Of a DNA stretch of 64,000 nucleotides, positions 1 to 64,000 are shown piece after piece. Source of the stretch: an uncultured beta proteobacterium (GTDB lineage Bacteria > Pseudomonadota > Gammaproteobacteria > Burkholderiales > SG8-39); the NCBI GenBank assembly GCA_902826155.1, contig CADEDU010000001.1, positions 167,070-231,069 of the forward strand. Reading direction: 5' to 3'. The stretch's first letter is position 1. Each line of letters starts with the position of its first letter. The notes below the pieces were generated by a model. It did not search any database. It was not told the origin of the DNA and saw nothing but the letters and a program-made list of their open reading frames with translations. The position numbers were made by a program, and so were the translations under genes.

Positions 1-1
1 G

Positions 2-658
2 AAAGGTGAACTCGCACGGCTCGGTGTCAAGGTGCGACTAGGCCTGGCCGCCGGTGCCGAAACCATGGTGCGGAGCGATGTAGTGCAAAGCGATGCCGAC
101 GTCGTCATCGTCGCGACGGGCTCCGCGCCACCGTCGACCGTCGTGCTCGATGGCGTAAGCGTGCCGGTGTACTCGGCGGTTGCTGCGATCGAGCAGCGCG
201 AGTCCGCTTCAGTACGTGATCTGCGACGCGTGATGCTGCTCGACCGCGACGGCTACTTCGCCACCTATGCGCTCGCCGAGATGCTCGCGCAGCGCGGCGT
301 GGCGGTGCAGCTCGTGAGCTTTCACACCACGGTCGGACATGATCTGCCGCTCACCAATCTCACCCAGATACTCGGTCGGCTCGATCGCCTCGGCGTGGAA
401 CTGTTCGCCGCGCACGATCTGGTGCGGGCGAACGACCACGAGCTGGTGCTGCGTCACGTGTACTCGCAGCGCGAGAAGCGCTTGCCGGCAGTGGATGCGA
501 TCGTGGTGAGTGGTGCGCACCGCGCCAACGATGCGCTCGGCAATGCACTGAAGACCATGGGCCTGCGCGCACGCATCGAGATCATCGGCGATGCGCTCGC
601 CCCGCGCGCCATCAAGGACGCCATCCACGAGGGCCATCGCGCCGGGCGTGCGGTGTGA
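2..658 (+). CDS. NADH:flavin oxidoreductase / 2,4-dienoyl-CoA reductase-like protein, C-terminal part (5' truncated)
   Basis: The reading frame is open from the first bases of the window to a TGA at 656-658, so the N-terminal part is missing. The remaining 218 residues look like the C-terminal NAD(P)/FAD-binding Rossmann region of old-yellow-enzyme/dienoyl-CoA reductase fusions. The typical stretch DADVVIVATGSAPP sits early, followed by a second nucleotide-binding segment around VMLLDRDGYFATYALAEMLAQ. Such enzymes move electrons from NAD(P)H through FAD, an Fe-S cluster and FMN to enoyl or dienoyl substrates. The FMN barrel and Fe-S cysteines would lie upstream of the window, so the substrate cannot be judged. 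It is followed after 76 bp by the PaaK-like ligase gene on the same strand, so co-transcription is possible. The family call is fairly firm; the specific function is not. Confidence 0.7.
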   Translation, partial: KGELARLGVKVRLGLAAGAETMVRSDVVQSDADVVIVATGSAPPSTVVLDGVSVPVYSAVAAIEQRESASVRDLRRVMLLDRDGYFATYALAEMLAQRGVAVQLVSFHTTVGHDLPLTNLTQILGRLDRLGVELFAAHDLVRANDHELVLRHVYSQREKRLPAVDAIVVSGAHRANDALGNALKTMGLRARIEIIGDALAPRAIKDAIHEGHRAGRAV

Positions 659-734
659 AGACGAGGATGCGCCGCCGCTGTGCATCGGCGTGGTCCGTGG
701 CCGCGCTGAGTTCGAATCTGGAAAGGGCTTGAGC

Positions 735-2075
735 ATGCAAGACATCCTGCGCTGGCCGCAGCCGCGCATCGAGGCGCTGCAAGGCGAGCGCCTGCAGGCG
801 ATGCTCGCGCTGTGCGCACGCGGGCACGCGTTCTATCAGCGGCAGTGGCAGTCGGCGGGCATCGATGTCGCCTCGATCCGCACGTTGGACGATCTGCAAC
901 GGCTGCCGCTCACGCGCAAACAGGATCTGATGGGCGAGCCGGAAAGTTTCCGGCTGCGCATCGCCGAGTTGCCGCTGCACGAACGCGCGGTCTGGGAGAT
1001 CGTCTACACCACCGGCAGCACCGGCGATCCGACCCCGATCTACAACACCACGCACGACTATCGGGCGTACCTGTTCCAGGCGCGACGTGTGGCGGAGATC
1101 TCCGATATCCGCGAAGCCGATGTGATCGCCAACCTGTTCCCGCTGACCGCCGCGCCGATGGGCGCCTATGTGCGCTCGGCCACGAGTGCCTACGCGGTGG
1201 GCGCTTCGATCTTCGCCGCCTTGCCCGGTGCGCCGCTCGGCCCCTATGAAGTGAACCGTTCGCTCGACGAGGCGGTGCGCATGATCGAGCGGCGCCGCGC
1301 GACGATCCTGTGGGGCGTGACCAGCTTCGTGCGCCGCGTGCTGGTGCGCGCGATTGAACTGCAGGCCGATCTCGCGAGCGTGCGCATGTGCGCGGTGACC
1401 GGCGAAGCCTCGACGCCGGCGGGGCGCGAGGAGGTGCGCGGATTCATGCGCAAGCTCGGTACCGCGGGCGCGATCTTCCTCGATCGATACGGCTCGACCG
1501 AATCGGGCGTGCTCGCACAGTGTCGCGAGGAAGGCGACTGGCATAACCCGGTGCCCGAGCTGCAGTATCACGAGGTGGTCGACATCGAGACCGGCCGGCG
1601 CTTGCCTGACGGCGAACGCGGGGCGTTGGCAATCACCTTTCTCGACCGGCGCGGTACCGTGCTGATCCGCTACCTGGTCGGCGACACGGTGAGCATCGAT
1701 CGGCGTCCGTGCCCGCACTGCGGACGCTCGGGCGAGCGCATCGTCGGGCCGGTGGTGCGCAGCAAGGACCTGGTGAAGGTGAAGGGGATGCTCATCAATC
1801 CGGCCGCGCTGCTCGATGCGCTGAAGAGCGTCGAAGGGCTCGACGAATTCCAGGTGGTGGTGCGCAAGGAGGATCCGCGCGCCGCGCTGTCGATGGATCA
1901 GCTGATCGTGCGGGTCGCCACGCATGCGCACGATCGAGAACGCCTGAGCGCGCAGGTCGTGCAGGCGGTGCAAGGCGCTGTGCAGGTGCGACCGAGCGTC
2001 GAATTCGCGGCTGCGCACGAAATCTACGACCCGGCGCGGCAGACCAAGGCGGTGCGATTCGTGGATCAACGCTGA
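735..2075 (+). CDS. PaaK/CapK-like AMP-binding ligase (phenylacetate-CoA ligase family)
   Basis: A 446-residue member of the adenylate-forming PaaK/CapK family. Members activate a carboxylic acid with ATP, usually to a CoA thioester; some act in polysaccharide loci. Visible signatures are the phosphate-binding loop YTTGSTGDPTPIY (about residues 97-109), the motif DRYGSTESG, and a metal-knuckle-like CPHCG before the C-terminal subdomain. The reading frame is open further upstream to 591, but the ATG at 735 is preferred because AAAGGG lies about 7 nt before it and the earlier frame overlaps the previous gene. The stop overlaps the next start by one base (TGATG), pointing to translational coupling with the APH-like gene. 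Substrate is unknown: phenylacetate is only the family archetype, and no phenylacetate-degradation gene is nearby. Confidence 0.8.
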   Translation: MQDILRWPQPRIEALQGERLQAMLALCARGHAFYQRQWQSAGIDVASIRTLDDLQRLPLTRKQDLMGEPESFRLRIAELPLHERAVWEIVYTTGSTGDPTPIYNTTHDYRAYLFQARRVAEISDIREADVIANLFPLTAAPMGAYVRSATSAYAVGASIFAALPGAPLGPYEVNRSLDEAVRMIERRRATILWGVTSFVRRVLVRAIELQADLASVRMCAVTGEASTPAGREEVRGFMRKLGTAGAIFLDRYGSTESGVLAQCREEGDWHNPVPELQYHEVVDIETGRRLPDGERGALAITFLDRRGTVLIRYLVGDTVSIDRRPCPHCGRSGERIVGPVVRSKDLVKVKGMLINPAALLDALKSVEGLDEFQVVVRKEDPRAALSMDQLIVRVATHAHDRERLSAQVVQAVQGAVQVRPSVEFAAAHEIYDPARQTKAVRFVDQR

Positions 2076-3262
2076 TGCTGACCGCAACCGACCTCGAGCG
2101 TGTTGCGCATCTGGCCAACCTCGAAACGATCGAGGCGTTCGGGCGGACGGTCGATGATCGTGCCGTTGACGACGGGGCTGCAGGCCGCTGGCGCACGACC
2201 TCGGCGCGTTTCGTCCCGGGCGCATCGCCCTACTGCACGCTGCTGCTGGAAAGCGACGCCGCCCAGCAGCGGTTGTGCCGCGTCGAAGTGTTCGAAACGG
2301 CGCAGCCGGTGCTCCTGCCCGTTGAGCGCTCGCGCGCCGACCCGCTGCTTGGCTGGGTGCGCGTTACGCCTTTTCCGCACGACCCGATGCTGCCGACCCT
2401 GGCGCGAGTGATCGAGCGTGCGCAGCCGGCGCGCATCGTGCGATATCGCGCACTCAAACGCTGCACGCTGCGCGGCACGTCGGCGGGGCGTGACTGCTTC
2501 ATCAAGGTGTTTCCCGATGAGCAGGGCGCGGTCATCCATCGCGACAGCGAGGCGCTATGGGCCGCCTCGGCGCGTGGCGCGGTCGCGTTTCGAGTCGCCG
2601 AGCCGATCCGCTACGAACGCGACGAGCGTGCCGTGTGGCAGGGCGTGATTCACGGCGAGCCGATCATCGAAGCGCTGTACGGGAGTGAGGGCATCGCGAT
2701 GGCCCGACGCATCGGTGCGGCGTGCGGCTCGCTGCCACGATCGTCGTTGTCGCCGGCGATGCGATTCGATTGGTCGGTGCAGATGGATCGCAGCCGCCGC
2801 TACGCGCGCACGCTCGAGCGCTACGACGCGGGACTGGCCGCGCAGGCCGGGGCGTTGCTCGACACGCTCGCGGCGACGTACGACCAGCGGCCGCATCGTC
2901 CTGAGCCGCGTCCGATCCACGGCGCACCGCACGCGCACCAATGGCTCGACTGTGGCGATGCGCTGGGCCTGGTCGATTTCGACCGCTTCTCGATCGGCGA
3001 CCCGGAGCTCGATGCCGCCACCTTCATCGGCGAGCTCGACTATGAGCGGCGCACGATGGTGCCGGTGCCGACGCTGGTCGACGCTTTCCTCGACGCCTAT
3101 CAGCACGCCGTCGGTCCGCTCGATCCGGCGTTGCTGCGTGCCTATCGCGCGCACAAGCATCTGGCCAAGGCGCTTCGTTCCGTGCGCGCGTTGCGCACCG
3201 ACAGCGTGCGTCGCGCGGCGCGGGCACTGGAGCGCGCACGCGGGCTACTGGCGCAGCCGTAG
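2075..3262 (+). CDS. APH-like phosphotransferase family protein, degenerate catalytic motif
   Basis: A 395-residue protein of the aminoglycoside phosphotransferase/choline kinase fold. The C-terminal half has the kinase-like pattern IHGAPHAHQWL followed by LVDFDRFSIGDPELD. The second matches the metal-binding Asp motif, but the first departs from the usual HGDxxxxN: the catalytic Asp is Ala and the Asn is Gln. Phosphoryl transfer may therefore be lost or changed. The N-terminal half carries a segment (TPFPHDPMLPTL, then VRYRALKRCTLR, then FIKVFPDEQG) that recurs in the two APH-like proteins of the polysaccharide operon (11769-13151 and 13144-14553), so the three appear to be paralogues. The start overlaps the upstream stop. 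The gene converges on the operon ending at 3274, with an 11-bp gap and no visible terminator hairpin. Confidence 0.7.
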   Translation: MLTATDLERVAHLANLETIEAFGRTVDDRAVDDGAAGRWRTTSARFVPGASPYCTLLLESDAAQQRLCRVEVFETAQPVLLPVERSRADPLLGWVRVTPFPHDPMLPTLARVIERAQPARIVRYRALKRCTLRGTSAGRDCFIKVFPDEQGAVIHRDSEALWAASARGAVAFRVAEPIRYERDERAVWQGVIHGEPIIEALYGSEGIAMARRIGAACGSLPRSSLSPAMRFDWSVQMDRSRRYARTLERYDAGLAAQAGALLDTLAATYDQRPHRPEPRPIHGAPHAHQWLDCGDALGLVDFDRFSIGDPELDAATFIGELDYERRTMVPVPTLVDAFLDAYQHAVGPLDPALLRAYRAHKHLAKALRSVRALRTDSVRRAARALERARGLLAQP

Positions 3263-3273
3263 ACGGCACCGGC

Positions 3274-4656
3274 TCACTGCCAGCCGCCACCCAGTGCGCG
3301 GTACAGACTCACGTAGGTGCTCAGCCGCTCGAAGCGCGTCTGAAGGAAATCATCCTCGGCCTTGAGCATCGCGTTCTGCGTGTTCAGCAGGTTGAGCGCA
3401 TCGATCAATCCGGCGCGATAGCGCGTCTCGGCCAGATCGAACGCGCGCTTGGTGTGGCTGATGGTCTCCTGCTGCGCGGCGTCCTGCGCCGCGAGCTTCT
3501 CCAGTTGCACCAGCGCCGACTCCACGTCGCGCAGCGCGCCGAGGATGGTGTGGTGATAGGTCTGCACCAGCTCGGCGTGGCGTTCCTGCGCGCGTTCGCT
3601 CAGTGCCTGCAGCTTGTCGGCCTGGAAGATCGGCGCCAGCAGCCCCGCTCCGATGCTGAGCAGGCCGCTGGAGCCCTTGAGCAGGTTGGAGAGTTGCGCA
3701 CTGGCGAACCCTGCATCGGTAGTAAGTTGCAGACTCGGATACAGGTTGGCGCGCGCCACACCGACGTCGGCGTAGGCCGCGCGCAGGTTCGCTTCAGCCT
3801 GCAGGATGTCGGGCCGACGCAGCAGGATCGCCGCGGGCAGGCCGACCGGCAGTTGCGCCGGCAGACGCACGTCGGTGAGGCGCGGCGGTTCGATCGCCTG
3901 CTGGGTGGGATGCTGTCCGGCGAAGAACGCCAGCAGGTGGCGCGCTTGTGCCGCGGCTTGCTCCAGCGGCGGCAGGCTCGCGCGAATGGCCGCGACGTTG
4001 GCCAGACTCTGCGCACGGTCCAGACCTGACACGGCGCCGTTGCGGTAGCGCGTCTCGACGATGCCGTCGATGCGTTCGGCGACCGCCAGCGTGTTCTTCG
4101 CGAGCTCGAGCCGTTGACTGGCCGCGGTGAGCTGGAAGTAGGCGGTCGCGGTGTCGGCGGCAAGCGTGAGCTTCACCGCGCGTCCGGCTTCGGTGGCTGC
4201 ATCGAGCGTGGCGTGCGCCACGCGCGTGAGGTTGGCGAACTTGTCCCACAGATCGGGCTCCCAACCGATGTTCAGTTCGGCGCTGAACTTGTTGGCCGCC
4301 CCGCCGCCGCCCGAGAAAGGTCGGTTGCGCTCGGCGCCGATACCGCCGGTGATGAACGGATAGCGCCCCGCACCGGCTGCGCGCGTCACTGCACGCGCCT
4401 GGCCGATGCGATGCGTGGCGGCGCGCACGTCGCGGTTGCCAGCCAGCACTGTCTCTTCGAGTTGATCGAGCGTGCGATCCTCGAACGCGCGCCACCACTC
4501 GCCGGCGGCCGGGCTGTCGGCCTGTGTGATGGTCTTGGCGCCGTGCCACTGCTGCGGCATGTCGACGTCCGGGCGCTGATAGGCCGGCTGCATCGCGCAA
4601 CCACTTACCAGCATTCCACCTGCCAGCCACAACGAAATTGTTCGCATTGCCGTCAT
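3274..4656 (-). CDS. NodT-family outer-membrane efflux lipoprotein (TolC-like channel)
   Basis: A 460-residue outer-membrane factor. The N-terminus has a lipoprotein signal peptide with lipobox LVSGC (Cys about residue 20), followed by the family opening MQPAYQRPDV. Two repeated OEP halves follow, rich in long helices, ending in ETRYRAGLIDALNLLNTQNA and a short tail. It would form the trimeric tunnel through the outer membrane for the adjacent MacA/MacB pair. The ATG at 4656 overlaps the macB stop by four bases (ATGA). An internal Met three codons in, at 4647, is an equally good start. This is the last gene of the long operon running from about 20.5 kb. Cargo is inferred from context, perhaps a product of the polysaccharide genes, and is not shown by the protein itself. 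Confidence 0.88.
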   Translation of the reverse strand: MTAMRTISLWLAGGMLVSGCAMQPAYQRPDVDMPQQWHGAKTITQADSPAAGEWWRAFEDRTLDQLEETVLAGNRDVRAATHRIGQARAVTRAAGAGRYPFITGGIGAERNRPFSGGGGAANKFSAELNIGWEPDLWDKFANLTRVAHATLDAATEAGRAVKLTLAADTATAYFQLTAASQRLELAKNTLAVAERIDGIVETRYRNGAVSGLDRAQSLANVAAIRASLPPLEQAAAQARHLLAFFAGQHPTQQAIEPPRLTDVRLPAQLPVGLPAAILLRRPDILQAEANLRAAYADVGVARANLYPSLQLTTDAGFASAQLSNLLKGSSGLLSIGAGLLAPIFQADKLQALSERAQERHAELVQTYHHTILGALRDVESALVQLEKLAAQDAAQQETISHTKRAFDLAETRYRAGLIDALNLLNTQNAMLKAEDDFLQTRFERLSTYVSLYRALGGGWQ

Positions 4657-6599
4657 TCCCGTACGAGTGCGTCAACCGGATCGAGACGGGCCGCCTTGCG
4701 TGCCGGCAGAAAGCCGAACACGACACCGGTGGCCACCGCGGAGCCGAAGGCGAGCAGCACTGGCGCGGCGGTGAACACGGTCATCCAGCCGGTGAGCCGG
4801 CCGGTGAACAACGCGCCCGCCACGCCCAACGCCACGCCGACCAGTCCGCCGATGATGCAGACCACGATCGCCTCGGTGAGAAACTGGATCAACACGTCGC
4901 CGCCGCGCGCACCCACCGCCATGCGAATGCCGATCTCGCGGGTGCGCTCGGTCACCGATACCAGCATGATGTTCATCACGCCGATGCCGCCCACCACCAG
5001 CGAGATGACGGCGATCGAGGCGAGCAGATAACTGAGCGTGTTCTGCGCTTCGTTCGCCTTCTCGATGAGATCGGACTGGTTGCGGATGTGGAAGTCTTCC
5101 TTGCCGTGCCGATCGACCAGCAGCGCGTGCACCGATCGCTCCACCGGCGCGAGCAGCGAGGTCTCCTTGACCTTGACCGTGATGTCGCGGAAGTAGCGCT
5201 CGCCGAACACGCGTGTCGCGGCGGTGGTGTGGGGCATCCACATCTGGTAATCGCGGTCGGTGCCTCCGCCGGTGGCGCCCTTGGGGCCCATCACTCCGAT
5301 CACCTGGAACGGCGCGTTGTTGACGATGACGAATCGTCCGAGCGGATCGGTTCCGGCGTCGTACAGCTCGCGCGCGACGTTGTGACCGAGCACGATGACT
5401 TGCGCGTGCCGGCGCACATCTTCGGCATTGAAGAACGCGCCGCGGCGTACCGGCCAGTCGCGCACCAGCGGGAACGACTCGCCGGTGCCCACCGCCGGCA
5501 CCAGCAGGTCGCGATTGCCCTGACGCACGAGCACGGTGCGATCGGTCTCGGGCACGGCCATCGCCACGCCGGGCAGCGCATTGATCGGGCCCAGGTCGTG
5601 GGCGCTGAGGGTCTCGATGCCACGGCTCGCACCACGGACGCCGGCGACGCCGCGCTTGACCGACAGCAGATCGGTACCCATCGCATTGATACGTTCGATC
5701 ACCTGTCGCTTGGCACCTTCGCCGATCGCCAGCATCGCCACCACCGATGCCACGCCGATGACGATGCCTAGCATGGTCAGCCCGGTTCGCAGTCGATTGT
5801 GCGCGAGCGAGCGACCGGCCATCAGCAGCGATTCGAGCGCCACGGCCGCGCGATTGCCGCCGCTTGCGCCACTGCGTCGCATCGGCACCTGATCGGCGCG
5901 CGCCTGACGCGTGACGGTTTCGCGCACGACGCGTCCGTCGGCCAGCTCGATGATGCGGTCGGCGTGCTGCGCGACCTGCGCGTCGTGCGTGATGAGCACG
6001 ATCGTGTGGCCGTCGCGATGCAGGCCGTGCAGTACCTCGAGGACTTCGCGGCCGCTGGCACTGTCGAGCGCGCCGGTGGGCTCGTCGGCGAGGATGACCT
6101 GACCGCCGTTCATGAGCGCGCGCGCGATGCTGCAGCGCTGCTGTTGTCCGCCGCTCAGCTGACCGGGCCGGTGATCGAGTCGATCCTGCATGCCCAGGCG
6201 CGTGAGCAACGCGGCGGCGCGGTCACGCCGTTCGCCGCGCGCGACGCCTTCGTACACTGCCGGGATCGCCACGTTGTCGAGTGCGCTCAGGTCGGGCATC
6301 AGGTGGTAGCGCTGGAACACGAACCCGAACGTCTCGCGCCGCAGCGCGGCGAGTGCGCCCGGTGCGAGCGTGGCGACATCGAGGCCATCGACGCGATACT
6401 GACCTGCGGTGGGCCGATCGAGGCAGCCGAGCACGTTCATCAGGGTCGATTTGCCCGAGCCCGACTGGCCCATGATCGCGACGAACTCGCCCGCATCGAT
6501 GCTCAGATCGATGCCGTCCAGCGCGCGCACTTCGCTCGCGCCGGTGTGGTACGCGCGTTGCAGGCCGCGCAATTCGAGCAGTGGTCGGTGCATCGCCAT
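4653..6599 (-). CDS. macB: MacB-type ABC transporter, fused ATPase and permease
   Basis: A 648-residue protein with the standard MacB layout. The N-terminal ABC ATPase has Walker A GQSGSGKST (about residues 45-53), signature LSGGQQQRCSIARAL and Walker B VILADEPTGALDS. It is followed by TM1 around residue 270 (LTMLGIVIGVASVVAMLAIG), a large periplasmic MacB_PCD domain, and three C-terminal TM segments with the FtsX signature (ISLVVGGIGVMNIMLVSVTER). MacB is a mechanotransmission ATPase that works with a periplasmic adaptor and an outer-membrane channel; both are encoded next to it. Macrolides, lipopeptides, enterotoxin and lipids are known cargoes in the family. Here it is the penultimate gene of a polysaccharide operon, which suggests envelope or secreted-product export. 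Its start is 6 bp from the macA stop. Confidence 0.92.
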   Translation of the reverse strand: MAMHRPLLELRGLQRAYHTGASEVRALDGIDLSIDAGEFVAIMGQSGSGKSTLMNVLGCLDRPTAGQYRVDGLDVATLAPGALAALRRETFGFVFQRYHLMPDLSALDNVAIPAVYEGVARGERRDRAAALLTRLGMQDRLDHRPGQLSGGQQQRCSIARALMNGGQVILADEPTGALDSASGREVLEVLHGLHRDGHTIVLITHDAQVAQHADRIIELADGRVVRETVTRQARADQVPMRRSGASGGNRAAVALESLLMAGRSLAHNRLRTGLTMLGIVIGVASVVAMLAIGEGAKRQVIERINAMGTDLLSVKRGVAGVRGASRGIETLSAHDLGPINALPGVAMAVPETDRTVLVRQGNRDLLVPAVGTGESFPLVRDWPVRRGAFFNAEDVRRHAQVIVLGHNVARELYDAGTDPLGRFVIVNNAPFQVIGVMGPKGATGGGTDRDYQMWMPHTTAATRVFGERYFRDITVKVKETSLLAPVERSVHALLVDRHGKEDFHIRNQSDLIEKANEAQNTLSYLLASIAVISLVVGGIGVMNIMLVSVTERTREIGIRMAVGARGGDVLIQFLTEAIVVCIIGGLVGVALGVAGALFTGRLTGWMTVFTAAPVLLAFGSAVATGVVFGFLPARKAARLDPVDALVRE

Positions 6600-6605
6600 G
6601 CCCCC

Positions 6606-7796
6606 TTAGTTCATCCGCGCGATGCGCGGCTTGGTCGGCTTCGCGGCCTTGGTCGCGCCGGCCTCGTCGCCGATCACCACCAGCTCGCCTTCATTGACGC
6701 CGGACAGGATCTGCATCATCGATGCGCCCTTGATGCCGGTCTTGACGCTGCGCGTCTCGGCGGTGCCGTCGGCCAGCACCACCTTCACGCGATGCCGGCC
6801 GGCGCGGCCCTGATTGTCCGGACGCAGCGCCGAGAGCGGCACCAGCAGCGCTTCGCCGGCCTGGTCCTGCACGAAGAACACCTGCGCGGTCATCTGCACT
6901 TTCAAAGAGCCGTCGGGGTTGGGCACATCGAACAGCGCGTTGTAGAAGATCACGCCGTTGACGATCTCAGGGCCCGGCAGGATCTGTCGCACCTTGCCGC
7001 TGCGGCGCGTCTCCTGGTCGCCCAGGATGGTGAAGTAGGCGTCCTGCCCGATCCGAATGCTGGTGATGTCGGCTTCGGCCACCTGCGCCCACACCGTCAT
7101 CGTGTCCAGGCGCGCGATGCGCAGGATGTTCGGTGCGGTCTGATTGGCATTCAGGGTCTGGCCCTGGCGCGCCGTGATCGTCACCACCTCGCCGTCCATC
7201 GGTGCGACGATCCGCGTGTAACCCAATTGGGCGCGTGCCGTGGCGATGCCCGCCTGTGCCTGCTTGATCTGCGCATCCAGTGAATTGATGCTCGACACCG
7301 CCACGCGGAAGTTGGAGTCCATCACCTCGGCTTCCGACTTGGCCATCGCGTCGAGCGCCACCAGCGCCTGGCTGCGCTTGCGCTGCACATCGGCAAGCGT
7401 GAGCTGATCGAAGCGGGCCCGGCGCTGCGCGCGCAGGTTCTCCAGCGTCGCCTCGGCCTCGACCAGCTTCGCCTGATTGAGTACCGGATCAATCTCGCCG
7501 AGCAACTGCCCCTGGGTGACGCGATCGCCGGGTCGTACCGCGAGAGCGCGCAACTGGCCGGAGATCTGCGCGCCCACGTCGACGAATTGCACCGGCTGCA
7601 CCACCCCGGCAGCGATGACGGTGCGCTCGATCGGCCCCTTGGTGACCGGCGCGGTCAGAAAGTTCGCGGCGGACTGCTTGCGCTCGTTGCCGTCACTCCA
7701 CACTTCGCGCCAGGCGAACGTGGCGACGAGCACCAGCGCGGCCGCGCCGAACAACGACCAGGGAAGAATGCGGTTGGAATGTGGACGATTGGCCAT
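6606..7796 (-). CDS. macA: MacA-type periplasmic adaptor (membrane fusion protein)
   Basis: A 396-residue HlyD/MacA-family adaptor. It has one N-terminal membrane anchor (ILPWSLFGAAALVLVATFAW), a barrel-sandwich (lipoyl-like) half around VQFVDVGAQISGQL, a long helical hairpin (about residues 100-200, rich in Ala, Glu and Gln), the second lipoyl half at LGYTRIVAPMDGEVV, and a beta-barrel plus C-terminal domain. It joins the MacB ATPase to the outer-membrane channel encoded downstream. The frame stays open to 8417 upstream, but the ATG at 7796 is chosen because AAGGAG lies 7 nt before it and the anchor then sits at the N-terminus. A 119-bp gap separates it from the deacetylase gene, the largest in this operon, so a second promoter here is possible. 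Confidence 0.92.
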   Translation of the reverse strand: MANRPHSNRILPWSLFGAAALVLVATFAWREVWSDGNERKQSAANFLTAPVTKGPIERTVIAAGVVQPVQFVDVGAQISGQLRALAVRPGDRVTQGQLLGEIDPVLNQAKLVEAEATLENLRAQRRARFDQLTLADVQRKRSQALVALDAMAKSEAEVMDSNFRVAVSSINSLDAQIKQAQAGIATARAQLGYTRIVAPMDGEVVTITARQGQTLNANQTAPNILRIARLDTMTVWAQVAEADITSIRIGQDAYFTILGDQETRRSGKVRQILPGPEIVNGVIFYNALFDVPNPDGSLKVQMTAQVFFVQDQAGEALLVPLSALRPDNQGRAGRHRVKVVLADGTAETRSVKTGIKGASMMQILSGVNEGELVVIGDEAGATKAAKPTKPRIARMN

Positions 7797-7915
7797 GGGT
7801 CTGTCTCCTTGGAATGCCTGGCGGAATGACCGGTGGAGGCGAAGTGGATGGAGGCGTGAATCGGGGGCAGGATTGCGCAATGGAGCTGGGTTGCCGGCGG
7901 GGTCGTCGGTCACGC

Positions 7916-8701
7916 TCATGGCGCGGGCACGGCGGTTGCAATCTGCGCCGTCGCACCGATGCGCGCGCTCGAACCGGCGCTGAGCAATGTGCGCATCGCC
8001 ACCAGGCGCACGCGCGGATGGCGGGTGATCGCCTCGAGCATCTGCTCCAGCGTGTCGAAGCTCTCGGCGTGCATGACGGCGTGATGCAGCATGACTCCGA
8101 ACGCCTGGTCGGCACCGGCGCAGGCGCTGAGTCCGCGGGTGAGCGCATCGAAGTCCGGACGCGATGTGCGGCACCAGTCGAGCGTCACGTCCGGTGTGCG
8201 CAATCCGTTCGTCTGAAGCGGTGCGGCGCCCACGTTGCGCGACAGCGCCGCGAAGCCGCAGGCCTGCAACGCCGCGACCGTCGCCTGCGAGCATCGATTC
8301 CACGGCGGCGTGAAGATCGGATCGAGCGCGTCGCCGAGCGTCTGCTGCAGGCGTGCTTGCCCTGCGGCGATGTCGGCATGCTGCTGCGCCGCCGAGCGCG
8401 CGTCGCCGAACTCGCACTTGCGAGCCTGCGGTTCATGATTCACGTGACGCAGGCCGTGTTGATGCAAGCCGAGCAGCGCCGGCGCCTCGTCGTGTCGCGC
8501 CAGCAGCATCCGTGCCGTGGCGCGCTCCAGTGCGTCGGGGATCACCGCCAGATCGAGCGGCGCGCGATACATCGCGAACAGATCGAGCAGCCGATACAGC
8601 CGCTCGTCGACCGCGCCGGCGTCGTCGTCACGGAAGAACATGGTGAGCGGCGCCGGCAGGGCATCGAGACAGCCGATGAGTGCGTCGATGCGGGGATTCA
8701 T
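7916..8701 (-). CDS. Polysaccharide deacetylase-like protein (NodB-homology fold)
   Basis: A 261-residue protein resembling the polysaccharide deacetylase group. An early FFRDDDAG motif (about residues 22-29) matches the metal/catalytic Asp motif, GLHQHGLRHVNH matches the HxxxH metal-ligand motif, and FTPPWNR matches the motif with the oxyanion Tyr or Trp. Such enzymes remove N- or O-acetyl groups from sugar polymers, which fits its position among glycosyltransferase genes. No signal peptide is evident, so action on a cytoplasmic or lipid-linked precursor is an inference. The start (ATG at 8701) overlaps the stop of the upstream glycosyltransferase by four bases. Some relatives annotated this way are uncharacterised, so the substrate is open. 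Confidence 0.75.
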   Translation of the reverse strand: MNPRIDALIGCLDALPAPLTMFFRDDDAGAVDERLYRLLDLFAMYRAPLDLAVIPDALERATARMLLARHDEAPALLGLHQHGLRHVNHEPQARKCEFGDARSAAQQHADIAAGQARLQQTLGDALDPIFTPPWNRCSQATVAALQACGFAALSRNVGAAPLQTNGLRTPDVTLDWCRTSRPDFDALTRGLSACAGADQAFGVMLHHAVMHAESFDTLEQMLEAITRHPRVRLVAMRTLLSAGSSARIGATAQIATAVPAP

Positions 8702-9957
8702 GCGAGAGGCTCCGAAAGTGCGACGGGAGTGGGGTTCGCCAACGTGCTGTTGCGATGCGCGGCCAGCAGCGATTGCACGATGCGCGTCGAACGCGCCGCG
8801 CCGTTCAGATCGAGCAGCGGTGTGACGTGCTCGATGAGCGGGGAGTGCGCGTTGGTGGAGGAAAGCGGGCTCGCCGGCACTCGCGCCGACAACGCCGCCA
8901 CCACCGCGCGCGCCAATGACTTCCCGCTCAGTCGTGCTTGCGGCAGCCAGGTGGCGATGCCCAATTGCTCCAGTCGCTGCGCGCGCCGGGTCTGCTCGTC
9001 CTCGCGCTCCGCGGCGTACGGCACGACGATCGCCGGCACGCGTGCGGCAACGATGTCGAGCGCGGTGTTGTAGCCGCACTGGCTTACCGACAGGGCCGCA
9101 CCTGCCATCTCGGCGGTGAGCGAGGGCACGGTGCGTTCAAGCGTGAAGCACGGCTCGTCGATCGCCGCCTGCCTGAGCGTGGCAAACGTGTCGTCATCGA
9201 CGAACGGGCCGGCGATCACCCGCATCGAGATCGGATGCGATCGTCGCAAGATGCGATGTGCGGCGAGCGCGGCGCGGAACAGTGCCGCACCGACGCTGCC
9301 GCTGCCTGCCGACACCAGCACCGTGGTAGTCCTGCGTGATGCAGGCGTCGGGCCCGGATGCACGAAGCCGGTGTAGTGCACCGGCACGGTCATCGGCACG
9401 ATCGGTCGGAATGACTCTTCCAGGCGTGCGAACTGCGCATCGGCGTGCACCAGCACTGCATCGAAGAATCGATTGGCCGTCATCGCGGCGCGATCGTCGT
9501 GGCGCTGCTGATCGGCGCGCGCCCCGACCAGGATGTCGCGCAGGCTGCAGAGCACCAGCGGACGCGCGTGTCCGCCCGGCGCGTGCGCCAGCTCCAGCAG
9601 CGGCACGATCTCGTCGGCGAACTTCTTGCGCCCGAACGGAAACAGCTCGATCAGCACCACCTGCGGATCGCACGATCGGAATGTCCGCTCGATCAAGGCA
9701 CGCCGCGCGGCCTTGGCTTGCGACAGGCTGTAGCGCGAATCGAGACTGACCAGCTGCTTGTCTTCGTCCATGCCGAGGGGCGGGAGCTGCACCAGCTCGA
9801 CCCCGCTTGGCACTGCCATGCCCGGCGGGAAATGACCGCCGCTGAGGAACACGACATGAAACGCCTCGCACAGGCTGCGCGACAGGGCGAAGGCGCGCGT
9901 CAGGTGGCCCATGCCGATGGCGTGCTGGCAGTAGAACAACAGGCGGGGTTTGCGCAT
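8698..9957 (-). CDS. MurG-like predicted glycosyltransferase (COG4671 type)
   Basis: A 419-residue GT-B fold protein. It opens with MRKPRLLFYCQHAIGMGHLTR, a glycine-rich N-terminal Rossmann start with the GxGH pattern of MurG-like enzymes. The C-terminal half has a nucleotide-sugar-binding section with VLVSAGSGSVG and VSQCGYNTALDIVAARVPAIVVPY, the typical family-28 donor-site loop. It has no signal peptide or TM segment and is probably a cytoplasmic or peripheral-membrane enzyme. It overlaps the deacetylase gene downstream and is 9 bp from the ABC transporter gene upstream. A second protein of the same type (19271-20512) is the first gene of the operon. Donor and acceptor sugars cannot be read from the sequence. 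Confidence 0.8.
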   Translation of the reverse strand: MRKPRLLFYCQHAIGMGHLTRAFALSRSLCEAFHVVFLSGGHFPPGMAVPSGVELVQLPPLGMDEDKQLVSLDSRYSLSQAKAARRALIERTFRSCDPQVVLIELFPFGRKKFADEIVPLLELAHAPGGHARPLVLCSLRDILVGARADQQRHDDRAAMTANRFFDAVLVHADAQFARLEESFRPIVPMTVPVHYTGFVHPGPTPASRRTTTVLVSAGSGSVGAALFRAALAAHRILRRSHPISMRVIAGPFVDDDTFATLRQAAIDEPCFTLERTVPSLTAEMAGAALSVSQCGYNTALDIVAARVPAIVVPYAAEREDEQTRRAQRLEQLGIATWLPQARLSGKSLARAVVAALSARVPASPLSSTNAHSPLIEHVTPLLDLNGAARSTRIVQSLLAAHRNSTLANPTPVALSEPLA

Positions 9958-9966
9958 GGTGGCGGC

Positions 9967-11772
9967 TCAGGCGGACTTGCGGGCCGGTGGTGCCGGCAGA
10001 AGGTGCTCGGGTGAGGTGTCGGGCGCGATCCGGGAATCGGCGGCATCGCGCGATCCTTGCGCTGCGATGCGTCCATCCTTGAGCACGAACACCCGGTCGC
10101 AATCGCCCAGCAGGCTGAGCTGATGCGAGATGACGATCGTCGTTTTGCCGGCCTGCAGGCGTCGCACCGCGCTATCGATCAGGCGGGCCGAGTGCGTATC
10201 GATCGCGGTGGTCGGCTCGTCGAGGATCAGGATCGCCGGCTGCTTGATGATCGCGCGCGCCAGACAGATGCGCTGGCGCTGTCCGCCCGAGAGCGTGTCG
10301 CCGCGCTGGCCGACTATCGTGTCGTAGCCGCGCGGCAGCGCGCTGATGAATTCATGGGCGTAAGCACAGCGCGCCGCGGCCTCGATCTGCGCATCGGTGG
10401 CGTCGAGCCGGCCGTAGGCGATGTTCTCGCGGATCGAGGCGCCGAACAGCAGCGTGTCCTGCAGCATCACGCCGATCGCGTCGCGCAGTGAGGCGCGCTG
10501 GTAGTCGCACACGTCCATGCCGTCGACCAGGATCGATCCGGCGGCAGGCTCGGCCAGCCGGGCCAGCAGGCTGGCGATCGTGGATTTGCCGCTGCCCGAT
10601 GCACCCACGATCGCCACCCGTTCGCCGGGGCGGATGTGCAGGTTCAATTCGCGCAGCACCGGCTGGCCGCGCCGGTAGCCGAATGTCACGTTGCGGAACT
10701 CGATCTCGCCGCGTACGTCGGTGGCGCGGTGCGCACCGAGTCGGTCGGCGCTTACCTGTTCCAGGTCGAGTACCGATGCGATGCGCTGCGCGCTCACCAT
10801 TGCCCGCGAGAACTTCACCGACAGCTTGCCCAGATCGCGCAACGGCTTGAACACGGTGCGCAGATACGCCATGAATACCAGCAGATCGCCGGGCGTCATC
10901 TGCTGCGCGAGCACCTGGTGGGCGCCGATCAGTACCGTGAGGGCGGTCGCGCCGGCGCTCACCAAGGCGATCGACTTGGCGACCGCGGCCGACTCGCGCG
11001 AAGTGCGGATGCCGTCGGCGAGATTGCGCTCGCTCGCGGCGTCGAACCGGCGCGCCTCGAACTGCTCGCGACCGAACGCCTGCACCACCTTGAGCGACGC
11101 CAGCATCTCGCCGACGCGCGAGGCCATCTTGCCTTCCTGCTTGCGTTGCGCCGCGAGCGCGCGCTTGACGCGGCGATTGAGCTTGAACAGCACTAGCACC
11201 AGCACCGGAATGCTCGCCGCCACCACCAGCGCCAGGCGCCAGTTGACGATGAACATGATCGCCAGCATGCCGACCATGAGCAGAAAGTGCGCGCACAGCG
11301 TGAGCAGCCAGTCGGCCACCACGTCCTTCACGCTCGCGGTGTCGGCAGCGAACTTCACCAGCACCTCGCTCGAGTCGCCGCGCGTGGAGCGGTGCAGCGG
11401 CATGCGTTGCAGCCGGTCGAACAGCTCGCGGCGCAATGCGTGCGTGAGTTCGTGCCCGATGCGCGCGGTGATGAACATCTGCGTATAGGAGAACCCGCCG
11501 CCCAGCAGCACCAGCGCGAAGATCGACGCGGCCAGTACCGCCACCTGCGTGCGCACATCGAGTGCGAACAGCGACGCCAGCGGCGACAGCGCCGCGGGCA
11601 GTGGCTTGTCGAGCAGCACGTGATCGAAGATGAACTTGATCGGCCAGGGCGCGGCCAGCTCGGCGGCGATCGTGCCCAGGAGGCACAGCGCGGCCAGTGC
11701 CATCGCGCCACGTGAGGTGCGCAGATGCGCGAGCAGCAGGCCTCGCAACGCGTTCATGCCAGAACTGTTCAT
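9967..11772 (-). CDS. MsbA-type ABC transporter, fused membrane and ATPase domains
   Basis: A 601-residue half-transporter. The N-terminal six-helix exporter domain spans about residues 18-310 and the ATPase domain about 345-570. The latter has Walker A GASGSGKST, the Q-loop at VMLQDTLLFGASIRENIAYG, signature LSGGQRQRICLARAI and Walker B ILILDEPTTAID. Proteins of this build flip lipid-linked sugars or lipids, or export glucans and peptides. The locus has no visible Wzx flippase, so this protein is the best candidate for moving the glycoconjugate across the inner membrane; that role is an inference. ATG at 11772 overlaps the upstream stop by four bases; an internal ATG lies at 11757. The cytoplasmic C-terminal tail is Pro- and Ala-rich. 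Confidence 0.88.
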   Translation of the reverse strand: MNSSGMNALRGLLLAHLRTSRGAMALAALCLLGTIAAELAAPWPIKFIFDHVLLDKPLPAALSPLASLFALDVRTQVAVLAASIFALVLLGGGFSYTQMFITARIGHELTHALRRELFDRLQRMPLHRSTRGDSSEVLVKFAADTASVKDVVADWLLTLCAHFLLMVGMLAIMFIVNWRLALVVAASIPVLVLVLFKLNRRVKRALAAQRKQEGKMASRVGEMLASLKVVQAFGREQFEARRFDAASERNLADGIRTSRESAAVAKSIALVSAGATALTVLIGAHQVLAQQMTPGDLLVFMAYLRTVFKPLRDLGKLSVKFSRAMVSAQRIASVLDLEQVSADRLGAHRATDVRGEIEFRNVTFGYRRGQPVLRELNLHIRPGERVAIVGASGSGKSTIASLLARLAEPAAGSILVDGMDVCDYQRASLRDAIGVMLQDTLLFGASIRENIAYGRLDATDAQIEAAARCAYAHEFISALPRGYDTIVGQRGDTLSGGQRQRICLARAIIKQPAILILDEPTTAIDTHSARLIDSAVRRLQAGKTTIVISHQLSLLGDCDRVFVLKDGRIAAQGSRDAADSRIAPDTSPEHLLPAPPARKSA

Positions 11773-13151
11773 GACTGACTCGATCCGTCAGCGCCACGTA
11801 CACCAAGGGCGCGGGTGGCTGCTTCGAGCAGGACCATCCCCCGGTCGAGCGCACGGTCCACATCAGGACGCTGCTGCAGAAACTGCCGGTACGCGCGATT
11901 GATCCAGTGCATCACCGCGTGCCATTTCACGCGGGACGCATCGAACGGCACGCCACCGGCGGCGCGATACGCGGCGATGAACCGATCGAGCACCGCATGC
12001 ACGTCGGGTGCCGGCAAGCCGCGCAGGGCGAGATCGACACCGAGATTGGCGATGTCGAGCGTGGCATCACCGATCGCTAGCTCGTCGAAGTCCGCCAGCA
12101 TCAGCGCATCGCCGTGCTGCAGCCACTGGCCCAGATGCAGATCGCCATGAATGCAGGCGCTGGCTGCCGTCGGCAGATCGGCGAGCGCGCGCGTCGCCTG
12201 CTCGATCGCCGCCAGCAATGGCGCGGCCGCGCGCGGATGCTCGGCGATGATCTTGGCGGCTTTCTTGGTGGCGTCGGCGATCAGTGCCGGCAGCGTCGGT
12301 GCGGGCGCGGCACGCAACGGCATTCGATGCAGGGCGGCGAGCGATCGGCCGAGTCGTTCGATCAGGACGCCATCGTCGGTGAGCGCGATGTGATCGTCGA
12401 GTGCAACGCCGTCGAAGTGCGCCAGCCACAGCGCGTTGTGCGCGGCATCGTAGTCGAGCGCCGTCGGGATCAGCACGTCGCCCAACCGCACATGACCGGT
12501 GCGCGCGAGCGTGTTGAGATGCCCGAACGTGTCCAGGCCGCGCCGGTCGGCGTACACCTTGGCGAATGCCACCGGATGTGGCGAGTCGGAGCGCCCGCGC
12601 GTCATGGTCAGCGCACAGCGTTGCAGCGGCCGGTACTTCACCACCGAGCAGCGAGCGTCCTGCTGCAATGTGGACGGGATCGAGGCGATCTGCGTGCGAC
12701 GGTTCGCGCGCTCATGCGTGGCGAGCAGCGCGGGTAATCCGGACAGACTCGGCTCGCTCGGCAGCATCCAGAACAGCGCGTCCGATCCGGGCAGATGCAC
12801 GAGGTCGACAACGTTGGCGCGCCATAGCTCATGGGCGTGGGCGCTGCGCGCGTCGCGAAACATGCGAGCGCCGAACCACACCGTGTCGCGACCGTTCACG
12901 ACGCATTGGTAGGCCGCCGTGAATGTCGCCTTGCCCCAGGACGCCTGGTTCAGATGGCGGTGGTAGCGCGCGTCGACCACGCTGCATTCCAGCTCCTCGA
13001 TCGCCGATGCGTCGAAGCGTTGCGGCAGGCGCGGCATCACCTGCTCGTGCAGCAGATGCGCCACTCGCACGATGTCGTGCCAGCGTGCGAATGCGCCCGC
13101 ACCAGCGTCCGCACCGATGGCTGCGGCGTGGATGGTCGGTGCGCTAGCCAT
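11769..13151 (-). CDS. APH-like phosphotransferase family protein (paralogue 2)
   Basis: A 460-residue protein whose C-terminal half carries the APH/choline-kinase pattern: CIHGDLHLGQWL (catalytic Asp kept, but Gln where the motif usually has Asn) and LMLADFDELAIGDATLDIANL. The N-terminal half has ALFWMLPSEPSLSGLPALL, then VVKYRPLQRCALT, then AFAKVYADRRG. This order is shared with the proteins at 13144-14553 and 2075-3262. Family members phosphorylate small hydroxylated compounds, including sugars, aminoglycosides, choline and homoserine. In this operon a sugar, lipid-sugar or polyol substrate is plausible but unproven. The ATG at 13151 (MASAPTIH) overlaps the upstream stop by 8 bp and is preferred to the longer open frame reaching 13220. 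Confidence 0.75.
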   Translation of the reverse strand: MASAPTIHAAAIGADAGAGAFARWHDIVRVAHLLHEQVMPRLPQRFDASAIEELECSVVDARYHRHLNQASWGKATFTAAYQCVVNGRDTVWFGARMFRDARSAHAHELWRANVVDLVHLPGSDALFWMLPSEPSLSGLPALLATHERANRRTQIASIPSTLQQDARCSVVKYRPLQRCALTMTRGRSDSPHPVAFAKVYADRRGLDTFGHLNTLARTGHVRLGDVLIPTALDYDAAHNALWLAHFDGVALDDHIALTDDGVLIERLGRSLAALHRMPLRAAPAPTLPALIADATKKAAKIIAEHPRAAAPLLAAIEQATRALADLPTAASACIHGDLHLGQWLQHGDALMLADFDELAIGDATLDIANLGVDLALRGLPAPDVHAVLDRFIAAYRAAGGVPFDASRVKWHAVMHWINRAYRQFLQQRPDVDRALDRGMVLLEAATRALGVRGADGSSQS

Positions 13152-14553
13152 GGGCGCTGCGCTCCATCGTGTCGGCTCGCGCCTGCGCCAGCAGATTGCC
13201 CGCGAGTGCGACCAGGGCATCGACGAGCGCCGAGCGGCCAGGCTTCAGTCGCACCATGCAGCGATACGTCCGCTCGGTCAGCAGCGCGAACGCCGTGCTC
13301 CAGCGCAGCGCTTGTGCCGCGACCGGCGTATCCGCGACGCGCCGGTACGCATGGGCGAAGCGCGGCAGCGCGATGTGCAGCGCGTGGCGCGCGTCGCCAT
13401 CGAGCAAAGCCTGGTAGATCAGCGCGGCTTGAAAGCTGCCCAAGTCGATCACGGCCGGACCAGCGGTGAGTGCATCGAAGTCGATCAGCGTGGCGCTCGA
13501 CCCATCGAGCAGAATGTTCTGCGGATGCAGATCGCCGTGCAGCGTCACCGGTCGGTCGAAGTCGACCACGTTGCTTTGCTGCAGGATGCGCACGGCCAGC
13601 CGTTCCACTGCCGCGGCGCTCGCCGGCGCCAGCGCCCTAGCGACAGCCGTCACGCGCGTCAGGCGCTCGCTGATTGACGCAAGCGAAAGCGCGGTTGCAG
13701 GCGGCCGCTGCGTGCGGTGCAAGGCCGCGATCGCGCGGGCGGCGGCTTGCCAGCGATCTTCGTCGATGGTGCTGCGCATCAGGTGTTCGAGCAGTGTTTG
13801 ACCTGGCGCTGCGCGACAGCAGATCAGGCCGTACTCGGGCAGATGCAGCAGCGGCTCGGGCATGCGCAGGGCGCCGGTTCGTCGCTCATCGCTGTTCCAC
13901 AGTCGTTGCAACGTCGCATAGGCGTCGGGCGATGCGCCATCGGCATGGCATTTCGCGTAGATCGACTCGCCCAAGCGCAACGTGCAGCCATGTTCGGGCA
14001 CGTAGTGCACCAGTTCCACGCGATCGCGCCGCGGTGCCCCGATCCCTCCCGTGGCTGCGGCCTTCGCAGGCGCCGCCGTGGCCGGATCGTCCGCAAGGTG
14101 CTGGCGCAGCGTTGCGTGCAGCCCGTCGATGCCTCCCAGCCGTCGCAGGCCGCTCAGCTTGCAATCGTTGGGGAACGCCCACACCACCATGTCCAGCTCC
14201 GGCAGCCGGAACAGCGGCGCGCTTGACGGCGCGGGTGCTTGCAGCTGACCCGCGGCTTTGTCGAACGCGGGCTGGGACATGCCCGGTCCGTAGACGCGCG
14301 CGGCGAAGTGGAGGTGCACCGGCGGCGCGTCGTTCGCGCTGGCAAGCGTCACCCGGTAGCCGATGACACAGCGCTGTTTGAGCGGACGCAGCCGCACATG
14401 CGCGACGGTGCACGCGGTGATCGGCGCCCGACGCGCCGTGGCAGGCTCGGCCCACAGCCGTTCGGTGAATCGCTGCGCCATCTCTGCCGGATCGAGCGCC
14501 ACCGCCAGCCCCGGCAAGGAAGTCGTAGGGGTGTGCATGACGGCCGTCTGCAT
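13144..14553 (-). CDS. APH-like phosphotransferase family protein (paralogue 3, canonical catalytic motif)
   Basis: A 469-residue member of the same three-protein group and the only one with the full catalytic motif, LHGDLHPQNILL, followed by TLIDFDALTAGPAVIDLGSF. It is therefore the most likely active kinase of the set. Upstream of the kinase fold are the shared elements MVVWAFPNDCKLSGLRRL, VHYVPEHGCTLR and IYAKCHADG. An additional N-terminal section contains RLRPLKQRCVIGYRVTL, which repeats the same local pattern. ATG at 14553 shares one base with the stop of the heparinase-like gene (TGATG); a second ATG five codons in, at 14538, is possible. The stop lies 8 bp inside the next gene. Substrate unknown. 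Confidence 0.78.
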   Translation of the reverse strand: MQTAVMHTPTTSLPGLAVALDPAEMAQRFTERLWAEPATARRAPITACTVAHVRLRPLKQRCVIGYRVTLASANDAPPVHLHFAARVYGPGMSQPAFDKAAGQLQAPAPSSAPLFRLPELDMVVWAFPNDCKLSGLRRLGGIDGLHATLRQHLADDPATAAPAKAAATGGIGAPRRDRVELVHYVPEHGCTLRLGESIYAKCHADGASPDAYATLQRLWNSDERRTGALRMPEPLLHLPEYGLICCRAAPGQTLLEHLMRSTIDEDRWQAAARAIAALHRTQRPPATALSLASISERLTRVTAVARALAPASAAAVERLAVRILQQSNVVDFDRPVTLHGDLHPQNILLDGSSATLIDFDALTAGPAVIDLGSFQAALIYQALLDGDARHALHIALPRFAHAYRRVADTPVAAQALRWSTAFALLTERTYRCMVRLKPGRSALVDALVALAGNLLAQARADTMERSAHG

Positions 14554-16589
14554 CAACGCCAGACCTCGGCGATCGCGCCGTGCGGCGCAGCGTGAATGCG
14601 CACGATGTCCCCGAACGCGTCTTTGCGGGCCCAGGCAAAGCCACCGTCGCAGGCCAATGCGCCGAACCGCAACGCGCCGTCGGTGGGCTCGGGCGCGATC
14701 AGCCAGTGATCCACGACCGAGTCGGCGCCGCTGCCGATGTGGATCGCAAGCGCCTGCGCATCGATCGCGCGCGGAGCGCTGTCGCTGTCGTCTGCGTCGT
14801 CGCACCAGACTGGTAGCTCGTGCACGGCGATGCGTGGCGCCTGCCGTGCGAACGGGTAGATCACCGTGTGAAAGCTGGTGCGTGCGGCGCTGCGCCGGAA
14901 CCGCACGACCGGCGCGGCCTGTTTCTCGCCGTAGCTGCGCGAGACATAGCCGTTGTCGATCGACACGGTGACCTCGGGCGTTGCGCTCTGTGCGATCAGC
15001 AGATTCGGCGCGGTGACAGTGATGGTGGAACCGACATGCTCGATGCGCGTGCTTTCCTGTGCGAGCGGATCGAGATGGAATTGCAGATCGAAGTCGTGTT
15101 CCCCCGTACCGGTGAGAAAGTCGCTGATGATCCAGTACTGCGCGCGCACGAAATGGATGATGCGGTCGTGGCGCACCGGATACTCGCTGCTGCACGCCCG
15201 TGCATGCAGATGGGTGAACGCGGGAGCGTCGTGCCAGGCGAGCACGCTCACCTCGGGGGCGGCACCGCGCACCTTGAAGCGCGTGGGGCCGGGCTCGTAG
15301 CGCGTCTGATTGCGGCCATCGACCAGCACGGTGTTGTGCGATCCGGTGCCGCGAAATAGCGCGCGCCAGTTGACCGTGCCGGACTCGCTGTAGGTGTAGC
15401 GGCCCGGATCGACGATCAGCGAGCGGCCGAACGCAGCGAGCTCGAAGCTCAGGCAATCGAAATGGCCATGATTGCCCGCGCCCAGCGGCCCGCAATCGGC
15501 CATCAGATACGGCTCGTCGCGGAACGGGCGCTCCCGACCCCAGCCGCCGCGCATGGTGTAGTAGCCGCTCGCGGTGAACGCGCCGGCGGCCGCGGCCGGC
15601 GCTTCGCCTTGCGCGCCCTGCGTGGCCACGTACAGCATGTCCTTGCGGCCGTACAGATCGAAGCCTTCGCGCAACAGGTCGCGGTAGCTGCGCACGTCGC
15701 CGTCGGAGAACGCCGGCACCTCACCGTCGGGCTTGTGCGCGTGCATCGAGAATTCCAGCGCGCGCACTAGGCCGGCGTCCATGCCCGCCGGCAGCTCGAT
15801 CGCGTTCAACATCGCCAGGCGCTTCACGCACAGCCAGTTGCGCAGCACGATGTGGTGGTAGTCGGTGGAGAGCTCGCACTGCACGCCGTCCTCGAGCAGG
15901 TCGGTGGCGACGTTGCGGGCGATCTCCTGCAGCGCGAATTCGCGCCACTCGGCGGCCGCTGCGAACTCGGGGAACACCACGCCCGCCAGGAACACCGCGT
16001 ACAACTCGAGCGTGCGGTGATTGCGCGCCGCGTGCAGATTGCGCCGCAGGTATTCGGTCTGTTCGTGCAGCGACACCAGAAACCGTTCGTAGAACGCCGC
16101 GGGGATGCCGGTGGGCCGGTTGCGGGTGACGAAGAAGTAGTGCGCGTAGATCCAGTTCTGGATGCGCCGGCCGGTGACGTCGGCGGCGATGAACCCCGGA
16201 GGAGTGCTCGCAATCCACGAATCGGTCAGCGCCACCCATTTCTGTACGTAGCGCTGATCGCGCGTCTTGTGCCAGCGCGCCCCGAGCCCGACCGAGTAGT
16301 AGAACTTGTGCAGCAGGATGTGCCACTCGACATCGGCGCTTGGATTGTCGAGCCAGGCGATCGGCTCGCCCAGCGTATGGGTCTCGCCGTTGAAGCTGAA
16401 CGCGTTGTCGAGCAGCGCATCGATGCGCTCGCGGCGCGTCTGCTCCGGCTCGATGACCGGGAAGTACTCCACGCCGGTGCGCCGGTGGAAGTGCTCGAGC
16501 AGCGCCGCCGCCGGAAGCGCGCGATAGGACGGCCGCAGCAGATGCTCGAGCTGCGTCGGTGAGGCGGGACGATCGACGACGGCGTTCAC
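14553..16589 (-). CDS. Heparinase II/III-family protein (polysaccharide lyase-like)
   Basis: A 678-residue protein with the heparinase II/III layout. An alpha/alpha-toroid N-terminal part of about 330 residues contains EWHILLHKFYYSVGLG, IQNWIYAHYFF and LSTDYHHIVLRNW. A beta-sandwich C-terminal part begins near GPLGAGNHGHFDCLSFELAA and contains the conserved GTGSHNTVLVDG. In characterised relatives, Tyr and His residues of these segments carry out beta-elimination of uronic-acid-containing chains. No signal peptide is visible; in biosynthetic loci such proteins may trim, edit or epimerise the product. The start is GTG at 16589, overlapping the upstream stop as GTGA. Length and both domains agree with the family; substrate is unknown. 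Confidence 0.85.
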   Translation of the reverse strand: MNAVVDRPASPTQLEHLLRPSYRALPAAALLEHFHRRTGVEYFPVIEPEQTRRERIDALLDNAFSFNGETHTLGEPIAWLDNPSADVEWHILLHKFYYSVGLGARWHKTRDQRYVQKWVALTDSWIASTPPGFIAADVTGRRIQNWIYAHYFFVTRNRPTGIPAAFYERFLVSLHEQTEYLRRNLHAARNHRTLELYAVFLAGVVFPEFAAAAEWREFALQEIARNVATDLLEDGVQCELSTDYHHIVLRNWLCVKRLAMLNAIELPAGMDAGLVRALEFSMHAHKPDGEVPAFSDGDVRSYRDLLREGFDLYGRKDMLYVATQGAQGEAPAAAAGAFTASGYYTMRGGWGRERPFRDEPYLMADCGPLGAGNHGHFDCLSFELAAFGRSLIVDPGRYTYSESGTVNWRALFRGTGSHNTVLVDGRNQTRYEPGPTRFKVRGAAPEVSVLAWHDAPAFTHLHARACSSEYPVRHDRIIHFVRAQYWIISDFLTGTGEHDFDLQFHLDPLAQESTRIEHVGSTITVTAPNLLIAQSATPEVTVSIDNGYVSRSYGEKQAAPVVRFRRSAARTSFHTVIYPFARQAPRIAVHELPVWCDDADDSDSAPRAIDAQALAIHIGSGADSVVDHWLIAPEPTDGALRFGALACDGGFAWARKDAFGDIVRIHAAPHGAIAEVWR

Positions 16590-17965
16590 GATGCGCGCTC
16601 CAGCAACGGTGCGCCCGCTCGTGCCGGTGTCTGCGCCAGCTCGCGCTGGAACAGGTTGTAGAGCGTGCGCGTGGTGATGCGCGCATCGAATCGTTCGTGC
16701 ACCTTTTGCGACGCGCGCGCACCGAGGCGTTCGCGCAGCGCCTGGTCGGTCAGCAGCCGCTGCAGTGCACCTGCCAGTGCACCGGCGTCGCGATCGGCGA
16801 CCAGCAGGCCGTCGCGGCCGTCGTCGACCAGCTCCGGGATGCCCGAGATCGGCGTCGACACCACCGCCAGCCCGGTTGCCATCGCCTCGGCCAGCACGTT
16901 GGGGATGCCGTCGCGATCACCGTCGTCGGTCACCAGGCAGGGCAGGGCGAACACGGCGGCGCGGGCATACCAATCCACCAATTCGTCCTGCGTCACGGCG
17001 CCGTGCAGGCTGACCATCTCGCCCAGCTGCAGGCGATCGATCGCCGCACGCAAGCGTTCGGCCATGCCGCCGTCTTCACCGATCAGCTCGCAACGAAACG
17101 CCACGCCTGCGTCGCGCACGCGGGCACAGGCCTCGATCAGCACGTCGAAACCCTTCTTCTCGACCAGCCGGCCCACTGCTAGCACCAGCGGCGGCGCGTC
17201 GTTGCGGTCGGTGCCGCCACGCATGGCGCGGCCGAAGCGATGCAGGTCGAGCCCGTGGTAGATCGTGTGCACGGTGCGACACGACGGACACACGCCGCGC
17301 AGATGCTGTTCGTTGGCGGCCGTGCAGGTGGCGATGAAGCGCGCCGCCTGCATCTTGCGGGCCAGCAGGTCGCCTGGATTGAGTCCGGCCTGATAGATGT
17401 CCTTGGCGTGCGCGGTGAAGCTGAACGGCAAGCCGGTCAGACCGCTGACGAACCAGGTGACCGTGGTCGCGCCATGGCAGAAGTGGCCGTGCAGATGGCG
17501 CACGCCCGGTGCATCGAGCAGCGCGGCGGCGATCGATCCGGCCTGCACGAACTCCTTGATGAACACCTTGCGCGGTGCGAGCGTGGATTTGCGATAGCGC
17601 CACGCCATCGCCACCGCGCGCGCGAGCGTGGCCGCGTAGCGCAACGGTCGGTGCAGCGCCAGGCGCGCATGGGCGCCGGCGAAGCGGGTGAAGTTCTCGA
17701 CCAGCCAGCCGGCCAGGCTGCGATCGGAGATGCCGCTCGCATTCGGGATCTGCAACAACGGGGCCCGGATTCGCGCGACCACGCCTTGCACCTTGTCGTG
17801 CTCGCCGGGTTTGATCGAATACAGGCGCAGTCCCAGGCCCATCTGCTCCAGCAGATGGATCTCGTTGGCGATGAAGGTCTCTGTCAGCCGCGGAAAGCCC
17901 TTGAGGATGTAGCCCACCTCACCGGCAGCAACCGAGGTGTCGCGCATGGGTGTATCAGCTCGCAT
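16586..17965 (-). CDS. GT4-family glycosyltransferase (polysaccharide operon, second GT4)
   Basis: About 459 residues, GT-B fold. The N-terminus has VGYILKGFPRLTETFIANEI, typical of exopolysaccharide GT4 enzymes. The C-terminal donor domain has LVLAVGRLVEKKGFDVLIEA and the EX7E-type region GDRDGIPNVLAEAMATGLAV. It would add a sugar from a nucleotide donor to a lipid-linked or growing chain at the cytoplasmic face. It is clearly paralogous to the next gene upstream (17955-19274), sharing GDRDGIPNVL and the opening motif, so duplication is likely. ATG at 17965 overlaps the upstream stop by 11 bp; a second ATG at 17947 is possible and Shine-Dalgarno support is weak for both. The stop overlaps the GTG of the heparinase-like gene. 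Confidence 0.87.
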   Translation of the reverse strand: MRADTPMRDTSVAAGEVGYILKGFPRLTETFIANEIHLLEQMGLGLRLYSIKPGEHDKVQGVVARIRAPLLQIPNASGISDRSLAGWLVENFTRFAGAHARLALHRPLRYAATLARAVAMAWRYRKSTLAPRKVFIKEFVQAGSIAAALLDAPGVRHLHGHFCHGATTVTWFVSGLTGLPFSFTAHAKDIYQAGLNPGDLLARKMQAARFIATCTAANEQHLRGVCPSCRTVHTIYHGLDLHRFGRAMRGGTDRNDAPPLVLAVGRLVEKKGFDVLIEACARVRDAGVAFRCELIGEDGGMAERLRAAIDRLQLGEMVSLHGAVTQDELVDWYARAAVFALPCLVTDDGDRDGIPNVLAEAMATGLAVVSTPISGIPELVDDGRDGLLVADRDAGALAGALQRLLTDQALRERLGARASQKVHERFDARITTRTLYNLFQRELAQTPARAGAPLLERAS

Positions 17966-19274
17966 GTTGTTGTCTCTCGGCGGTGACCGCGGCCCGATCC
18001 ATCGAGGGGGCACGGCTCGCCTGGGTGAGCAGATCACGCACCAGCACCAGGTTGCGGGCGTTGGAGAACTGCCGGGCGACGGTGTCGCGCGCGCGCATAC
18101 CGAGTGCTGCGCGCTGCGCCGGATTCATGATGAGTCGCTCCATCGCGTGGGCGAGCGCACCGACATCCTGTGCCGGCACCAGCAGGCCGTTGCGGTCGTG
18201 CTCGATGACTTCGGGGATGCCCGAGACCGGCGTGCTGATTACCGGCAGCTGCATCGACATGGCTTCGAGCAGCACGTTCGGAATGCCGTCGCGGTCGCCG
18301 TCGGCGCCGATCTGGCACGGCAGCACGAACAGCGTCGCGCGCGCGTAGGCCTCGATCACTTCGTGCTGCGCGCGCTTGCCCAGCAGATGGATGCAGTGCG
18401 ACAGCCCGAGCGCGACGATGCGCGCACGCAGCACCGCTTCGTCCGGGCCGTAGCCGATGATCTCGCAGCGGAACGGCACCTGCCGCGCCACCAGCTGCGC
18501 GCAGGCTTCGATCAGTGTAGGGAAGCCCTTCTTCTCGCGCAGCCGGCCGACGCTCAGGATCACCGGCGGCTGCACCTGATTGCGACCCTGCGGACCGGTG
18601 CGGCGCGCGAAGCGCTCCAGATCGATGCCGTGGTACATCCGGTGCACGCTCGCGCCGGGACCGCCGATCCGCTGCAGATGGTGGCGGTTGTATTCGGTGC
18701 ACGTCACCGTGAACTGCGCACCGCGCAGGCGCTGCGCCAACGCGACCGGGTCGGACATGTAGATGTCCTTCGCGTGCGCGGAGATGCTGTAGGTGCCGCC
18801 GATCATGGTAGCGGCCACGGCGGCGAGTGCAGCGGGTTCGCTCGCGAAGTGCGCGTGCACGTGACGGATGCGCTGGGCTTCTAGTTCGTTGGCCAGCATG
18901 CCGGCATGCACGAAGCGGGACCAGCGGTCCGGTTCGCGTGAACCGACCGTCTCACGCAGCGCGCGCAGATAGCCGCGGGGATGCCTGGCGAGCACGCGCG
19001 CGTGCGCGGCAATCGCCTGCGCCATCGCTGATCGCGCCGGCTGCGTGACGTATCGGACCGCGGCCCGCACCTTGCCCACCTGGGCGTGCGCGAACGCGTC
19101 GGTGGGCTGCTGCAGCGAGAAGATCGCCAGTGGCACGCCCAGCGCTTCCAACCCCAGGATCTCGCCGAGCACGAACGTCTCGGAGAGTTTCGGATAGGTT
19201 TTGAGCAGCAACCCGATCGGGGCGTGGCCGCGCCGGGGATCGCGCGTCGAGATGTTGCGAGTAAGGACGGTCAT
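17955..19274 (-). CDS. GT4-family glycosyltransferase (polysaccharide operon, first GT4)
   Basis: A 439-residue GT-B glycosyltransferase. It starts near PIGLLLKTYPKLSETFVLGE, the same opening as its downstream paralogue. It has the donor-domain motif ILSVGRLREKKGFPTLIEA and the EX7E-type stretch GDRDGIPNVLLEAMSMQLPV. A central YSISAHAKDIYMSDP matches FTAHAKDIYQAGLNP in the paralogue. Substrate unknown. The ATG at 19274 overlaps the upstream stop by four bases (ATGA) and is preferred to the open extension reaching 19748, which lies wholly inside the neighbouring gene. It acts with the other glycosyltransferases here in assembling the repeat unit; this role is inferred from operon context. Confidence 0.87.
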   Translation of the reverse strand: MTVLTRNISTRDPRRGHAPIGLLLKTYPKLSETFVLGEILGLEALGVPLAIFSLQQPTDAFAHAQVGKVRAAVRYVTQPARSAMAQAIAAHARVLARHPRGYLRALRETVGSREPDRWSRFVHAGMLANELEAQRIRHVHAHFASEPAALAAVAATMIGGTYSISAHAKDIYMSDPVALAQRLRGAQFTVTCTEYNRHHLQRIGGPGASVHRMYHGIDLERFARRTGPQGRNQVQPPVILSVGRLREKKGFPTLIEACAQLVARQVPFRCEIIGYGPDEAVLRARIVALGLSHCIHLLGKRAQHEVIEAYARATLFVLPCQIGADGDRDGIPNVLLEAMSMQLPVISTPVSGIPEVIEHDRNGLLVPAQDVGALAHAMERLIMNPAQRAALGMRARDTVARQFSNARNLVLVRDLLTQASRAPSMDRAAVTAERQQHAS

Positions 19275-20512
19275 TGGGCGAGCGCCGGGATCGGTGCGTA
19301 GTAACTCGCCGCGGCGCTGCTGTCGTGCTCGCGCAACTCGGCCAGGGCGTCGCCCACTCCGCGCAGGCCACCGAGATCGATCTGATGCAGCGCCTGCCGG
19401 ATGACGTTGCGTTGTCCGAGCTCCTCGGTCAGCGCCGCGTGCAGGCTCTTGGGCGTGAGGTGCTCCGGATGCAGTGCACGCAGCAGCCCCAGACGCGCCA
19501 TGCGCTCGGCCCGGATCCACTGCTCCTGCACCGGACGCGTGCGCGGCACGACGATCGCGCGCTTCCTGAGCGTGAGCAGCTCGCACACGGTGTTGTAGCC
19601 GCCCATCGACACCGTCAGATCGGCCGCGTCGACCAGGCTCATCATGTCGTCGCTGAAGTCGATGACGCGCACCGAGCGGCCGCTGCCCAGCGCGCGTGCC
19701 TTGTTGTGCAACTGCTGCCGCTGTGCCTCGGCCATCTCCGGGCCGCACAGCACGACGCTTTGATAGGCACTGTGCTGCGGGGCGTAGTGCAGCGCGTCGA
19801 GATAGCAGTTGAGCAGCTCGAACCCGTCTTCGCCGCCGCCGGCCGAGGCCAGAACGAGCGGACGCACGTCCGCGCCAAGGATTGCGCGCTGTGCTTCGCG
19901 CGGCGTGCGTCCGCGTTCACGCCCGATGTAGCCGCAGAACCGCACCTTGGCGGCGGCGGCTTCGGGAAAGCCGTACTCCTGGCGTGCGTCGAAGATCTCG
20001 GGTGAACCGACGATCAGCACGCGATCGTAGTGCGACTCGATCGCACCGAAGTAGCCGTTCTTGTTCCAGACCGCGCGCGTCGCCTCCGGACTGTCGAGGA
20101 TGTCGCGCAGCAGCAGCACGGTGCGCGGCCGATAGGTGCGACGCTGCAGCACGTCGAGGGCCGGTGCCAGCTCGTTGCCCACGCCGAAGGGCTTCTTGTC
20201 GACCAGGATCAGGTCGGGCTGGAAGTCGAGCACGGTGCTCAGGATCAGGTTGGCACGCAGCCGGACGGTGTCCTGATAGTGCAGCGACAGGAACTTCACC
20301 GTGTACTCGCCGTTGCGCGTGCGTGCGAGGCTCGGCAGCTTGACGTAGTCGATGCGCGCGGGGATGCGGAACGCGTGCAGCATCGGCGAGCCGGTGAGGA
20401 TCAACACCGAGGTGTCCGGATCGTCGCTCACCAGATGCCGGGCGATCTCCAGCATGCGCTTGATGTTGCCCAGGCCGAAGGTGTCGTGCGAGTAGATCAG
20501 TACTTTGCGCAT
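19271..20512 (-). CDS. MurG-like predicted glycosyltransferase (COG4671 type), first gene of operon
   Basis: A 413-residue GT-B protein starting MRKVLIYSHDTFGLGNIKRM, with the glycine-rich loop GLGNIKR replacing the usual GxGH of MurG. The C-terminal half has the donor-binding loop LTVSMGGYNTVCELLTLRKR and VVPRTRPVQEQWIRAERM. It is the same type as 8698-9957 but belongs to a subgroup lacking the His. It is the promoter-proximal gene: the predicted sigma-54 start site lies about 32 nt upstream of its ATG. No good Shine-Dalgarno is seen before 20512; an in-frame ATG at 20533 would add seven residues and would sit only 11 nt after the predicted transcript start. The later ATG matches the start of its homologue better. 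Confidence 0.8.
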   Translation of the reverse strand: MRKVLIYSHDTFGLGNIKRMLEIARHLVSDDPDTSVLILTGSPMLHAFRIPARIDYVKLPSLARTRNGEYTVKFLSLHYQDTVRLRANLILSTVLDFQPDLILVDKKPFGVGNELAPALDVLQRRTYRPRTVLLLRDILDSPEATRAVWNKNGYFGAIESHYDRVLIVGSPEIFDARQEYGFPEAAAAKVRFCGYIGRERGRTPREAQRAILGADVRPLVLASAGGGEDGFELLNCYLDALHYAPQHSAYQSVVLCGPEMAEAQRQQLHNKARALGSGRSVRVIDFSDDMMSLVDAADLTVSMGGYNTVCELLTLRKRAIVVPRTRPVQEQWIRAERMARLGLLRALHPEHLTPKSLHAALTEELGQRNVIRQALHQIDLGGLRGVGDALAELREHDSSAAASYYAPIPALAQ

Positions 20513-20554
20513 GGGAGGGTGCCGTCGCTGCATTCGTTGCAATGCCCGATGTAT

Positions 20555-20571
20555 TGCAGCGACCGTGCCAG
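20555..20571 (-). promoter_or_regulatory. Sigma-54 (RpoN) -24/-12 promoter for the polysaccharide operon
   Basis: Read on the minus strand the site is CTGGCACGGTCGCTGCA. It matches the RpoN consensus YTGGCACG-N4-TTGC at every position except one (CTGC for TTGC), with the required 10-bp spacing between the GG (20569-20568) and GC (20557-20556) pairs. The predicted transcript start is near 20544, giving a leader of about 32 nt to the ATG at 20512. The next gene upstream on the same strand encodes an NtrC-type sigma-54 activator, which supports the call. Confidence 0.75.
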
Positions 20572-20702
20572 CGGGCGGTCCGGAACCGCGTTCGACGGCG
20601 GCGCGCATGCGCAAGCGCTTGTTCGATCAGAAGAAAAAAGTTGTGCGTGCGCGTCGTGTGGGTGTGCGCGTGCGTGCGAGTGGGATGCTGCGTCGGTTTG
20701 CG

Positions 20703-20742
20703 TTGGGGGATATGCCCCAGACATCCCCAATCAATTGGGGAT
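20703..20742. promoter_or_regulatory. Candidate enhancer: palindromes built from TTGGGGAT half-sites
   Basis: A perfect inverted repeat, ATCCCCAAT-CA-ATTGGGGAT, occupies 20723-20742. Immediately before it, TTGGGG-GATATG-CCCCA at about 20703-20718 gives a second, imperfect inverted repeat from the same G/C run. The centre of the perfect palindrome lies about 188 bp upstream of the predicted sigma-54 start site, a usual distance for activator binding. A related but A/T-rich palindrome lies upstream of the sensor kinase gene (23895-23910). Binding by the adjacent response regulator is an inference. Confidence 0.5.
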
Positions 20743-20790
20743 CTCACGCAGGTTGTGTATCGGGCGCAACCACGTGGAACGCGCACGCCG

Positions 20791-20882
20791 CGTCGCGCGA
20801 CGAGAAGCGCGCGTGTACAGACACGCACGCAGAGAAGCGCAATGAGAAACACGCGTCCAGAGACGCACGCGCAGAGAAGCGC
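20791..20882. repeat. Cluster of short palindromes with three copies of GAGAAGCGC
   Basis: Three inverted repeats are spaced regularly: CGTCGCGCGACG (20791-20802), GCGTGT-ACAG-ACACGC (20811-20826) and GCGTC-CAGA-GACGC (20853-20866). Their centres are about 22 and 41 bp apart, close to two and four helical turns. The exact motif GAGAAGCGC occurs at 20802-20810, 20832-20840 and 20874-20882, with a partial copy at about 20844. The arrangement suggests a duplicated protein-binding module lying 250-340 bp upstream of the predicted transcript start. Confidence 0.5.
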
Positions 20883-20924
20883 GCGCGTCAGCGCGGCGCG
20901 GGATTACGCAGAGCAGGAAGCGGC

Positions 20925-22298
20925 TTACAGCCGATACTTCTCGATGCGATAGCGCAGGGTGTCGCGCGAGATACCGAGCAGGCGCGCCGCGCGCGAGACG
21001 TTGCCGTGGCTACGCTCCAGGGCGGCGACCAGCAGATCGCGTTCGACGCGATGCAGATTGAGCGCAGCAGGGGCGAGCGCGTGCGCCTCTTCTTGCGTTG
21101 CGGGCTGCGCCACGGATTGCGCCTCGGTCGTACCCAGTGCGAGGTCGATTGCATCGATCGTGTGGCCGGTGGCCATGACGACCGACTGCTCGATCAGGTT
21201 GCGTAATTCGCGCACGTTGCCGGGCCAGTCGTACTGTTGCAGCGCCTGCATGGCAGCAGAGCTGAATTGCAAGTCGGGCCTGCCGTATCGGGTGCGATGC
21301 ACCTCGAGAAAATGCGCGGCGAGTAACGCCGCGTCGCCGTCGCGCTCGCGCAGCGCCGGCAGGCCGATCTGGATGATGCGCAGGCGAAAGTAGAGGTCGG
21401 CGCGGAACCTGCCCTCGCGCACCAGCTGTTCCAGGTCGCGATTGGTGGCGGCGATGATGCGCACGTTGACCTTGCGTTCGCGCACGCTGCCCAGCCGGCG
21501 CACCTGCTTGTCTTCCAGCAGCTTGAGCAGCTTGGCCTGGGCGCTGGGCTCGATCTCACCTACCTCGTCGAGAAACAACGTGCCGCCATCGGCGGCTTCG
21601 ATCAGACCGGGCTTCTGCTCCTTGGCGTCGGTGAAGGCGCCGCGCTCGAATCCGAACAGCTCGGCTTCGAGCAGATTCGACGGAATGCCCGAACAGTTGA
21701 CCTCGATGAACGGTTGCGCGCTGCGTTCGCCGTCGAAATGCATGGCGCGCGCGACGAGCTCCTTGCCGGTGCCGGTTTCTCCGGTGATCAGCACCGCCGG
21801 TGCGTCGCTGTCGGCCAGCTGTTTTTCCGCGCTGATGACCTGGCGGATGCGCGTCTTGAGCGCCTGCATCGTCGTCGACTCGCCGATCAACCGGTCGAGT
21901 CCGCCCGGCCGCGCCGGTTGCGGTTCGGCTGCCCTCACGTCCTTGAGCAGGCGATCGAGTGTTTCGCGCAGCTTGCCCAGCTCGAGCGGCTTGGTGAGGT
22001 AGTCATCCGCGCCCGATTTCATCGCGTCGACGGCCACCCGCTCGCTGCCGAAGCCGGTCACCATGACCACTTTGGCGTTGCGATCGCGCGCGCGGATGCG
22101 ATCGAGCAGCTGCAGGCCGTTCAGCCCAGGCAGGTTGTAGTCGAGCAGCACGGCAGCGGGGGCGAGACCGGGCAGCTCGCGCAGCGCCGCTTCGCCCGAG
22201 GCGCAGACATGCACGTTGTAGTCGAAGCGCTGCAGATAGGCGCGGATGTTCTTGGCCAGCGTTGCTTCGTCTTCCACCAACAGGACCGGACAGGGCAT
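20925..22298 (-). CDS. NtrC-family sigma-54-dependent response regulator
   Basis: A 457-residue activator with three domains. The receiver (about 1-118) has phosphoacceptor Asp53 (AAVLLDYNLPG) and Lys103 (YLTKP). The AAA+ sigma-54 interaction domain (about 135-375) has Walker A GETGTGKE (173-180) and Walker B GTLFLDEVGE. A Fis-type helix-turn-helix lies at the C-terminus (NVSRAARLLGISRDTLRYRI). The sigma-54 contact loop reads GAFTDA (220-225) in place of GAFTGA; this variant is seen in some activators. Its start is 3 bp after the stop of the sensor kinase, so the two form an operon. The next operon downstream has a strong sigma-54 promoter, making it the probable target. The pair is reminiscent of PrsK/PrsR and other EPS-linked systems, but the kinase lacks the PrsK layout. 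Confidence 0.9.
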   Translation of the reverse strand: MPCPVLLVEDEATLAKNIRAYLQRFDYNVHVCASGEAALRELPGLAPAAVLLDYNLPGLNGLQLLDRIRARDRNAKVVMVTGFGSERVAVDAMKSGADDYLTKPLELGKLRETLDRLLKDVRAAEPQPARPGGLDRLIGESTTMQALKTRIRQVISAEKQLADSDAPAVLITGETGTGKELVARAMHFDGERSAQPFIEVNCSGIPSNLLEAELFGFERGAFTDAKEQKPGLIEAADGGTLFLDEVGEIEPSAQAKLLKLLEDKQVRRLGSVRERKVNVRIIAATNRDLEQLVREGRFRADLYFRLRIIQIGLPALRERDGDAALLAAHFLEVHRTRYGRPDLQFSSAAMQALQQYDWPGNVRELRNLIEQSVVMATGHTIDAIDLALGTTEAQSVAQPATQEEAHALAPAALNLHRVERDLLVAALERSHGNVSRAARLLGISRDTLRYRIEKYRL

Positions 22299-22301
22299 CG
22301 T

Positions 22302-23726
22302 TCAGGCCGCCTTCAGGGTGACCGTGGCGGAGGTGCCGATGCCGACCTGACTGCGCATCGCGATGGTGCCGCCGAAGCGTTGCAGCACGCGACGCACCAG
22401 TGGCAGACCCACGCCCATGCCGTGCTTCTTGGTCGACTGGAACGGCACGAACAGGCGCTCGAGCTGATCGGGAGCGATGCCGATGCCGGTGTCGTCGATC
22501 GACAGTTCGATCGCGTCGCCGTGATCGGCGCGCGCGGCTCGCGCGGTGCGCACGGTGAGCGTGCCCCCGCCGGGCATGGCTTCGATGGCGTTGGCGATGA
22601 GCGAGGCGAACACCTGCCGCAGCAGCGCCGCGTCGCCCTTCACGCTCGGCAGACGTTCGCCCAGACGCCATTGGATCGCGATGTGCAGGCGCTCGGCGTC
22701 GCGTGTGAATTCGGCGATCGCGTCCTGCGCCAGCTCGTTGACGTCGACCCGTCCGGTAGGGTCGTCGGTGACTTGCGTATAGGTGACCAGGCTGCGCACA
22801 CCCAGCTCGATGCGGTCGACCTCCTGCATGATCTCGATGCAATGCTCGCGACCGGCGGCACCGTGCGTGACGCCCAGCAGTTCGGCCGAGGATCGGATCG
22901 AAGAGAGCGGGTTGCGGATGCCATGGGCGACCACCGCCGTCATCTCGCCGATCGCAGTGAACGACTCGTTGGCCGCCAGTTGCGCCGCTTGTTGCGTGAT
23001 CACGCGATCGGCACGCCGCACGATCCAGAACAGGCCGCCGAACAGCAGCAACCCGCCCAACAGCGCGCACAGCCAGATCAGACGCATCGCGCGACGGAGT
23101 GTCTGGTACAGGGCGCGCGGTTCCTTGTACAGCTCGACCACGCCGATCACCTGGCGGTTCTGCTCGTCCCACACCGGGATGTAGTTTTCGACGAAATCGC
23201 GCATCGTCGATCCGAAGAAGACGTGCTCGGGCTTCATGTAGCTGCGGTGCTCGAGGATGTCGGCCTCGACCGACAGCTCGCCGCGCAACGCCGCATCGAG
23301 CTCGGGATTGAGTTCGAACTGCCGGCCAATCGCCTGCGGATTGCTCGACCAGATGATGGTGCGGTTGCGCGTGTAGACGTTCGCTCGAAGCACGTCGGGC
23401 ATGGTGGTGATGCGCTCGAAGAACTCTTCCATGCGCCGCGCATCAGGCGCCGTGGCCGGTCCGCTGAAGTACGAATCGGCGCGGGCGGAGCGGGTCAGCG
23501 ACTGGATGAAGGCCATGCCGACCTCGGCGTCACGGCGCAGCATCTGCTCGACGAACAGGCGCGAGACGAGCACCGCCGACACCGACACCAGCACGACGAT
23601 CGAGATCAGGCTCACCAGCGCGAACCAACGCGTCAGATTGAACGGTCGCGGCCGGTTGCGGTCCGTTGGTGCGGCGTCCGCTTGTTCCGCAGCTGTGACA
23701 GGCGATGAGAGAACGCCGCCGTGCAT
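22302..23726 (-). CDS. Membrane sensor histidine kinase (NtrB-like), partner of the sigma-54 response regulator
   Basis: A 474-residue kinase with TM1 at about 34-56, an extracytoplasmic sensor domain of about 155 residues, TM2 at about 216-236, then a HisKA region with the phospho-accepting His268 in VVAHGIRNPLSSIRSSAELL. The ATPase domain has the N, G1 and G2 boxes (IANAIEAM, DTGIGIAP, GMGVGLPL). The sensor domain has no motif I recognise; its RIVIW-like and PEHVFFGSTMRDFVENYIPVWD stretches suggest a dCache/sCache-like PAS fold. The frame is open to 24044, but ATG 23726 is preferred: GAGGA lies 9 nt before it and the earlier part does not look like protein. It probably controls phosphorylation of the regulator encoded immediately downstream. 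Confidence 0.87.
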   Translation of the reverse strand: MHGGVLSSPVTAAEQADAAPTDRNRPRPFNLTRWFALVSLISIVVLVSVSAVLVSRLFVEQMLRRDAEVGMAFIQSLTRSARADSYFSGPATAPDARRMEEFFERITTMPDVLRANVYTRNRTIIWSSNPQAIGRQFELNPELDAALRGELSVEADILEHRSYMKPEHVFFGSTMRDFVENYIPVWDEQNRQVIGVVELYKEPRALYQTLRRAMRLIWLCALLGGLLLFGGLFWIVRRADRVITQQAAQLAANESFTAIGEMTAVVAHGIRNPLSSIRSSAELLGVTHGAAGREHCIEIMQEVDRIELGVRSLVTYTQVTDDPTGRVDVNELAQDAIAEFTRDAERLHIAIQWRLGERLPSVKGDAALLRQVFASLIANAIEAMPGGGTLTVRTARAARADHGDAIELSIDDTGIGIAPDQLERLFVPFQSTKKHGMGVGLPLVRRVLQRFGGTIAMRSQVGIGTSATVTLKAA

Positions 23727-23894
23727 AGATCCAAGTCCTCGTTGCGTCGATCGATGCGGCCACCACCTGATGGCCGCGAGCGCCCCCGCGCATTGCAGGC
23801 ACGATGGGTGATGCCTGGCCTCGTGCCGCTTGGTGTGCTGCTGGATCAGGGTCGCCCGAAATATCCTGAAAGGTCCGAGCCCAAAACCAGTAAT

Positions 23895-23910
23895 TGGGAA
23901 AATATTCCCA
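23895..23910. promoter_or_regulatory. A/T-rich palindrome upstream of the sensor kinase (possible operator)
   Basis: TGGGAA-AATA-TTCCCA is a perfect 6-bp inverted repeat with a 4-bp centre in the only A/T-rich patch of this gap, about 170-185 bp before the kinase start. It shares the AATTGGG/CCCATT flavour of the palindrome at 20723-20742, so autoregulation by the neighbouring response regulator is one possibility. Confidence 0.35.
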
Positions 23911-23951
23911 TTATCGGGGGGCGGCGTCAAGCGATCCGTCGGGGGGGCGGG

Positions 23952-23984
23952 CCTGGTCCGAACCAGGATAGTCCTGGTCAGAAC
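23952..23984. repeat. Tandem CCTGGTC(C/A)GAAC elements, 21 bp apart
   Basis: CCTGGTCCGAACC at 23952-23964 and CCTGGTCAGAACA at 23973-23985 are near-identical direct repeats two helical turns apart. The first also forms the palindrome CCTGGT-CCGA-ACCAGG. A weaker third element, GGTCCGAGCC, is at 23872-23881. This layout is typical of a dimeric regulator's operator, but the regulator is unknown. Confidence 0.4.
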
Positions 23985-24072
23985 AATCGGGCCGATACCG
24001 GTCGATTCCAGCCGCCCACCGGTCGGCAGGCGGCGTTGGCGCATGGAATCTGTGTTCTTCCGACAGGCGCGC

Positions 24073-26145
24073 CTATCGCGCGACGAACTCCATCAGCAAC
24101 TGCCCGGGACGAACCTGGTCGCCGATCGACACGTGCATGGACGAGACCAACAGATCCGCCGGCGCGCTCAGGACATGCTCCATCTTCATCGCCGACAACG
24201 CGAGGAGCGGCGCGGCTTTCGCGACCTCGGCACCCGGCGCGACGTGTACCGCCACGACTCGTCCGGTCATCGGCGCCAGGATGCGTCCATCGAGCGTGTC
24301 GCCGTCGCGCTGGGCGGTGCCTGCATCGATGTGTTCGCTCAGATCGAATGCATGGCCGTTCCATTGCAGCGCAATCGTTCTGTCGGAGCGGGTATAGGGC
24401 ACGGCGCGTTGCACTCGCGAGTGCGCCAAGCGGACCGTCGCTTGCTCGCGCTCGAATGCGAGCACCTCGACGAGGATCGGGGGGCCATCGTCGCTGGTCG
24501 ATGACGGTGTCTGCGTCGACGCACCCGCACTGGGAATTCGTGCACGTGCGGGGGCTGCGATCACCTCGAACCCCCGCGCTGTGCGCTCGACCTGCAATCG
24601 GACCACCTCGTCGCTGGCGCGCAACGCTAGATGTGCACGATGCGCGAGCGCGTTGCTCCAGTGCGCCCACTCGCCGAATCCGGACGCGCGTGCGTGGTCC
24701 AGGCACCACAGCACGGCCGCGACAGTCGCCGCTTCGCGCAGCGGTGGGAGAGCAGCAAGACGGTCGCGGTGGCGTGCCAGATACGTCGTATCCATCCGGC
24801 CGGCGGCGAATGTCGCATCGCGCAACACGCGCGCGAGCAGCGCCTGATTGGTGACGACACCGAACACGACGAACGTGTCCAGGGCCGCGGCCAGTTGCTC
24901 GCGTGCTGCGTCGCGCGTGCCGGCGTGCGCGACCAGCTTGGCGATCATGGAGTCGTAGTAGGGCGAGATCTCGGCCCCGGCGTGGATGGCGCTGTCCAGG
25001 CGCAAGCCGGCGTGATGGGCGAAGGGTTGCGCGTAGACCGGTGGCGACCAGCGCGTCAACGTGCCACTTTGCGGGGTGAAATCACGGGCCGCATCTTCGG
25101 CGCACAGCCGCAACTCGATTGCGTACCCGCTGAAGGTGATCTCATGCTGGGCCTTCGGCAACGCTTCGCCTGCCGCCACACGCAGTTGCCACTCGACCAG
25201 ATCGATGCCGGTGCGTGCCTCGGTGACCGGATGCTCCACCTGCAGGCGCGTGTTCATCTCCATGAACGCATAACGCTCATCGGCATCGAGCAGGAACTCC
25301 ATCGTTCCAGCGCCGACGTAGCCGATCGCGCGCGCGAGTTCGACCGCGTGACGGCACATCGCCTCGCGCGTCGCGCTCGACAGATTGGGTGCGGGCGATT
25401 CTTCGATCAGTTTCTGATGACGCCGTTGCACCGAACAGTCGCGCTCACCCAGGTGCACGCACGCACCGTGCGCGTCGGCGAAGATCTGCACCTCGACGTG
25501 CCGGGCGTCGCTCAAGGCGCGTTCCAGGATCAGCGTGTCATCGCCGAAGGCGGCCAGGGCTTCAGCGCGCGCGCTCGCCAATGCGGCATCGAACGCCGCT
25601 GCGTCGTGCACCAGGCGCATGCCGCGACCACCGCCGCCCGCCGATGCCTTGATAAGCAGCGGAAAGCCGATCGCGTGCGCTTGATGTCGCAACGTCGCGT
25701 CGGCCTGATCGTCACCGTCGTAGCCGGCGAGGACCGGAACGCTCAGCTGCCGCGCCAGTCGCTTGCCGCCTGCCTTGCTGCTCATCGCGCGCATCGCGTC
25801 AGGCGGCGGCCCGACCCAAACCAGACCCGCTTCGAGCACCGCTTGCGCGAATCGATCGTTCTCTGCCAGAAAACCGTAGCCGGGATGGATCGCCTCGGCA
25901 CCGCTGTCGCGCGCGGCCGCGAGAATCGCGTCGATGTTCAGATACGACTCCGCTGGCAATGCGCTGCCGATCTCGATCGCCGCATTGGCGCTTTGCACGT
26001 GAAGCGCATTCGCATCGGCACTTGAGTACACCGCGATCACGCGCTTGCCCATCGTGCGAGCGGTCGTGGCGATGCGGCACGCAATCTCGCCGCGATTGGC
26101 GATGAGCAGCGAGCGGAACGGACGCAGATTGAGCGCGCGGCTCAC
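24073..26145 (-). CDS. Acyl-CoA carboxylase alpha subunit (biotin carboxylase plus biotin carrier)
   Basis: A 690-residue protein of the MccA/LiuD/PccA/AtuF build. The N-terminal biotin carboxylase has RSLLIANRGEIACRI at the start, the ATP-grasp glycine loop KASAGGGGRGMRL, ERDCSVQRRHQKLIEE, and EMNTRLQVEHPVTE. A linker of about 150 residues follows, then the C-terminal biotinyl domain with LSAMKMEHVLSAP; the biotinylated Lys is residue 654. It carboxylates its own biotin with ATP and bicarbonate and hands CO2 to the carboxyltransferase encoded two genes upstream. The start is GTG at 26145 with GGAG 7 nt before it; the open frame extending to 26313 overlaps the dehydrogenase gene. Substrate class (methylcrotonyl, geranyl, propionyl) is not determined by this subunit. 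Confidence 0.9.
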   Translation of the reverse strand: MSRALNLRPFRSLLIANRGEIACRIATTARTMGKRVIAVYSSADANALHVQSANAAIEIGSALPAESYLNIDAILAAARDSGAEAIHPGYGFLAENDRFAQAVLEAGLVWVGPPPDAMRAMSSKAGGKRLARQLSVPVLAGYDGDDQADATLRHQAHAIGFPLLIKASAGGGGRGMRLVHDAAAFDAALASARAEALAAFGDDTLILERALSDARHVEVQIFADAHGACVHLGERDCSVQRRHQKLIEESPAPNLSSATREAMCRHAVELARAIGYVGAGTMEFLLDADERYAFMEMNTRLQVEHPVTEARTGIDLVEWQLRVAAGEALPKAQHEITFSGYAIELRLCAEDAARDFTPQSGTLTRWSPPVYAQPFAHHAGLRLDSAIHAGAEISPYYDSMIAKLVAHAGTRDAAREQLAAALDTFVVFGVVTNQALLARVLRDATFAAGRMDTTYLARHRDRLAALPPLREAATVAAVLWCLDHARASGFGEWAHWSNALAHRAHLALRASDEVVRLQVERTARGFEVIAAPARARIPSAGASTQTPSSTSDDGPPILVEVLAFEREQATVRLAHSRVQRAVPYTRSDRTIALQWNGHAFDLSEHIDAGTAQRDGDTLDGRILAPMTGRVVAVHVAPGAEVAKAAPLLALSAMKMEHVLSAPADLLVSSMHVSIGDQVRPGQLLMEFVAR

Positions 26146-26159
26146 GGTGCGCTCCGCAT

Positions 26160-27323
26160 TCAGTGCTTCGCAGGCGGGCCGGGCAGGATGCCCATGCGCT
26201 TGGCGATGATCGCGAGCATCACTTCGTCGGCACCACCGCCGATCGAGGTCAGCCGCCCGTCGCGATACATGCGCGAGACCGGGTTGTCCCAGGTGAAGCC
26301 CATGCCGCCCCAATACTGCAGGCAGGTGTCGGGAATGGTGCGTGCGAGCCGGCCGGCCTTGAGCTTGGCCATCGACGCGAGCGTGGTGACGTCCTCGCCG
26401 CGCACATAGAGATCAACGGCGCGATAGACCATCGATCGCAGCGCTTCGAGTTCGGTCTGGCACTCGGCGAGGTGATAGTGCACCCACTGCTGATCGAGCA
26501 CGGTGCTGCCGAACAGCTTGCGCTCACGCGTGTAGGCGACGGTGTCGTCGATGCAGTTCTGCAGGCCGCGCAGGAGCTTGGAAGCGGCCCACAAGCGCTC
26601 TTCCTGGAACTGCAGCATCTGGTAGCCGAAGCCCAGGCCTTCTTCGCCGATGCGATGGCGCTGCGGCACGCGCACGTCATCGAAGTGGATCTGCGCGGTG
26701 TCGGAAGCCATCATGCCGATCTTGCGGATCTTGTTGGCGATCGACACGCCCTTCGTTTTCATCGGCACGATGATCAGCGACTTGTTCTTGTGCGGCGCGC
26801 CCGCCGAGGTGTTGGCGAGCAGGCAGATCCAATCGGCCTGGATGCCGTTGGTGATCCACAGCTTGCCGCCGTTGATGACGTAGTCGTCGCCATCCTTGCG
26901 TGCGGTGGTCTTGATCGAGGCGACGTCCGACCCGGCACCGGGCTCCGACACGCCGATGCACGACACCATGTCGCCGGCGATTGCCGGCGCGAGGAATTCG
27001 CGACGCAACGCATCGGACCCGAAGCGGGTCAACGCAGGTGTGGCCATGTCGGTGTGCACGCCGATCGACATCGGCACCGCGCCGCAACGGATGTACCCGA
27101 GCGTCTCGGCCATCACCATCGCGTACGACCAGTCCAGACCGGCACCGCCATACTCGGTGGGCTTGGTCAGGCCGAGAAAGCCAAGCGCGCCCAGCTTCTT
27201 GAAGATCTGCTTGGCCGGATAGATCTCCGCAGCTTCCCATTCGTCGACGTGCGGATTGATCTCCTGGTCGATGAAGCGCTTGAGATTGCGCGCGAGCTCT
27301 TCGTGTTCGTGGGTGAGTTGCAT
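26160..27323 (-). CDS. Acyl-CoA dehydrogenase
   Basis: A 387-residue FAD-dependent acyl-CoA dehydrogenase. It shows the family signatures CIGVSEPGAGSDVASIKT (FAD and substrate-binding region, about 122-139), NGGKLWITNG, and CLQYWGGMGFTWDNPVSRMYRD. The position where many members have EGT with the catalytic Glu reads SIGGGADEVM. A Glu at about residue 242 (QEERLWAA) matches the alternative catalytic site used by isovaleryl-CoA and long-chain enzymes. The N-terminal region (INPHVDEWEAAEIYPA) resembles citronellyl-CoA-type dehydrogenases more than classical isovaleryl-CoA dehydrogenase. It sits between the two carboxylase subunits, so it probably makes the enoyl-CoA that they carboxylate. Start ATG 27323 has AAGGAAG upstream. 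Confidence 0.88.
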   Translation of the reverse strand: MQLTHEHEELARNLKRFIDQEINPHVDEWEAAEIYPAKQIFKKLGALGFLGLTKPTEYGGAGLDWSYAMVMAETLGYIRCGAVPMSIGVHTDMATPALTRFGSDALRREFLAPAIAGDMVSCIGVSEPGAGSDVASIKTTARKDGDDYVINGGKLWITNGIQADWICLLANTSAGAPHKNKSLIIVPMKTKGVSIANKIRKIGMMASDTAQIHFDDVRVPQRHRIGEEGLGFGYQMLQFQEERLWAASKLLRGLQNCIDDTVAYTRERKLFGSTVLDQQWVHYHLAECQTELEALRSMVYRAVDLYVRGEDVTTLASMAKLKAGRLARTIPDTCLQYWGGMGFTWDNPVSRMYRDGRLTSIGGGADEVMLAIIAKRMGILPGPPAKH

Positions 27324-27339
27324 GGTTCGACTTCCTTGG

Positions 27340-28950
27340 TCAGATCCGCGACACGCCGAATTGCATCGGCTGCACCGTGCGTCGATCGGCTTCGTTGCAC
27401 ACCGACAGCGCGAAGCCGACCGCATTGCGCGTGTCGCGCGGATCGATGATGCCGTCATCCAGCAGCAGCGCCGACAACGCGAACGCATCCTGCTGGCGCT
27501 CGAACGTCTCGATGATTTTGCCGCGCAGCGCGTCGATGGCGGCTTGATCCACCGGCTGACCGCGACGCTTCGCCCCGGCCTCGGCGACGATCGCCATGGT
27601 GAGCGCGGCCTGTTCCCCGCCCATCACCGCGGTCACGGCGTTGGGCCAGGCAAACAGGAATCGCGGCTGAAATCCGCGCCCGCACATGCCGTAATTGCCC
27701 GCACCGAACGAGGCGCCGCACATGATCGTGATCGAGGGGACGGCTGCGTTCGACACCGCCTGGATCATCTTCGAGCCGTGCTTGATCATGCCGGCCTCTT
27801 CAGAGGCCACGCCGACGATGTACCCGGTGGTGTTCTGCAGGTAGAGCAACGCGGTGCCGCTCTGGCAGCACGCCTGGATGAACTGCGTGGCCTTCGCGGC
27901 GCCGGCCGGATCGAGCGGACCGTTGTTGGTGAGGATGCCGACGCGCTGGCCCTGGACGCTGGCGTGACCGACAACGGTGGCCGCGCCATAGTCGGCCTTG
28001 TAGGCGAGAAAGTCCGAATCGTCGACGATGCGCACGATCACCTCATGCATGTCGACGGGATGCTTGTAGTCGACCGGCATCACGCCGAGCAACTCGTCGG
28101 CGGCGAAACGCGGCGGCTTGCCTTGCGCCGGCTGCGCGGTGCCCCAGCCGAGTTTGCCGACCAGCTCGCGCGCGATGCGCAACGCATCGGCGTCGTCCTC
28201 GCCGACATACTCGGCCGTGCCGGACACCGCGGCGTGCATCGTCGCCCCGCCGAGTGCTTCTTCCGTGGCGATTTCGCCGGTGGCGGCTTTGAGCAACGGC
28301 GGCCCGGCGAGAAACGCGCGCGCCCGGTCGCGCACCATGATCACGTAGTCCGACAGGCCGGTCATGTAGGCACCACCCGCAGTGGATGAGCCATGCACGA
28401 CGCCGATCACCGGGATGCCGGCGGCCGACAGGCGTGCGAGGTTGTAGAACAAACCGCCGCCGCGAATGAACGTCTCGACCTGATAGCGCAGCAGATTGGC
28501 GCCCGCCGATTCGATGAGATGGATGAACGGCAGCTTGTTGTCCAGGGCGATTGCCTGGGCGCGCAGGATCTTTTCCAGCCCGCGCGGCTGGATCGCACCG
28601 GCGTCGATGCCGGCGTCGTCGGCGAGCACCAGCACCCGCGTGCCCGATACGTAGCCGATGCCTGCGATCACGCCGCCGCCGGGCACGCTCTTGTCGGCAT
28701 CGGGCGTGTCGAGCCGATAGCCCGCCATCGATGAGAGTTCGAGCCACGGCGCACCGGGATCGAGGAGTCGCGAAACACGCGCGCGCGGAAGAAGCTGGCC
28801 GCGCCGACTGAACAGCGGCTCGGCCTTTGCCGAGGCGGCGTGGGTGCGCGATTCAAGGCTGCGTAGCCGCTCGAGCAGCGCAAGCGTGTGGGCGCGATTG
28901 CGCTCGAAGCTGGCCGAGCGCACATCGAGCCGGGAGGCAATAACAGGCAT
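27340..28950 (-). CDS. Acyl-CoA carboxylase carboxyltransferase (beta) subunit
   Basis: A 536-residue crotonase-fold carboxyltransferase with N- and C-terminal halves. Key stretches are GGGVIAGIGYVSGTRVLVLA, the oxyanion/acyl site LSAAGIPVIGVVHGSSTAGG, LSDYVIMVRDRARAFLAGPP and, in the second half, GASFGAGNYGMCGRGF. It transfers CO2 from biotin to an acyl-CoA. The wording around LSDYVIMVR and AEYVGEDDADALRIA departs from standard methylcrotonyl-CoA carboxylases and is closer to geranyl-CoA and actinobacterial acyl-CoA carboxylases as I remember them, so I leave the substrate open. First gene of the minus-strand operon; ATG 28950 has no strong Shine-Dalgarno, and an ATG at 29004 in the promoter area is the alternative. 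Confidence 0.85.
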   Translation of the reverse strand: MPVIASRLDVRSASFERNRAHTLALLERLRSLESRTHAASAKAEPLFSRRGQLLPRARVSRLLDPGAPWLELSSMAGYRLDTPDADKSVPGGGVIAGIGYVSGTRVLVLADDAGIDAGAIQPRGLEKILRAQAIALDNKLPFIHLIESAGANLLRYQVETFIRGGGLFYNLARLSAAGIPVIGVVHGSSTAGGAYMTGLSDYVIMVRDRARAFLAGPPLLKAATGEIATEEALGGATMHAAVSGTAEYVGEDDADALRIARELVGKLGWGTAQPAQGKPPRFAADELLGVMPVDYKHPVDMHEVIVRIVDDSDFLAYKADYGAATVVGHASVQGQRVGILTNNGPLDPAGAAKATQFIQACCQSGTALLYLQNTTGYIVGVASEEAGMIKHGSKMIQAVSNAAVPSITIMCGASFGAGNYGMCGRGFQPRFLFAWPNAVTAVMGGEQAALTMAIVAEAGAKRRGQPVDQAAIDALRGKIIETFERQQDAFALSALLLDDGIIDPRDTRNAVGFALSVCNEADRRTVQPMQFGVSRI

Positions 28951-28990
28951 GAGCGGGAGGTGGCCCGGACGGCGGTCAGTGTCACGTAGC

Positions 28991-29012
28991 ACGGTATGAT
29001 GCATCAAACGTT
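28991..29012. promoter_or_regulatory. Divergent promoter/operator region between the carboxylase and thiolase operons
   Basis: The 78-bp gap between the two divergent start codons contains TATGAT (28995-29000), a plausible -10 hexamer for the thiolase gene. It overlaps the perfect 10-bp palindrome TGATGCATCA (28997-29006). The symmetry extends weakly to about 28991-29012. A repressor sitting here could control both operons. No good -35 hexamer is visible. Confidence 0.4.
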
Positions 29013-29028
29013 TCCATGGAGAACCGTC

Positions 29029-30234
29029 ATGTCCGAAGCGATGATCCTCGATGCGATCCGCACCCCGCGCGGCCGCGGCAAACGCGACGGCTCGCTGCAT
29101 GAAGTGAAGCCGGTGACGCTGCTGTCAGGCGTGCTGCAGTCGCTGCAGGCGCGCAACGATTTCGATACTGGCGAAGTCGAAGACGTGGTGATGGGTTGCG
29201 TCACGCCGATCGGTGATCAGGGCGGGTGCATCGCCAAAGCGGCGGCGCTCGCGGCGGGATGGGATTGGCGCGTGGCCGGCGTGCAGCTCAACCGCTTCTG
29301 CGCATCGGGTCTCGAGGCGGTGAACATGGCCGCGCAGAAAGTGAAGTCGGGCTGGGAGGATCTGGTGGTGGCCGGCGGCGTGGAATCGATGTCGCGCGTA
29401 CCGATGCTCTCCGACGGCGGCGCCTGGGCGCTCGATCCGAAGACCAGCTTCGACACCGCGTTCATTCCGCAAGGCATCGGTGCCGATCTGATCGCCACGC
29501 TGGACGATTTCGCGCGTCAGGATGTCGATGCTTATGCGCTGCGGTCGCAGCAACGCGCCGCCGCAGCGCGCGAGGCCGGGCGGTTCGCGAAGTCGCTGGT
29601 GCCGGTGAAGGACATGATCGGCGACACCATTCTCGATCATGACGAATTCATCAAACCGCGCACAACGCTGGAGGCACTCGGTTCGCTCAAGGCGTCGTTC
29701 GAGCAGATCGGCGCGATGGGCTTCGATGCGGTGGCGATCCGCAAGTACCCGATGGTCGAGCAGATCCGCCACGTGCACACCGCAGGAAACTCCTCGGGAA
29801 TCGTCGACGGCGCGGCCGCTGTATTGATCGGCAGCGAAGAGAAGGCGAGGGCGCTCGGTCTCACGCCGCGCGCGCGGGTCGTCGCCACCGCGCTCACCGG
29901 CTCCGATCCCACCATCATGCTGACCGGGCCGATGCCCGCCACGCGCAAGGTGCTGGCCAAGGCGAAGATGACGATCGATCAGATCGACCTGTTCGAAGTC
30001 AACGAAGCGTTCGCTGCGGTGCCGCTCAAGTACATGAAGGAACTGGGCGTGCCCGAGGAGAAGGTCAATGTGAACGGTGGGGCGATCGCGATGGGCCATC
30101 CGCTCGGGGCTACCGGCGCGATGATCCTCGGCACGCTGCTCGACGAACTGGAGCGTCGCAAGCTGCGCTTCGGGCTGGCCACATTGTGTGTCGGCGGCGG
30201 CATGGGCATCGCCACCATCATTGAAAGAGTGTAG
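29029..30234 (+). CDS. Acetyl-CoA C-acyltransferase (thiolase, FadA-like)
   Basis: A 401-residue thiolase. The nucleophilic Cys91 lies in [13 protein letters not shown], and the second-half catalytic residues are His357 ([15 protein letters not shown]) and Cys387 ([11 protein letters not shown]). It cleaves 3-ketoacyl-CoA to acetyl-CoA and a shortened acyl-CoA, the last step of beta-oxidation. It pairs with the FadB-type protein that follows 157 bp downstream. ATG 29029 is preceded by GGAG at a good distance. The loop [18 protein letters not shown] marks it as the degradative FadA/FadI type, not a biosynthetic PhaA type; this is a judgement from memory of family sequences. Confidence 0.88.
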
Positions 30235-30391
30235 GCGCTCCCCCGCTACCCAGGTCGCTCCCCGCCCCCGCCACCCAGGTCGCTCCCCCGCCCCCCGCCC
30301 TCGCCCCTCTCGCGCCGCTTCGCGCCTAGAGGGGGAGGGAGCCGAGTTTGCGATGCGCGAATCGCGCATCGAGTTTCTTGAGGAATTGTGG
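30235..30391. repeat. C-rich tandem repeat and hairpin between the thiolase and FadB genes
   Basis: The gap holds about two tandem copies of a 25-bp C-rich unit around CACCCAGGTCGCTCC (about 30245-30290). A strong hairpin follows: CCCCTCT, an inner GCGC/GCGC pair, and AGAGGGG (about 30304-30337). There is no T-run, so it is not a standard terminator. It resembles a REP-like intergenic element; copies elsewhere in the genome would settle that. The FadB start (30392) has GAGG 8 nt before it. Confidence 0.55.
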
Positions 30392-32536
30392 ATGTCTCCG
30401 ATCCGCTACGAGAAAGACGCGCACAACGTCGTCACCATCACTTTCGATTCACCCGACGCAGCGGTGAACACGATGTCCGCCGCATGGCAGTCCGCGTTGC
30501 ATGAAACCGTGCAACGTCTGCAGGCCGAGAACGACGCGATCGCGGGCGTACTGCTGACCTCCGCGAAGAAAACGTTCTTCGCCGGCGCCGAGTTGAACGA
30601 ACTGATGCGGCTCACCGAGCGCGACGGGCAGAAGTTCTTCCAAGAGATCGAAGGCATGAAGAAGGACTTGCGCGCGCTCGAGCGGCTCGGCAAGCCGGTG
30701 GTGTCGTGCATCAACGGCAGCGCACTTGGCGGTGGCTGGGAGGTCGCGCTAGCCGGCCACCATCGCATCTGCGTGGACGATCCTTCGATTCAGCTCGGAT
30801 TGCCCGAAGTCACGCTGGGGCTCCTGCCGGGGGCCTCGGGCATCACCAAGATGGTCCGCTTGCTGGGGCTCGAGCAGGCCTTCCCCTATCTGGTCGAAGG
30901 GCGCCTCTTCGGTCCGCGCGAAGCGGCCAAGCTCGGTCTGGTGCATGCGCTGGCGCAATCGCCCACCGAGATGGTGCAGCTTGCGCGCGAGTGGATCGCG
31001 GAGCATCCCACGTCAAAGCAGCCGTGGGACGAAGAGCGCTATCGGTTACCCGGCGGCGGGCCGTCGACGCCGAAGGTTGCGCAGTTGCTCGTCGGTGCGC
31101 CGGCGATGTTGTTCGAGAAGACGCGCGGGCTGTATCCGGCCACCGAGGCGATTCTCGCGACCATGGTCGAGGGCGCGCAGGTCGATTTCGATACCGCGCT
31201 TCGCATCGAGTCGCGCTATCTGGCCAAGGTGGCAACCGGGCAAGTCGCGCGCAACATGATCAACACGTTCTTCTTCAACCTGAACGCGATCCGCTCCGGC
31301 GCGTCGCGGCCGAAGGATGTGCCGCGCTGGAAGGTGAGCAAGGTGGGCATCCTCGGTGCCGGCATGATGGGCAGCGGCATCGCGTGGGCGAACGCGTCGC
31401 GTGGCATTGCGTGCGTGCTGAAGGACGTATCGATCGAGCGTGCGCAGACCGGCAAGCAGTACAGCGAGAAGCTGCTCGCGCGGCGGCTGAAGGATGGGCG
31501 CCTGACCGAGCCGGAAGCGGCGGCGACGCTGAGCCGCATCGAACCGACGGGCGAGTACTCCGCGCTTGCCGGCTGCGATCTCATCATCGAAGCGGTGTTC
31601 GAGCAGCGCGAGCTCAAGGCCCAGGTCACCAAGGAGGCCGAGCCGCATCTGGCCGCGGGCGGAGTGTTTGCGTCCAATACTTCCACCTTGCCGATCACCG
31701 GGCTGGCCAAAGCGTCGATCCAACCGGATCGGTTCATCGGGCTGCACTTTTTCTCACCGGTCGACCGCATGCGGCTGGTCGAGATCATCAAGGGCGAAAG
31801 GACTTCGCTGCAGACGCTGGCCAAGGCCTACGACTACGTGCTCGCCATCGGCAAGACGCCGATCGTGGTGAACGATGCGCGCGGATTCTTCACCAGCCGC
31901 GTGTTCGGGACGTTCGTGCGCGAGGGCGCAGCGATGCTCGCCGAAGGCATTCCGCCTGCGGTGATCGAGAACGCAGGCAGGATGGCCGGCATGCCGGTGG
32001 GGCCGCTCGCGGTCATCGACGAGGCCTCCATGTCGCTCGCGTTGCACGTTACCGAGCAGATCAAAGCGGATCTCGCGGCTGAAGGTCAGCGCTACCAGGT
32101 CGAACCCGGCGAGGAAGTGTTCGAGCGCATGGTGCGCGAGTTCAAGCGCCCGGGGCGCGCGGGCGGTGGCGGTTTCTACGACTACCCCGCTGATGGCAAG
32201 AAGAATCTGTGGCCGGGCCTGGCGCAGGCATTCGGCCAGGGTGGCGTGACTTATTACTTCGACGAACTGAAGGACCGGCTGCTCTATCGCCAGGCGATCG
32301 AGACGGTGCGGTGTCTGGATGAAGGCGTGTTGATGTCGGCACACGATGCCAACATCGGTTCGATCTTCGGCATCGGCTTTCCGGCCTGGACCGGCGGTGC
32401 GTTGCAGTTCATCAACCACGTCGGCGTGGCGAAGTTCGTGGAGCGTGCTGATGTGCTGGCCAAGAAATTCGGACCGCGCTTCGCGCCACCCGCTTCACTG
32501 CGGCAGCGTGCCGCACGCGCCGAAGGGTATCGTTGA
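30392..32536 (+). CDS. FadB/FadJ-type enoyl-CoA hydratase / 3-hydroxyacyl-CoA dehydrogenase
   Basis: A 714-residue multifunctional beta-oxidation protein. The N-terminal crotonase domain (about 1-190) has both catalytic Glu residues in context: NGSALGGGWEVALAG and LGLPEVTLGLLPGASGITK. The central NAD-binding domain starts at KVGILGAGMMGSGIAWAN (about 311), with catalytic His in IGLHFFSPVDRM. Two C-terminal 3HCDH domains follow, with GTFVREGAAMLAEG and GFPAWTGGALQFI. It hydrates 2-enoyl-CoA and oxidises the 3-hydroxyacyl-CoA for the thiolase encoded just upstream. The frame is open further upstream, but ATG 30392 has a Shine-Dalgarno and the earlier portion is the C-rich repeat. Confidence 0.92.
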   Translation: MSPIRYEKDAHNVVTITFDSPDAAVNTMSAAWQSALHETVQRLQAENDAIAGVLLTSAKKTFFAGAELNELMRLTERDGQKFFQEIEGMKKDLRALERLGKPVVSCINGSALGGGWEVALAGHHRICVDDPSIQLGLPEVTLGLLPGASGITKMVRLLGLEQAFPYLVEGRLFGPREAAKLGLVHALAQSPTEMVQLAREWIAEHPTSKQPWDEERYRLPGGGPSTPKVAQLLVGAPAMLFEKTRGLYPATEAILATMVEGAQVDFDTALRIESRYLAKVATGQVARNMINTFFFNLNAIRSGASRPKDVPRWKVSKVGILGAGMMGSGIAWANASRGIACVLKDVSIERAQTGKQYSEKLLARRLKDGRLTEPEAAATLSRIEPTGEYSALAGCDLIIEAVFEQRELKAQVTKEAEPHLAAGGVFASNTSTLPITGLAKASIQPDRFIGLHFFSPVDRMRLVEIIKGERTSLQTLAKAYDYVLAIGKTPIVVNDARGFFTSRVFGTFVREGAAMLAEGIPPAVIENAGRMAGMPVGPLAVIDEASMSLALHVTEQIKADLAAEGQRYQVEPGEEVFERMVREFKRPGRAGGGGFYDYPADGKKNLWPGLAQAFGQGGVTYYFDELKDRLLYRQAIETVRCLDEGVLMSAHDANIGSIFGIGFPAWTGGALQFINHVGVAKFVERADVLAKKFGPRFAPPASLRQRAARAEGYR

Positions 32537-32591
32537 TCCTCGACTGCGCGCCCGGTGGTCCTGAGCCGGCTCGATCGCATCGGCCGAGGGC

Positions 32592-32618
32592 AAAAAAAAA
32601 GGGCGGCTTGCGCCGCCC
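32592..32618 (-). terminator. Rho-independent terminator for the small anchored-protein gene
   Basis: On the minus strand, GGGCGGC-GCAA-GCCGCCC forms a perfect 7-bp stem with a 4-nt loop (32618-32601), followed directly by nine T residues (complement of the A-run at 32592-32600). It lies 28 bp after the stop of the gene at 32647. It is the clearest intrinsic terminator in the window. Confidence 0.88.
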
Positions 32619-32646
32619 GAAAACGCTCCCCTCCCTGTGAGCTCTT

Positions 32647-33126
32647 CTAGCAGGAGCGGTGACGGTCCAAGAATGCGATCGTGCGATCGCGATTGGATCT
32701 TTCGTCCCGCTCCACGGCGACATAAATCGCCTCGCCTTCTGCGAGCACCCGTCCGTGATTGACGAGTGCCATCATCTCTGTGCCCACTGCGTGGCCATTC
32801 GCATACAGCTTGCGCAGCAACGCTTCCACCTTCTCGGGGAACTGCTCCATCCGACCCATGCAGGTGTAGACGTGCAGTTCGCGCAGCTTGTCCGGTCGCA
32901 CCCCGAAGCTCGACACGAACGCGAATCGTGAGTCGCGCGGTACGGCGCGCAGCGAATCGTCATTTGCGCCGCGGTCCAGCGCAGGCATCTCAACGCGCTG
33001 CTGAATCGGTGCCGGCGTGGGCTTGTCGCTGACTTCGTCGCGCGGCCGGCCCTGCTTGCGCTGCATCCGCAGCATGAACGATGCCGCGATCAGGCTTAAG
33101 CCCACCAAGATGAGCAGGTCGTACAT
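32647..33126 (-). CDS. Single-TM anchored hypothetical protein
   Basis: About 159 residues starting MYDLLILVGLSLIAASFMLRM: one N-terminal TM helix followed by a basic stop-transfer stretch (RMQRKQGRPRD), a Pro-rich linker and a soluble domain of about 110 residues, which may face either side. I recognise no domain. The soluble part has ELHVYTCMGRMEQFPEKVEALLRKLYANGH and ends near FLDRHRSC. The frame is open upstream to 33228; the chosen start places the TM segment at the N-terminus, though its Shine-Dalgarno (GGAG 13 nt upstream) is not ideal. A strong terminator follows, so it is probably a single-gene transcript. Confidence 0.6.
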   Translation of the reverse strand: MYDLLILVGLSLIAASFMLRMQRKQGRPRDEVSDKPTPAPIQQRVEMPALDRGANDDSLRAVPRDSRFAFVSSFGVRPDKLRELHVYTCMGRMEQFPEKVEALLRKLYANGHAVGTEMMALVNHGRVLAEGEAIYVAVERDERSNRDRTIAFLDRHRSC

Positions 33127-33592
33127 GATTGGTTGGCTCCGCAGGTTCCGCATTCGCTGTTCGATTGACCACATCAAATGCAACGCCTGGGCCAGCTGCG
33201 CGGACATGCCGGCACACTCGTGAAGCAATTGGCGGGGTGAACCGAGGCAGGCCGCGGCAGGTGGAACCGGTGTGGGATTTCGCGCATGCGCCGCGTTCGC
33301 GCATACGGACCGCGAACAAACGACGTGTGGTTCTTTAGCGTCGGCGCAAAGCCCATGCCAAACGCATCACGAGCCTCGCTCGACTCGATCCGACCCGATT
33401 GACGCGCCAACGCGGGCCACCAGCGAATTGCGCGGGTTCGCGGACGTTTTTCGGCAGATCTCGCGGCTGGGATTGCTGCTTGGTGCTGCTGTGTGCCGTC
33501 TGGCCGTTGCGAACGACCGCACGCGTCAATCGTGCGTAATCAGTCCGGGATCACGCCATGCCCACTCGGCGCGACTGCAGTTGCAACCCGAC
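33127..33592. other. 466-bp region without a recognised gene
   Basis: This stretch lies between the panC stop and the start of the small anchored-protein gene (both minus strand). Short open frames exist but show no recognisable domain or start signal. I see no tRNA, no strong hairpin with a T-run and no clear promoter hexamers. The promoter of the 32647 gene and the end of the panC transcript must lie here. Confidence 0.4.
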
Positions 33593-34426
33593 TCAAGCGG
33601 TGATTTCGATGTTGTCGATGAGGCGCGTGTTGCCCAGGCGCGCCGCTGCGACAATTACCAGCGCGCGATCGTCCGCCGCGGGTGGTGCCAGATCATGCTG
33701 ACGGCGCACGCTGATGTAGTCGGGCTGCCAGCCATGTGCGCGCAGCGTCGCGACTGCCTGCGCTTCCAGCGGGGCGAACTGCCGCTCGCCGTGAACGATT
33801 GCAGCGGCCACGTCGTGCAGCGTGCTATGCAGGCGCGTGGCCTCGTCGCGCTCGGCCTCCGACAGATAACTATTGCGCGAAGACAGTGCCAGGCCGTCGT
33901 CCGCGCGGATCGTATCCACGGCGACGACGTTGATCGGCAGATTCAGTTCGCGGACCATGCGCTCGATGATGCGCAGCTGCTGGTAGTCCTTCTTGCCGAA
34001 GAACGCGTAACGCGGCTGCACGATATTGAAGAGCTTCAGCACGACGGTGGCCATGCCGCGGAAAAATCCCGGTCGAAACTCGCCTTCCAGAATGTCGGCG
34101 AGCTCGGCGGCCGGCGCCACCATCATCGACTGCGGTTGCGGATACAGCTCTTTCTCGTCGGGCGCAAACAGGTAATCGACGCCCTCGCGGGCGAGCAGCG
34201 CGCAATCGGCGGCGAAGGTGCGCGGATAGCGATCGAAGTCCTCGCGTGGGCCGAACTGCAACCGGTTCACGAACAGCGTTACGACGGTAATGCGCGCGTG
34301 CGCGCGCGACTGGCGCACCAGCTCCACGTGTCCGGTGTGCAGATTGCCCATGGTCGGAACGACGCCAATGCCCGGTCGGTCCGCCAGCAGACCGCGCAGC
34401 GCCTCGATCGTTTCTACGACTTGCAT
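33593..34426 (-). CDS. panC: Pantoate--beta-alanine ligase
   Basis: A 277-residue PanC. It joins pantoate and beta-alanine with ATP to make pantothenate, the precursor of coenzyme A. Visible signatures are VVPTMGNLHTGHVELV (HIGH-like ATP site), TLFVNRLQFGPREDFDRYPR (usually VNPLQF), FFGKKDYQQLRIIERMV and GLALSSRNSYLS (KMSKS-like loop). Length and motif order match the family. The ATG at 34426 (MQVVETIEALR) is the family-like start; the longer open frame to 34573 overlaps folK. It is the last gene of the block that starts near 40.6 kb. Confidence 0.95.
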   Translation of the reverse strand: MQVVETIEALRGLLADRPGIGVVPTMGNLHTGHVELVRQSRAHARITVVTLFVNRLQFGPREDFDRYPRTFAADCALLAREGVDYLFAPDEKELYPQPQSMMVAPAAELADILEGEFRPGFFRGMATVVLKLFNIVQPRYAFFGKKDYQQLRIIERMVRELNLPINVVAVDTIRADDGLALSSRNSYLSEAERDEATRLHSTLHDVAAAIVHGERQFAPLEAQAVATLRAHGWQPDYISVRRQHDLAPPAADDRALVIVAAARLGNTRLIDNIEITA

Positions 34427-34533
34427 CCGGACCCTCGAATGATGCCGACCCCTCGGATGATTCCGACCTTCTATCAGCCGCAACATCGTTGCGGCGGCGA
34501 CTTTATCAGGCTGTCCGCGATCGGGGTGCTGGC

Positions 34534-35019
34534 TCACACCTGCCCGATACGCTCCACGCGCTGACCCCGGCACTGCTCGATCAGGCGCTGCGCTGATCCG
34601 CGCCCGGGAATGTAGATGTCGGGGGCGATCTCGATCAACGGTGCGAGCACGAACGCGCGCTCGTGCATTCGCGGATGAGGGACGGTGAGCGCTGCGCTGG
34701 CCTGCACCAGCTCACCATAGAGGAGGACATCCAGGTCAATCGTTCGCGGTGCATTGTCGAAGCTGCGAACGCGGCCGAGACGATCCTCGATCGCGAGCAA
34801 AGCACTCAGCAGAGCTTCGGCATCGAGGCTGGTGTCGACGGCAATGACGCCATTGATGAAATCGGGCTGTGCGGCGTAGCCGATCGGCGCGGAGCGGTAC
34901 CAGCCCGAACGCTTGACCACGAGTGTGGATGGCAGCGCGCCAATTGCATCGATGGCCTGCTCGAGCGTCGCAACCGGATCGCCAAGATTGGCACCGAGTG
35001 CGATGTAAGCGCGCGTCAT
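34534..35019 (-). CDS. folK: 2-amino-4-hydroxy-6-hydroxymethyldihydropteridine pyrophosphokinase
   Basis: A 161-residue HPPK. It transfers pyrophosphate from ATP to 6-hydroxymethyl-dihydropterin in folate synthesis. The sequence starts AYIALGANLGDP, has RSAPIGYAAQPDFINGV, and carries the signature RTIDLDVLLYG followed by VPHPRMHERAFVLAPL. It lies 12 bp after pcnB in the same direction, a common betaproteobacterial arrangement, with panC downstream after 107 bp. Confidence 0.95.
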   Translation of the reverse strand: MTRAYIALGANLGDPVATLEQAIDAIGALPSTLVVKRSGWYRSAPIGYAAQPDFINGVIAVDTSLDAEALLSALLAIEDRLGRVRSFDNAPRTIDLDVLLYGELVQASAALTVPHPRMHERAFVLAPLIEIAPDIYIPGRGSAQRLIEQCRGQRVERIGQV

Positions 35020-35031
35020 CGGCGCGGCGCT

Positions 35032-36408
35032 TCAGGCGGCGCCGCTGCCTGGGGGTAGCGCTTCCGGCGCTGGATTGCCGGCGGGTGCTGCGGCCTGATC
35101 GCCCTGATCCGATGCGGGCCGACGCCGACGCCGCCGGCGCTTGCGTTCAGTCGTGCCGCGCGGTGGTGCCAGCATTTCGCTGCGCTCGGCGTCCGAAGCC
35201 TCCTGAAACCGGGTCCACCACTCGACCAGTTCGGCGGCGGCCTCGCCGCTGGCCGCGCGCAACGCGAGAAAATCGAATGCCGCCCGAAACCGCGGGTGAC
35301 TCAACAGGAGCAGTGGCCGCTTGTTGGCGCGGCCCTCGAAACGCGGCTGCAGCGACCAGATCTCGCGCATCGTCGCGGTGAAGCGTCGTGGGATCGCGAG
35401 TTTGTCGGTTTGCTGGTCGAGCACTTCGTCCATCGCGGTGAGCAGTGCGGGGATGCTGCGCTCACCCCGATCCTGGCGTGCTTTCCACGCGGCCAGCACC
35501 TCGTGCCACAGCAGCGCCGCGAGCAGGAAGGCGGGCGACACGCCGCGATCGTCGCGGATGCGCTGGTCGGTCTGCTCAAGTGCGAGATTGACGAACTTCT
35601 CGCCCAGCGGCTGTTCGAGGATTACATCGAGCATCGGCAGCATGCCGCGGTGCAGCCCTTCGGTGCGCAGCCGGTGCACGCAGGCATGCGCGTGACCCGA
35701 CAGAAGCAGCTTCTGCATCTCGTCGAACAGGCGTGCTGCCGGGACGTTCTCGACCAGCGGGGCCAGCCGTCCGATCGGCTCGCGCGTCTGCGGATCGATG
35801 TCGAAGCCGAGCTTCGCGGCGAAGCGCACTGCGCGCAGCATGCGCACCGGATCTTCACGATAGCGTGGCTCGGCATCGCCGATCATGCGCACGCTCTTGC
35901 GCTTGAGGTCGGCCGCGCCGCGATGGAAGTCGAGCACCGTTTCGGTGGCCGGATCGTAGTAGAGCGCGTTGATCGTGAAGTCGCGCCGTGCGGCGTCCTG
36001 TTCGCGGTTGCCGAACACGTTGTCGCGCAATACGCGACCGTGCTCGTCGGTTTCGGACGCGTGTTCCGCGCGAAACGTCGACACCTCGACCACTTCGTTG
36101 CCGAACAGGGCGTGCACGAGCTTGAAGCGCCGGCCGATCAGCCGCGAGCGCCGGATGCAGCGATGCACTTCCTCGGGGGTCGCATTGGTGGCGACGTCGA
36201 AGTCCTTGGGCTGCACGCCCAGCATCAGATCGCGCACCGCGCCGCCGACGACGTAGGCCTCGAAGCCTGCTTCGCGCAGTGCTTCACAAACCTTGCGTGA
36301 GCCAGGGCTGATCCGATCGCGGGTGATGCCGTGCTTCTCGAGCGGAACGACAGTCGGTTTGCGGCCGTCGGGAAGCCGGAATACCTTGCGAATGAACCGT
36401 TTGATCAA
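35032..36408 (-). CDS. pcnB: Poly(A) polymerase I
   Basis: A 458-residue PcnB of the class II nucleotidyltransferase family, which adds 3' poly(A) tails to RNA and promotes decay. The catalytic core is YVVGGAVRDLMLGVQPKDFDVATNA (split here only for reading), with metal-binding Asp residues in KDFDVAT. RRDFTINALYYDP and the RYREDPVRMLRAVRFAAKLGF segment follow. The C-terminal tail is highly basic (KRRRRRRRRPAS), typical of the enzyme's RNA-binding arm. The start is TTG at 36408: an in-frame stop lies 15 bp upstream, and the resulting MIKRFIRKVF matches the family start. No clear Shine-Dalgarno is visible. Confidence 0.94.
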   Translation of the reverse strand: MIKRFIRKVFRLPDGRKPTVVPLEKHGITRDRISPGSRKVCEALREAGFEAYVVGGAVRDLMLGVQPKDFDVATNATPEEVHRCIRRSRLIGRRFKLVHALFGNEVVEVSTFRAEHASETDEHGRVLRDNVFGNREQDAARRDFTINALYYDPATETVLDFHRGAADLKRKSVRMIGDAEPRYREDPVRMLRAVRFAAKLGFDIDPQTREPIGRLAPLVENVPAARLFDEMQKLLLSGHAHACVHRLRTEGLHRGMLPMLDVILEQPLGEKFVNLALEQTDQRIRDDRGVSPAFLLAALLWHEVLAAWKARQDRGERSIPALLTAMDEVLDQQTDKLAIPRRFTATMREIWSLQPRFEGRANKRPLLLLSHPRFRAAFDFLALRAASGEAAAELVEWWTRFQEASDAERSEMLAPPRGTTERKRRRRRRRPASDQGDQAAAPAGNPAPEALPPGSGAA

Positions 36409-36423
36409 CGGTGGTCCGATCGG

Positions 36424-37179
36424 TCAGGGCTTAGGGATCGGCCCCTCTACCGCGCAGCCGTACAGAGTATCGAGCGACTTGCGGGTAACGACTTGCGCAA
36501 TGGGGCCTTGTTGGAAGTGCCCGGAATCATACATCAACAGTGCATGACTACAGTGCGGCAGGGCCCGCAACGGATCGTGGACGGTGCACACGATCGTGCG
36601 CCCCGCTCGGGCGAGCTGTGACAGAACACGCAGCGTGAGCGCCTGATGCGCCAGATCGAGGTGGTTGAGCGGCTCGTCGAGCAATATGCGCGGCGTGTCC
36701 TGTGCGAGCACCTGCGCCAGTCGCGCACGCTGGCGTTCTCCCCCGGAAAGCGTGCGAAACGCCCGCTCGGCCAATCCACCCAGTTCGAGCAGCGACAATA
36801 CCTGCTCGACGGTCCCGGTGTGCGAGTCGTTAGTGGTGTAGGCGAGGTGTGACCTCATTCCGTTCCGATAGGGCAGTCGGGCGAGCGTCACGTACTCGCG
36901 GACCGATCCCCAGTAGTCGGCTGTGTCGTCCTGCAACAACAACGCGAGCCTGCGGGCTCGAGCACGCGCGGCAATCGTCGCGACCGGCGTGCCGTCGATG
37001 GCGACCAGCCCCTCATCGGGCTTGCGCAACCCCGCGAGCGTGCGCAGCAGCAGGGTCTTGCCCGCGCCGTTGCGACCGAGCACTGCCCAAAGCTGGCCGG
37101 ACTCGAATGAGAGCGTGGCGCGTTCCAGCAGCGTGCGGCCGGTGACTTGAATGGTGAGGTCGGACGTCGACAGTGTCAT
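36424..37179 (-). CDS. ABC transporter ATPase of the BtuD/FecE/HmuV type
   Basis: A 251-residue ATPase with Walker A GRNGAGKTLLLRTLAG, Q-loop LLLQDDTADY, signature LSGGERQRARLAQVLAQ and Walker B RILLDEPLNHLDLAHQ. These match cobalamin, heme and siderophore importers. It overlaps the permease stop by four bases (ATGA at 37176-37179). There is no periplasmic binding protein or TonB receptor nearby, so the substrate (cobalamin, heme or ferric siderophore) cannot be assigned. The pair interrupts the HAD-hydrolase/pcnB/folK gene order often kept in betaproteobacteria. Confidence 0.88.
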   Translation of the reverse strand: MTLSTSDLTIQVTGRTLLERATLSFESGQLWAVLGRNGAGKTLLLRTLAGLRKPDEGLVAIDGTPVATIAARARARRLALLLQDDTADYWGSVREYVTLARLPYRNGMRSHLAYTTNDSHTGTVEQVLSLLELGGLAERAFRTLSGGERQRARLAQVLAQDTPRILLDEPLNHLDLAHQALTLRVLSQLARAGRTIVCTVHDPLRALPHCSHALLMYDSGHFQQGPIAQVVTRKSLDTLYGCAVEGPIPKP

Positions 37180-38153
37180 CGCGTTCGCGCCACCAGCCAA
37201 AGCAGTACCGGTACACCGAGCAGCGCCGTTGCAATGCCCACCGGGATCTCGATCGGTGCGGCCGCACTGCGCGCGACGGTGTCGGCCAGCGTCACCAGCG
37301 TGCCTCCGGCAAGCGCCGCGAGCGGTACCAGCCAGCGATGCGCATGCACGCCGAGCAGGCGCAGCAGATGCGGTACCGCCAGACCGACGAAGCCGATCGC
37401 ACCGCCGATCAGGACTGCGCTTACGGTTGCGACGGCGGCGATGCTGAACGCAATGGTCTGCGTGCGCCCGACTGCCACGCCGAGCAGACGCGCCTGGTCA
37501 GGCCCGAGCGCGAGCGCATCGAGATCGGCGGCGATCGCGCTGGCCACGAATACAGCCGCGAACAAGGCCGGTATGGTGCTCCAGTGCAACGTCGCGCCTG
37601 CCAAGTCTCCGATCAGCCAATACAGCAGTCCAGGCAGTTGCGCAGTGGGAGCGAGCGTAAGCAGCAGGCTTACCAGTGCGCCGCACGCTGACGCGAGGCC
37701 CACGCCGACCAGAAGTACGCGATGGATGTCCCAGCCGGTGGCGCGCGCCGCGAAGGCGACCAACGCGCACGCGATCACGGCCGCACCAGCCAGTGCAGCC
37801 AGATGCAACGACCACGTACTCAATCCGGTGAGCATGCCGAGCATCGCGCCCACCGAAGCGCCGCCGGAGAGTCCGAGCACATAGGGATCGGCGAGCGGAT
37901 TGCGCAACAGGTTCTGCAGCAGCACGCCTGCCAGCGCGAGCATCGCGCCGGTTACGAAGGCGGCGCCGGCTCGCGGAATGCGCAGGCGCCAGACGATCTC
38001 GACGGTGGTGGCATCGGCACGGCCGACCAGAGCAGCCGCCCAGTTGTCCGCTTCGATGACCACGCTGCCGAACAGCGTCGCGGCAATGATCGAAAGCGGC
38101 GCGGCGACGATCAGCCCGGCAGCGACGATGGCCCGCGTGCTGAAGCTCGCCAC
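37176..38153 (-). CDS. FecCD/BtuC-type ABC importer permease
   Basis: A 325-residue permease with about ten TM helices. It carries the family landmarks RIPRAGAAFVTGAMLALAG, LLRNPLADPYVLGLSGGAS and GAIGFVGLAVPHLLRLLGV (coupling helix region). It would take up cobalamin, heme or an iron chelate with the ATPase encoded downstream. The start is taken as GTG at 38153, 10 bp after the HAD-hydrolase stop; the residues before it in the open frame lie inside the hydrolase gene. Shine-Dalgarno support is weak, so the exact start is uncertain. Confidence 0.87.
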   Translation of the reverse strand: MASFSTRAIVAAGLIVAAPLSIIAATLFGSVVIEADNWAAALVGRADATTVEIVWRLRIPRAGAAFVTGAMLALAGVLLQNLLRNPLADPYVLGLSGGASVGAMLGMLTGLSTWSLHLAALAGAAVIACALVAFAARATGWDIHRVLLVGVGLASACGALVSLLLTLAPTAQLPGLLYWLIGDLAGATLHWSTIPALFAAVFVASAIAADLDALALGPDQARLLGVAVGRTQTIAFSIAAVATVSAVLIGGAIGFVGLAVPHLLRLLGVHAHRWLVPLAALAGGTLVTLADTVARSAAAPIEIPVGIATALLGVPVLLWLVARTR

Positions 38154-38163
38154 GACGATGCGT

Positions 38164-38826
38164 TTAGTGCAGGGAAATGACCGGCCAGCCGCGCTCCCGC
38201 GCCAACGCGGCCAGACGATCGTCGGGATCGACCGCGACCGGATGCGTGACCTGTTCGAGCAGCGGCACGTCGTTGATCGAGTCGCTGTAGAACCATGACG
38301 CACGGAAATCGCCCAGCCGTTGGCCACGTTCCGCCAGCCATTGGTGTAGGCGTTCGACCTTGCCCTCCTTGAAGGTGGGCACGCCGTGCGGTTTGCCGGT
38401 GTATGCGCCGTCGCGCTGTTCCAGATCGGTGGCCAGCAGATGCGGGATGCCCAACTCGTCGGCGATCGGCCGGGTCACGAATGCGTTGGTGGCGGTGACG
38501 ATCGCGCTCAATCGCTCACGGGCCTGGTGCGCGGCCACCACTGCGCGCGCTCGCGCGGTGATCATCGGCCGGATCTTGCGTTGCATGAACTCGCGGTGCC
38601 AGGCGTCGAGCTGGCCGCGCGGATGCTGGGCCAGCGGCGCGAGCTGGAATTCGAGAAACTCGAAGATGTCGAGCGTGCCGGCCTTGTATTGGTCGAAGAA
38701 ATGCTGGTTGCGTGATTCGTAGCGCTCGCGTTCGAGCACGCCCAGTTCGATCAGGAACTGCGCCCATTCGTAGTCGCTGTCGCCGTGCAGAAGCGTGTTG
38801 TCCAGATCGAACAGAGCCAGTTCCAT
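38164..38826 (-). CDS. HAD-IB family hydrolase (SerB-like phosphatase)
   Basis: A 220-residue HAD superfamily hydrolase. It has motif I ALFDLDNTLLHGDSDYEW (nucleophile Asp in DLDNT), motif II in SAIVTATNAFV and motif III/IV in WFYSDSINDVPLLEQV. This subtype is annotated as phosphoserine phosphatase-like, but in betaproteobacteria it is usually found next to hda and pcnB, and its true substrate is not settled. The ATG at 38826 shares one base with the hda stop (TAATG), so it is translationally coupled to hda. Confidence 0.9.
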   Translation of the reverse strand: MELALFDLDNTLLHGDSDYEWAQFLIELGVLERERYESRNQHFFDQYKAGTLDIFEFLEFQLAPLAQHPRGQLDAWHREFMQRKIRPMITARARAVVAAHQARERLSAIVTATNAFVTRPIADELGIPHLLATDLEQRDGAYTGKPHGVPTFKEGKVERLHQWLAERGQRLGDFRASWFYSDSINDVPLLEQVTHPVAVDPDDRLAALARERGWPVISLH

Positions 38827-39506
38827 TACGGTTTCGATTGCGTGAGTTGTTGGAGGACGGTTCGGGCGAGCGGCAAGGTCAACGCGCGTTTGGTGGCGAG
38901 CGCATAGCGATCGAGAGCATCGAGTAGTGCGATCTGTGTGCCCAGATCGCGCTGCCCGCGATGCAGCAGATAGTCGAACAGCCCGTCGGGGACCGGCATG
39001 CGCCGCGCCGTGGCATGCGCTTGCATGGCGGCGCGCGTCTCGGCATCGGACAGCGCCACGACTTCGAAGATCACGCCCGAAGCGAAACGCGTCCGAAGAT
39101 CGTCGCGCAGCGTAAGTGAGCCGATTGGCCGATCCGCGCTGACGAGCATGCGTGCCTGGTGCGCGCGCAGCGACTGAAACGCCTCGAACCACGCCTGCTG
39201 CCGTTCCGGAGAGAGGAGATGGGCATCGTCGAGAGCGATCAAGCCATGCTCGGGAATCGCAGGGACGGCTGCATCGCCGGCAAGATAACGCGCTGCCTCG
39301 CCGTGCAGTGCGCTGGCTGCACGAAGCAGATGCGTGCGGCCCGAGCCGGCGGGACCCCAAAGCGCGATGACCGCGTGGGGAAATCCATCCGCGAGAAACG
39401 CATGCAAAGCGGCCAGTAGCGCTTCGTTGCGACCGACGATGAAGTTGTCGAACGTCGGCGCAGGCGGCGGCGCGAACTCCAGCACGAACTGCTCGAAAGG
39501 CTCCAT
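38826..39506 (-). CDS. hda: DnaA regulatory inactivator Hda
   Basis: A 226-residue AAA+ protein of the DnaA/Hda group without the DnaA DNA-binding domain. It has PTFDNFIVGRNEALLAALHA at the start, a Walker A variant GPAGSGRTHLL, Walker B LIALDDAH and the arginine region LRDDLRTRFASG. With the beta clamp it stimulates ATP hydrolysis by DnaA after replication initiation. The N-terminal QFVLEF stretch is consistent with a clamp-binding motif. ATG 39506 shares a base with the stop of the AI-2E transporter gene (TGATG); order perM-like, hda, HAD hydrolase is a common betaproteobacterial arrangement. Confidence 0.93.
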   Translation of the reverse strand: MEPFEQFVLEFAPPPAPTFDNFIVGRNEALLAALHAFLADGFPHAVIALWGPAGSGRTHLLRAASALHGEAARYLAGDAAVPAIPEHGLIALDDAHLLSPERQQAWFEAFQSLRAHQARMLVSADRPIGSLTLRDDLRTRFASGVIFEVVALSDAETRAAMQAHATARRMPVPDGLFDYLLHRGQRDLGTQIALLDALDRYALATKRALTLPLARTVLQQLTQSKP

Positions 39507-40603
39507 CAGCCGTGATTGCGATACAGATCGCTGGCGAAGTAGCGGGCGCGCAGGTGGCGCAGCGCGACCAGGAGCACCGCGCTCGCCGGCAACGCGACCA
39601 GCAGCCCAGTGAACCCGAACAGCTGGCCGAAGGCAAGCAGGGCGAAGATCACCGCGATCGGATGCAGCCCGATGCGTTCGCCGACGAGCTTCGGGGTAGC
39701 GAAATTGCCTTCGATCACCTGCCCGGTCACGAACACCACCCAGACCCAGACCACGCTGGTGAATGTGTCGAACTGCATCAGCGCCGCAACGCTTGCCAGG
39801 ATGAAGCCGGTTGCCGCACCGACGTACGGTACGAATACCAGCAGCCCGGTGAGAATGCCGATCGGCAGAAAGTAGGTGAGTCCGGTGAACCACAAACCGA
39901 GCGTATAGAACAGCGCCATCGCGCCGATGACGAGCATCTGCCCGTGCAGATACTGGCCGAGGGCATAGTCCGCTTCCCGAAACAGCCCCACGACCGAACC
40001 TTTCCACCGCCGTGGGATCAGCAGCCGCGACTGGCGGATGATGCGCGGCCAATCGCGCAGCACGAAGAACAGCACCACCGGCACCAGCACGGCGTTGGCG
40101 AACAGGCCGAGCAGTCCCAGTCCGCCCATGCGCAGCGAGGTGAGCACGCGCCCGCCGAGGCCTTCACTCGTCTGCAGCGCGTCGCTGATGGCTTCCTTGA
40201 TCGAGGCCGGATCGAGCCGCAGGTTGGTACCCAGCCGTGCGTTGATCCACGGTGCGACGTGCGTGTTGAGCCGCTCGAGCCAGCCGGGCAATTCGCGCGC
40301 GAGTTGCTGGATCTCCGTCACGAACAGCGGCAGCACGATCAGCACCAGCAGCACCAGAAGCGCGAGTACGAGCAGCATTGCGAGCAGCACTGCCAGGGTG
40401 CGCGGCACGCGCCAACGTCGCAGCCGGCGTACCACCGGCTCGAGCATGTAGGCGATCACCGCCGCCAGGAAAAACGGCGTGAGGACGGTTCGCAGCTCGT
40501 AGAACAGCAGCAGCAGCGCGAGGCCGACGGCGATCCACACACCAAATGCGCGCCAGCGCGGTGCGGAGGATGCAGCATCAACTCCAGTAGAATCGGTCGT
40601 CAT
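39506..40603 (-). CDS. AI-2E (PerM/YdgG-type) family membrane protein
   Basis: A 365-residue polytopic protein with about seven or eight TM segments. It shows the family pattern: an N-terminal TM pair (VWIAVGLALLLLFYELRTVL, TPFFLAAVIAYMLEPVVRRL), a soluble middle part, and a C-terminal TM block with LPIGILTGLLVFVPYVGAAT and GERIGLHPIAVIFALL. Members are exporters or antiporters of varied, mostly unproven, substrates. ATG 40603 (MTTDSTGV) is preferred to the longer frame reaching 40675, which would extend into the purM promoter. It is divergent from purM, a typical arrangement. Confidence 0.9.
   Translation of the reverse strand: MTTDSTGVDAASSAPRWRAFGVWIAVGLALLLLFYELRTVLTPFFLAAVIAYMLEPVVRRLRRWRVPRTLAVLLAMLLVLALLVLLVLIVLPLFVTEIQQLARELPGWLERLNTHVAPWINARLGTNLRLDPASIKEAISDALQTSEGLGGRVLTSLRMGGLGLLGLFANAVLVPVVLFFVLRDWPRIIRQSRLLIPRRWKGSVVGLFREADYALGQYLHGQMLVIGAMALFYTLGLWFTGLTYFLPIGILTGLLVFVPYVGAATGFILASVAALMQFDTFTSVVWVWVVFVTGQVIEGNFATPKLVGERIGLHPIAVIFALLAFGQLFGFTGLLVALPASAVLLVALRHLRARYFASDLYRNHG
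40588..40593 (+). promoter_or_regulatory. Possible -10 hexamer (TAGAAT) for purM
   Basis: TAGAAT on the plus strand, 120 bp before the purM ATG and inside the first codons of the divergent AI-2E gene. A similar hexamer precedes dnaE. No convincing -35 lies 17 bp upstream, so the call is weak. Confidence 0.25.
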
Positions 40604-40713
40604 CGCAGCCGCAACTCTAGCAGGCTGTCGCGAAACGCCTCGCGATTCCCGACTTCGACGCATCGTCGGCGTCATCTGCGCTGGCCCGCTTTCGCGGCAG
40701 TCGAGGCATCTTC

Positions 40714-41745
40714 ATGGCCAAAGGACTCTCCTATCGCGACGCCGGCGTCGACATCGATGCCGGCGATGCCCTGGTCGATCGCATCAAGCCCTTCGCCAGG
40801 CGCACGATGCGCCCCGAGGTGCTGGCCGGCATCGGCGGATTCGGCGCACTCTGCGAAATCCCGAAAAAGTATCGCGACCCGGTGCTGGTGTCGGGCACCG
40901 ACGGGGTCGGCACCAAGCTCAAGCTCGCGTTCGAGTTGAACAAGCACGACACGATCGGCATCGATCTGGTGGCGATGAGCGTCAACGACGTGCTGGTGCA
41001 GGGCGCCGAACCGTTGTTCTTTCTCGACTACTTCGCCTGCGGAAAACTCGAGGTGGCGGTGGCGGCCGATGTGATTTCGGGCGTCGCGCGTGGCTGCGAG
41101 CTGGCCGGATGCGCCCTGGTCGGCGGCGAAACCGCCGAGATGCCCGGCATGTACGCGGACGGTGAATACGATTTGGCTGGTTTCGCGGTCGGCGTGGTCG
41201 AACGCTCGCGCATCATCGACGGCAAGGCAATCGCTGCCGGCGATGCTGTGCTCGGCCTGCGATCTAGCGGGCCGCATTCCAACGGCTATTCGCTGATCCG
41301 ACGCATCATCGAGCGCGCGCAGGCCGATCTGGCGCAACCGTTCGAGGGCACCACGCTTGGGGCAGCGCTGCTCGAGCCGACGCGTATCTACGTCAAGCCG
41401 GTGCTGGCGCTGCGCGAGCAGATCGAGTTGAAAGGGCTGGCGCACATCACCGGCGGCGGGTTGGTGGAGAACGTGCCGCGCGTGCTGCCTGATCACCTGA
41501 AGGCCGTTCTCGAGCGGCGCACCTGGATCCGACCGGCGATCTTCGACTGGCTACAGCAGGCCGGCGAAGTCGCCGATGCCGAGATGCATCGGGTGTTCAA
41601 CTGCGGCATCGGCATGGTCATCATCGTTGCCCCGCAGCATGCCGCTGGCGCACTGCAGATGCTGCAAGGCGCCGGCGTCGACGCGACGCGCATCGGCACG
41701 ATCGAACCACGCGCCGCCGCCGACCCTGCGACCGAAGTCCGCTGA
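40714..41745 (+). CDS. purM: Phosphoribosylformylglycinamidine cyclo-ligase (AIR synthetase)
   Basis: A 343-residue PurM. It closes the imidazole ring of FGAM with ATP to form AIR in purine synthesis. Signatures include [20 protein letters not shown] at the N-terminus, [15 protein letters not shown] (ATP-binding), [32 protein letters not shown] and [16 protein letters not shown]. Length and order agree with the family. Divergent from the AI-2E/hda block. Confidence 0.96.
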
Positions 41746-41882
41746 TTTCTGTAGTGGTGCGCTGAGGCAAGCGTCACGCATTTTGGATGCGATTGCGTCC
41801 GAGTTCCTCGCGACCGTTGGCCGGTGCAGTTAGCGTGCGGACACATTCCTTACGTTGCGGAGGCACCGAGGCAGGTGTCGTG

Positions 41883-42308
41883 ATGGCAACGACGAACCAC
41901 TCCAGACGAGCGCGCAAACGATCGCACCGTTCGGTTTCCCGGCGGCTGGCGATCTTGCGCCGTTTCCGCGCGCAGAGCCGTTCATCCTGGCGCCGGTTGT
42001 GGTTCTGGACGATCGTCCTCGTCACGGCGCTGGGGGCCGAGATCTATCTCTCGGCCCAGAAGCTCGCCGATCATCCGGACTACCGCATCGTCGACTACAT
42101 CGCGATCGGCGTGGTGTTGATCGCGGCGCTGATGCTGATCGTGGTCACGCGCAGCAAGTTGCGCTGCCCGGGCTGCCGCGCGCCGATCGCCAACCCCTAC
42201 GGCGGGCGCACGCTCGCCTCGTGCGTCTGTTCCAACTGCGGCGCGCGGCTGGGCGCCGATGCCGCGACGGTCACGCCGCAGGAACTGTCGCGCCAACGCA
42301 CCGATTGA
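41883..42308 (+). CDS. Two-TM membrane protein with a C-terminal zinc ribbon, unknown function
   Basis: About 141 residues: a very basic N-terminus (RRARKRSHRSVSRR), two TM helices (WFWTIVLVTALGAEIYLSAQ; YIAIGVVLIAALMLIVVT), then a four-Cys ribbon with CPGC and CSNC knuckles (CPGCRAPIANPYGG and VCSNCGARLG), probably cytoplasmic. I recognise no named family. The frame is open from 41787; the ATG at 41883 places the basic N-terminus first. It stands between purM and dnaE on the same strand, with gaps of 137 and 190 bp. Confidence 0.6.
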   Translation: MATTNHSRRARKRSHRSVSRRLAILRRFRAQSRSSWRRLWFWTIVLVTALGAEIYLSAQKLADHPDYRIVDYIAIGVVLIAALMLIVVTRSKLRCPGCRAPIANPYGGRTLASCVCSNCGARLGADAATVTPQELSRQRTD

Positions 42309-42344
42309 TACCGCGCCCCGCGCTGATTCGCGCGACGGCGATGG

Positions 42345-42350
42345 TAGAAT
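42345..42350 (+). promoter_or_regulatory. Possible -10 hexamer (TAGAAT) for dnaE
   Basis: TAGAAT followed by a T-run lies in the 190-bp gap before dnaE, 149 bp upstream of its ATG, with no strong -35. The same hexamer is seen before purM. Weak support only. Confidence 0.25.
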
Positions 42351-42498
42351 TTTTTCGTGGTCGGTTGCGCACACCTTGTACCCTGCGATCGCCCAAAGGT
42401 GTCGCGCGCTTTCGAGCGCGTCGATAGCCTCCGTCGCAGTCCCCTCGTCGAAGTTCCCCTGTCTGCCGTTCCGCCCGCCACTGCGATAACCATCGCCG

Positions 42499-45400
42499 AT
42501 GACTGATCCGCGCTTCGTCCACCTGCGCATGCACACGGAGTTCTCCGTGTCCGACGGGACGGTGCGCATCGATGACGTGGTCGAACGCGCCGCCGCCGAC
42601 GGCATGAGCGCCCTGGCCATCACCGATCTGGCCAACATGTTCGGGATGGTGAAGTTCTACAAGGCGGCGCGCAGTGCCGGCGTCAAGCCGATCATCGGCG
42701 CCGACGTGTGGATCACCAACGAAGTCGATCGCGACAAACCCAGCCGGCTGCTGCTGCTGTGCCGCTCGCGCGCCGGATACCTCAATCTGTGCCGATTGCT
42801 GTCGCAGGCGTGGCTTGGCAATCAGCATCGTGGCCGTGCCGAACTGCGGCGCGAGTGGTTCGCAACGCACGCTGAAGGCCTGATCGCGCTCTCGGGTGCG
42901 GCACACGGTGACGTCGGCACTGCGCTGGCCGCGGGCAACGAGGCGCTCGCTTCCAAGCTCGCCAGCGAATGGGCGCGACTATTCCCGAATGCGTATTTCT
43001 GCGAGATCCAGCGCACCGGAGCGCCTGGCGCGGAAGCGCAACTCGATGCCACGCTCGAGTTGGCGGACAAACTCGGGTTACCTGTCGTCGCGACGCATCC
43101 GGTGCAGTTTCTCACCGCCGAGGAGTTCACCGCGCACGAAGCGCGCATCTGCATCGCCGAGGGCTACGTGCTGGCTGATCAGCGCCGGCCGCGCGGGTTC
43201 ACCGCGCAAAGCTACTTCCGGTCGCAGGCCGAAATGGCCGAGTTGTTCGCCGATCTGCCCGAGGCGCTTGCCAACGCGGTGGAGATCGCCAAGCGCTGCA
43301 ACCTGACGCTCGAGTTGGGCAAGAACAAGCTGCCGGTGTTTCCCACGCCCGACGGTGTCACGCTGGACGAGCATCTGGTGAACGAGGCGATCCGAGGGTT
43401 GAGCCAACGCCTCGTTCAGCTCTATCCCGACGCAGCGGCGCGCGAATCGCAACAGGCACGCTACGACCAGCGCCTCGCGTTCGAGACCAAGACCATCATC
43501 CAGATGGGCTTCTCGGGCTACTTCCTCATCGTGGCCGACTTCATCAACTGGGCCAAGCACAACGGCGTGCCGGTCGGGCCAGGGCGCGGCTCCGGCGCGG
43601 GATCGCTGGTGGCCTACGCTTTGGGCATCACCGATCTCGACCCGTTGCGCTACGACCTGCTGTTCGAGCGCTTCCTCAATCCGGAACGCGTGTCGATGCC
43701 CGACTTCGACATCGACTTCTGCCAGGACGGGCGCGATCGCGTCATCGAATACGTGCGCGGCAAGTACGGCAAGGAATCGGTGTCGCAGATCGCCACCTTC
43801 GGCACCATGGCAGCCAAGGCGGTGGTGCGCGATGTCGGCCGCGTGATGGACTGGGGCTATTCGCGTACCGACGAGCTGGCCAAGCTGATCCCGTTCCAGC
43901 CGGGCAAGCTGATCACCTTGCGGATGGCGCGCGAGATGGAGCCGCGCCTGGCCGACCGCGAACGCGACGAGGAAGAAACGCGCGAGCTGCTGGCGCTCGC
44001 GGAACAGCTCGAAGGCCTGACGCGCAACGTCGGCATGCATGCGGGCGGCGTGCTGATCGCCCCGGGCAAGCTCACCGATTTCTGTCCGCTCTACGCCGCG
44101 GAAGGCTCTACGAGCGTGGTGTCGCAGTTCGACAAAGACGACGTCGAAGCGATCGGCCTGGTGAAGTTCGACTTTCTCGGGCTCACCACGCTCACCATCC
44201 TCGACTGGACGCTGCGATTCGTGCGCCGGCTCGATCCCGACGATCGGGTGCAGCTCGAATCATTGCCGCTCGATGACGCGCCGACCTACAAGATCTTCCA
44301 GCAGGCCAACACGACGGCGATCTTCCAGTTCGAATCGCGCGGCATGCGCGATCTGCTCAAGCGCGCCAAGCCCGACCGCTTCGAAGACCTGATCGCACTG
44401 GTGGCGCTGTATCGACCCGGGCCGATGGATCTGATCCCCGATTTCATCGACCGTAAGCACGGCCGGCAGAGCGTGCAGTATCCCGACCAGCGTCTTGAGC
44501 CGATCCTGGGGCCGACCTACGGCATCATGGTGTACCAGGAGCAGGTGATGCAGATCGCGCAGCGCATCGGCGCCTACTCGCTCGGTGGTGCCGACCTGCT
44601 GCGTCGTGCAATGGGCAAGAAGAAGCCCGAGGAGATGGCCGAGCATCGCGGCATCTTCGTCGCCGGTGCCGAGAAGAACGGTGTGCACCGCGACAAGGCC
44701 GACGAACTGTTCGACCTGATGGAGAAGTTCGCCGGCTACGGCTTCAACAAGTCGCACGCGGCCGCGTATGCGCTGGTGGCGTATCAGACGGCGTACTTCA
44801 AGGTGCACTACCCGAGCGCGTTCATGGCCGCCAACTTGTCGGCGGTGATGGACGACACCGACAAGGTGCGCCAGTTCCACGACGACGCGCGCGACAACGG
44901 CATCCGCATCCTGCCGCCCGACATCAACGCGAGCGAGTACCGCTTCGTGCCGATCGATGCCAAGACGCTGCGTTACGGCCTGGGCGCGGTGAAAGGCACC
45001 GGCGAATCGGCGGTACTGGCGATCATGCAGGCGCGCCAGGCCTCACCGTTCACCGATGTGTTCGATTTCTGCCGCCGGGTGGACAAGCGCATCGTCAATC
45101 GCCGCACGATCGAGGCGCTGGTGCGTGCCGGAGCGTTCGATGCGCTGAACGATCACCGCGCCTCGCTGCTGGCGAGCGTGCCCAAGGCGATGGAAGCGGC
45201 GGAGCAGGCGGAAGCCGCGGCAAGCCAGGTGAGCCTGTTCGGCGATGACCCCGGGGGCGCGCCGATCATCCTGCCGGTGGAGGTCAAGCGCTGGGACGAG
45301 CGCCAGCGCCTGCAGGAGGAAAAGCTCGCGCTCGGTTTCTACGTGAGCGGCCACCCGTTCACGCTGTACCGCAGGGAGATCGGCCGTCTGGTGCGATCGA

Positions 45401-45924
45401 AACTGTCCGACCTGCAGCCCAGCAACGAACCCGCGTTCGTGGCCGGGATCGTCGTGTCGGCGCGAATCCAGATGACGCGCCGCGGCCGGATGGCCGTGGT
45501 ACTGCTGGACGACGGCACCGGCCAGCAGGAGGTGTCGGTCTTCAACGAACTGTTCGAGCAGGCGCGCGATGCGCTCCGCGAGGATCGCGCCATCGTCGTC
45601 CAGGGCAAGGTGCAGAAGGACGATTTCTCCGGTGGCCTGCGTGTGACCTCCGAGGCGATCTTCGATCTGCCGGCGTTTCGCGCCAGGTTCGGCAGGGCGC
45701 TGTCGTTGTCGATGAACGGTGAGGCTAATGCCGAGCGGCTGCGGCAGGTGCTGGCGCCGTACCGCAATGGTCCGCTGTCGGTGGTGGTGCGCTACCAGCG
45801 CGGCGATGCACAGTGTGAGGCGCGGCTGGGTGAAGGCTGGCGGGTTACGCCTGATGACACCCTGATCGCGCAGCTTGGTGACTGGCTCAAGCCCGAGAAC
45901 GTCGAAGTGCTCTATCCAGGCTGA
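42499..45924 (+). CDS. dnaE: DNA polymerase III alpha subunit
   Basis: A 1141-residue DnaE1, the replicative polymerase. The N-terminal PHP domain starts VHLRMHTEFSVSDGTVRIDD. The polymerase core has the catalytic Asp pair at about 402 and 404 in MPDFDIDFCQDGR and the palm/fingers signatures GPGRGSGAGSLVAYALGITD, ALYRPGPMDLIPDFI and YGIMVYQEQVMQI. The helix-hairpin-helix and OB-fold regions follow (FVAGIVVSARIQMTRRGRM). The C-terminal part is slightly short of the E. coli enzyme (1160). Proofreading epsilon would be encoded elsewhere. Start ATG agrees with the family. Confidence 0.97.
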   Translation: MTDPRFVHLRMHTEFSVSDGTVRIDDVVERAAADGMSALAITDLANMFGMVKFYKAARSAGVKPIIGADVWITNEVDRDKPSRLLLLCRSRAGYLNLCRLLSQAWLGNQHRGRAELRREWFATHAEGLIALSGAAHGDVGTALAAGNEALASKLASEWARLFPNAYFCEIQRTGAPGAEAQLDATLELADKLGLPVVATHPVQFLTAEEFTAHEARICIAEGYVLADQRRPRGFTAQSYFRSQAEMAELFADLPEALANAVEIAKRCNLTLELGKNKLPVFPTPDGVTLDEHLVNEAIRGLSQRLVQLYPDAAARESQQARYDQRLAFETKTIIQMGFSGYFLIVADFINWAKHNGVPVGPGRGSGAGSLVAYALGITDLDPLRYDLLFERFLNPERVSMPDFDIDFCQDGRDRVIEYVRGKYGKESVSQIATFGTMAAKAVVRDVGRVMDWGYSRTDELAKLIPFQPGKLITLRMAREMEPRLADRERDEEETRELLALAEQLEGLTRNVGMHAGGVLIAPGKLTDFCPLYAAEGSTSVVSQFDKDDVEAIGLVKFDFLGLTTLTILDWTLRFVRRLDPDDRVQLESLPLDDAPTYKIFQQANTTAIFQFESRGMRDLLKRAKPDRFEDLIALVALYRPGPMDLIPDFIDRKHGRQSVQYPDQRLEPILGPTYGIMVYQEQVMQIAQRIGAYSLGGADLLRRAMGKKKPEEMAEHRGIFVAGAEKNGVHRDKADELFDLMEKFAGYGFNKSHAAAYALVAYQTAYFKVHYPSAFMAANLSAVMDDTDKVRQFHDDARDNGIRILPPDINASEYRFVPIDAKTLRYGLGAVKGTGESAVLAIMQARQASPFTDVFDFCRRVDKRIVNRRTIEALVRAGAFDALNDHRASLLASVPKAMEAAEQAEAAASQVSLFGDDPGGAPIILPVEVKRWDERQRLQEEKLALGFYVSGHPFTLYRREIGRLVRSKLSDLQPSNEPAFVAGIVVSARIQMTRRGRMAVVLLDDGTGQQEVSVFNELFEQARDALREDRAIVVQGKVQKDDFSGGLRVTSEAIFDLPAFRARFGRALSLSMNGEANAERLRQVLAPYRNGPLSVVVRYQRGDAQCEARLGEGWRVTPDDTLIAQLGDWLKPENVEVLYPG

Positions 45925-45943
45925 GGGCCCGAGGGTAAGGCCG

Positions 45944-46237
45944 CTATAGGGTGGGCCGCCGGTCGAAGCGGCTCATCATCACGCCGGGCGAGGTGAGCTC
46001 GCTCACATGAACGCCATCGACCACGGCCCCGGTCGGGCCGCGATGCGCCCAGTCGATGAGCGCCTGCACCACCGCCTCTTCACCCGCCACCAGTGCTTCG
46101 ACGCTGCCGTCGCTGCGGTTGCGGACCCAGCCGCGGGCACCGAGTTCGTTGGCCTGATCGACCATCGCGTCGCGGAAACCGACACCCTGGACGCGACCGG
46201 TGACGCGGACATTGCGGACGATCTGAATCGAGATCAT
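45944..46237 (-). CDS. acyP: Acylphosphatase
   Basis: A 97-residue acylphosphatase, hydrolysing acyl phosphates. The signature VTGRVQGVGFRDAMVDQA includes the catalytic Arg, and ARGWVRNRSDGSVEALVAG includes the catalytic Asn. ATG 46237 (MISIQIVRNV) is favoured since the longer frame adds a poorly conserved stretch. It converges on dnaE with a 19-bp gap. Confidence 0.92.
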   Translation of the reverse strand: MISIQIVRNVRVTGRVQGVGFRDAMVDQANELGARGWVRNRSDGSVEALVAGEEAVVQALIDWAHRGPTGAVVDGVHVSELTSPGVMMSRFDRRPTL

Positions 46238-46464
46238 GGTGGCGCCGACTGTGCCCAGCGGCGCGAGCACTGTCAATGCCGTCCGGGGCCTGGTTTCAGC
46301 GCGGTACCCGCAAAAGCGTAGGCCTAGTTCACGCTGCCGCTGCTGATTGACCGTCTTGAATAAGCGGCCGGCTTTGTTCGGACAGGCCGCGACCTGACGC
46401 GACGCGGGTGGTGCGGTCGGATCGGTTAGGCGCGTTGCGCGGTGCAGCCACGCCGTCGCCCGAG

Positions 46465-46878
46465 TTACCGGTTGAACCAGCTGTTAGCAGCTTCGGCCCG
46501 CAATTCGACGATTGCCGCACCGCACGCGAGCATGATCGGCAGGACGAACAGCGCGATGCCGATCAGCGCCGGCCGATGCACGCGCCAGGCGTGCAGCGCT
46601 TTCTGTCCACCGGTGAGCACGCACAGGATGATCATCACCCAGCAGAACAGTTCCAGCAGCCCGCGTCCCCAGCCGCGGCCCATCAGCACCCCGACGCTGC
46701 CCGCGAAACCGGCGACCCAGATGCCGAACATCACCATCTCGGTCCAGGCGTTGCGGGCCAGATGCTTGCGAATGTCCTCCTCGGCGCGCGACATCATCGC
46801 CACCATGTAGGCGCCAGCCAACAGGCCGATTCCGGTGGCAACCAGAAACAGCCAACCGATGATCTTCATCGTGTGCAT
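46465..46878 (-). CDS. Four-TM membrane protein linked to the Hyf-like complex
   Basis: About 137 residues with four probable TM helices: IGWLFLVATGIGLLAGAYMV, FGIWVAGFAGSVGVLMG, LLELFCWVMIILCVLTGG and ALIGIALFVLPIMLACG. I recognise no named domain. It follows the HyfI-like gene by 14 bp on the same strand, so it is probably the last gene of that operon. It could be an accessory membrane subunit, but nothing in its sequence proves this. ATG 46878 (MHTMKII) or the ATG three codons later at 46869 may be the start; neither has a strong Shine-Dalgarno. Confidence 0.55.
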   Translation of the reverse strand: MHTMKIIGWLFLVATGIGLLAGAYMVAMMSRAEEDIRKHLARNAWTEMVMFGIWVAGFAGSVGVLMGRGWGRGLLELFCWVMIILCVLTGGQKALHAWRVHRPALIGIALFVLPIMLACGAAIVELRAEAANSWFNR

Positions 46879-46892
46879 GGAGTGACGACCCC

Positions 46893-47414
46893 CTACCGCG
46901 GCGCGGGCGCCGGCGTGATCGCGGTCAGAATGCCGCGCAGCAGCTGGACCGGCGTCGGCGGGCAGCCGGGCACCGCCACGTCGACCGGAATCACGTTGGC
47001 CACCTTGCCGCAACTGGCGTAGCTCTCGCCGAATACGCCACCATTGCAGCCGCACTCGCCCACTGCCACCACCAGTTTCGGATCGGGCGTGGCGTCATAG
47101 GTGCGCCGCAGCGCCACCTCCATGTTGCGCGACACCGGTCCGGTCACCAGCAGCAGATCGGCGTGCCGCGGACTGGCCACGAACTTGATGCCGAGCTGTT
47201 CCACGTTGTAGTAGGGGTTGTTCAGCATGTGGATCTCCAGCTCGCAGCCGTTGCACGAGCCGGCATCGACGTGACGGATCGTGAGCGCCCCGGCGAACCG
47301 GCGCAGCACTGCCTCCTGCAATTGCGCCCCTGCGACACGCAGGGTTTCGTCGCCCTGCGGCGGCGGTTCGGATTTGATGCCTACTCGTGCGATCTGTCTG
47401 AGGAGTTGGTACAT
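46893..47414 (-). CDS. hyfI: HyfI/NuoB-like small subunit of the hydrogenase-related complex
   Basis: A 173-residue homologue of the hydrogenase-4/complex I subunit that holds the proximal [4Fe-4S] cluster. The ligands appear intact: Cys54 and Cys57 in AGSCNGCELEI, a third in AVGECGCNGGVF (about 121-123) and the fourth in VPGCPPTPVQLLRG (about 151). The spaced pair CxxC is the hydrogenase type, unlike the adjacent CC of complex I. It should pass electrons at the interface with the HyfG-like subunit, whose gene ends 15 bp upstream. The name is used by homology only, because the partner lacks an active NiFe site. Confidence 0.88.
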   Translation of the reverse strand: MYQLLRQIARVGIKSEPPPQGDETLRVAGAQLQEAVLRRFAGALTIRHVDAGSCNGCELEIHMLNNPYYNVEQLGIKFVASPRHADLLLVTGPVSRNMEVALRRTYDATPDPKLVVAVGECGCNGGVFGESYASCGKVANVIPVDVAVPGCPPTPVQLLRGILTAITPAPAPR

Positions 47415-47429
47415 GGCAATGCGTGCGGA

Positions 47430-49067
47430 TCAGAGGTCGGCGCCGCTGTAGCTCAGGTTGAACGACTTGTTGATGAGCGGAAAGTCCGGGACGATGTTGC
47501 CCAGAATCGCGTGTTCGAGCGCCGGCCAGTTCTGCCACGATGGATCATGCGCGTGCGCGTGGCGAACATGACCGCCCTCGCATTCGAGCGCGACGATCGA
47601 CTCGCCGCGCCAGCCTTCCACCCAGCCCATCCCGCACGAGCGCGCCTGCGTGGCGGCGATTGGGGTGCTGAGCGCGCCGGGAGGCAGCGTATCGAGCAGC
47701 GCGCGGATCAGTCGCAGCGACTCGAAGATCTCCTCGAATCGCACCACCACGCGCGCGGCGACATCGCCCGCGTCGAGCAGGACGATGTTCGGTGCGAGCT
47801 GCGGATAGGGCGCGAAGCCCGGCGTGACGCGGGCATCGTGCCGCTGGGCGCTGGCACGCCCGGCCAGGCCGATCACGCCCAGGCGCGCGGCAAGCGGGGG
47901 TTCCAGCCGGCCGCAGGTCTGGAAGCGGTCCTGCAGCCCGGCGTGATCGTCGTAGATGTCGCGCAGCCGGCTCACTTCATGTTGCAGCTCGTCGCATTGC
48001 GTGAGCAGCGGTGCCACGCTGTCGCGAACGAGGTCGCGCGCCACGCCCCCGGGGATGATCAGATCCATCGCGTAGCGATGCCCGAACGCGCGCTGATTGA
48101 GCCGCAGAACGTCTTCCTTCAGCCGCATGAACTGCATCAACCCGAAGGTCAGCCCGCCGTCGTTACCCAGATAGCCGAGGTCGCCGAGGTGGTTGGCGAT
48201 GCGCTCGCGCTCCAGCGCGAGCGCCCGCAACGCGGTGGCGCGGATTGGCACTTCGATGCCGCAGGCGCTCTCGGCGGCCATCGCGTAGGCCCACGAGAAG
48301 GCGCAGGTGGAATCGCCGCTCACCCGCGCGGCCAGTCGAGCCCCATCCTCGAGCGTGGCGCCGACGAAGCGTTTGTCGATGCCCTTGTGTTTGTAGCCCA
48401 GCCGCTGCTCCAGGCGCAGCACTTTTTCGCCGACGATCGAGAAACGGAAATGGCCCGGTTCGATCGTGCCCGCATGCACCGGGCCGACCGGAATCTCGTG
48501 CACGCCGTCGCCTGCTACCTGCACGAATGCGTACTGGTCGCTCGTCTGTGGCCAGGTTTGATCGATCGAGACGTCGCGGCGTAACGGGAAGGCATCGGCC
48601 GGCCACGCGCCGTGTCGCAGCCAGCGTCGCTGATCGTCCGCGTCGGCACGGATGCCGAGAAGATCGTATAGCCCGCGCTGCATGCGATGCGCCGGCGCGA
48701 ATAGCGGCGACAAGTCCGGGTAGACCGCATCGTCTGCCGCGAGCGGACACTCGATCCACACCAGTCCCTCGCGCACGGCGAGCGCCAGATGCAGCGTGGA
48801 CCCACCGGTGCGATCGCGTTCATCGCTGCCCCACATCGCTGCAAGTCGGGCACCGCGCTCGGCGAGCACGCCTGCCAGCTTCATCAGCGAGTCGCGATTG
48901 ACCGTAACCCGCCATGCCGGTACGGCGCCAGGCAGCACGCGCCAGGGGTACGAGGCGAGCACGCGTTCCAACGGAGCGGGCTCCCTGGGCTTGTCGGCCA
49001 GCGCGGCGAACAACGGTCCGGCCTGCCCCTCGCCGGCTGGGGAACCGGAATGAGTCTCGTCGACCAT
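47430..49067 (-). CDS. hyfG: HyfG-like large subunit with NiFe ligands lost (NuoCD-like fusion)
   Basis: A 545-residue protein: an N-terminal NuoC-like part (about 1-165) fused to a NuoD/hydrogenase-large-subunit-like part starting near VGPVHAGTIEPGHFRFSI (about 194). The backbone is that of HycE/HyfG, for example RLGYKHKGIDK and CGIEVPIRATALRALALE. However, the first NiFe motif RxCGxC reads RVSGDS (248-253) and the C-terminal DPCxxC reads DPSWQN (508-513). All four metal-binding Cys are replaced, so hydrogenase activity is not expected. Such subunits occur in Ehr complexes, proposed links between group 4 hydrogenases and complex I; their electron donor and acceptor are unknown. It lies 1 bp after hyfF. 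Confidence 0.88.
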   Translation of the reverse strand: MVDETHSGSPAGEGQAGPLFAALADKPREPAPLERVLASYPWRVLPGAVPAWRVTVNRDSLMKLAGVLAERGARLAAMWGSDERDRTGGSTLHLALAVREGLVWIECPLAADDAVYPDLSPLFAPAHRMQRGLYDLLGIRADADDQRRWLRHGAWPADAFPLRRDVSIDQTWPQTSDQYAFVQVAGDGVHEIPVGPVHAGTIEPGHFRFSIVGEKVLRLEQRLGYKHKGIDKRFVGATLEDGARLAARVSGDSTCAFSWAYAMAAESACGIEVPIRATALRALALERERIANHLGDLGYLGNDGGLTFGLMQFMRLKEDVLRLNQRAFGHRYAMDLIIPGGVARDLVRDSVAPLLTQCDELQHEVSRLRDIYDDHAGLQDRFQTCGRLEPPLAARLGVIGLAGRASAQRHDARVTPGFAPYPQLAPNIVLLDAGDVAARVVVRFEEIFESLRLIRALLDTLPPGALSTPIAATQARSCGMGWVEGWRGESIVALECEGGHVRHAHAHDPSWQNWPALEHAILGNIVPDFPLINKSFNLSYSGADL

Positions 49068-49068
49068 C

Positions 49069-50523
49069 TCAGCCTAGCAACCTGGCGGCGCCGCGGTACC
49101 ACTCCGCGAGCGAGGGAGGAATGAACAGACCCAGCAGCAGCGTGAGCCCGATGTGCACGATCACCGGCAGCACCGCCGGCGAGGCCGGCAGCGCGCTCGT
49201 ATTGCTCTCGCCGAAGACCATCGGCTGCACCCGGCGCAACATCGTCGCGAAGGCGATGCCCAGTGCCAGCAGCAGGATCGGCGTCGCCCACGGTTCCTGG
49301 CGCATCGCCGAGGTGAGGATCAGGAACTCGCTGGCGAACACGCCGAACGGTGGCATGCCCAGGATCGCGAACGTGCCGATGATCAGGCACCAGCCGACGG
49401 TTGGCGAGGCACTCACCAGCCCGCGGATCTCGCTCATTTGTTGGGTCCCCGCGGCCTGCGAGGCGTGGCCTGCGGCGAAAAACAGCGCTGATTTGGTGAG
49501 CGAGTGCACCGTCATGTGCAGCAGCGCGGCGAAATTGGCGATCGCCCCGCCCATACCGAAGGCGAACGTGATCAGTCCCATGTGTTCGATCGACGAGTAG
49601 GCGAACAGGCGCTTGATATCGCGCTGGCGCATCAGCAACAAGGCCGCGATCACCACCGACACGATGCCGAACCCCATCAGCAGGTTGCCGGCGAAGCCGC
49701 CGCCGATCGCGCCGTCGATGATCAACTTGCAACGGATCAGCACGTACAGCGCGACATTCAGCAGCAGACCAGAGAGCACCGCCGACACCGGCGTGGGGCC
49801 TTCGGCGTGCGCATCTGGTAGCCAGCTGTGCAGCGGCACCAGCCCCACCTTGGTGCCGTAGCCCACCATCAGGAACACGAACGCGATCGCCAGGATCGCC
49901 GGATCGAGCTCCATGCGCGCGGCGTGCACCTGCGTCCAGCGCAGCGCGTCCATCCCCGGGCCGAGGACTTTGGCCGAGGCCAGATACAGGACGATGGTGC
50001 CGAACAACGCGATCGCGATGCCCACGCCGCACAGGATGAAGTACTTCCACGCGGCTTCCAGGCTCTCGGGCGTGCGATACAGACTCACCAGCAACACGGT
50101 GGTGAGCGTGGCCGCTTCCATCGCGATCCACATCACGCCCAGGTTGTTGGTGGTGAGCGCGAGCAGCATCGTGAACACGAACCACTGGTACATGCAGTGA
50201 TACAGCCGCAACCGCGCCGCGGTGAGCTTGCCGCGCTCGGTCTCGATGCGCATGTACGGGCCGGAGAAGATCGACGTGGTCATCGACACGAACGAGGTGA
50301 GCGCGACCAGGAACACGTTGAGCGTATCGATGAAGAACTGATCGCCCAGCACCGCCACCGAGCCGCCGGTCATCACCTCCTGCACCATCCACGCCGCGAA
50401 GCCGAAGCACAGCGTCGACAGGGCGATGTTCAGCATCGCTGCGAACCCGCGGTGGCCCCACGCGAGCAACAGCACGCCGCCGATGAGCGGAGTGAGCAGG
50501 GTACCGAGCATCGCCTGCGTCAT
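49069..50523 (-). CDS. hyfF: HyfF-like proton-pumping membrane subunit (Mrp/Nuo antiporter family)
   Basis: A 484-residue antiporter-like subunit with about 14 TM helices. Conserved pump residues are visible: the TM5 Glu in NLGVMWIAMEAATLTTVLL, the TM7 Lys in GYGTKVGLVPLHSWLPDA, and the C-terminal channel region around RLFAYSSIEHMGLITFAFG. It probably moves protons, or sodium, across the inner membrane, coupled to the soluble arm. It overlaps the HyfE-like gene stop by four bases (50520-50523). Confidence 0.9.
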   Translation of the reverse strand: MTQAMLGTLLTPLIGGVLLLAWGHRGFAAMLNIALSTLCFGFAAWMVQEVMTGGSVAVLGDQFFIDTLNVFLVALTSFVSMTTSIFSGPYMRIETERGKLTAARLRLYHCMYQWFVFTMLLALTTNNLGVMWIAMEAATLTTVLLVSLYRTPESLEAAWKYFILCGVGIAIALFGTIVLYLASAKVLGPGMDALRWTQVHAARMELDPAILAIAFVFLMVGYGTKVGLVPLHSWLPDAHAEGPTPVSAVLSGLLLNVALYVLIRCKLIIDGAIGGGFAGNLLMGFGIVSVVIAALLLMRQRDIKRLFAYSSIEHMGLITFAFGMGGAIANFAALLHMTVHSLTKSALFFAAGHASQAAGTQQMSEIRGLVSASPTVGWCLIIGTFAILGMPPFGVFASEFLILTSAMRQEPWATPILLLALGIAFATMLRRVQPMVFGESNTSALPASPAVLPVIVHIGLTLLLGLFIPPSLAEWYRGAARLLG

Positions 50524-51179
50524 TGCGGCGGCCTCTCGAAGTGACGGGTGTCGAGGCTGTCGAAACGTTCGCGCACCTGGAAGAAGAACACCACCAGGAT
50601 GATCATGCCCACCAGCACGTCGAGCGCGATGCCGAGCTCGACGATCATCGGCATGCCGTAGGTGGCGCTGGTGGCGGCGAAGAACAGGCCGTTCTCCATC
50701 GCCAGAAAGCCGATCACCTGCGGCACTGCCTTGGAGCGGGTGATCATCATCAGGAACGACAGCAGCACGCTCGCCAGCGCGATGCCGAGCGTGGTGCGGG
50801 TGATGGTGCCGGCGAACTCCGAGATCGGCAGCGCGACGTTGAACGCCACGATCACCAGCGCCAGACCGATCAGCATAGTGGTGGGAATGTTGACCAGCGA
50901 CTCGGTGTCGAAGCGCACATGCAGGCGCCGGATCAGCCGGTGCAGGATCAACGGCAGTGCCACCACCTTGAGCACGAAGGTGATCAGCGCCGAGGCGTAA
51001 AGATGGGTCTGCGCCGCGATCACGCCGACGAAGCAGGTGGAGACCGCGAGTACCAGTCCTTGCATCGCGAACAGATTGATCAGCGACAGCACCCGGCGTT
51101 GCGCCAGCATGGCGAACGCGAGCAGCAGCAGCACTGCCGCGAACAGATTGATGATCTGCTCGGCCAGTACCGGGCTCAT
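50520..51179 (-). CDS. hyfE: HyfE-like membrane subunit (NuoK-related)
   Basis: A 219-residue protein with about seven TM helices, matching HyfE (LASVLLSFLMMITRSKAVPQ, FLAMENGLFFAATSATYGMP and LDVLVGMIILVVFFFQVRER). The conserved Glu in MENGLFF corresponds to the NuoK TM glutamate used in proton transfer. It lies between HyfC and HyfF in the usual complex order, 36 bp after hyfC. Confidence 0.9.
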   Translation of the reverse strand: MSPVLAEQIINLFAAVLLLLAFAMLAQRRVLSLINLFAMQGLVLAVSTCFVGVIAAQTHLYASALITFVLKVVALPLILHRLIRRLHVRFDTESLVNIPTTMLIGLALVIVAFNVALPISEFAGTITRTTLGIALASVLLSFLMMITRSKAVPQVIGFLAMENGLFFAATSATYGMPMIVELGIALDVLVGMIILVVFFFQVRERFDSLDTRHFERPPQ

Positions 51180-51215
51180 CGGGTGCTCACCAGTTTCATG
51201 GCCGGTCCGGCAGCC

Positions 51216-52184
51216 TCATGGCTTGCCCAGGAGAAATTGCACCAGCAGTGCGAGCACCGCCAGCATGAACGCGGTGCCGAGAAACTCCGGGGCCCGGAAG
51301 ATGCGCAGCTTGGCACTTACCGTCTCGATCAGCGCGAGCACGAATCCGCCGATCGCGAGCTTCGCGATCAGCAGCGGCAGCGCGGCCAGCACCGCCACCG
51401 GCTCCTCCACCTGCGCGATGCCGAACGGGAAGAACAGCGTGAGGCCGATGCAGGAGTAGACGAACAGCTTGAGCGCCGCCGCCCACTCCATGATCGCCAG
51501 ATGCCGTCCGGAGTACTCGAGCAGCATCGCCTCGTGGATCATCGTCAGCTCCAGATGCGTGGCCGGATTGTCGATCGGGATACGCGCGTTCTCGGCAAGC
51601 GACACCATCGTGAATGCCACGCCGGCCAGCGCGAGGCTGGGATAGATGCCCAGCTCCATCGAGCCGAGCTTGCCGACAATGGTGGCGAGCGAGGTCGACT
51701 GGCTGAGCAGGGCCGCGGTGAAGAACACCATCAGCAGTGCCGGCTCGGCCAGGAATCCGACCATCATCTCGCGGCGCGCCCCCAGCGTGCCGAACGATGT
51801 GCCGACGTCCATCGCGGCCAGTGCCATGAACACGCGCGCGGTGGCGAGAATGCCCACCAGTGCGATCGCATCGGCCGCCGGGGCCACGGCCTGGTTGATT
51901 GCAAAGCTCGGCACGATCGCCGCCGCCACGCACAGCGAACCGAACACGACGTAGGGCGCTAGCCGAAACAGCGCCGAAGCGTTGTGAGCGAGCACCGGTT
52001 CCTTGATGAACAGCTTGCGCAGCGTGCGGTAGGGGTTGAGCAGCCCGGGCGCCTTGCGGTTCTGCAGCCAGGCACGGCACATGTTCACCCAGCCCAGCAG
52101 CACCGGCGCGGCGGCGATCGCGATCACCACTTCGAGGAATTCGATCAAACCCGCGATCAGTGCGAGGACCAAGGGGTGGCTCAT
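51216..52184 (-). CDS. hyfC: HyfC/HycD-like membrane anchor subunit (NuoH-related)
   Basis: A 322-residue polytopic subunit that links the antiporter arm to the electron-transfer arm. It has the family stretch WLQNRKAPGLLNPYRTLRKL near the N-terminus, FTMVSLAENARIPIDNPATH, LTMIHEAMLLEYSGRHLA and a basic loop near the C-terminus. Acidic residues of the E-channel-like region are kept (AENARIPIDNP, MIHEAMLLEYSG). ATG 52184 (MSHPLVLALI) follows hyfB by 19 bp. Confidence 0.9.
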   Translation of the reverse strand: MSHPLVLALIAGLIEFLEVVIAIAAAPVLLGWVNMCRAWLQNRKAPGLLNPYRTLRKLFIKEPVLAHNASALFRLAPYVVFGSLCVAAAIVPSFAINQAVAPAADAIALVGILATARVFMALAAMDVGTSFGTLGARREMMVGFLAEPALLMVFFTAALLSQSTSLATIVGKLGSMELGIYPSLALAGVAFTMVSLAENARIPIDNPATHLELTMIHEAMLLEYSGRHLAIMEWAAALKLFVYSCIGLTLFFPFGIAQVEEPVAVLAALPLLIAKLAIGGFVLALIETVSAKLRIFRAPEFLGTAFMLAVLALLVQFLLGKP

Positions 52185-52203
52185 TTGCTTGGGAGGGCGC
52201 GCG

Positions 52204-54198
52204 TTAGCGGGCAAACAGCAGCAGCAGTAACAGCGTGACGAAGGTGTACACCAGGTAAGTCGAGATGCGTCCGCGTTGCAGCGTGCCCGCCAGCTCGCCC
52301 AGCCACTGCACCACGCGCGTGATCGGCCGCTGCAGCATCAACCAGAACCGATCCTGCACATCGAGGGCGTAGCGCGGCGACCGGTCGAACGGGCTGGGCA
52401 AGGCGCGCTCCTGCTGAAAGAACGGTTCGAACACCACGCGAATCGGCTGGCCGAACCCTTCGGCGGTGTCTTGCATGCGCGGGGTCTGCGCCGGAAAGCC
52501 GCAATCCCAGGCCGGACCGCGACGCAAGCCGACGCCGAACAACTTGCGCACGACCAGCCACGCCAGCGCGGTGAACAGGATGGTCAGCGCGAACACGATG
52601 AACGGGCTGTAGCTGGCACGCGCGGGCTCGATCGGCGCGAGGAACACCCAGCTGCCGGCCTGGGTGATGCTCGACAGGTCGTAGTCGATCAGCAGCCGCA
52701 CCGCGTCGTCGACCAGATCGATGACCTGCACCGGAAAGATGCCGAGCAGCACGCAAGGCACGGCGAGCCATACCAGGGCGATCCGCTCCCAGCCGCTCGC
52801 GTCATGCGCCTCGCTCAGCTTGTCCTCGCGCGGCTGGCCCAGGAACACGATGCCGTAGAACTTCACCATGACGTAGCCGGCCAGTGCCGAGGTCAAGGCG
52901 ATGGCGGCGGCTGCGATCGGTACGAACATGTTGAGATAGCCCTGCGGCAGATCGGGCGTGAACAGGAACGCCTGCAGCAGCAGCCACTCCGAAACGAAAC
53001 CGTTGAGCGGCGGCAGGCCGGCGATCGCGAGCGTGCCGATCAATGCCGGCCAGGCGACCCACGGCATCGAGTGGATCAATCCGCCGAGTTTGCCCAGCGC
53101 CCGCTCGCGCGTGGCGTGCAGCACCGAGCCGGTCGCCAGGAACAGCAGCGCCTTGAAGAACGCGTGATTGAGGGCGTGATAGAGCGCGGCGAGCAGTGCC
53201 AGCGCCGCCAGCGCCTTCATCTCGAATCCGGAGAAGATGATCGACAGCCCGATGCCCGAGGCGATCAGGCCGATGTTCTCGATCGACGAATACGCGAGCA
53301 GGCGCTTCATGTCGCTTTGTACCGCGCTGAACACCACGCCGAACACGCCGGCGACCAATCCGAGCGCGAGCACGATCACGCCCCACCACCACAACGGCTG
53401 GTGCAGCAGGTCGAAACTCACGCGCAGCAGTCCGTAGATCGCGGTCTTGAGCATGACCGCGCTCATCAGCGCCGATACCGGCGAGGGCGCGGCCGGATGC
53501 GCTTCGGGCAGCCAGGCGTGCAGCGGTACCAGCCCGGCCTTGGCCGAGAAGCCGATGAGCGCCAGCACGAACCCGGCCGTGGCCCAGGCCGGCGACAACG
53601 TCGTGGCGCGCATGCCGTCGAAGGTGTACGGCCCGGTGCCGTGCAGCACGCCGAACGACAGCAGGATCGACAAGGCACCGATGTGCGCAATCAGCAGATA
53701 GAGGTAGCCGGCGTCGCGAATCTCCTCGCTGCGATGTTCGGTGGTGACCAGAAAGAACGACGACAGCGCCATCGCCTCCCACGCAACCATGAACGCGTAG
53801 GCGTCATCGGCGAGCATCACCAGCACCATGCTTGCCAGAAACACGTGATAGTGGAACGACTGCAGCCCCGGCGGCGTGCCGCGGCTGGCGCGCATGTAAC
53901 CGATGGCGAAGGTCGACACCGCGGTCGATACCGCGCCCAGTATCAGCAGGAACAACGCGCTCAAGGAGTCGAGCCGCAGATGGAACGGCAGATCGGGCAG
54001 CCCCAGCGGCAGCACCAGGGTCTGCGGCGGCGCGCTGATGCTGAGCAGGCCCACCAGAGCGACGGTGAGACCCACCAGCGCACCCAGCGGCAACATCGCG
54101 TGCACCACGAAGTGCAGCCAGCGCGCGAACACCACCGACACCAGCGCGATCGCCAGCCATGCCGCGATCAGCGCGAGGAGCAGCACGAGCGCCGACAT
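52204..54198 (-). CDS. hyfB: HyfB-like antiporter subunit (NuoL/Mrp family)
   Basis: A 664-residue membrane protein with about 15 TM helices. The pump signature is intact: Glu in YAFMVAWEAMALSSFFLV, Lys in ALIGFSAKAGLVPLHAWLPE and LLAYSSIENIGLIASGIG. The C-terminal extension (from about residue 570, RRGPAWDCGFPAQTPRMQDT) is characteristic of HyfB. First gene of the hyf-like operon, 94 bp after metG on the same strand. No HyfA- or HyfH-type ferredoxin subunit, second HyfD antiporter, formate dehydrogenase or Hyp maturation gene is visible in the window. Confidence 0.92.
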   Translation of the reverse strand: MSALVLLLALIAAWLAIALVSVVFARWLHFVVHAMLPLGALVGLTVALVGLLSISAPPQTLVLPLGLPDLPFHLRLDSLSALFLLILGAVSTAVSTFAIGYMRASRGTPPGLQSFHYHVFLASMVLVMLADDAYAFMVAWEAMALSSFFLVTTEHRSEEIRDAGYLYLLIAHIGALSILLSFGVLHGTGPYTFDGMRATTLSPAWATAGFVLALIGFSAKAGLVPLHAWLPEAHPAAPSPVSALMSAVMLKTAIYGLLRVSFDLLHQPLWWWGVIVLALGLVAGVFGVVFSAVQSDMKRLLAYSSIENIGLIASGIGLSIIFSGFEMKALAALALLAALYHALNHAFFKALLFLATGSVLHATRERALGKLGGLIHSMPWVAWPALIGTLAIAGLPPLNGFVSEWLLLQAFLFTPDLPQGYLNMFVPIAAAAIALTSALAGYVMVKFYGIVFLGQPREDKLSEAHDASGWERIALVWLAVPCVLLGIFPVQVIDLVDDAVRLLIDYDLSSITQAGSWVFLAPIEPARASYSPFIVFALTILFTALAWLVVRKLFGVGLRRGPAWDCGFPAQTPRMQDTAEGFGQPIRVVFEPFFQQERALPSPFDRSPRYALDVQDRFWLMLQRPITRVVQWLGELAGTLQRGRISTYLVYTFVTLLLLLLFAR

Positions 54199-54292
54199 AT
54201 CGATCCTTGTTCCCCCTTCTCGCGCGGGTTGGGCGCGACTTGCACGCTTTGCACTTCGGGCGGCCCACAGCCGCCGCTCCGTCTTCCGTTCG

Positions 54293-56458
54293 CTACTTCA
54301 CTTTCATGCCGGGTGTGGCGCCGGTATCGGGTGACACGATGAAGATTCCGGGCCCGCCGCCTGGCGTGGCATCGAGCGAGGCGGCAAGCACCATGCCTTG
54401 CGAGATGCCGAACTTCATCTTGCGCGGTGCGAGGTTCGCCACCATGACCGTCAGACGCCCCACCAGTTGGCCAGGATCGTACGAACCTTTGATGCCTGCG
54501 AACACCGTACGTGTCTCGGTGCCGATATCGAGAGTCAGCTTCAACAGTTTCTCGGCGCCTTCGACGTGCTCGGCATTGACGATCTTCGCTACGCGCAGAT
54601 CGACCTTGGCGAACTCGTCGATGGAGATCGTGCCGGGCGCGGTCGATGCCGCTTCAGCGGGCGTTGCAGGCTGCGTCACGGACTGATCCTTCGCGGATTG
54701 GGTGGTCTTGGCGGATTTGGCGGACTTGGTGGACTGAGCCGATTTGTCGTTCGTGTCGGGCACGGCGGCCGGGATGTCGAACAACGCGTCGATCATCTTC
54801 GCCTCGACGCGAGTCATCAGGTGCGAGTAGGGCTTGAGCGCGCCCTGCCAACCGCTCGGGATGCGGCCGTGATCACGCCATTCGAAGTCCCGATCGAGCG
54901 CGAACAACTCGCGCGCCACGCGGCTGGTCAGCGCCGGGAGCACCGGCCGCAGGAAGATCGACAGGTGATAGAACGCCCATACGCAGCGCGAGCACACCTC
55001 GTGCAGCCTGGCCGACTGTGCCGGGTCTTTGGCGAGCACCCACGGCTGGTTCTCGTCGAAGTATTTGTTGACGCGATCGGCGTACGCCATGATCTCGCGC
55101 AGCGCGCGGCCGAAATCGCGCCCTTCGTAGCCTTCGGCGATCGAGGCGGCGATCGGACCCTCGATCCCGGCCACGTGCGCCAACTGCGCCGCGTCGACCT
55201 TGCCGCCGAACTGCCGCGCAATGAACGGCGCGGCGCGGCTGGCGATGTTCACGTACTTGCCGATCAGATCGGCGTTCACGCGCGCGAGGAAATCGTCCGG
55301 ATTGAAATCGATGTCTTCGACGTACGGGTTGAGCTTGGCGGCGATGTAATAGCGCAGCCACTCCGGATTCATGCCGACATCCAGGTATCGCAACGGCGAG
55401 ATGCCGGTGCCGCGCGACTTCGACATCTTCTCGCCGCTCACGGTGATGAAGCCGTGAACGTAGACGTGGTTCGGTACCTTGTAGCCGGAGAAATGCAGCA
55501 TCGCCGGCCAGAACAACACATGGAAGTTGATGATGTCCTTGCCGATGAAGTGGATCTGCTCGACGGCCGGATCAGCCATGAACTGCTCGAAAGACTGCGC
55601 GGTGCGCGACGCCTCGTGCCAGTGATTGCGCGACTGGCCTTTGTCGAAATGATTCCTCAGGCTGGCGAGGTACCCGATCGGCGCATCGAGCCACACGTAG
55701 AAGTACTTGTCCGGCGTGTCGGGGATGCGGATGCCGAAGTACGGCGCATCGCGTGAGATGTCCCAGTCGGCCAGGCCGCCGTCGCCCTCGATCCACTCCT
55801 TGGCCTTGTTGGCGACGCTTTGCTGCAGCTTGCCGTCCTGTGTCCAGTGCTTCAGGTACTCGACGCAGCGCGGATCCGACAGTCGAAAGAAGTAATGCTG
55901 CGAGAGCCGCAGTTCGGGCTTGGCACCCGACAGCGCCGAGTAGGGATTCTTCAGGTCAGTGGGCGAATAGGCCGCGCCGCAGTTCTCGCAGTTGTCGCCG
56001 TTCTGGTCGGGCGTACCGCACTTGGGGCACTCACCCTTCACGTACCGGTCGGGCAGGAACATGCCCTTGGCCGGATCGTAGAGCTGCTCGATGGTGCGTG
56101 CGTCGATCAGCTTCGCGTTGTCGCGCAGACGCCGGTAGATGTCCTGCGAGAACCATTCGTTCTCGGGCGAATCGGTCGAATGCCAGTTGTCGAAGCGGAT
56201 GTGAAAGCCTTCGAGATACTTCGGTCGGTCTGCCGCGATCTGCGCGATCAACGCCTGCGGCGTGATGCCCTCGGCTTCCGCCTTGAGCATGATCGGCGTG
56301 CCGTGCGCATCATCGGCGCCGACGAAGTGCACCTCGTTTCCCTGCATGCGCTGGAATCGCACCCAGATGTCGGCCTGGATGTACTCCATGATGTGGCCGA
56401 TGTGAAACGGGCCGTTGGCGTACGGCAGGGCGGTGGTGACGAAGAGCCGGCGGGGCAT
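54293..56458 (-). CDS. metG: Methionyl-tRNA synthetase
   Basis: A 721-residue MetRS. The class I HIGH motif is in [35 protein letters not shown] zinc knuckle has four Cys, and the KMSKS loop is [12 protein letters not shown] low-complexity Ser/Lys/Thr/Ala-rich linker (about 595-625) leads to a C-terminal EMAP/Trbp111-type tRNA-binding domain ([20 protein letters not shown]). The ATG at 56458 is chosen because the family starts a few residues before [12 protein letters not shown]; the open frame also allows ATG 56509, which adds 17 residues. Divergent from apbC, as in many betaproteobacteria. Confidence 0.95.
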
Positions 56459-56660
56459 GTTGAGGGTGGCGTTGGGGTCGAACGCCCGATGATGCGCGCG
56501 CTCGGCCATTGCACTAAAGCCCGCAATTCTAACGTGGAGTGCTGCGCTGCTACACTCGCGCCGCTTCGCGCGGACCCGGTCGTGCCATCCAACGCCGCCG
56601 CGAGCGCCGATTCGAAGAACCCGCAGATAACGAACTCACCGACTCGATTCGCGATACACC

Positions 56661-57749
56661 ATGCCGATCACCGAAGCGCAGATCCACGCAGCGTTGCAGG
56701 CCATCCACGATCCGAACACCGGCAAGGATCTGATGGCGACCAAGTCGGCGCGCAACATCAAACTCGACGGCAACAACGTATCACTCGACATCGAGTTGCC
56801 GTACCCGGCCAAGAGTCAGATCGAGCCGATGCGCAAGACCGTGAGTGCCCGGCTGCGCGAGATCGCGGGCATCGGCAATGTCAGCGTGCAGGTGGCATCG
56901 AAGATCGTCGCGCATGCGGTGCAGCGTGGCGTGAAGCTCGTGCCCGGCGTGAAGAACATCATCGCCGTGGCCTCCGGCAAGGGCGGCGTGGGCAAGTCCA
57001 CCACCGCGGTGAACCTTGCGCTGGCACTGGCGTCCGAGGGCGCGAGCGTGGGCATGCTCGATGCCGATATCTACGGACCTTCGCAGCCGATGATGCTGGG
57101 GATTACCGGCCGGCCCGAGTCCAAGGACGGCAAATCGATCGAGCCGATGCTCGGGCACGGCATTCAGGCGAGTTCGATCGGATTCCTCATCGACACCGAC
57201 ACGCCGATGGTGTGGCGCGGGCCGATGGTCACGCAGGCGCTCGAGCAGCTGCTGAAGGACACCAAGTGGCGCGAGCTCGATTACCTGGTCGTCGATCTGC
57301 CGCCGGGCACCGGCGACATCCAGCTCACGCTCGCGCAGAAAGTGCCGGTGACCGGCGCGGTGATCGTGACCACCCCGCAGGACATCGCGCTGATCGATGC
57401 GCGCAAGGGCTTCAAGATGTTCGAGAAGGTGGGCATCCCGATCCTGGGCATCGTGGAGAACATGTCGCTGCACATCTGCTCCAAGTGCGGCCACACCGAG
57501 CACATCTTCGGCGAAGGCGGTGCCGAGCGCATGGCCAAGGACTTCGGTGTCGAGGTGCTCGGTCACCTGCCGCTCGATATCGCCATCCGCGAGCAGGCCG
57601 ACTCGGGAAAGCCGACGGTGGTGGCCGACCCTGACGGCAAGGTGGCTGAAATGTATCGGGCGATCGCGCGGCGGGTGGCGGTGAAGGTCGGGGAGTTGCA
57701 GCGGGATATGACGGGCAAATTTCCGAACATCGTCATCCAGAATACTTGA
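56661..57749 (+). CDS. apbC: Iron-sulfur cluster carrier ApbC/Mrp
   Basis: A 362-residue P-loop protein of the Mrp/NBP35 group that carries and delivers [4Fe-4S] clusters. An N-terminal MIP18-like domain (about 1-85) precedes the deviant Walker A AVASGKGGVGKSTTAVNLAL. LDADIYGPSQPMML, DLPPGTGDIQLTLAQ and the cluster-binding CxxC in HICSKCGHTEHIF follow. Divergent from metG with a 200-bp gap, and followed by dcd. Confidence 0.95.
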   Translation: MPITEAQIHAALQAIHDPNTGKDLMATKSARNIKLDGNNVSLDIELPYPAKSQIEPMRKTVSARLREIAGIGNVSVQVASKIVAHAVQRGVKLVPGVKNIIAVASGKGGVGKSTTAVNLALALASEGASVGMLDADIYGPSQPMMLGITGRPESKDGKSIEPMLGHGIQASSIGFLIDTDTPMVWRGPMVTQALEQLLKDTKWRELDYLVVDLPPGTGDIQLTLAQKVPVTGAVIVTTPQDIALIDARKGFKMFEKVGIPILGIVENMSLHICSKCGHTEHIFGEGGAERMAKDFGVEVLGHLPLDIAIREQADSGKPTVVADPDGKVAEMYRAIARRVAVKVGELQRDMTGKFPNIVIQNT

Positions 57750-57935
57750 CCCATCTTGCGCCTGGATCGTAAGCGCCCTTGTTCGAGCGTCATCGCAAGC
57801 GACGACGCTCAACAGTGGGCGGTTATGGAACCAGCCGTGCAGCGATCGGGGTGAGCATCGGCTTGGTTGCGTTTGTTCGATGAGGCGCGACACCACGAGG
57901 GGAATCCCCGCGCGATAGCGTTCGGCAGAGAAAAA

Positions 57936-58502
57936 ATGACCATCAAATCCGACAAGTGGATCCGCCGCATGGCGCAGGGGCACGGCATGATCGAGCCGTT
58001 CGAGCCGGGCCAGGTCAAGACCGTCGACGGCAAACGCGTGGTGTCGTTCGGCACCTCCAGCTACGGTTACGACATCCGCTGCTCGCGCGAATTCAAGATC
58101 TTCACCAACATCAACTCGACCATCGTCGACCCGAAGGAGTTCGATGCGCGCTCGTTCGTCGATTTCACCGGCGACGTGTGCATCATCCCGCCCAATTCGT
58201 TCGCGCTCGCCCGCACCGTCGAGTACTTCCGCATCCCGCGCAGCGTGCTGACCATCTGCCTGGGCAAGTCCACGTACGCGCGCTGCGGCATCATCGTCAA
58301 CGTCACGCCGCTCGAGCCGGAGTGGGAGGGGCACGTGACCCTGGAGTTCTCCAACACCACGCCGCTGCCGGCGAAGATCTACGCCAATGAAGGCGTGGCG
58401 CAGGTGCTGTTCCTGGAATCGGACGAGGTGTGCGAGACCTCGTACCGCGATCGTGGCGGCAAGTACCAGGGGCAGACCGGAGTGACGCTGCCCAAGATCT
58501 GA
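57936..58502 (+). CDS. dcd: dCTP deaminase
   Basis: A 188-residue Dcd. It deaminates dCTP to dUTP, feeding dTMP synthesis. Signatures are [37 protein letters not shown] with catalytic Glu and Arg residues, and the C-terminal [20 protein letters not shown] 57936 has GCAGAG shortly before it; the longer frame from 57867 lacks family similarity. The 186-bp gap to apbC contains a hairpin GAGCGTC-N12-GACGCTC (57785-57810) without a T-run. Confidence 0.95.
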
Positions 58503-58645
58503 ACCGCGCATGCCAAATTGCTCGCCCGGCGCGCGGCTTTCGTCAGATCCGGCGAGATTTCGGCGCTAACCGGTACCAGTTGGCTGCATCCCGGTGCCTG
58601 CACGGGCACAGTCGGAGACTCGATTTTCGACTCGGGTAGAGCGCG

Positions 58646-59947
58646 TTGGCCACGATTCTTGTGGTGGAAGATGACCTGTCGGTCGCCGAGCTGATCCGCA
58701 TGCAGCTCGAGGCGGCCGGCCACTACGTCGAGACCGCCACCGATGGCGCCTCGGGGCTTGCGCATGCGCTCAGTAGTCCGCCCGAGCTGATCCTGGCCGA
58801 CGTGCGCATGCCCAACCTCGACGGCTTCGGCATGCTCGAAGCGTTGCGCGCGCGCGAACGCACCGCCGCGATCCCGCTGGTGTTCCTGTCATCGCTCGAT
58901 GATCGCGAATCGCTGCGCCGGGGCATGTTGCTCGGTGCCGATGACTTCCTGTTCAAGCCGGTCTCGACCGGCGATCTGCTCGACACGGTGGCGCAGCGAC
59001 TGCGTCGCGCGGCGGCCATCCGCGCCGGTGTGGTCAGCCAGCCATTGGACGCGCTGCCCGCGCCTGAAGGCAGTCTCACCCCCTTGCGCGCAGGCGACTC
59101 TTCGGTCGACAGGAACGCGCGCAGCGAGCGCATCGGCGAGTACCGCATCGAGCGGCTGCTCGCGCGCGGCCCGATGTCGATGGTGTACCTGGCGCGACAT
59201 CAAACGACCGGCGAGGAGCACGTCCTCAAGGTGCTGCCCGTCAGCAGCAGTCGGCCCGACGCCCTGGCGCGCTTCGAACAGGAGTACGCGCTTGCGGCGA
59301 AGATCCGCCACCGGCACGTGGCGCGCATCCATGCGCAGGGTCGCACTGAGATGCTCGCCTACATCGCGATGGAGTACCTGGCCGGAGGCAGCTTGCGCGA
59401 TCGCATCGACACCGGCCCGCTTGTGCCGCGCGAGTGTCTGAGTTTCCTGTGGCAGGCCACGCTGGGGCTGGCGGCGATCCACGAGCACGGCATCGTGCAT
59501 CGCGATCTGAAGCCCGAGAACCTGATGCTGCGTCAGGACGGAGCGCTCGTCGTTACTGACTTCGGCATTGCCAAGCAGCTCGGCGCCACGCCGACCCACA
59601 CCGTGCACGGCGAGGTGTTCGGCACGCCGCATTACATGAGCCCGGAACAGGCACGCGACGAGACCATCGACGCACGCTCCGACCTGTACAGCCTGGGTGT
59701 GGTGCTCTACGAGATGCTCACCGGTGAGCGGCCGTTCAATGGTGCGCACGGCGCGGCGGTGATCTATCAGCACCTGCACATCGCCCCGCCGCCGCTTCCG
59801 GTCGCGATGTCGCGGTTCCAGCCGCTGCTCGATCGATTGCTCGCCAAGAACGCCGCCGACCGCTATCCCTCGACGATCCCGCTGCTGCGTGCCATCCGCG
59901 CGATCGAGTTCCATCCCGGCCTGGCGCGCGTCGATACCGCGGCCTGA
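58646..59947 (+). CDS. Receiver domain fused to a Ser/Thr protein kinase (PknB type)
   Basis: A 433-residue fusion. The receiver (about 2-120) has Asp52 (LILADVRMP) and Lys105 (FLFKPVS), so phosphorylation by a histidine kinase is possible. A 45-residue linker leads to a Hanks-type kinase (about 165-420) with Lys196 (HVLKVLP), HRDLKPEN (286-293) and DFG (306-308). The glycine-rich loop is degenerate: LLARGPMSMVY has Ala and Ser at two conserved Gly positions. The C-terminus lacks a TM or PASTA region, so it is soluble. The start is TTG at 58646, putting the receiver at residue 2. The gene is 31 bp from the hybrid kinase, which is its likely partner. Confidence 0.88.
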   Translation: MATILVVEDDLSVAELIRMQLEAAGHYVETATDGASGLAHALSSPPELILADVRMPNLDGFGMLEALRARERTAAIPLVFLSSLDDRESLRRGMLLGADDFLFKPVSTGDLLDTVAQRLRRAAAIRAGVVSQPLDALPAPEGSLTPLRAGDSSVDRNARSERIGEYRIERLLARGPMSMVYLARHQTTGEEHVLKVLPVSSSRPDALARFEQEYALAAKIRHRHVARIHAQGRTEMLAYIAMEYLAGGSLRDRIDTGPLVPRECLSFLWQATLGLAAIHEHGIVHRDLKPENLMLRQDGALVVTDFGIAKQLGATPTHTVHGEVFGTPHYMSPEQARDETIDARSDLYSLGVVLYEMLTGERPFNGAHGAAVIYQHLHIAPPPLPVAMSRFQPLLDRLLAKNAADRYPSTIPLLRAIRAIEFHPGLARVDTAA

Positions 59948-59978
59948 CCGGTCGGACTCGCCGGTCCGCGCCCCGATC

Positions 59979-62252
<2,274 letters not shown>

Positions 62253-62316
62253 TCGCCGCCGCGGGTCACTCTTTTCCCTTCACCGTTCACCCTCCCGTTT
62301 CCCCGCCGCGCTTCCC

Positions 62317-62342
62317 CTCCACGCTTTCCCTCCACGCTTTCC
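62317..62342 (+). repeat. 13-bp tandem repeat CTCCACGCTTTCC (two copies)
   Basis: Two exact copies lie at 62317-62329 and 62330-62342 in the pyrimidine-rich 108-bp gap before the YbjQ-like gene. The plus strand of the whole gap is C/T-rich and contains no hairpin. Functional meaning unknown. Confidence 0.7.
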
Positions 62343-62360
62343 CTCAATCAAGGTCGCTTC

Positions 62361-62675
62361 ATGCTGCTCACCAACATCGAGCTGGTGCCCGGCCGGCGCG
62401 TGGTCAAACACCTCGGGCTGGTGCAGGGCAGTACCGTGCGCGCCAAGCACGTCGGCAAAGACATCATGGCTGGTTTCAAGAACATCATCGGTGGCGAGCT
62501 CAAGGGCTACACCGAATTGCTGGCCGAATCACGCCAGGAGGCGACCGAGCGCATGGTCGCGCAGGCCGAGGCTGTCGGGGCCAACGCGGTGCTCAACGTG
62601 CGCTACAGCACCTCGTCGATCACCGCCGGCGCCGCCGAGATCCTCGCCTACGGCACGGCGGTGGTGCTCGAGTAG
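62361..62675 (+). CDS. YbjQ/UPF0145 family protein
   Basis: A 104-residue protein of the YbjQ (UPF0145, putative heavy-metal-binding) family. It has GRRVVKHLGLVQGSTVRAKH near the start, GGELKGYTELLAESRQEA in the middle and GANAVLNVRYSTSSI near the end, all family landmarks. The fold is a small alpha/beta ring; function is not established in any species I know. It is followed 18 bp later by a second YbjQ-like protein and then by an M48 peptidase gene on the same strand. Confidence 0.85.
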   Translation: MLLTNIELVPGRRVVKHLGLVQGSTVRAKHVGKDIMAGFKNIIGGELKGYTELLAESRQEATERMVAQAEAVGANAVLNVRYSTSSITAGAAEILAYGTAVVLE

Positions 62676-62693
62676 CCGGTTCGCGAGCCCACC

Positions 62694-63176
62694 ATGGAAG
62701 TGCTGCTGCAGTTCTTCGACGTCGTCGTCTTCATCGTCCTGATGGCGATCGGGTTCGTCGCCGGCCGCATTGCCGAGGCCCGTCACTACGGTTCGATCCG
62801 CCGCCGTGAACGCAGGCTCGCCAACGTCACCGTGTTCTCCAACCGGTTTCCACCCGAGGGCATGAGCGTGGCGAACGGCAAGAGCTCGCTTGTGGCGGGC
62901 AGCGTGGTCGTGTCGGAGGACTACTTCAAGCGCATCCTGAGCAGCCTGTACAGCGTGATCGGCGGACGGGTGAAGAGTTACGAGTCGCTGCTCGATCGGG
63001 CGCGACGCGAAGCGGTGCTGCGCATGAAAGCCGAGGCGCTTGCAAAAGGGGCGCGCATGATCATCAACGTGAAGTTCCAGACGTTCGCGGTGCCGGGGCG
63101 CTCCGGGCGCATCGGCGCGGTGGAGCTGTTGGCCTACGGCACGGCGATCGTCGCCGCGCCTCCCGATCCGCGCTGA
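62694..63176 (+). CDS. YbjQ-like protein with N-terminal TM helix
   Basis: A 160-residue protein with one N-terminal TM segment (VVVFIVLMAIGFVAGRIA) and a downstream YbjQ-like domain. The domain has the landmarks YSVIGGRVKSYESLLDRARREA and GARMIINVKFQTFAVPGRSG, which parallel those in the preceding gene. The basic stretch RRRERR after the TM helix suggests a cytoplasmic domain. Function unknown. It is 33 bp from the M48 peptidase start. Confidence 0.75.
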   Translation: MEVLLQFFDVVVFIVLMAIGFVAGRIAEARHYGSIRRRERRLANVTVFSNRFPPEGMSVANGKSSLVAGSVVVSEDYFKRILSSLYSVIGGRVKSYESLLDRARREAVLRMKAEALAKGARMIINVKFQTFAVPGRSGRIGAVELLAYGTAIVAAPPDPR

Positions 63177-63209
63177 ACGATCGCGGACAGACTGCGCACG
63201 GAGCCCGAG

Positions 63210-64000
63210 GTGCAGTTCGAGAACCCGAAGATTCCCGACGGCATCAACGTCGGGGCGAGCCATCCGCTCAAGGACTTCCTCGCGATCGCGGTCAGCCTGA
63301 TCGTGCTCGCGGCGCTCGCGGCGCTGGTGTTGTACTTCGCGGCCGGCGCGATCGCCAAACGCGTGTCGTTCGAAACCGAGGCGCGCATCGCCAGCCGGTT
63401 CATCCAGCCCAAGGCCGAGCGCGGTGCGACCGAACTGGCCCTGCAAGCGCTCGCCGATCGCCTGGTCGCACAGATGAACGTGCCGGCCGGTGCGCGTGTT
63501 CACGTCCACTATCAGGACTCCGCGACCATCAACGCCATGGCGACGCTGGGCGGCAACGTGTTCATGTATCGCGGGCTGCTGGAGAAGCTCCCGCACGAGA
63601 ATGCACTCGCGATGGTGATGGCGCACGAGATCGCGCACGTGCTGCATCGCGATCCGGTGGTTGGCGCGGGGCGCGGCGTGGCGATGGCGGTTGCGCTCAG
63701 CGCATTGACGATGGGAATGGGCGAGGGCGCCGCCGGCCGGATGATCTCCAGCAGCGCGCTGCTCACCGGCCTCACCTTCAGCCGCGAACAGGAACTGGCG
63801 GCCGACGAGGCCGCGCTCGCCGCGGTGGCGCGCCAGTACGGGCACGTCGGAGGCGCAGCTGAGCTGTTCCGCATTTTTCTGCAGCTGCGCGAGGGCAGGG
63901 GCGAGCCACCGAAGTTCCTGGCCACGCATCCGCTCACCGCGGATCGCATCGCGCGCATCGAGACGCTGGCCCGCGAGCGCGGCTGGCCGACCGAGGGCGC
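63210..64000 (+). CDS. M48-family metallopeptidase, 3' truncated by the window end
   Basis: An open frame from a GTG at 63210 (GGAG about 7 nt upstream) to the end of the window, 263 codons. One TM segment near the N-terminus (LIVLAALAALVLYF) is followed by a peptidase domain. The zinc motif HEIAH (residues 139-143) lies in AMVMAHEIAHVLHRDPV, and the third ligand Glu is in SREQELAADEAALAAV. It resembles Ste24/HtpX-like and BepA-like M48 proteins with a short membrane anchor. The rest of the gene, if any, is beyond the window. It may act with the two YbjQ-like proteins encoded just upstream, on context alone. Confidence 0.85.
   Translation, partial: MQFENPKIPDGINVGASHPLKDFLAIAVSLIVLAALAALVLYFAAGAIAKRVSFETEARIASRFIQPKAERGATELALQALADRLVAQMNVPAGARVHVHYQDSATINAMATLGGNVFMYRGLLEKLPHENALAMVMAHEIAHVLHRDPVVGAGRGVAMAVALSALTMGMGEGAAGRMISSSALLTGLTFSREQELAADEAALAAVARQYGHVGGAAELFRIFLQLREGRGEPPKFLATHPLTADRIARIETLARERGWPTEG

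Follow-up and report, generated by a model that had tools for sequence, protein, structure and literature searches.

What does a minus-strand operon make, and where does it send the product, when four glycosyltransferases and an MsbA-type ABC exporter are followed by a MacAB-type pump? We addressed this in a 64-kb stretch of DNA (the window) from an uncultured beta proteobacterium, for which a sequence-only reading had proposed one twelve-gene glycan operon with its own sigma-54 control module. Comparison with relatives indicates that the twelve-gene unit is a composite, made of a nine-gene core and macA-macB-nodT. The glycan operon and its sigma-54 module were retained, but the twelve genes as a single conserved unit were not.

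Gene layout and predicted sigma-54 control

All twelve minus-strand genes are open and carry the domains proposed for them, as confirmed with Pfam and NCBIfam models and, for the deacetylase and APH1, by fold prediction (Table 1). The genes are tightly packed: with the GTG at 18037 taken for GT4b, 8 of 11 junctions overlap, while gaps of 6, 9 and 119 nt separate the genes at the remaining three. The widest gap is the deacetylase–macA junction, with the macA start now corrected to 7796. The activator and sensor kinase genes do lie upstream of the operon, but not directly, as 412 nt separate the regulator gene from it. Beyond the interval first considered, the plus-strand gene APH3 is probably a member of the locus. 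Membership of the adjoining phenylacetate-CoA-ligase-like gene is doubtful; it had no match in the mapped regions of relatives.

Table 1. Features of the locus, in window coordinates (G002 is one of the compared relatives)
Feature	Position	Strand	Evidence and remarks
Sensor histidine kinase	22302..24044	-	HATPase_c 84 bits, HisKA 29 bits; G002 counterpart 45% identity over 458 aa
Sigma-54-dependent response regulator	20925..22298	-	Response_reg, Sigma54_activat (218 bits), HTH_8
-24/-12 RpoN promoter-like site TGGCACGGTCGCTGCA	20555..20570	-	11/12 to consensus
GT28a, MurG-like glycosyltransferase, operon gene 1	19271..20512	-	Glyco_tran_28_C 58 bits
GT4a glycosyltransferase	17955..19274	-	Glycos_transf_1 125 bits; ATGA overlap with GT28a
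GT4b glycosyltransferase, operon gene 3	16586..18037	-	Glycos_transf_1 116 bits; alternative starts 17965 / 17947
Heparinase II/III-type lyase-fold protein, without signal peptide	14553..16589	-	Hepar_II_III_N and _C
APH2, APH-fold, canonical HGDxHxxN / DxD motifs	13144..14553	-	TCAD9 37.3 bits (cut-off 40); TGATG junction with lyase gene
APH1, APH-fold, motif Asn replaced by Gln	11769..13151	-	Kinase-like predicted fold; no Pfam match
MsbA-type ABC exporter	9967..11772	-	ABC_membrane, ABC_tran
GT28b, second MurG-like glycosyltransferase	8698..9957	-	Glyco_tran_28_C 42 bits
CE4-fold polysaccharide deacetylase, without signal peptide	7916..8701	-	Motifs and predicted fold
MacA periplasmic adaptor	6606..7796	-	MacA model 320.8 bits (cut-off 342); own AAGGAG Shine-Dalgarno
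MacB fused ATPase-permease	4653..6599	-	ABC_tran, MacB_PCD, FtsX
NodT/TolC-family outer-membrane channel	3274..4656	-	TIGR01845 343 bits (cut-off 210)
APH3, APH-fold without catalytic Asp (HGAPH)	2075..3262	+	PF01636 30 bits (cut-off 23); convergent with operon
Phenylacetate-CoA-ligase-like gene	591..2075	+	AMP-binding 62 bits; meets APH3 start

The RpoN promoter proposed before the first gene was recovered as the site TGGCACGGTCGCTGCA, which starts at 20570 on the minus strand, 58 nt 5' of the ATG at 20512. Matches of 11/12 to the -24/-12 consensus occur three times on both strands of the 64 kb versus 0.43 expected, the other two being inside operon genes on the opposite strand. Using 200 first-order Markov shuffles per genome, the window site had a shuffle p of 0.005. 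The same procedure was applied to 36 of 37 genomes (G444 had no upstream match and was left out): 9 relatives had a sigma-54-like site (p ≤ 0.02) in the 500 bp before the first gene, and the other 27 had none there at that threshold. The window regulator is 60% identical, over 467 columns, to the one upstream of the G002 cluster, and a regulator with 52% or higher identity to that of G002 (local match) is encoded upstream of the cluster's first gene in 9 of 37 genomes, G002 included. A regulator-like grouping that took in the window gene at 58646-59944 proved an artefact, that gene being a receiver plus protein kinase. The stretch 3000-21200 yielded no sigma-70-like promoter, and its terminator-like sites were no more numerous than in shuffles (7 versus a mean of 7.0). 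The comparison suggests predicted RpoN control of the operon through the -24/-12 site.

Sigma-54 two-component control tied to exopolysaccharide is a likeness to PEP-CTERM/XrtA loci, which have PrsK-PrsR (PMC9850573, PMC1569441). Membership of that group was rejected, as regulator and kinase fall below the PrsR/PrsK cut-offs, with scores of 369.6 (cut-off 502.6) and 90.3 (cut-off 300) for TIGR02915 and TIGR02916; no exosortase was found among the window proteins scanned.

A nine-gene core shared across phyla

The core consists of two MurG-like and two GT4 transferases, the heparinase-like lyase, two APH-fold proteins, the MsbA-type ABC exporter and the CE4-type deacetylase, and versions of it occur in bacteria ranging from Betaproteobacteria to Nitrospira, Acidobacteria and Actinobacteria. 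Gene maps of relatives were made by tblastn. Counts were taken over 80 loci, the top-ranking of 266 retrieved with two exact peptide patterns from the deacetylase; they therefore apply to relatives whose deacetylase is similar, and some of these are the same strain or sister bins. The window's nearest deacetylases (69-73% identical, among the matches listed) fall outside the compared neighbourhoods. The order Hep-APH2-APH1-ABC-GT28b-Deac on one strand was found in 29 of the 80 loci, and the lyase lay on the deacetylase's strand in 48. In 30 compared relatives (50 searched), GT28a shares the deacetylase's strand and is 8.6-14.0 kb upstream of it; in the window the distance is 11.8 kb. Universal presence of all nine genes was ruled out by Methylomonas-type relatives, which lack GT4a in 3 of 3 checked; both GT4 genes were present in the six other genomes checked.

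The deacetylase occurs at E ≤ 1e-30 in 6 of 399 sampled Burkholderiales genomes and in 1/4 and 1/12 genomes in the families of two close relatives. Of its 1769 homologues, 120 were considered. Rhizobial plasmid matches (identities about 29-35%, among the matches listed) were set aside, as the two neighbourhoods inspected have a GT4-deacetylase pair rather than this cluster. The Leptothrix/Sphaerotilus sheath polysaccharide was also set aside, as no paper describing such a cluster was found, judged by title. No description of the core gene combination was found in the open-licence literature, judged by title and start of abstract.

As claimed at the outset, no initiating transferase was found among the window proteins scanned. 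In 27 relatives, many of them with short contigs, the nearest Bac_transf gene (E ≤ 1e-20) on the contig of the cluster, where there was one, was no closer than roughly 90 kb; 26 of the 27 have such a gene somewhere in the genome. Uronic acid is suggested by a UDP-glucose/GDP-mannose-type sugar dehydrogenase, found in 19 of the 80 loci and sharing the deacetylase's strand in 15. The core has the look of a polysaccharide system of wide occurrence.

Active-site residues are intact in the lyase-fold and CE4 proteins. The lyase-fold protein aligns to heparinase III (4mmh), and its N190, Y244 and H374, which we take to be the catalytic Asn, Tyr and His, are invariant in 30/30 sequences, window included; no N-terminal hydrophobic stretch was found in any of the 30. 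The protein could be an epimerase, or inactive. The deacetylase itself had no Pfam match, but PF10096 or PF01522 was assigned to some related proteins. Its DD, HGxxH, TPPWNR and LHH motifs, presumably NodB-type, are invariant in 34 aligned sequences, and its model (pLDDT 90) matches CE4 enzymes including ArnD. By motifs and predicted fold, it is a CE4-type enzyme.

Among the APH-fold proteins, APH2 keeps the motif Asp and Asn in 31/31 sequences, window included, and APH1 has the motif Gln in 27/28. The model of P0121, 99% identical to APH1, has pLDDT 85, and the nearest folds are choline/ethanolamine kinase, PsiK and glucosamine kinase. Relatives of APH3 (at least 170 bits), all with HGA, occur in 11 of the 80 loci. 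The fold alone is common to these proteins and aminoglycoside resistance kinases; their context argues for a role in sugar metabolism.

Export genes at the AlgE position

By model score, the ABC exporter is MsbA-like only, at 429.5 bits against the 602 cut-off of the MsbA lipid A flippase model. MacB has fused ATPase, MacB_PCD and FtsX domains over its full length and matches the MacB of 5nik full-length (606 bits), with MacA and the NodT channel adjacent. Both MacB (719, cut-off 966) and MacA (see Table 1) score below the NCBIfam cut-offs, and we class the trio by sequence as a MacAB-like pump rather than a MacAB equivalog. Like MacAB-TolC pumps, it has MacA, fused MacB and a NodT-family channel in one row; unlike them, it stands in a glycan operon.

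In relatives, that place is usually taken by another gene. Of 51 lyase-type loci whose sequence extends 2.5 kb or more past the deacetylase, 37 have an AlgE-like porin when both strands are counted; it is on the deacetylase's strand in 36 and starts within 150 nt of the deacetylase in 32. The 14 loci without AlgE are, going by record title, 8 actinobacteria (two of one strain), 4 acidobacteria and 2 proteobacteria. None of the 8 actinobacterial loci has AlgE, which would be expected if AlgE serves an outer membrane; in 5 of them the cluster runs opposite the deacetylase's strand, so that the place compared differs there. The window has macA-macB-nodT at the usual AlgE place, after the 119-nt gap, and no match to AlgE (Alginate_exp porin) in its 64 kb.

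A search for the same gene order elsewhere, suggested as a check on the twelve-gene reading, found the core but the macA-macB pair in 0/51 lyase-type loci (thresholds, MacB >120 bits and MacA >30), leaving macAB in a lyase-type cluster a single case from one genome. A MacA match above 20 bits occurred in only one of the 51, an RND-type adaptor. The one MacA-like match among the 80 loci, in L020 (68 bits), was rejected because it is part of an RND operon 7 kb past the deacetylase, whose transporter is ACR_tran by Pfam and MdtABC-like by eye. A MacB-type ATPase without MacA lies downstream of the deacetylase in 5 of the 80 loci, all Desulfo-/Deltaproteobacterial per record. Several loci have weaker MacB-like ATPase matches below threshold; in L049-L051 and L053, for instance, these score 92-101 bits. 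The lyase-type locus L077 has a MacB-like match of 136 bits that is 5.9 kb away and on the other strand.

The trio could be read apart from the core, as a drug or peptide efflux operon of the ordinary kind, which merely came to lie downstream of a nine-gene glycan system and is transcribed by read-through or alone. We consider this a serious contender, if short of probable. The 119-nt gap and the Shine-Dalgarno of macA leave room for a separate unit, MacA and MacB are similar to drug-efflux proteins, and the trio is missing from all 51 lyase-type loci. It also resembles the macA-macB-OMF operons found in Ramlibacter monticola and Aromatoleum diolicum on another contig than the glycan cluster. 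Against this, the trio occupies the AlgE place in a window without an AlgE match, although the organism may have an AlgE gene outside the window. The recurrence of its gene order on separate contigs in those two relatives marks it as a portable module. It is also embedded in the locus, lying between the deacetylase gene and APH3, a cluster-type gene whose relatives occur in other clusters, and the operon has neither a detected sigma-70-like promoter nor an excess of terminators.

The setting recalls alginate-type systems, in that the relatives' Alginate_exp gene adjoins the lyase-fold cluster, often with a UDP-sugar dehydrogenase. In contrast to those systems, the window operon has no GT2 synthase or Alg44-like domain among its genes and the window no AlgE; its transferases are four of GT-B type, its lyase lacks a signal peptide and its ABC is MsbA-type.

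Predicted pathway and product

We put at about even the chance that the product made and exported here is an anionic exopolysaccharide or glycoconjugate that contains amino sugars, with MacAB-NodT in AlgE's stead. The core and the promoter rest on comparison; the glycan nature and the MacAB role are what we infer, the latter from one genome. Following this logic, the phosphorylated regulator and RpoN would switch the operon on upon the kinase's signal, and the two MurG-like and two GT4 transferases would build the glycan in the cytosol. There the CE4 protein would deacetylate it, the heparinase-fold protein would cleave or epimerise uronic-acid residues, and the APH-fold proteins would phosphorylate sugar or serve as regulatory partners. 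The MsbA-type ABC would carry the product to the periplasmic side, and MacA-MacB-NodT would move it on from there out of the cell, as the AlgE-like porin is proposed to do in relatives. The excerpts of PMC5985334 are in keeping with this: they describe glycolipid export by MacB-type pumps and, in the pyoverdine case, action from the periplasm, and state that such pumps would need another pump across the inner membrane.

Alternatively, the product may be a glycolipid or lipid-linked oligosaccharide, flipped by the MsbA-type ABC and exported by MacAB-NodT in the manner of heterocyst glycolipids. This we regard as possible but rather unlikely. MurG acts on a lipid acceptor, and two of the transferases are MurG-type; ArnD, a fold neighbour of the deacetylase, acts on a lipid-linked sugar. 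The porin type found in 37 of the 51 relatives, however, is known for hydrophilic polymers, and no acyltransferase or lipid gene is among the core domains. The excerpts of PMC5985334 describe glycolipid export by MacB-type pumps, with heterocyst glycolipids exported by DevBCA with a TolC homologue. The likeness to DevBCA (PMC5985334) and the HepA-type ABC is one of family type, a MacB-type pump and an MsbA/HepA-type ABC around an envelope glycan (the window ABC scores 372 bits with HepA_fam_ABC, cut-off 725), whereas the glycan enzymes and the host differ.

A locus for glycan uptake, breakdown or modification would put the lyase-fold, sugar-kinase-like and deacetylase proteins, none with a signal peptide, to work on oligosaccharides taken into the cell. 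This is very improbable given four glycosyltransferases, an export-type ABC, the relatives' AlgE-type porin and UDP-sugar dehydrogenase, and no importer domain in the core.

Returning to exopolysaccharide export, the locus may, tentatively and with the odds against it, represent an undescribed, cross-phylum class of pathway. This would combine cytosolic assembly, lyase cutting and deacetylation with one canonical and two degenerate APH-fold proteins, an MsbA-type ABC and interchangeable outer-membrane modules: AlgE-like in most proteobacteria, none seen in actinobacteria, and MacAB-NodT here as a dedicated polysaccharide exporter. If so, a pump type studied as antibiotic efflux would have been recruited as a terminal glycan exporter, and a natural substrate of MacAB would be offered for testing. 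The exchange of AlgE for MacAB, together with the AlgE-less actinobacterial loci, opens export models to testing across lineages.

Operon architecture and putative sigma-54 control

All twelve genes of the glycan operon proposed in the sequence-only reading were found on the minus strand, and the start/stop overlaps said to link almost all of them are present at eight of the 11 junctions. The non-overlapping junctions are those between the MsbA-type ABC gene and the second MurG-like transferase gene, GT28b (9 nt), macA and macB (6 nt), and the deacetylase gene and macA (119 nt). A search of positions 3000 to 21200 gave no sigma-70-like promoter, and terminators were not in excess there. The RpoN promoter predicted ahead of the first gene, the MurG-like transferase gene GT28a, is borne out as a candidate -24/-12 site within the 412-nt spacer that separates this gene from the regulator gene; the spacer also contains a terminator-like hairpin.

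Features located in the window
Feature	Position	Strand	Description
APH3	2075-3262	opposite to operon	beyond the OMF gene (nodT); APH fold, HGAPH instead of HGDxH
macA start	7796	minus	preceded by its own AAGGAG
Putative RpoN site	20570		-24/-12 type
Hairpin	20870		terminator-like
Membrane complex genes	46893-54198		before metG; Hydrogenase-4-like / NuoCD-like (HyfB model 872 bits, cut-off 667)
Signalling genes	58646-62249		receiver domain fused to Ser/Thr protein kinase, then hybrid histidine kinase with Hpt domain

We searched the 500 bp upstream of GT28a in 36 relatives for a -24/-12 site at a shuffle p ≤ 0.02. Such a site was present in nine relatives vs 0.7 expected, within 130 bp of the first match position in eight of the nine; none was found in the other 27. 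Upstream of GT28a, 9 of 37 genomes (G002 counted) encode a regulator that shares at least 52% identity with that of one relative, G002; in six or more of the nine it lies on the opposite strand. The regulators of the window and of G002 share 60% identity. The sigma-54 module is thus, as judged by sequence comparison, conserved only in a subset of relatives. Three loci (L041, L045 and L071) carry a histidine kinase gene downstream of the deacetylase gene, on the opposite strand, whose product is ~40% identical to that of the window; at least L041 and L045 also have a related regulator upstream of GT28a.

A conserved core and its enzymes

When one genome per species was searched with an alignment of the deacetylase, 266 loci emerged, and we kept the 80 best. 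Among these best 80, a gene for a heparinase-like lyase lies on the deacetylase strand in 48, and the exact order lyase-APH2-APH1-ABC-GT28b-deacetylase (APH1 and APH2 being APH-fold proteins) recurs in 29. In the remaining loci pieces are relocated or absent; for example, the ABC gene follows the deacetylase gene in Nitrospira. The Solirubrobacter cluster is divergent from the deacetylase gene. Matches to GT28a at E ≤ 1e-25 were obtained for 47 of the 50 genomes searched, and some of them probably represent paralogues; in 30 relatives with coordinates compared it lies 8.6–14.0 kb upstream on the same strand (11.8 kb in the window). The interval from GT28a to the lyase gene holds both GT4 genes in six of nine genomes checked, and GT4b alone in the three of Methylomonas type. 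We judge the glycan locus to be genuine and conserved.

By record title, hosts include Methylomonas, Aromatoleum, Ramlibacter, Rubrivivax, Nitrospira, Acidobacteria and Solirubrobacter. The distribution is patchy, since the deacetylase was found at E ≤ 1e-30 in 6 of 399 genomes of a Burkholderiales sample. The window itself (64 kb, 66% GC) comes from a betaproteobacterium. Out of 30 genomes searched, its DnaE shares 68, 67 and 66% identity with the proteins of three MAGs, two titled betaproteobacteria and one bearing the title Bordetella parapertussis; its MetG is 65–67% identical to the best relatives.

Several loci carry additional genes. In a Candidatus Manganitrophus MAG (Nitrospirota), a plasmid-borne version of the cluster (L155, CP114562.1) encloses radical SAM/SPASM and histidine phosphatase genes, with several genes appearing split in the record. 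A histidine phosphatase gene lies between APH2 and APH1 in G002, G412, G428, G084, G427, G421 and G440, and is absent from the window. Near the cluster in L003, L040, L061 and L067 a DMFA2_C (dimethylformamidase beta-like) gene recurs, preceded by a further MurG-like transferase gene.

The lyase-fold protein aligns with heparinase III (4mmh), and the catalytic Asn, Tyr and His are unchanged in 30 of 30 sequences. With starts picked mechanically, none of the 30 has an N-terminal hydrophobic stretch, so the protein should be cytosolic. Such a stretch is also absent in 37 of 38 deacetylases. The deacetylase retains CE4 motifs, and its predicted fold is CE4 (pLDDT 90), with matches including ArnD.

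Among the APH-fold proteins, APH2 keeps the catalytic-position Asp and Asn in 31 of 31, APH1 has Gln in place of Asn in 27 of 28, and APH3 is without the catalytic-position Asp. For APH1 we used a model of P0121, a 99% identical protein (pLDDT 85). The closest folds are those of choline/ethanolamine kinase, PsiK and glucosamine kinase, and the matches also include resistance kinases.

The export end

We compared the 51 lyase-type loci whose sequence extends 2.5 kb or more past the deacetylase gene, using an AlgE-like profile (Alginate_exp family) built from 26 relatives. An AlgE-like protein is encoded in 37, on the deacetylase strand in 36, and its gene starts within 150 nt of the deacetylase gene in 32 of the 51. 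The 14 loci without it are, by title, from eight actinobacteria (two, L049 and L050, carrying the same strain number), four acidobacteria and two proteobacteria. In L020 and L161 (G006), an AlgE-less lyase-type cluster is followed by a UDP-sugar dehydrogenase gene and an epimerase-family gene, and, 7 kb further on, by an RND-type operon with an OMF gene.

No AlgE match was found in the window, where macA-macB-nodT occupies the AlgE position. The twelve-gene unit is thus only partly recovered elsewhere: the core order recurs, but a MacA-MacB pair was detected in none of the 51 lyase-type loci at the thresholds used. The apparent exchange of exporters is seen in one genome. Relatives of APH3 (at least 170 bits), every one of them with HGA, occur in 11 of the 80 loci, and in G002 one follows AlgE; the macAB trio is therefore flanked on either side by cluster-type genes.

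The order macA-macB-OMF is found on contigs other than that of the cluster in Aromatoleum diolicum and Ramlibacter monticola (MacB 54–56%, MacA 39–43% and OMF 34–40% identical to the window). The A. diolicum cluster has AlgE; none was found within the R. monticola locus region examined. Five of the 80 loci (L058, L063, L073, L075 and L078), all without the lyase, have a same-strand MacB-type ATPase (>120 bits) downstream of the deacetylase gene, and a pairing of MacB-type transport with the deacetylase may therefore have arisen more than once. No MacA was found in these loci. The two inspected encode a small FtsX protein, the ATPase and then a very long protein, which in L058 matches FtsX, MacB_PCD and peptidase M28.

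A possible route for the glycan

We found no description of this gene combination in open-licence full-text literature, judged by listings. We infer the nature of the glycan, the lyase reaction, the kinase substrates and the role of MacAB. According to PMC5985334, a MacB-type pump transports pyoverdine from the periplasm, the DevBCA pump exports glycolipid, and MacB-type transport requires a further pump across the inner membrane. For these reasons the simplest reading is that the glycan would be synthesized and modified in the cytosol, moved to the periplasm by the MsbA-type ABC transporter, and released by MacAB-NodT.
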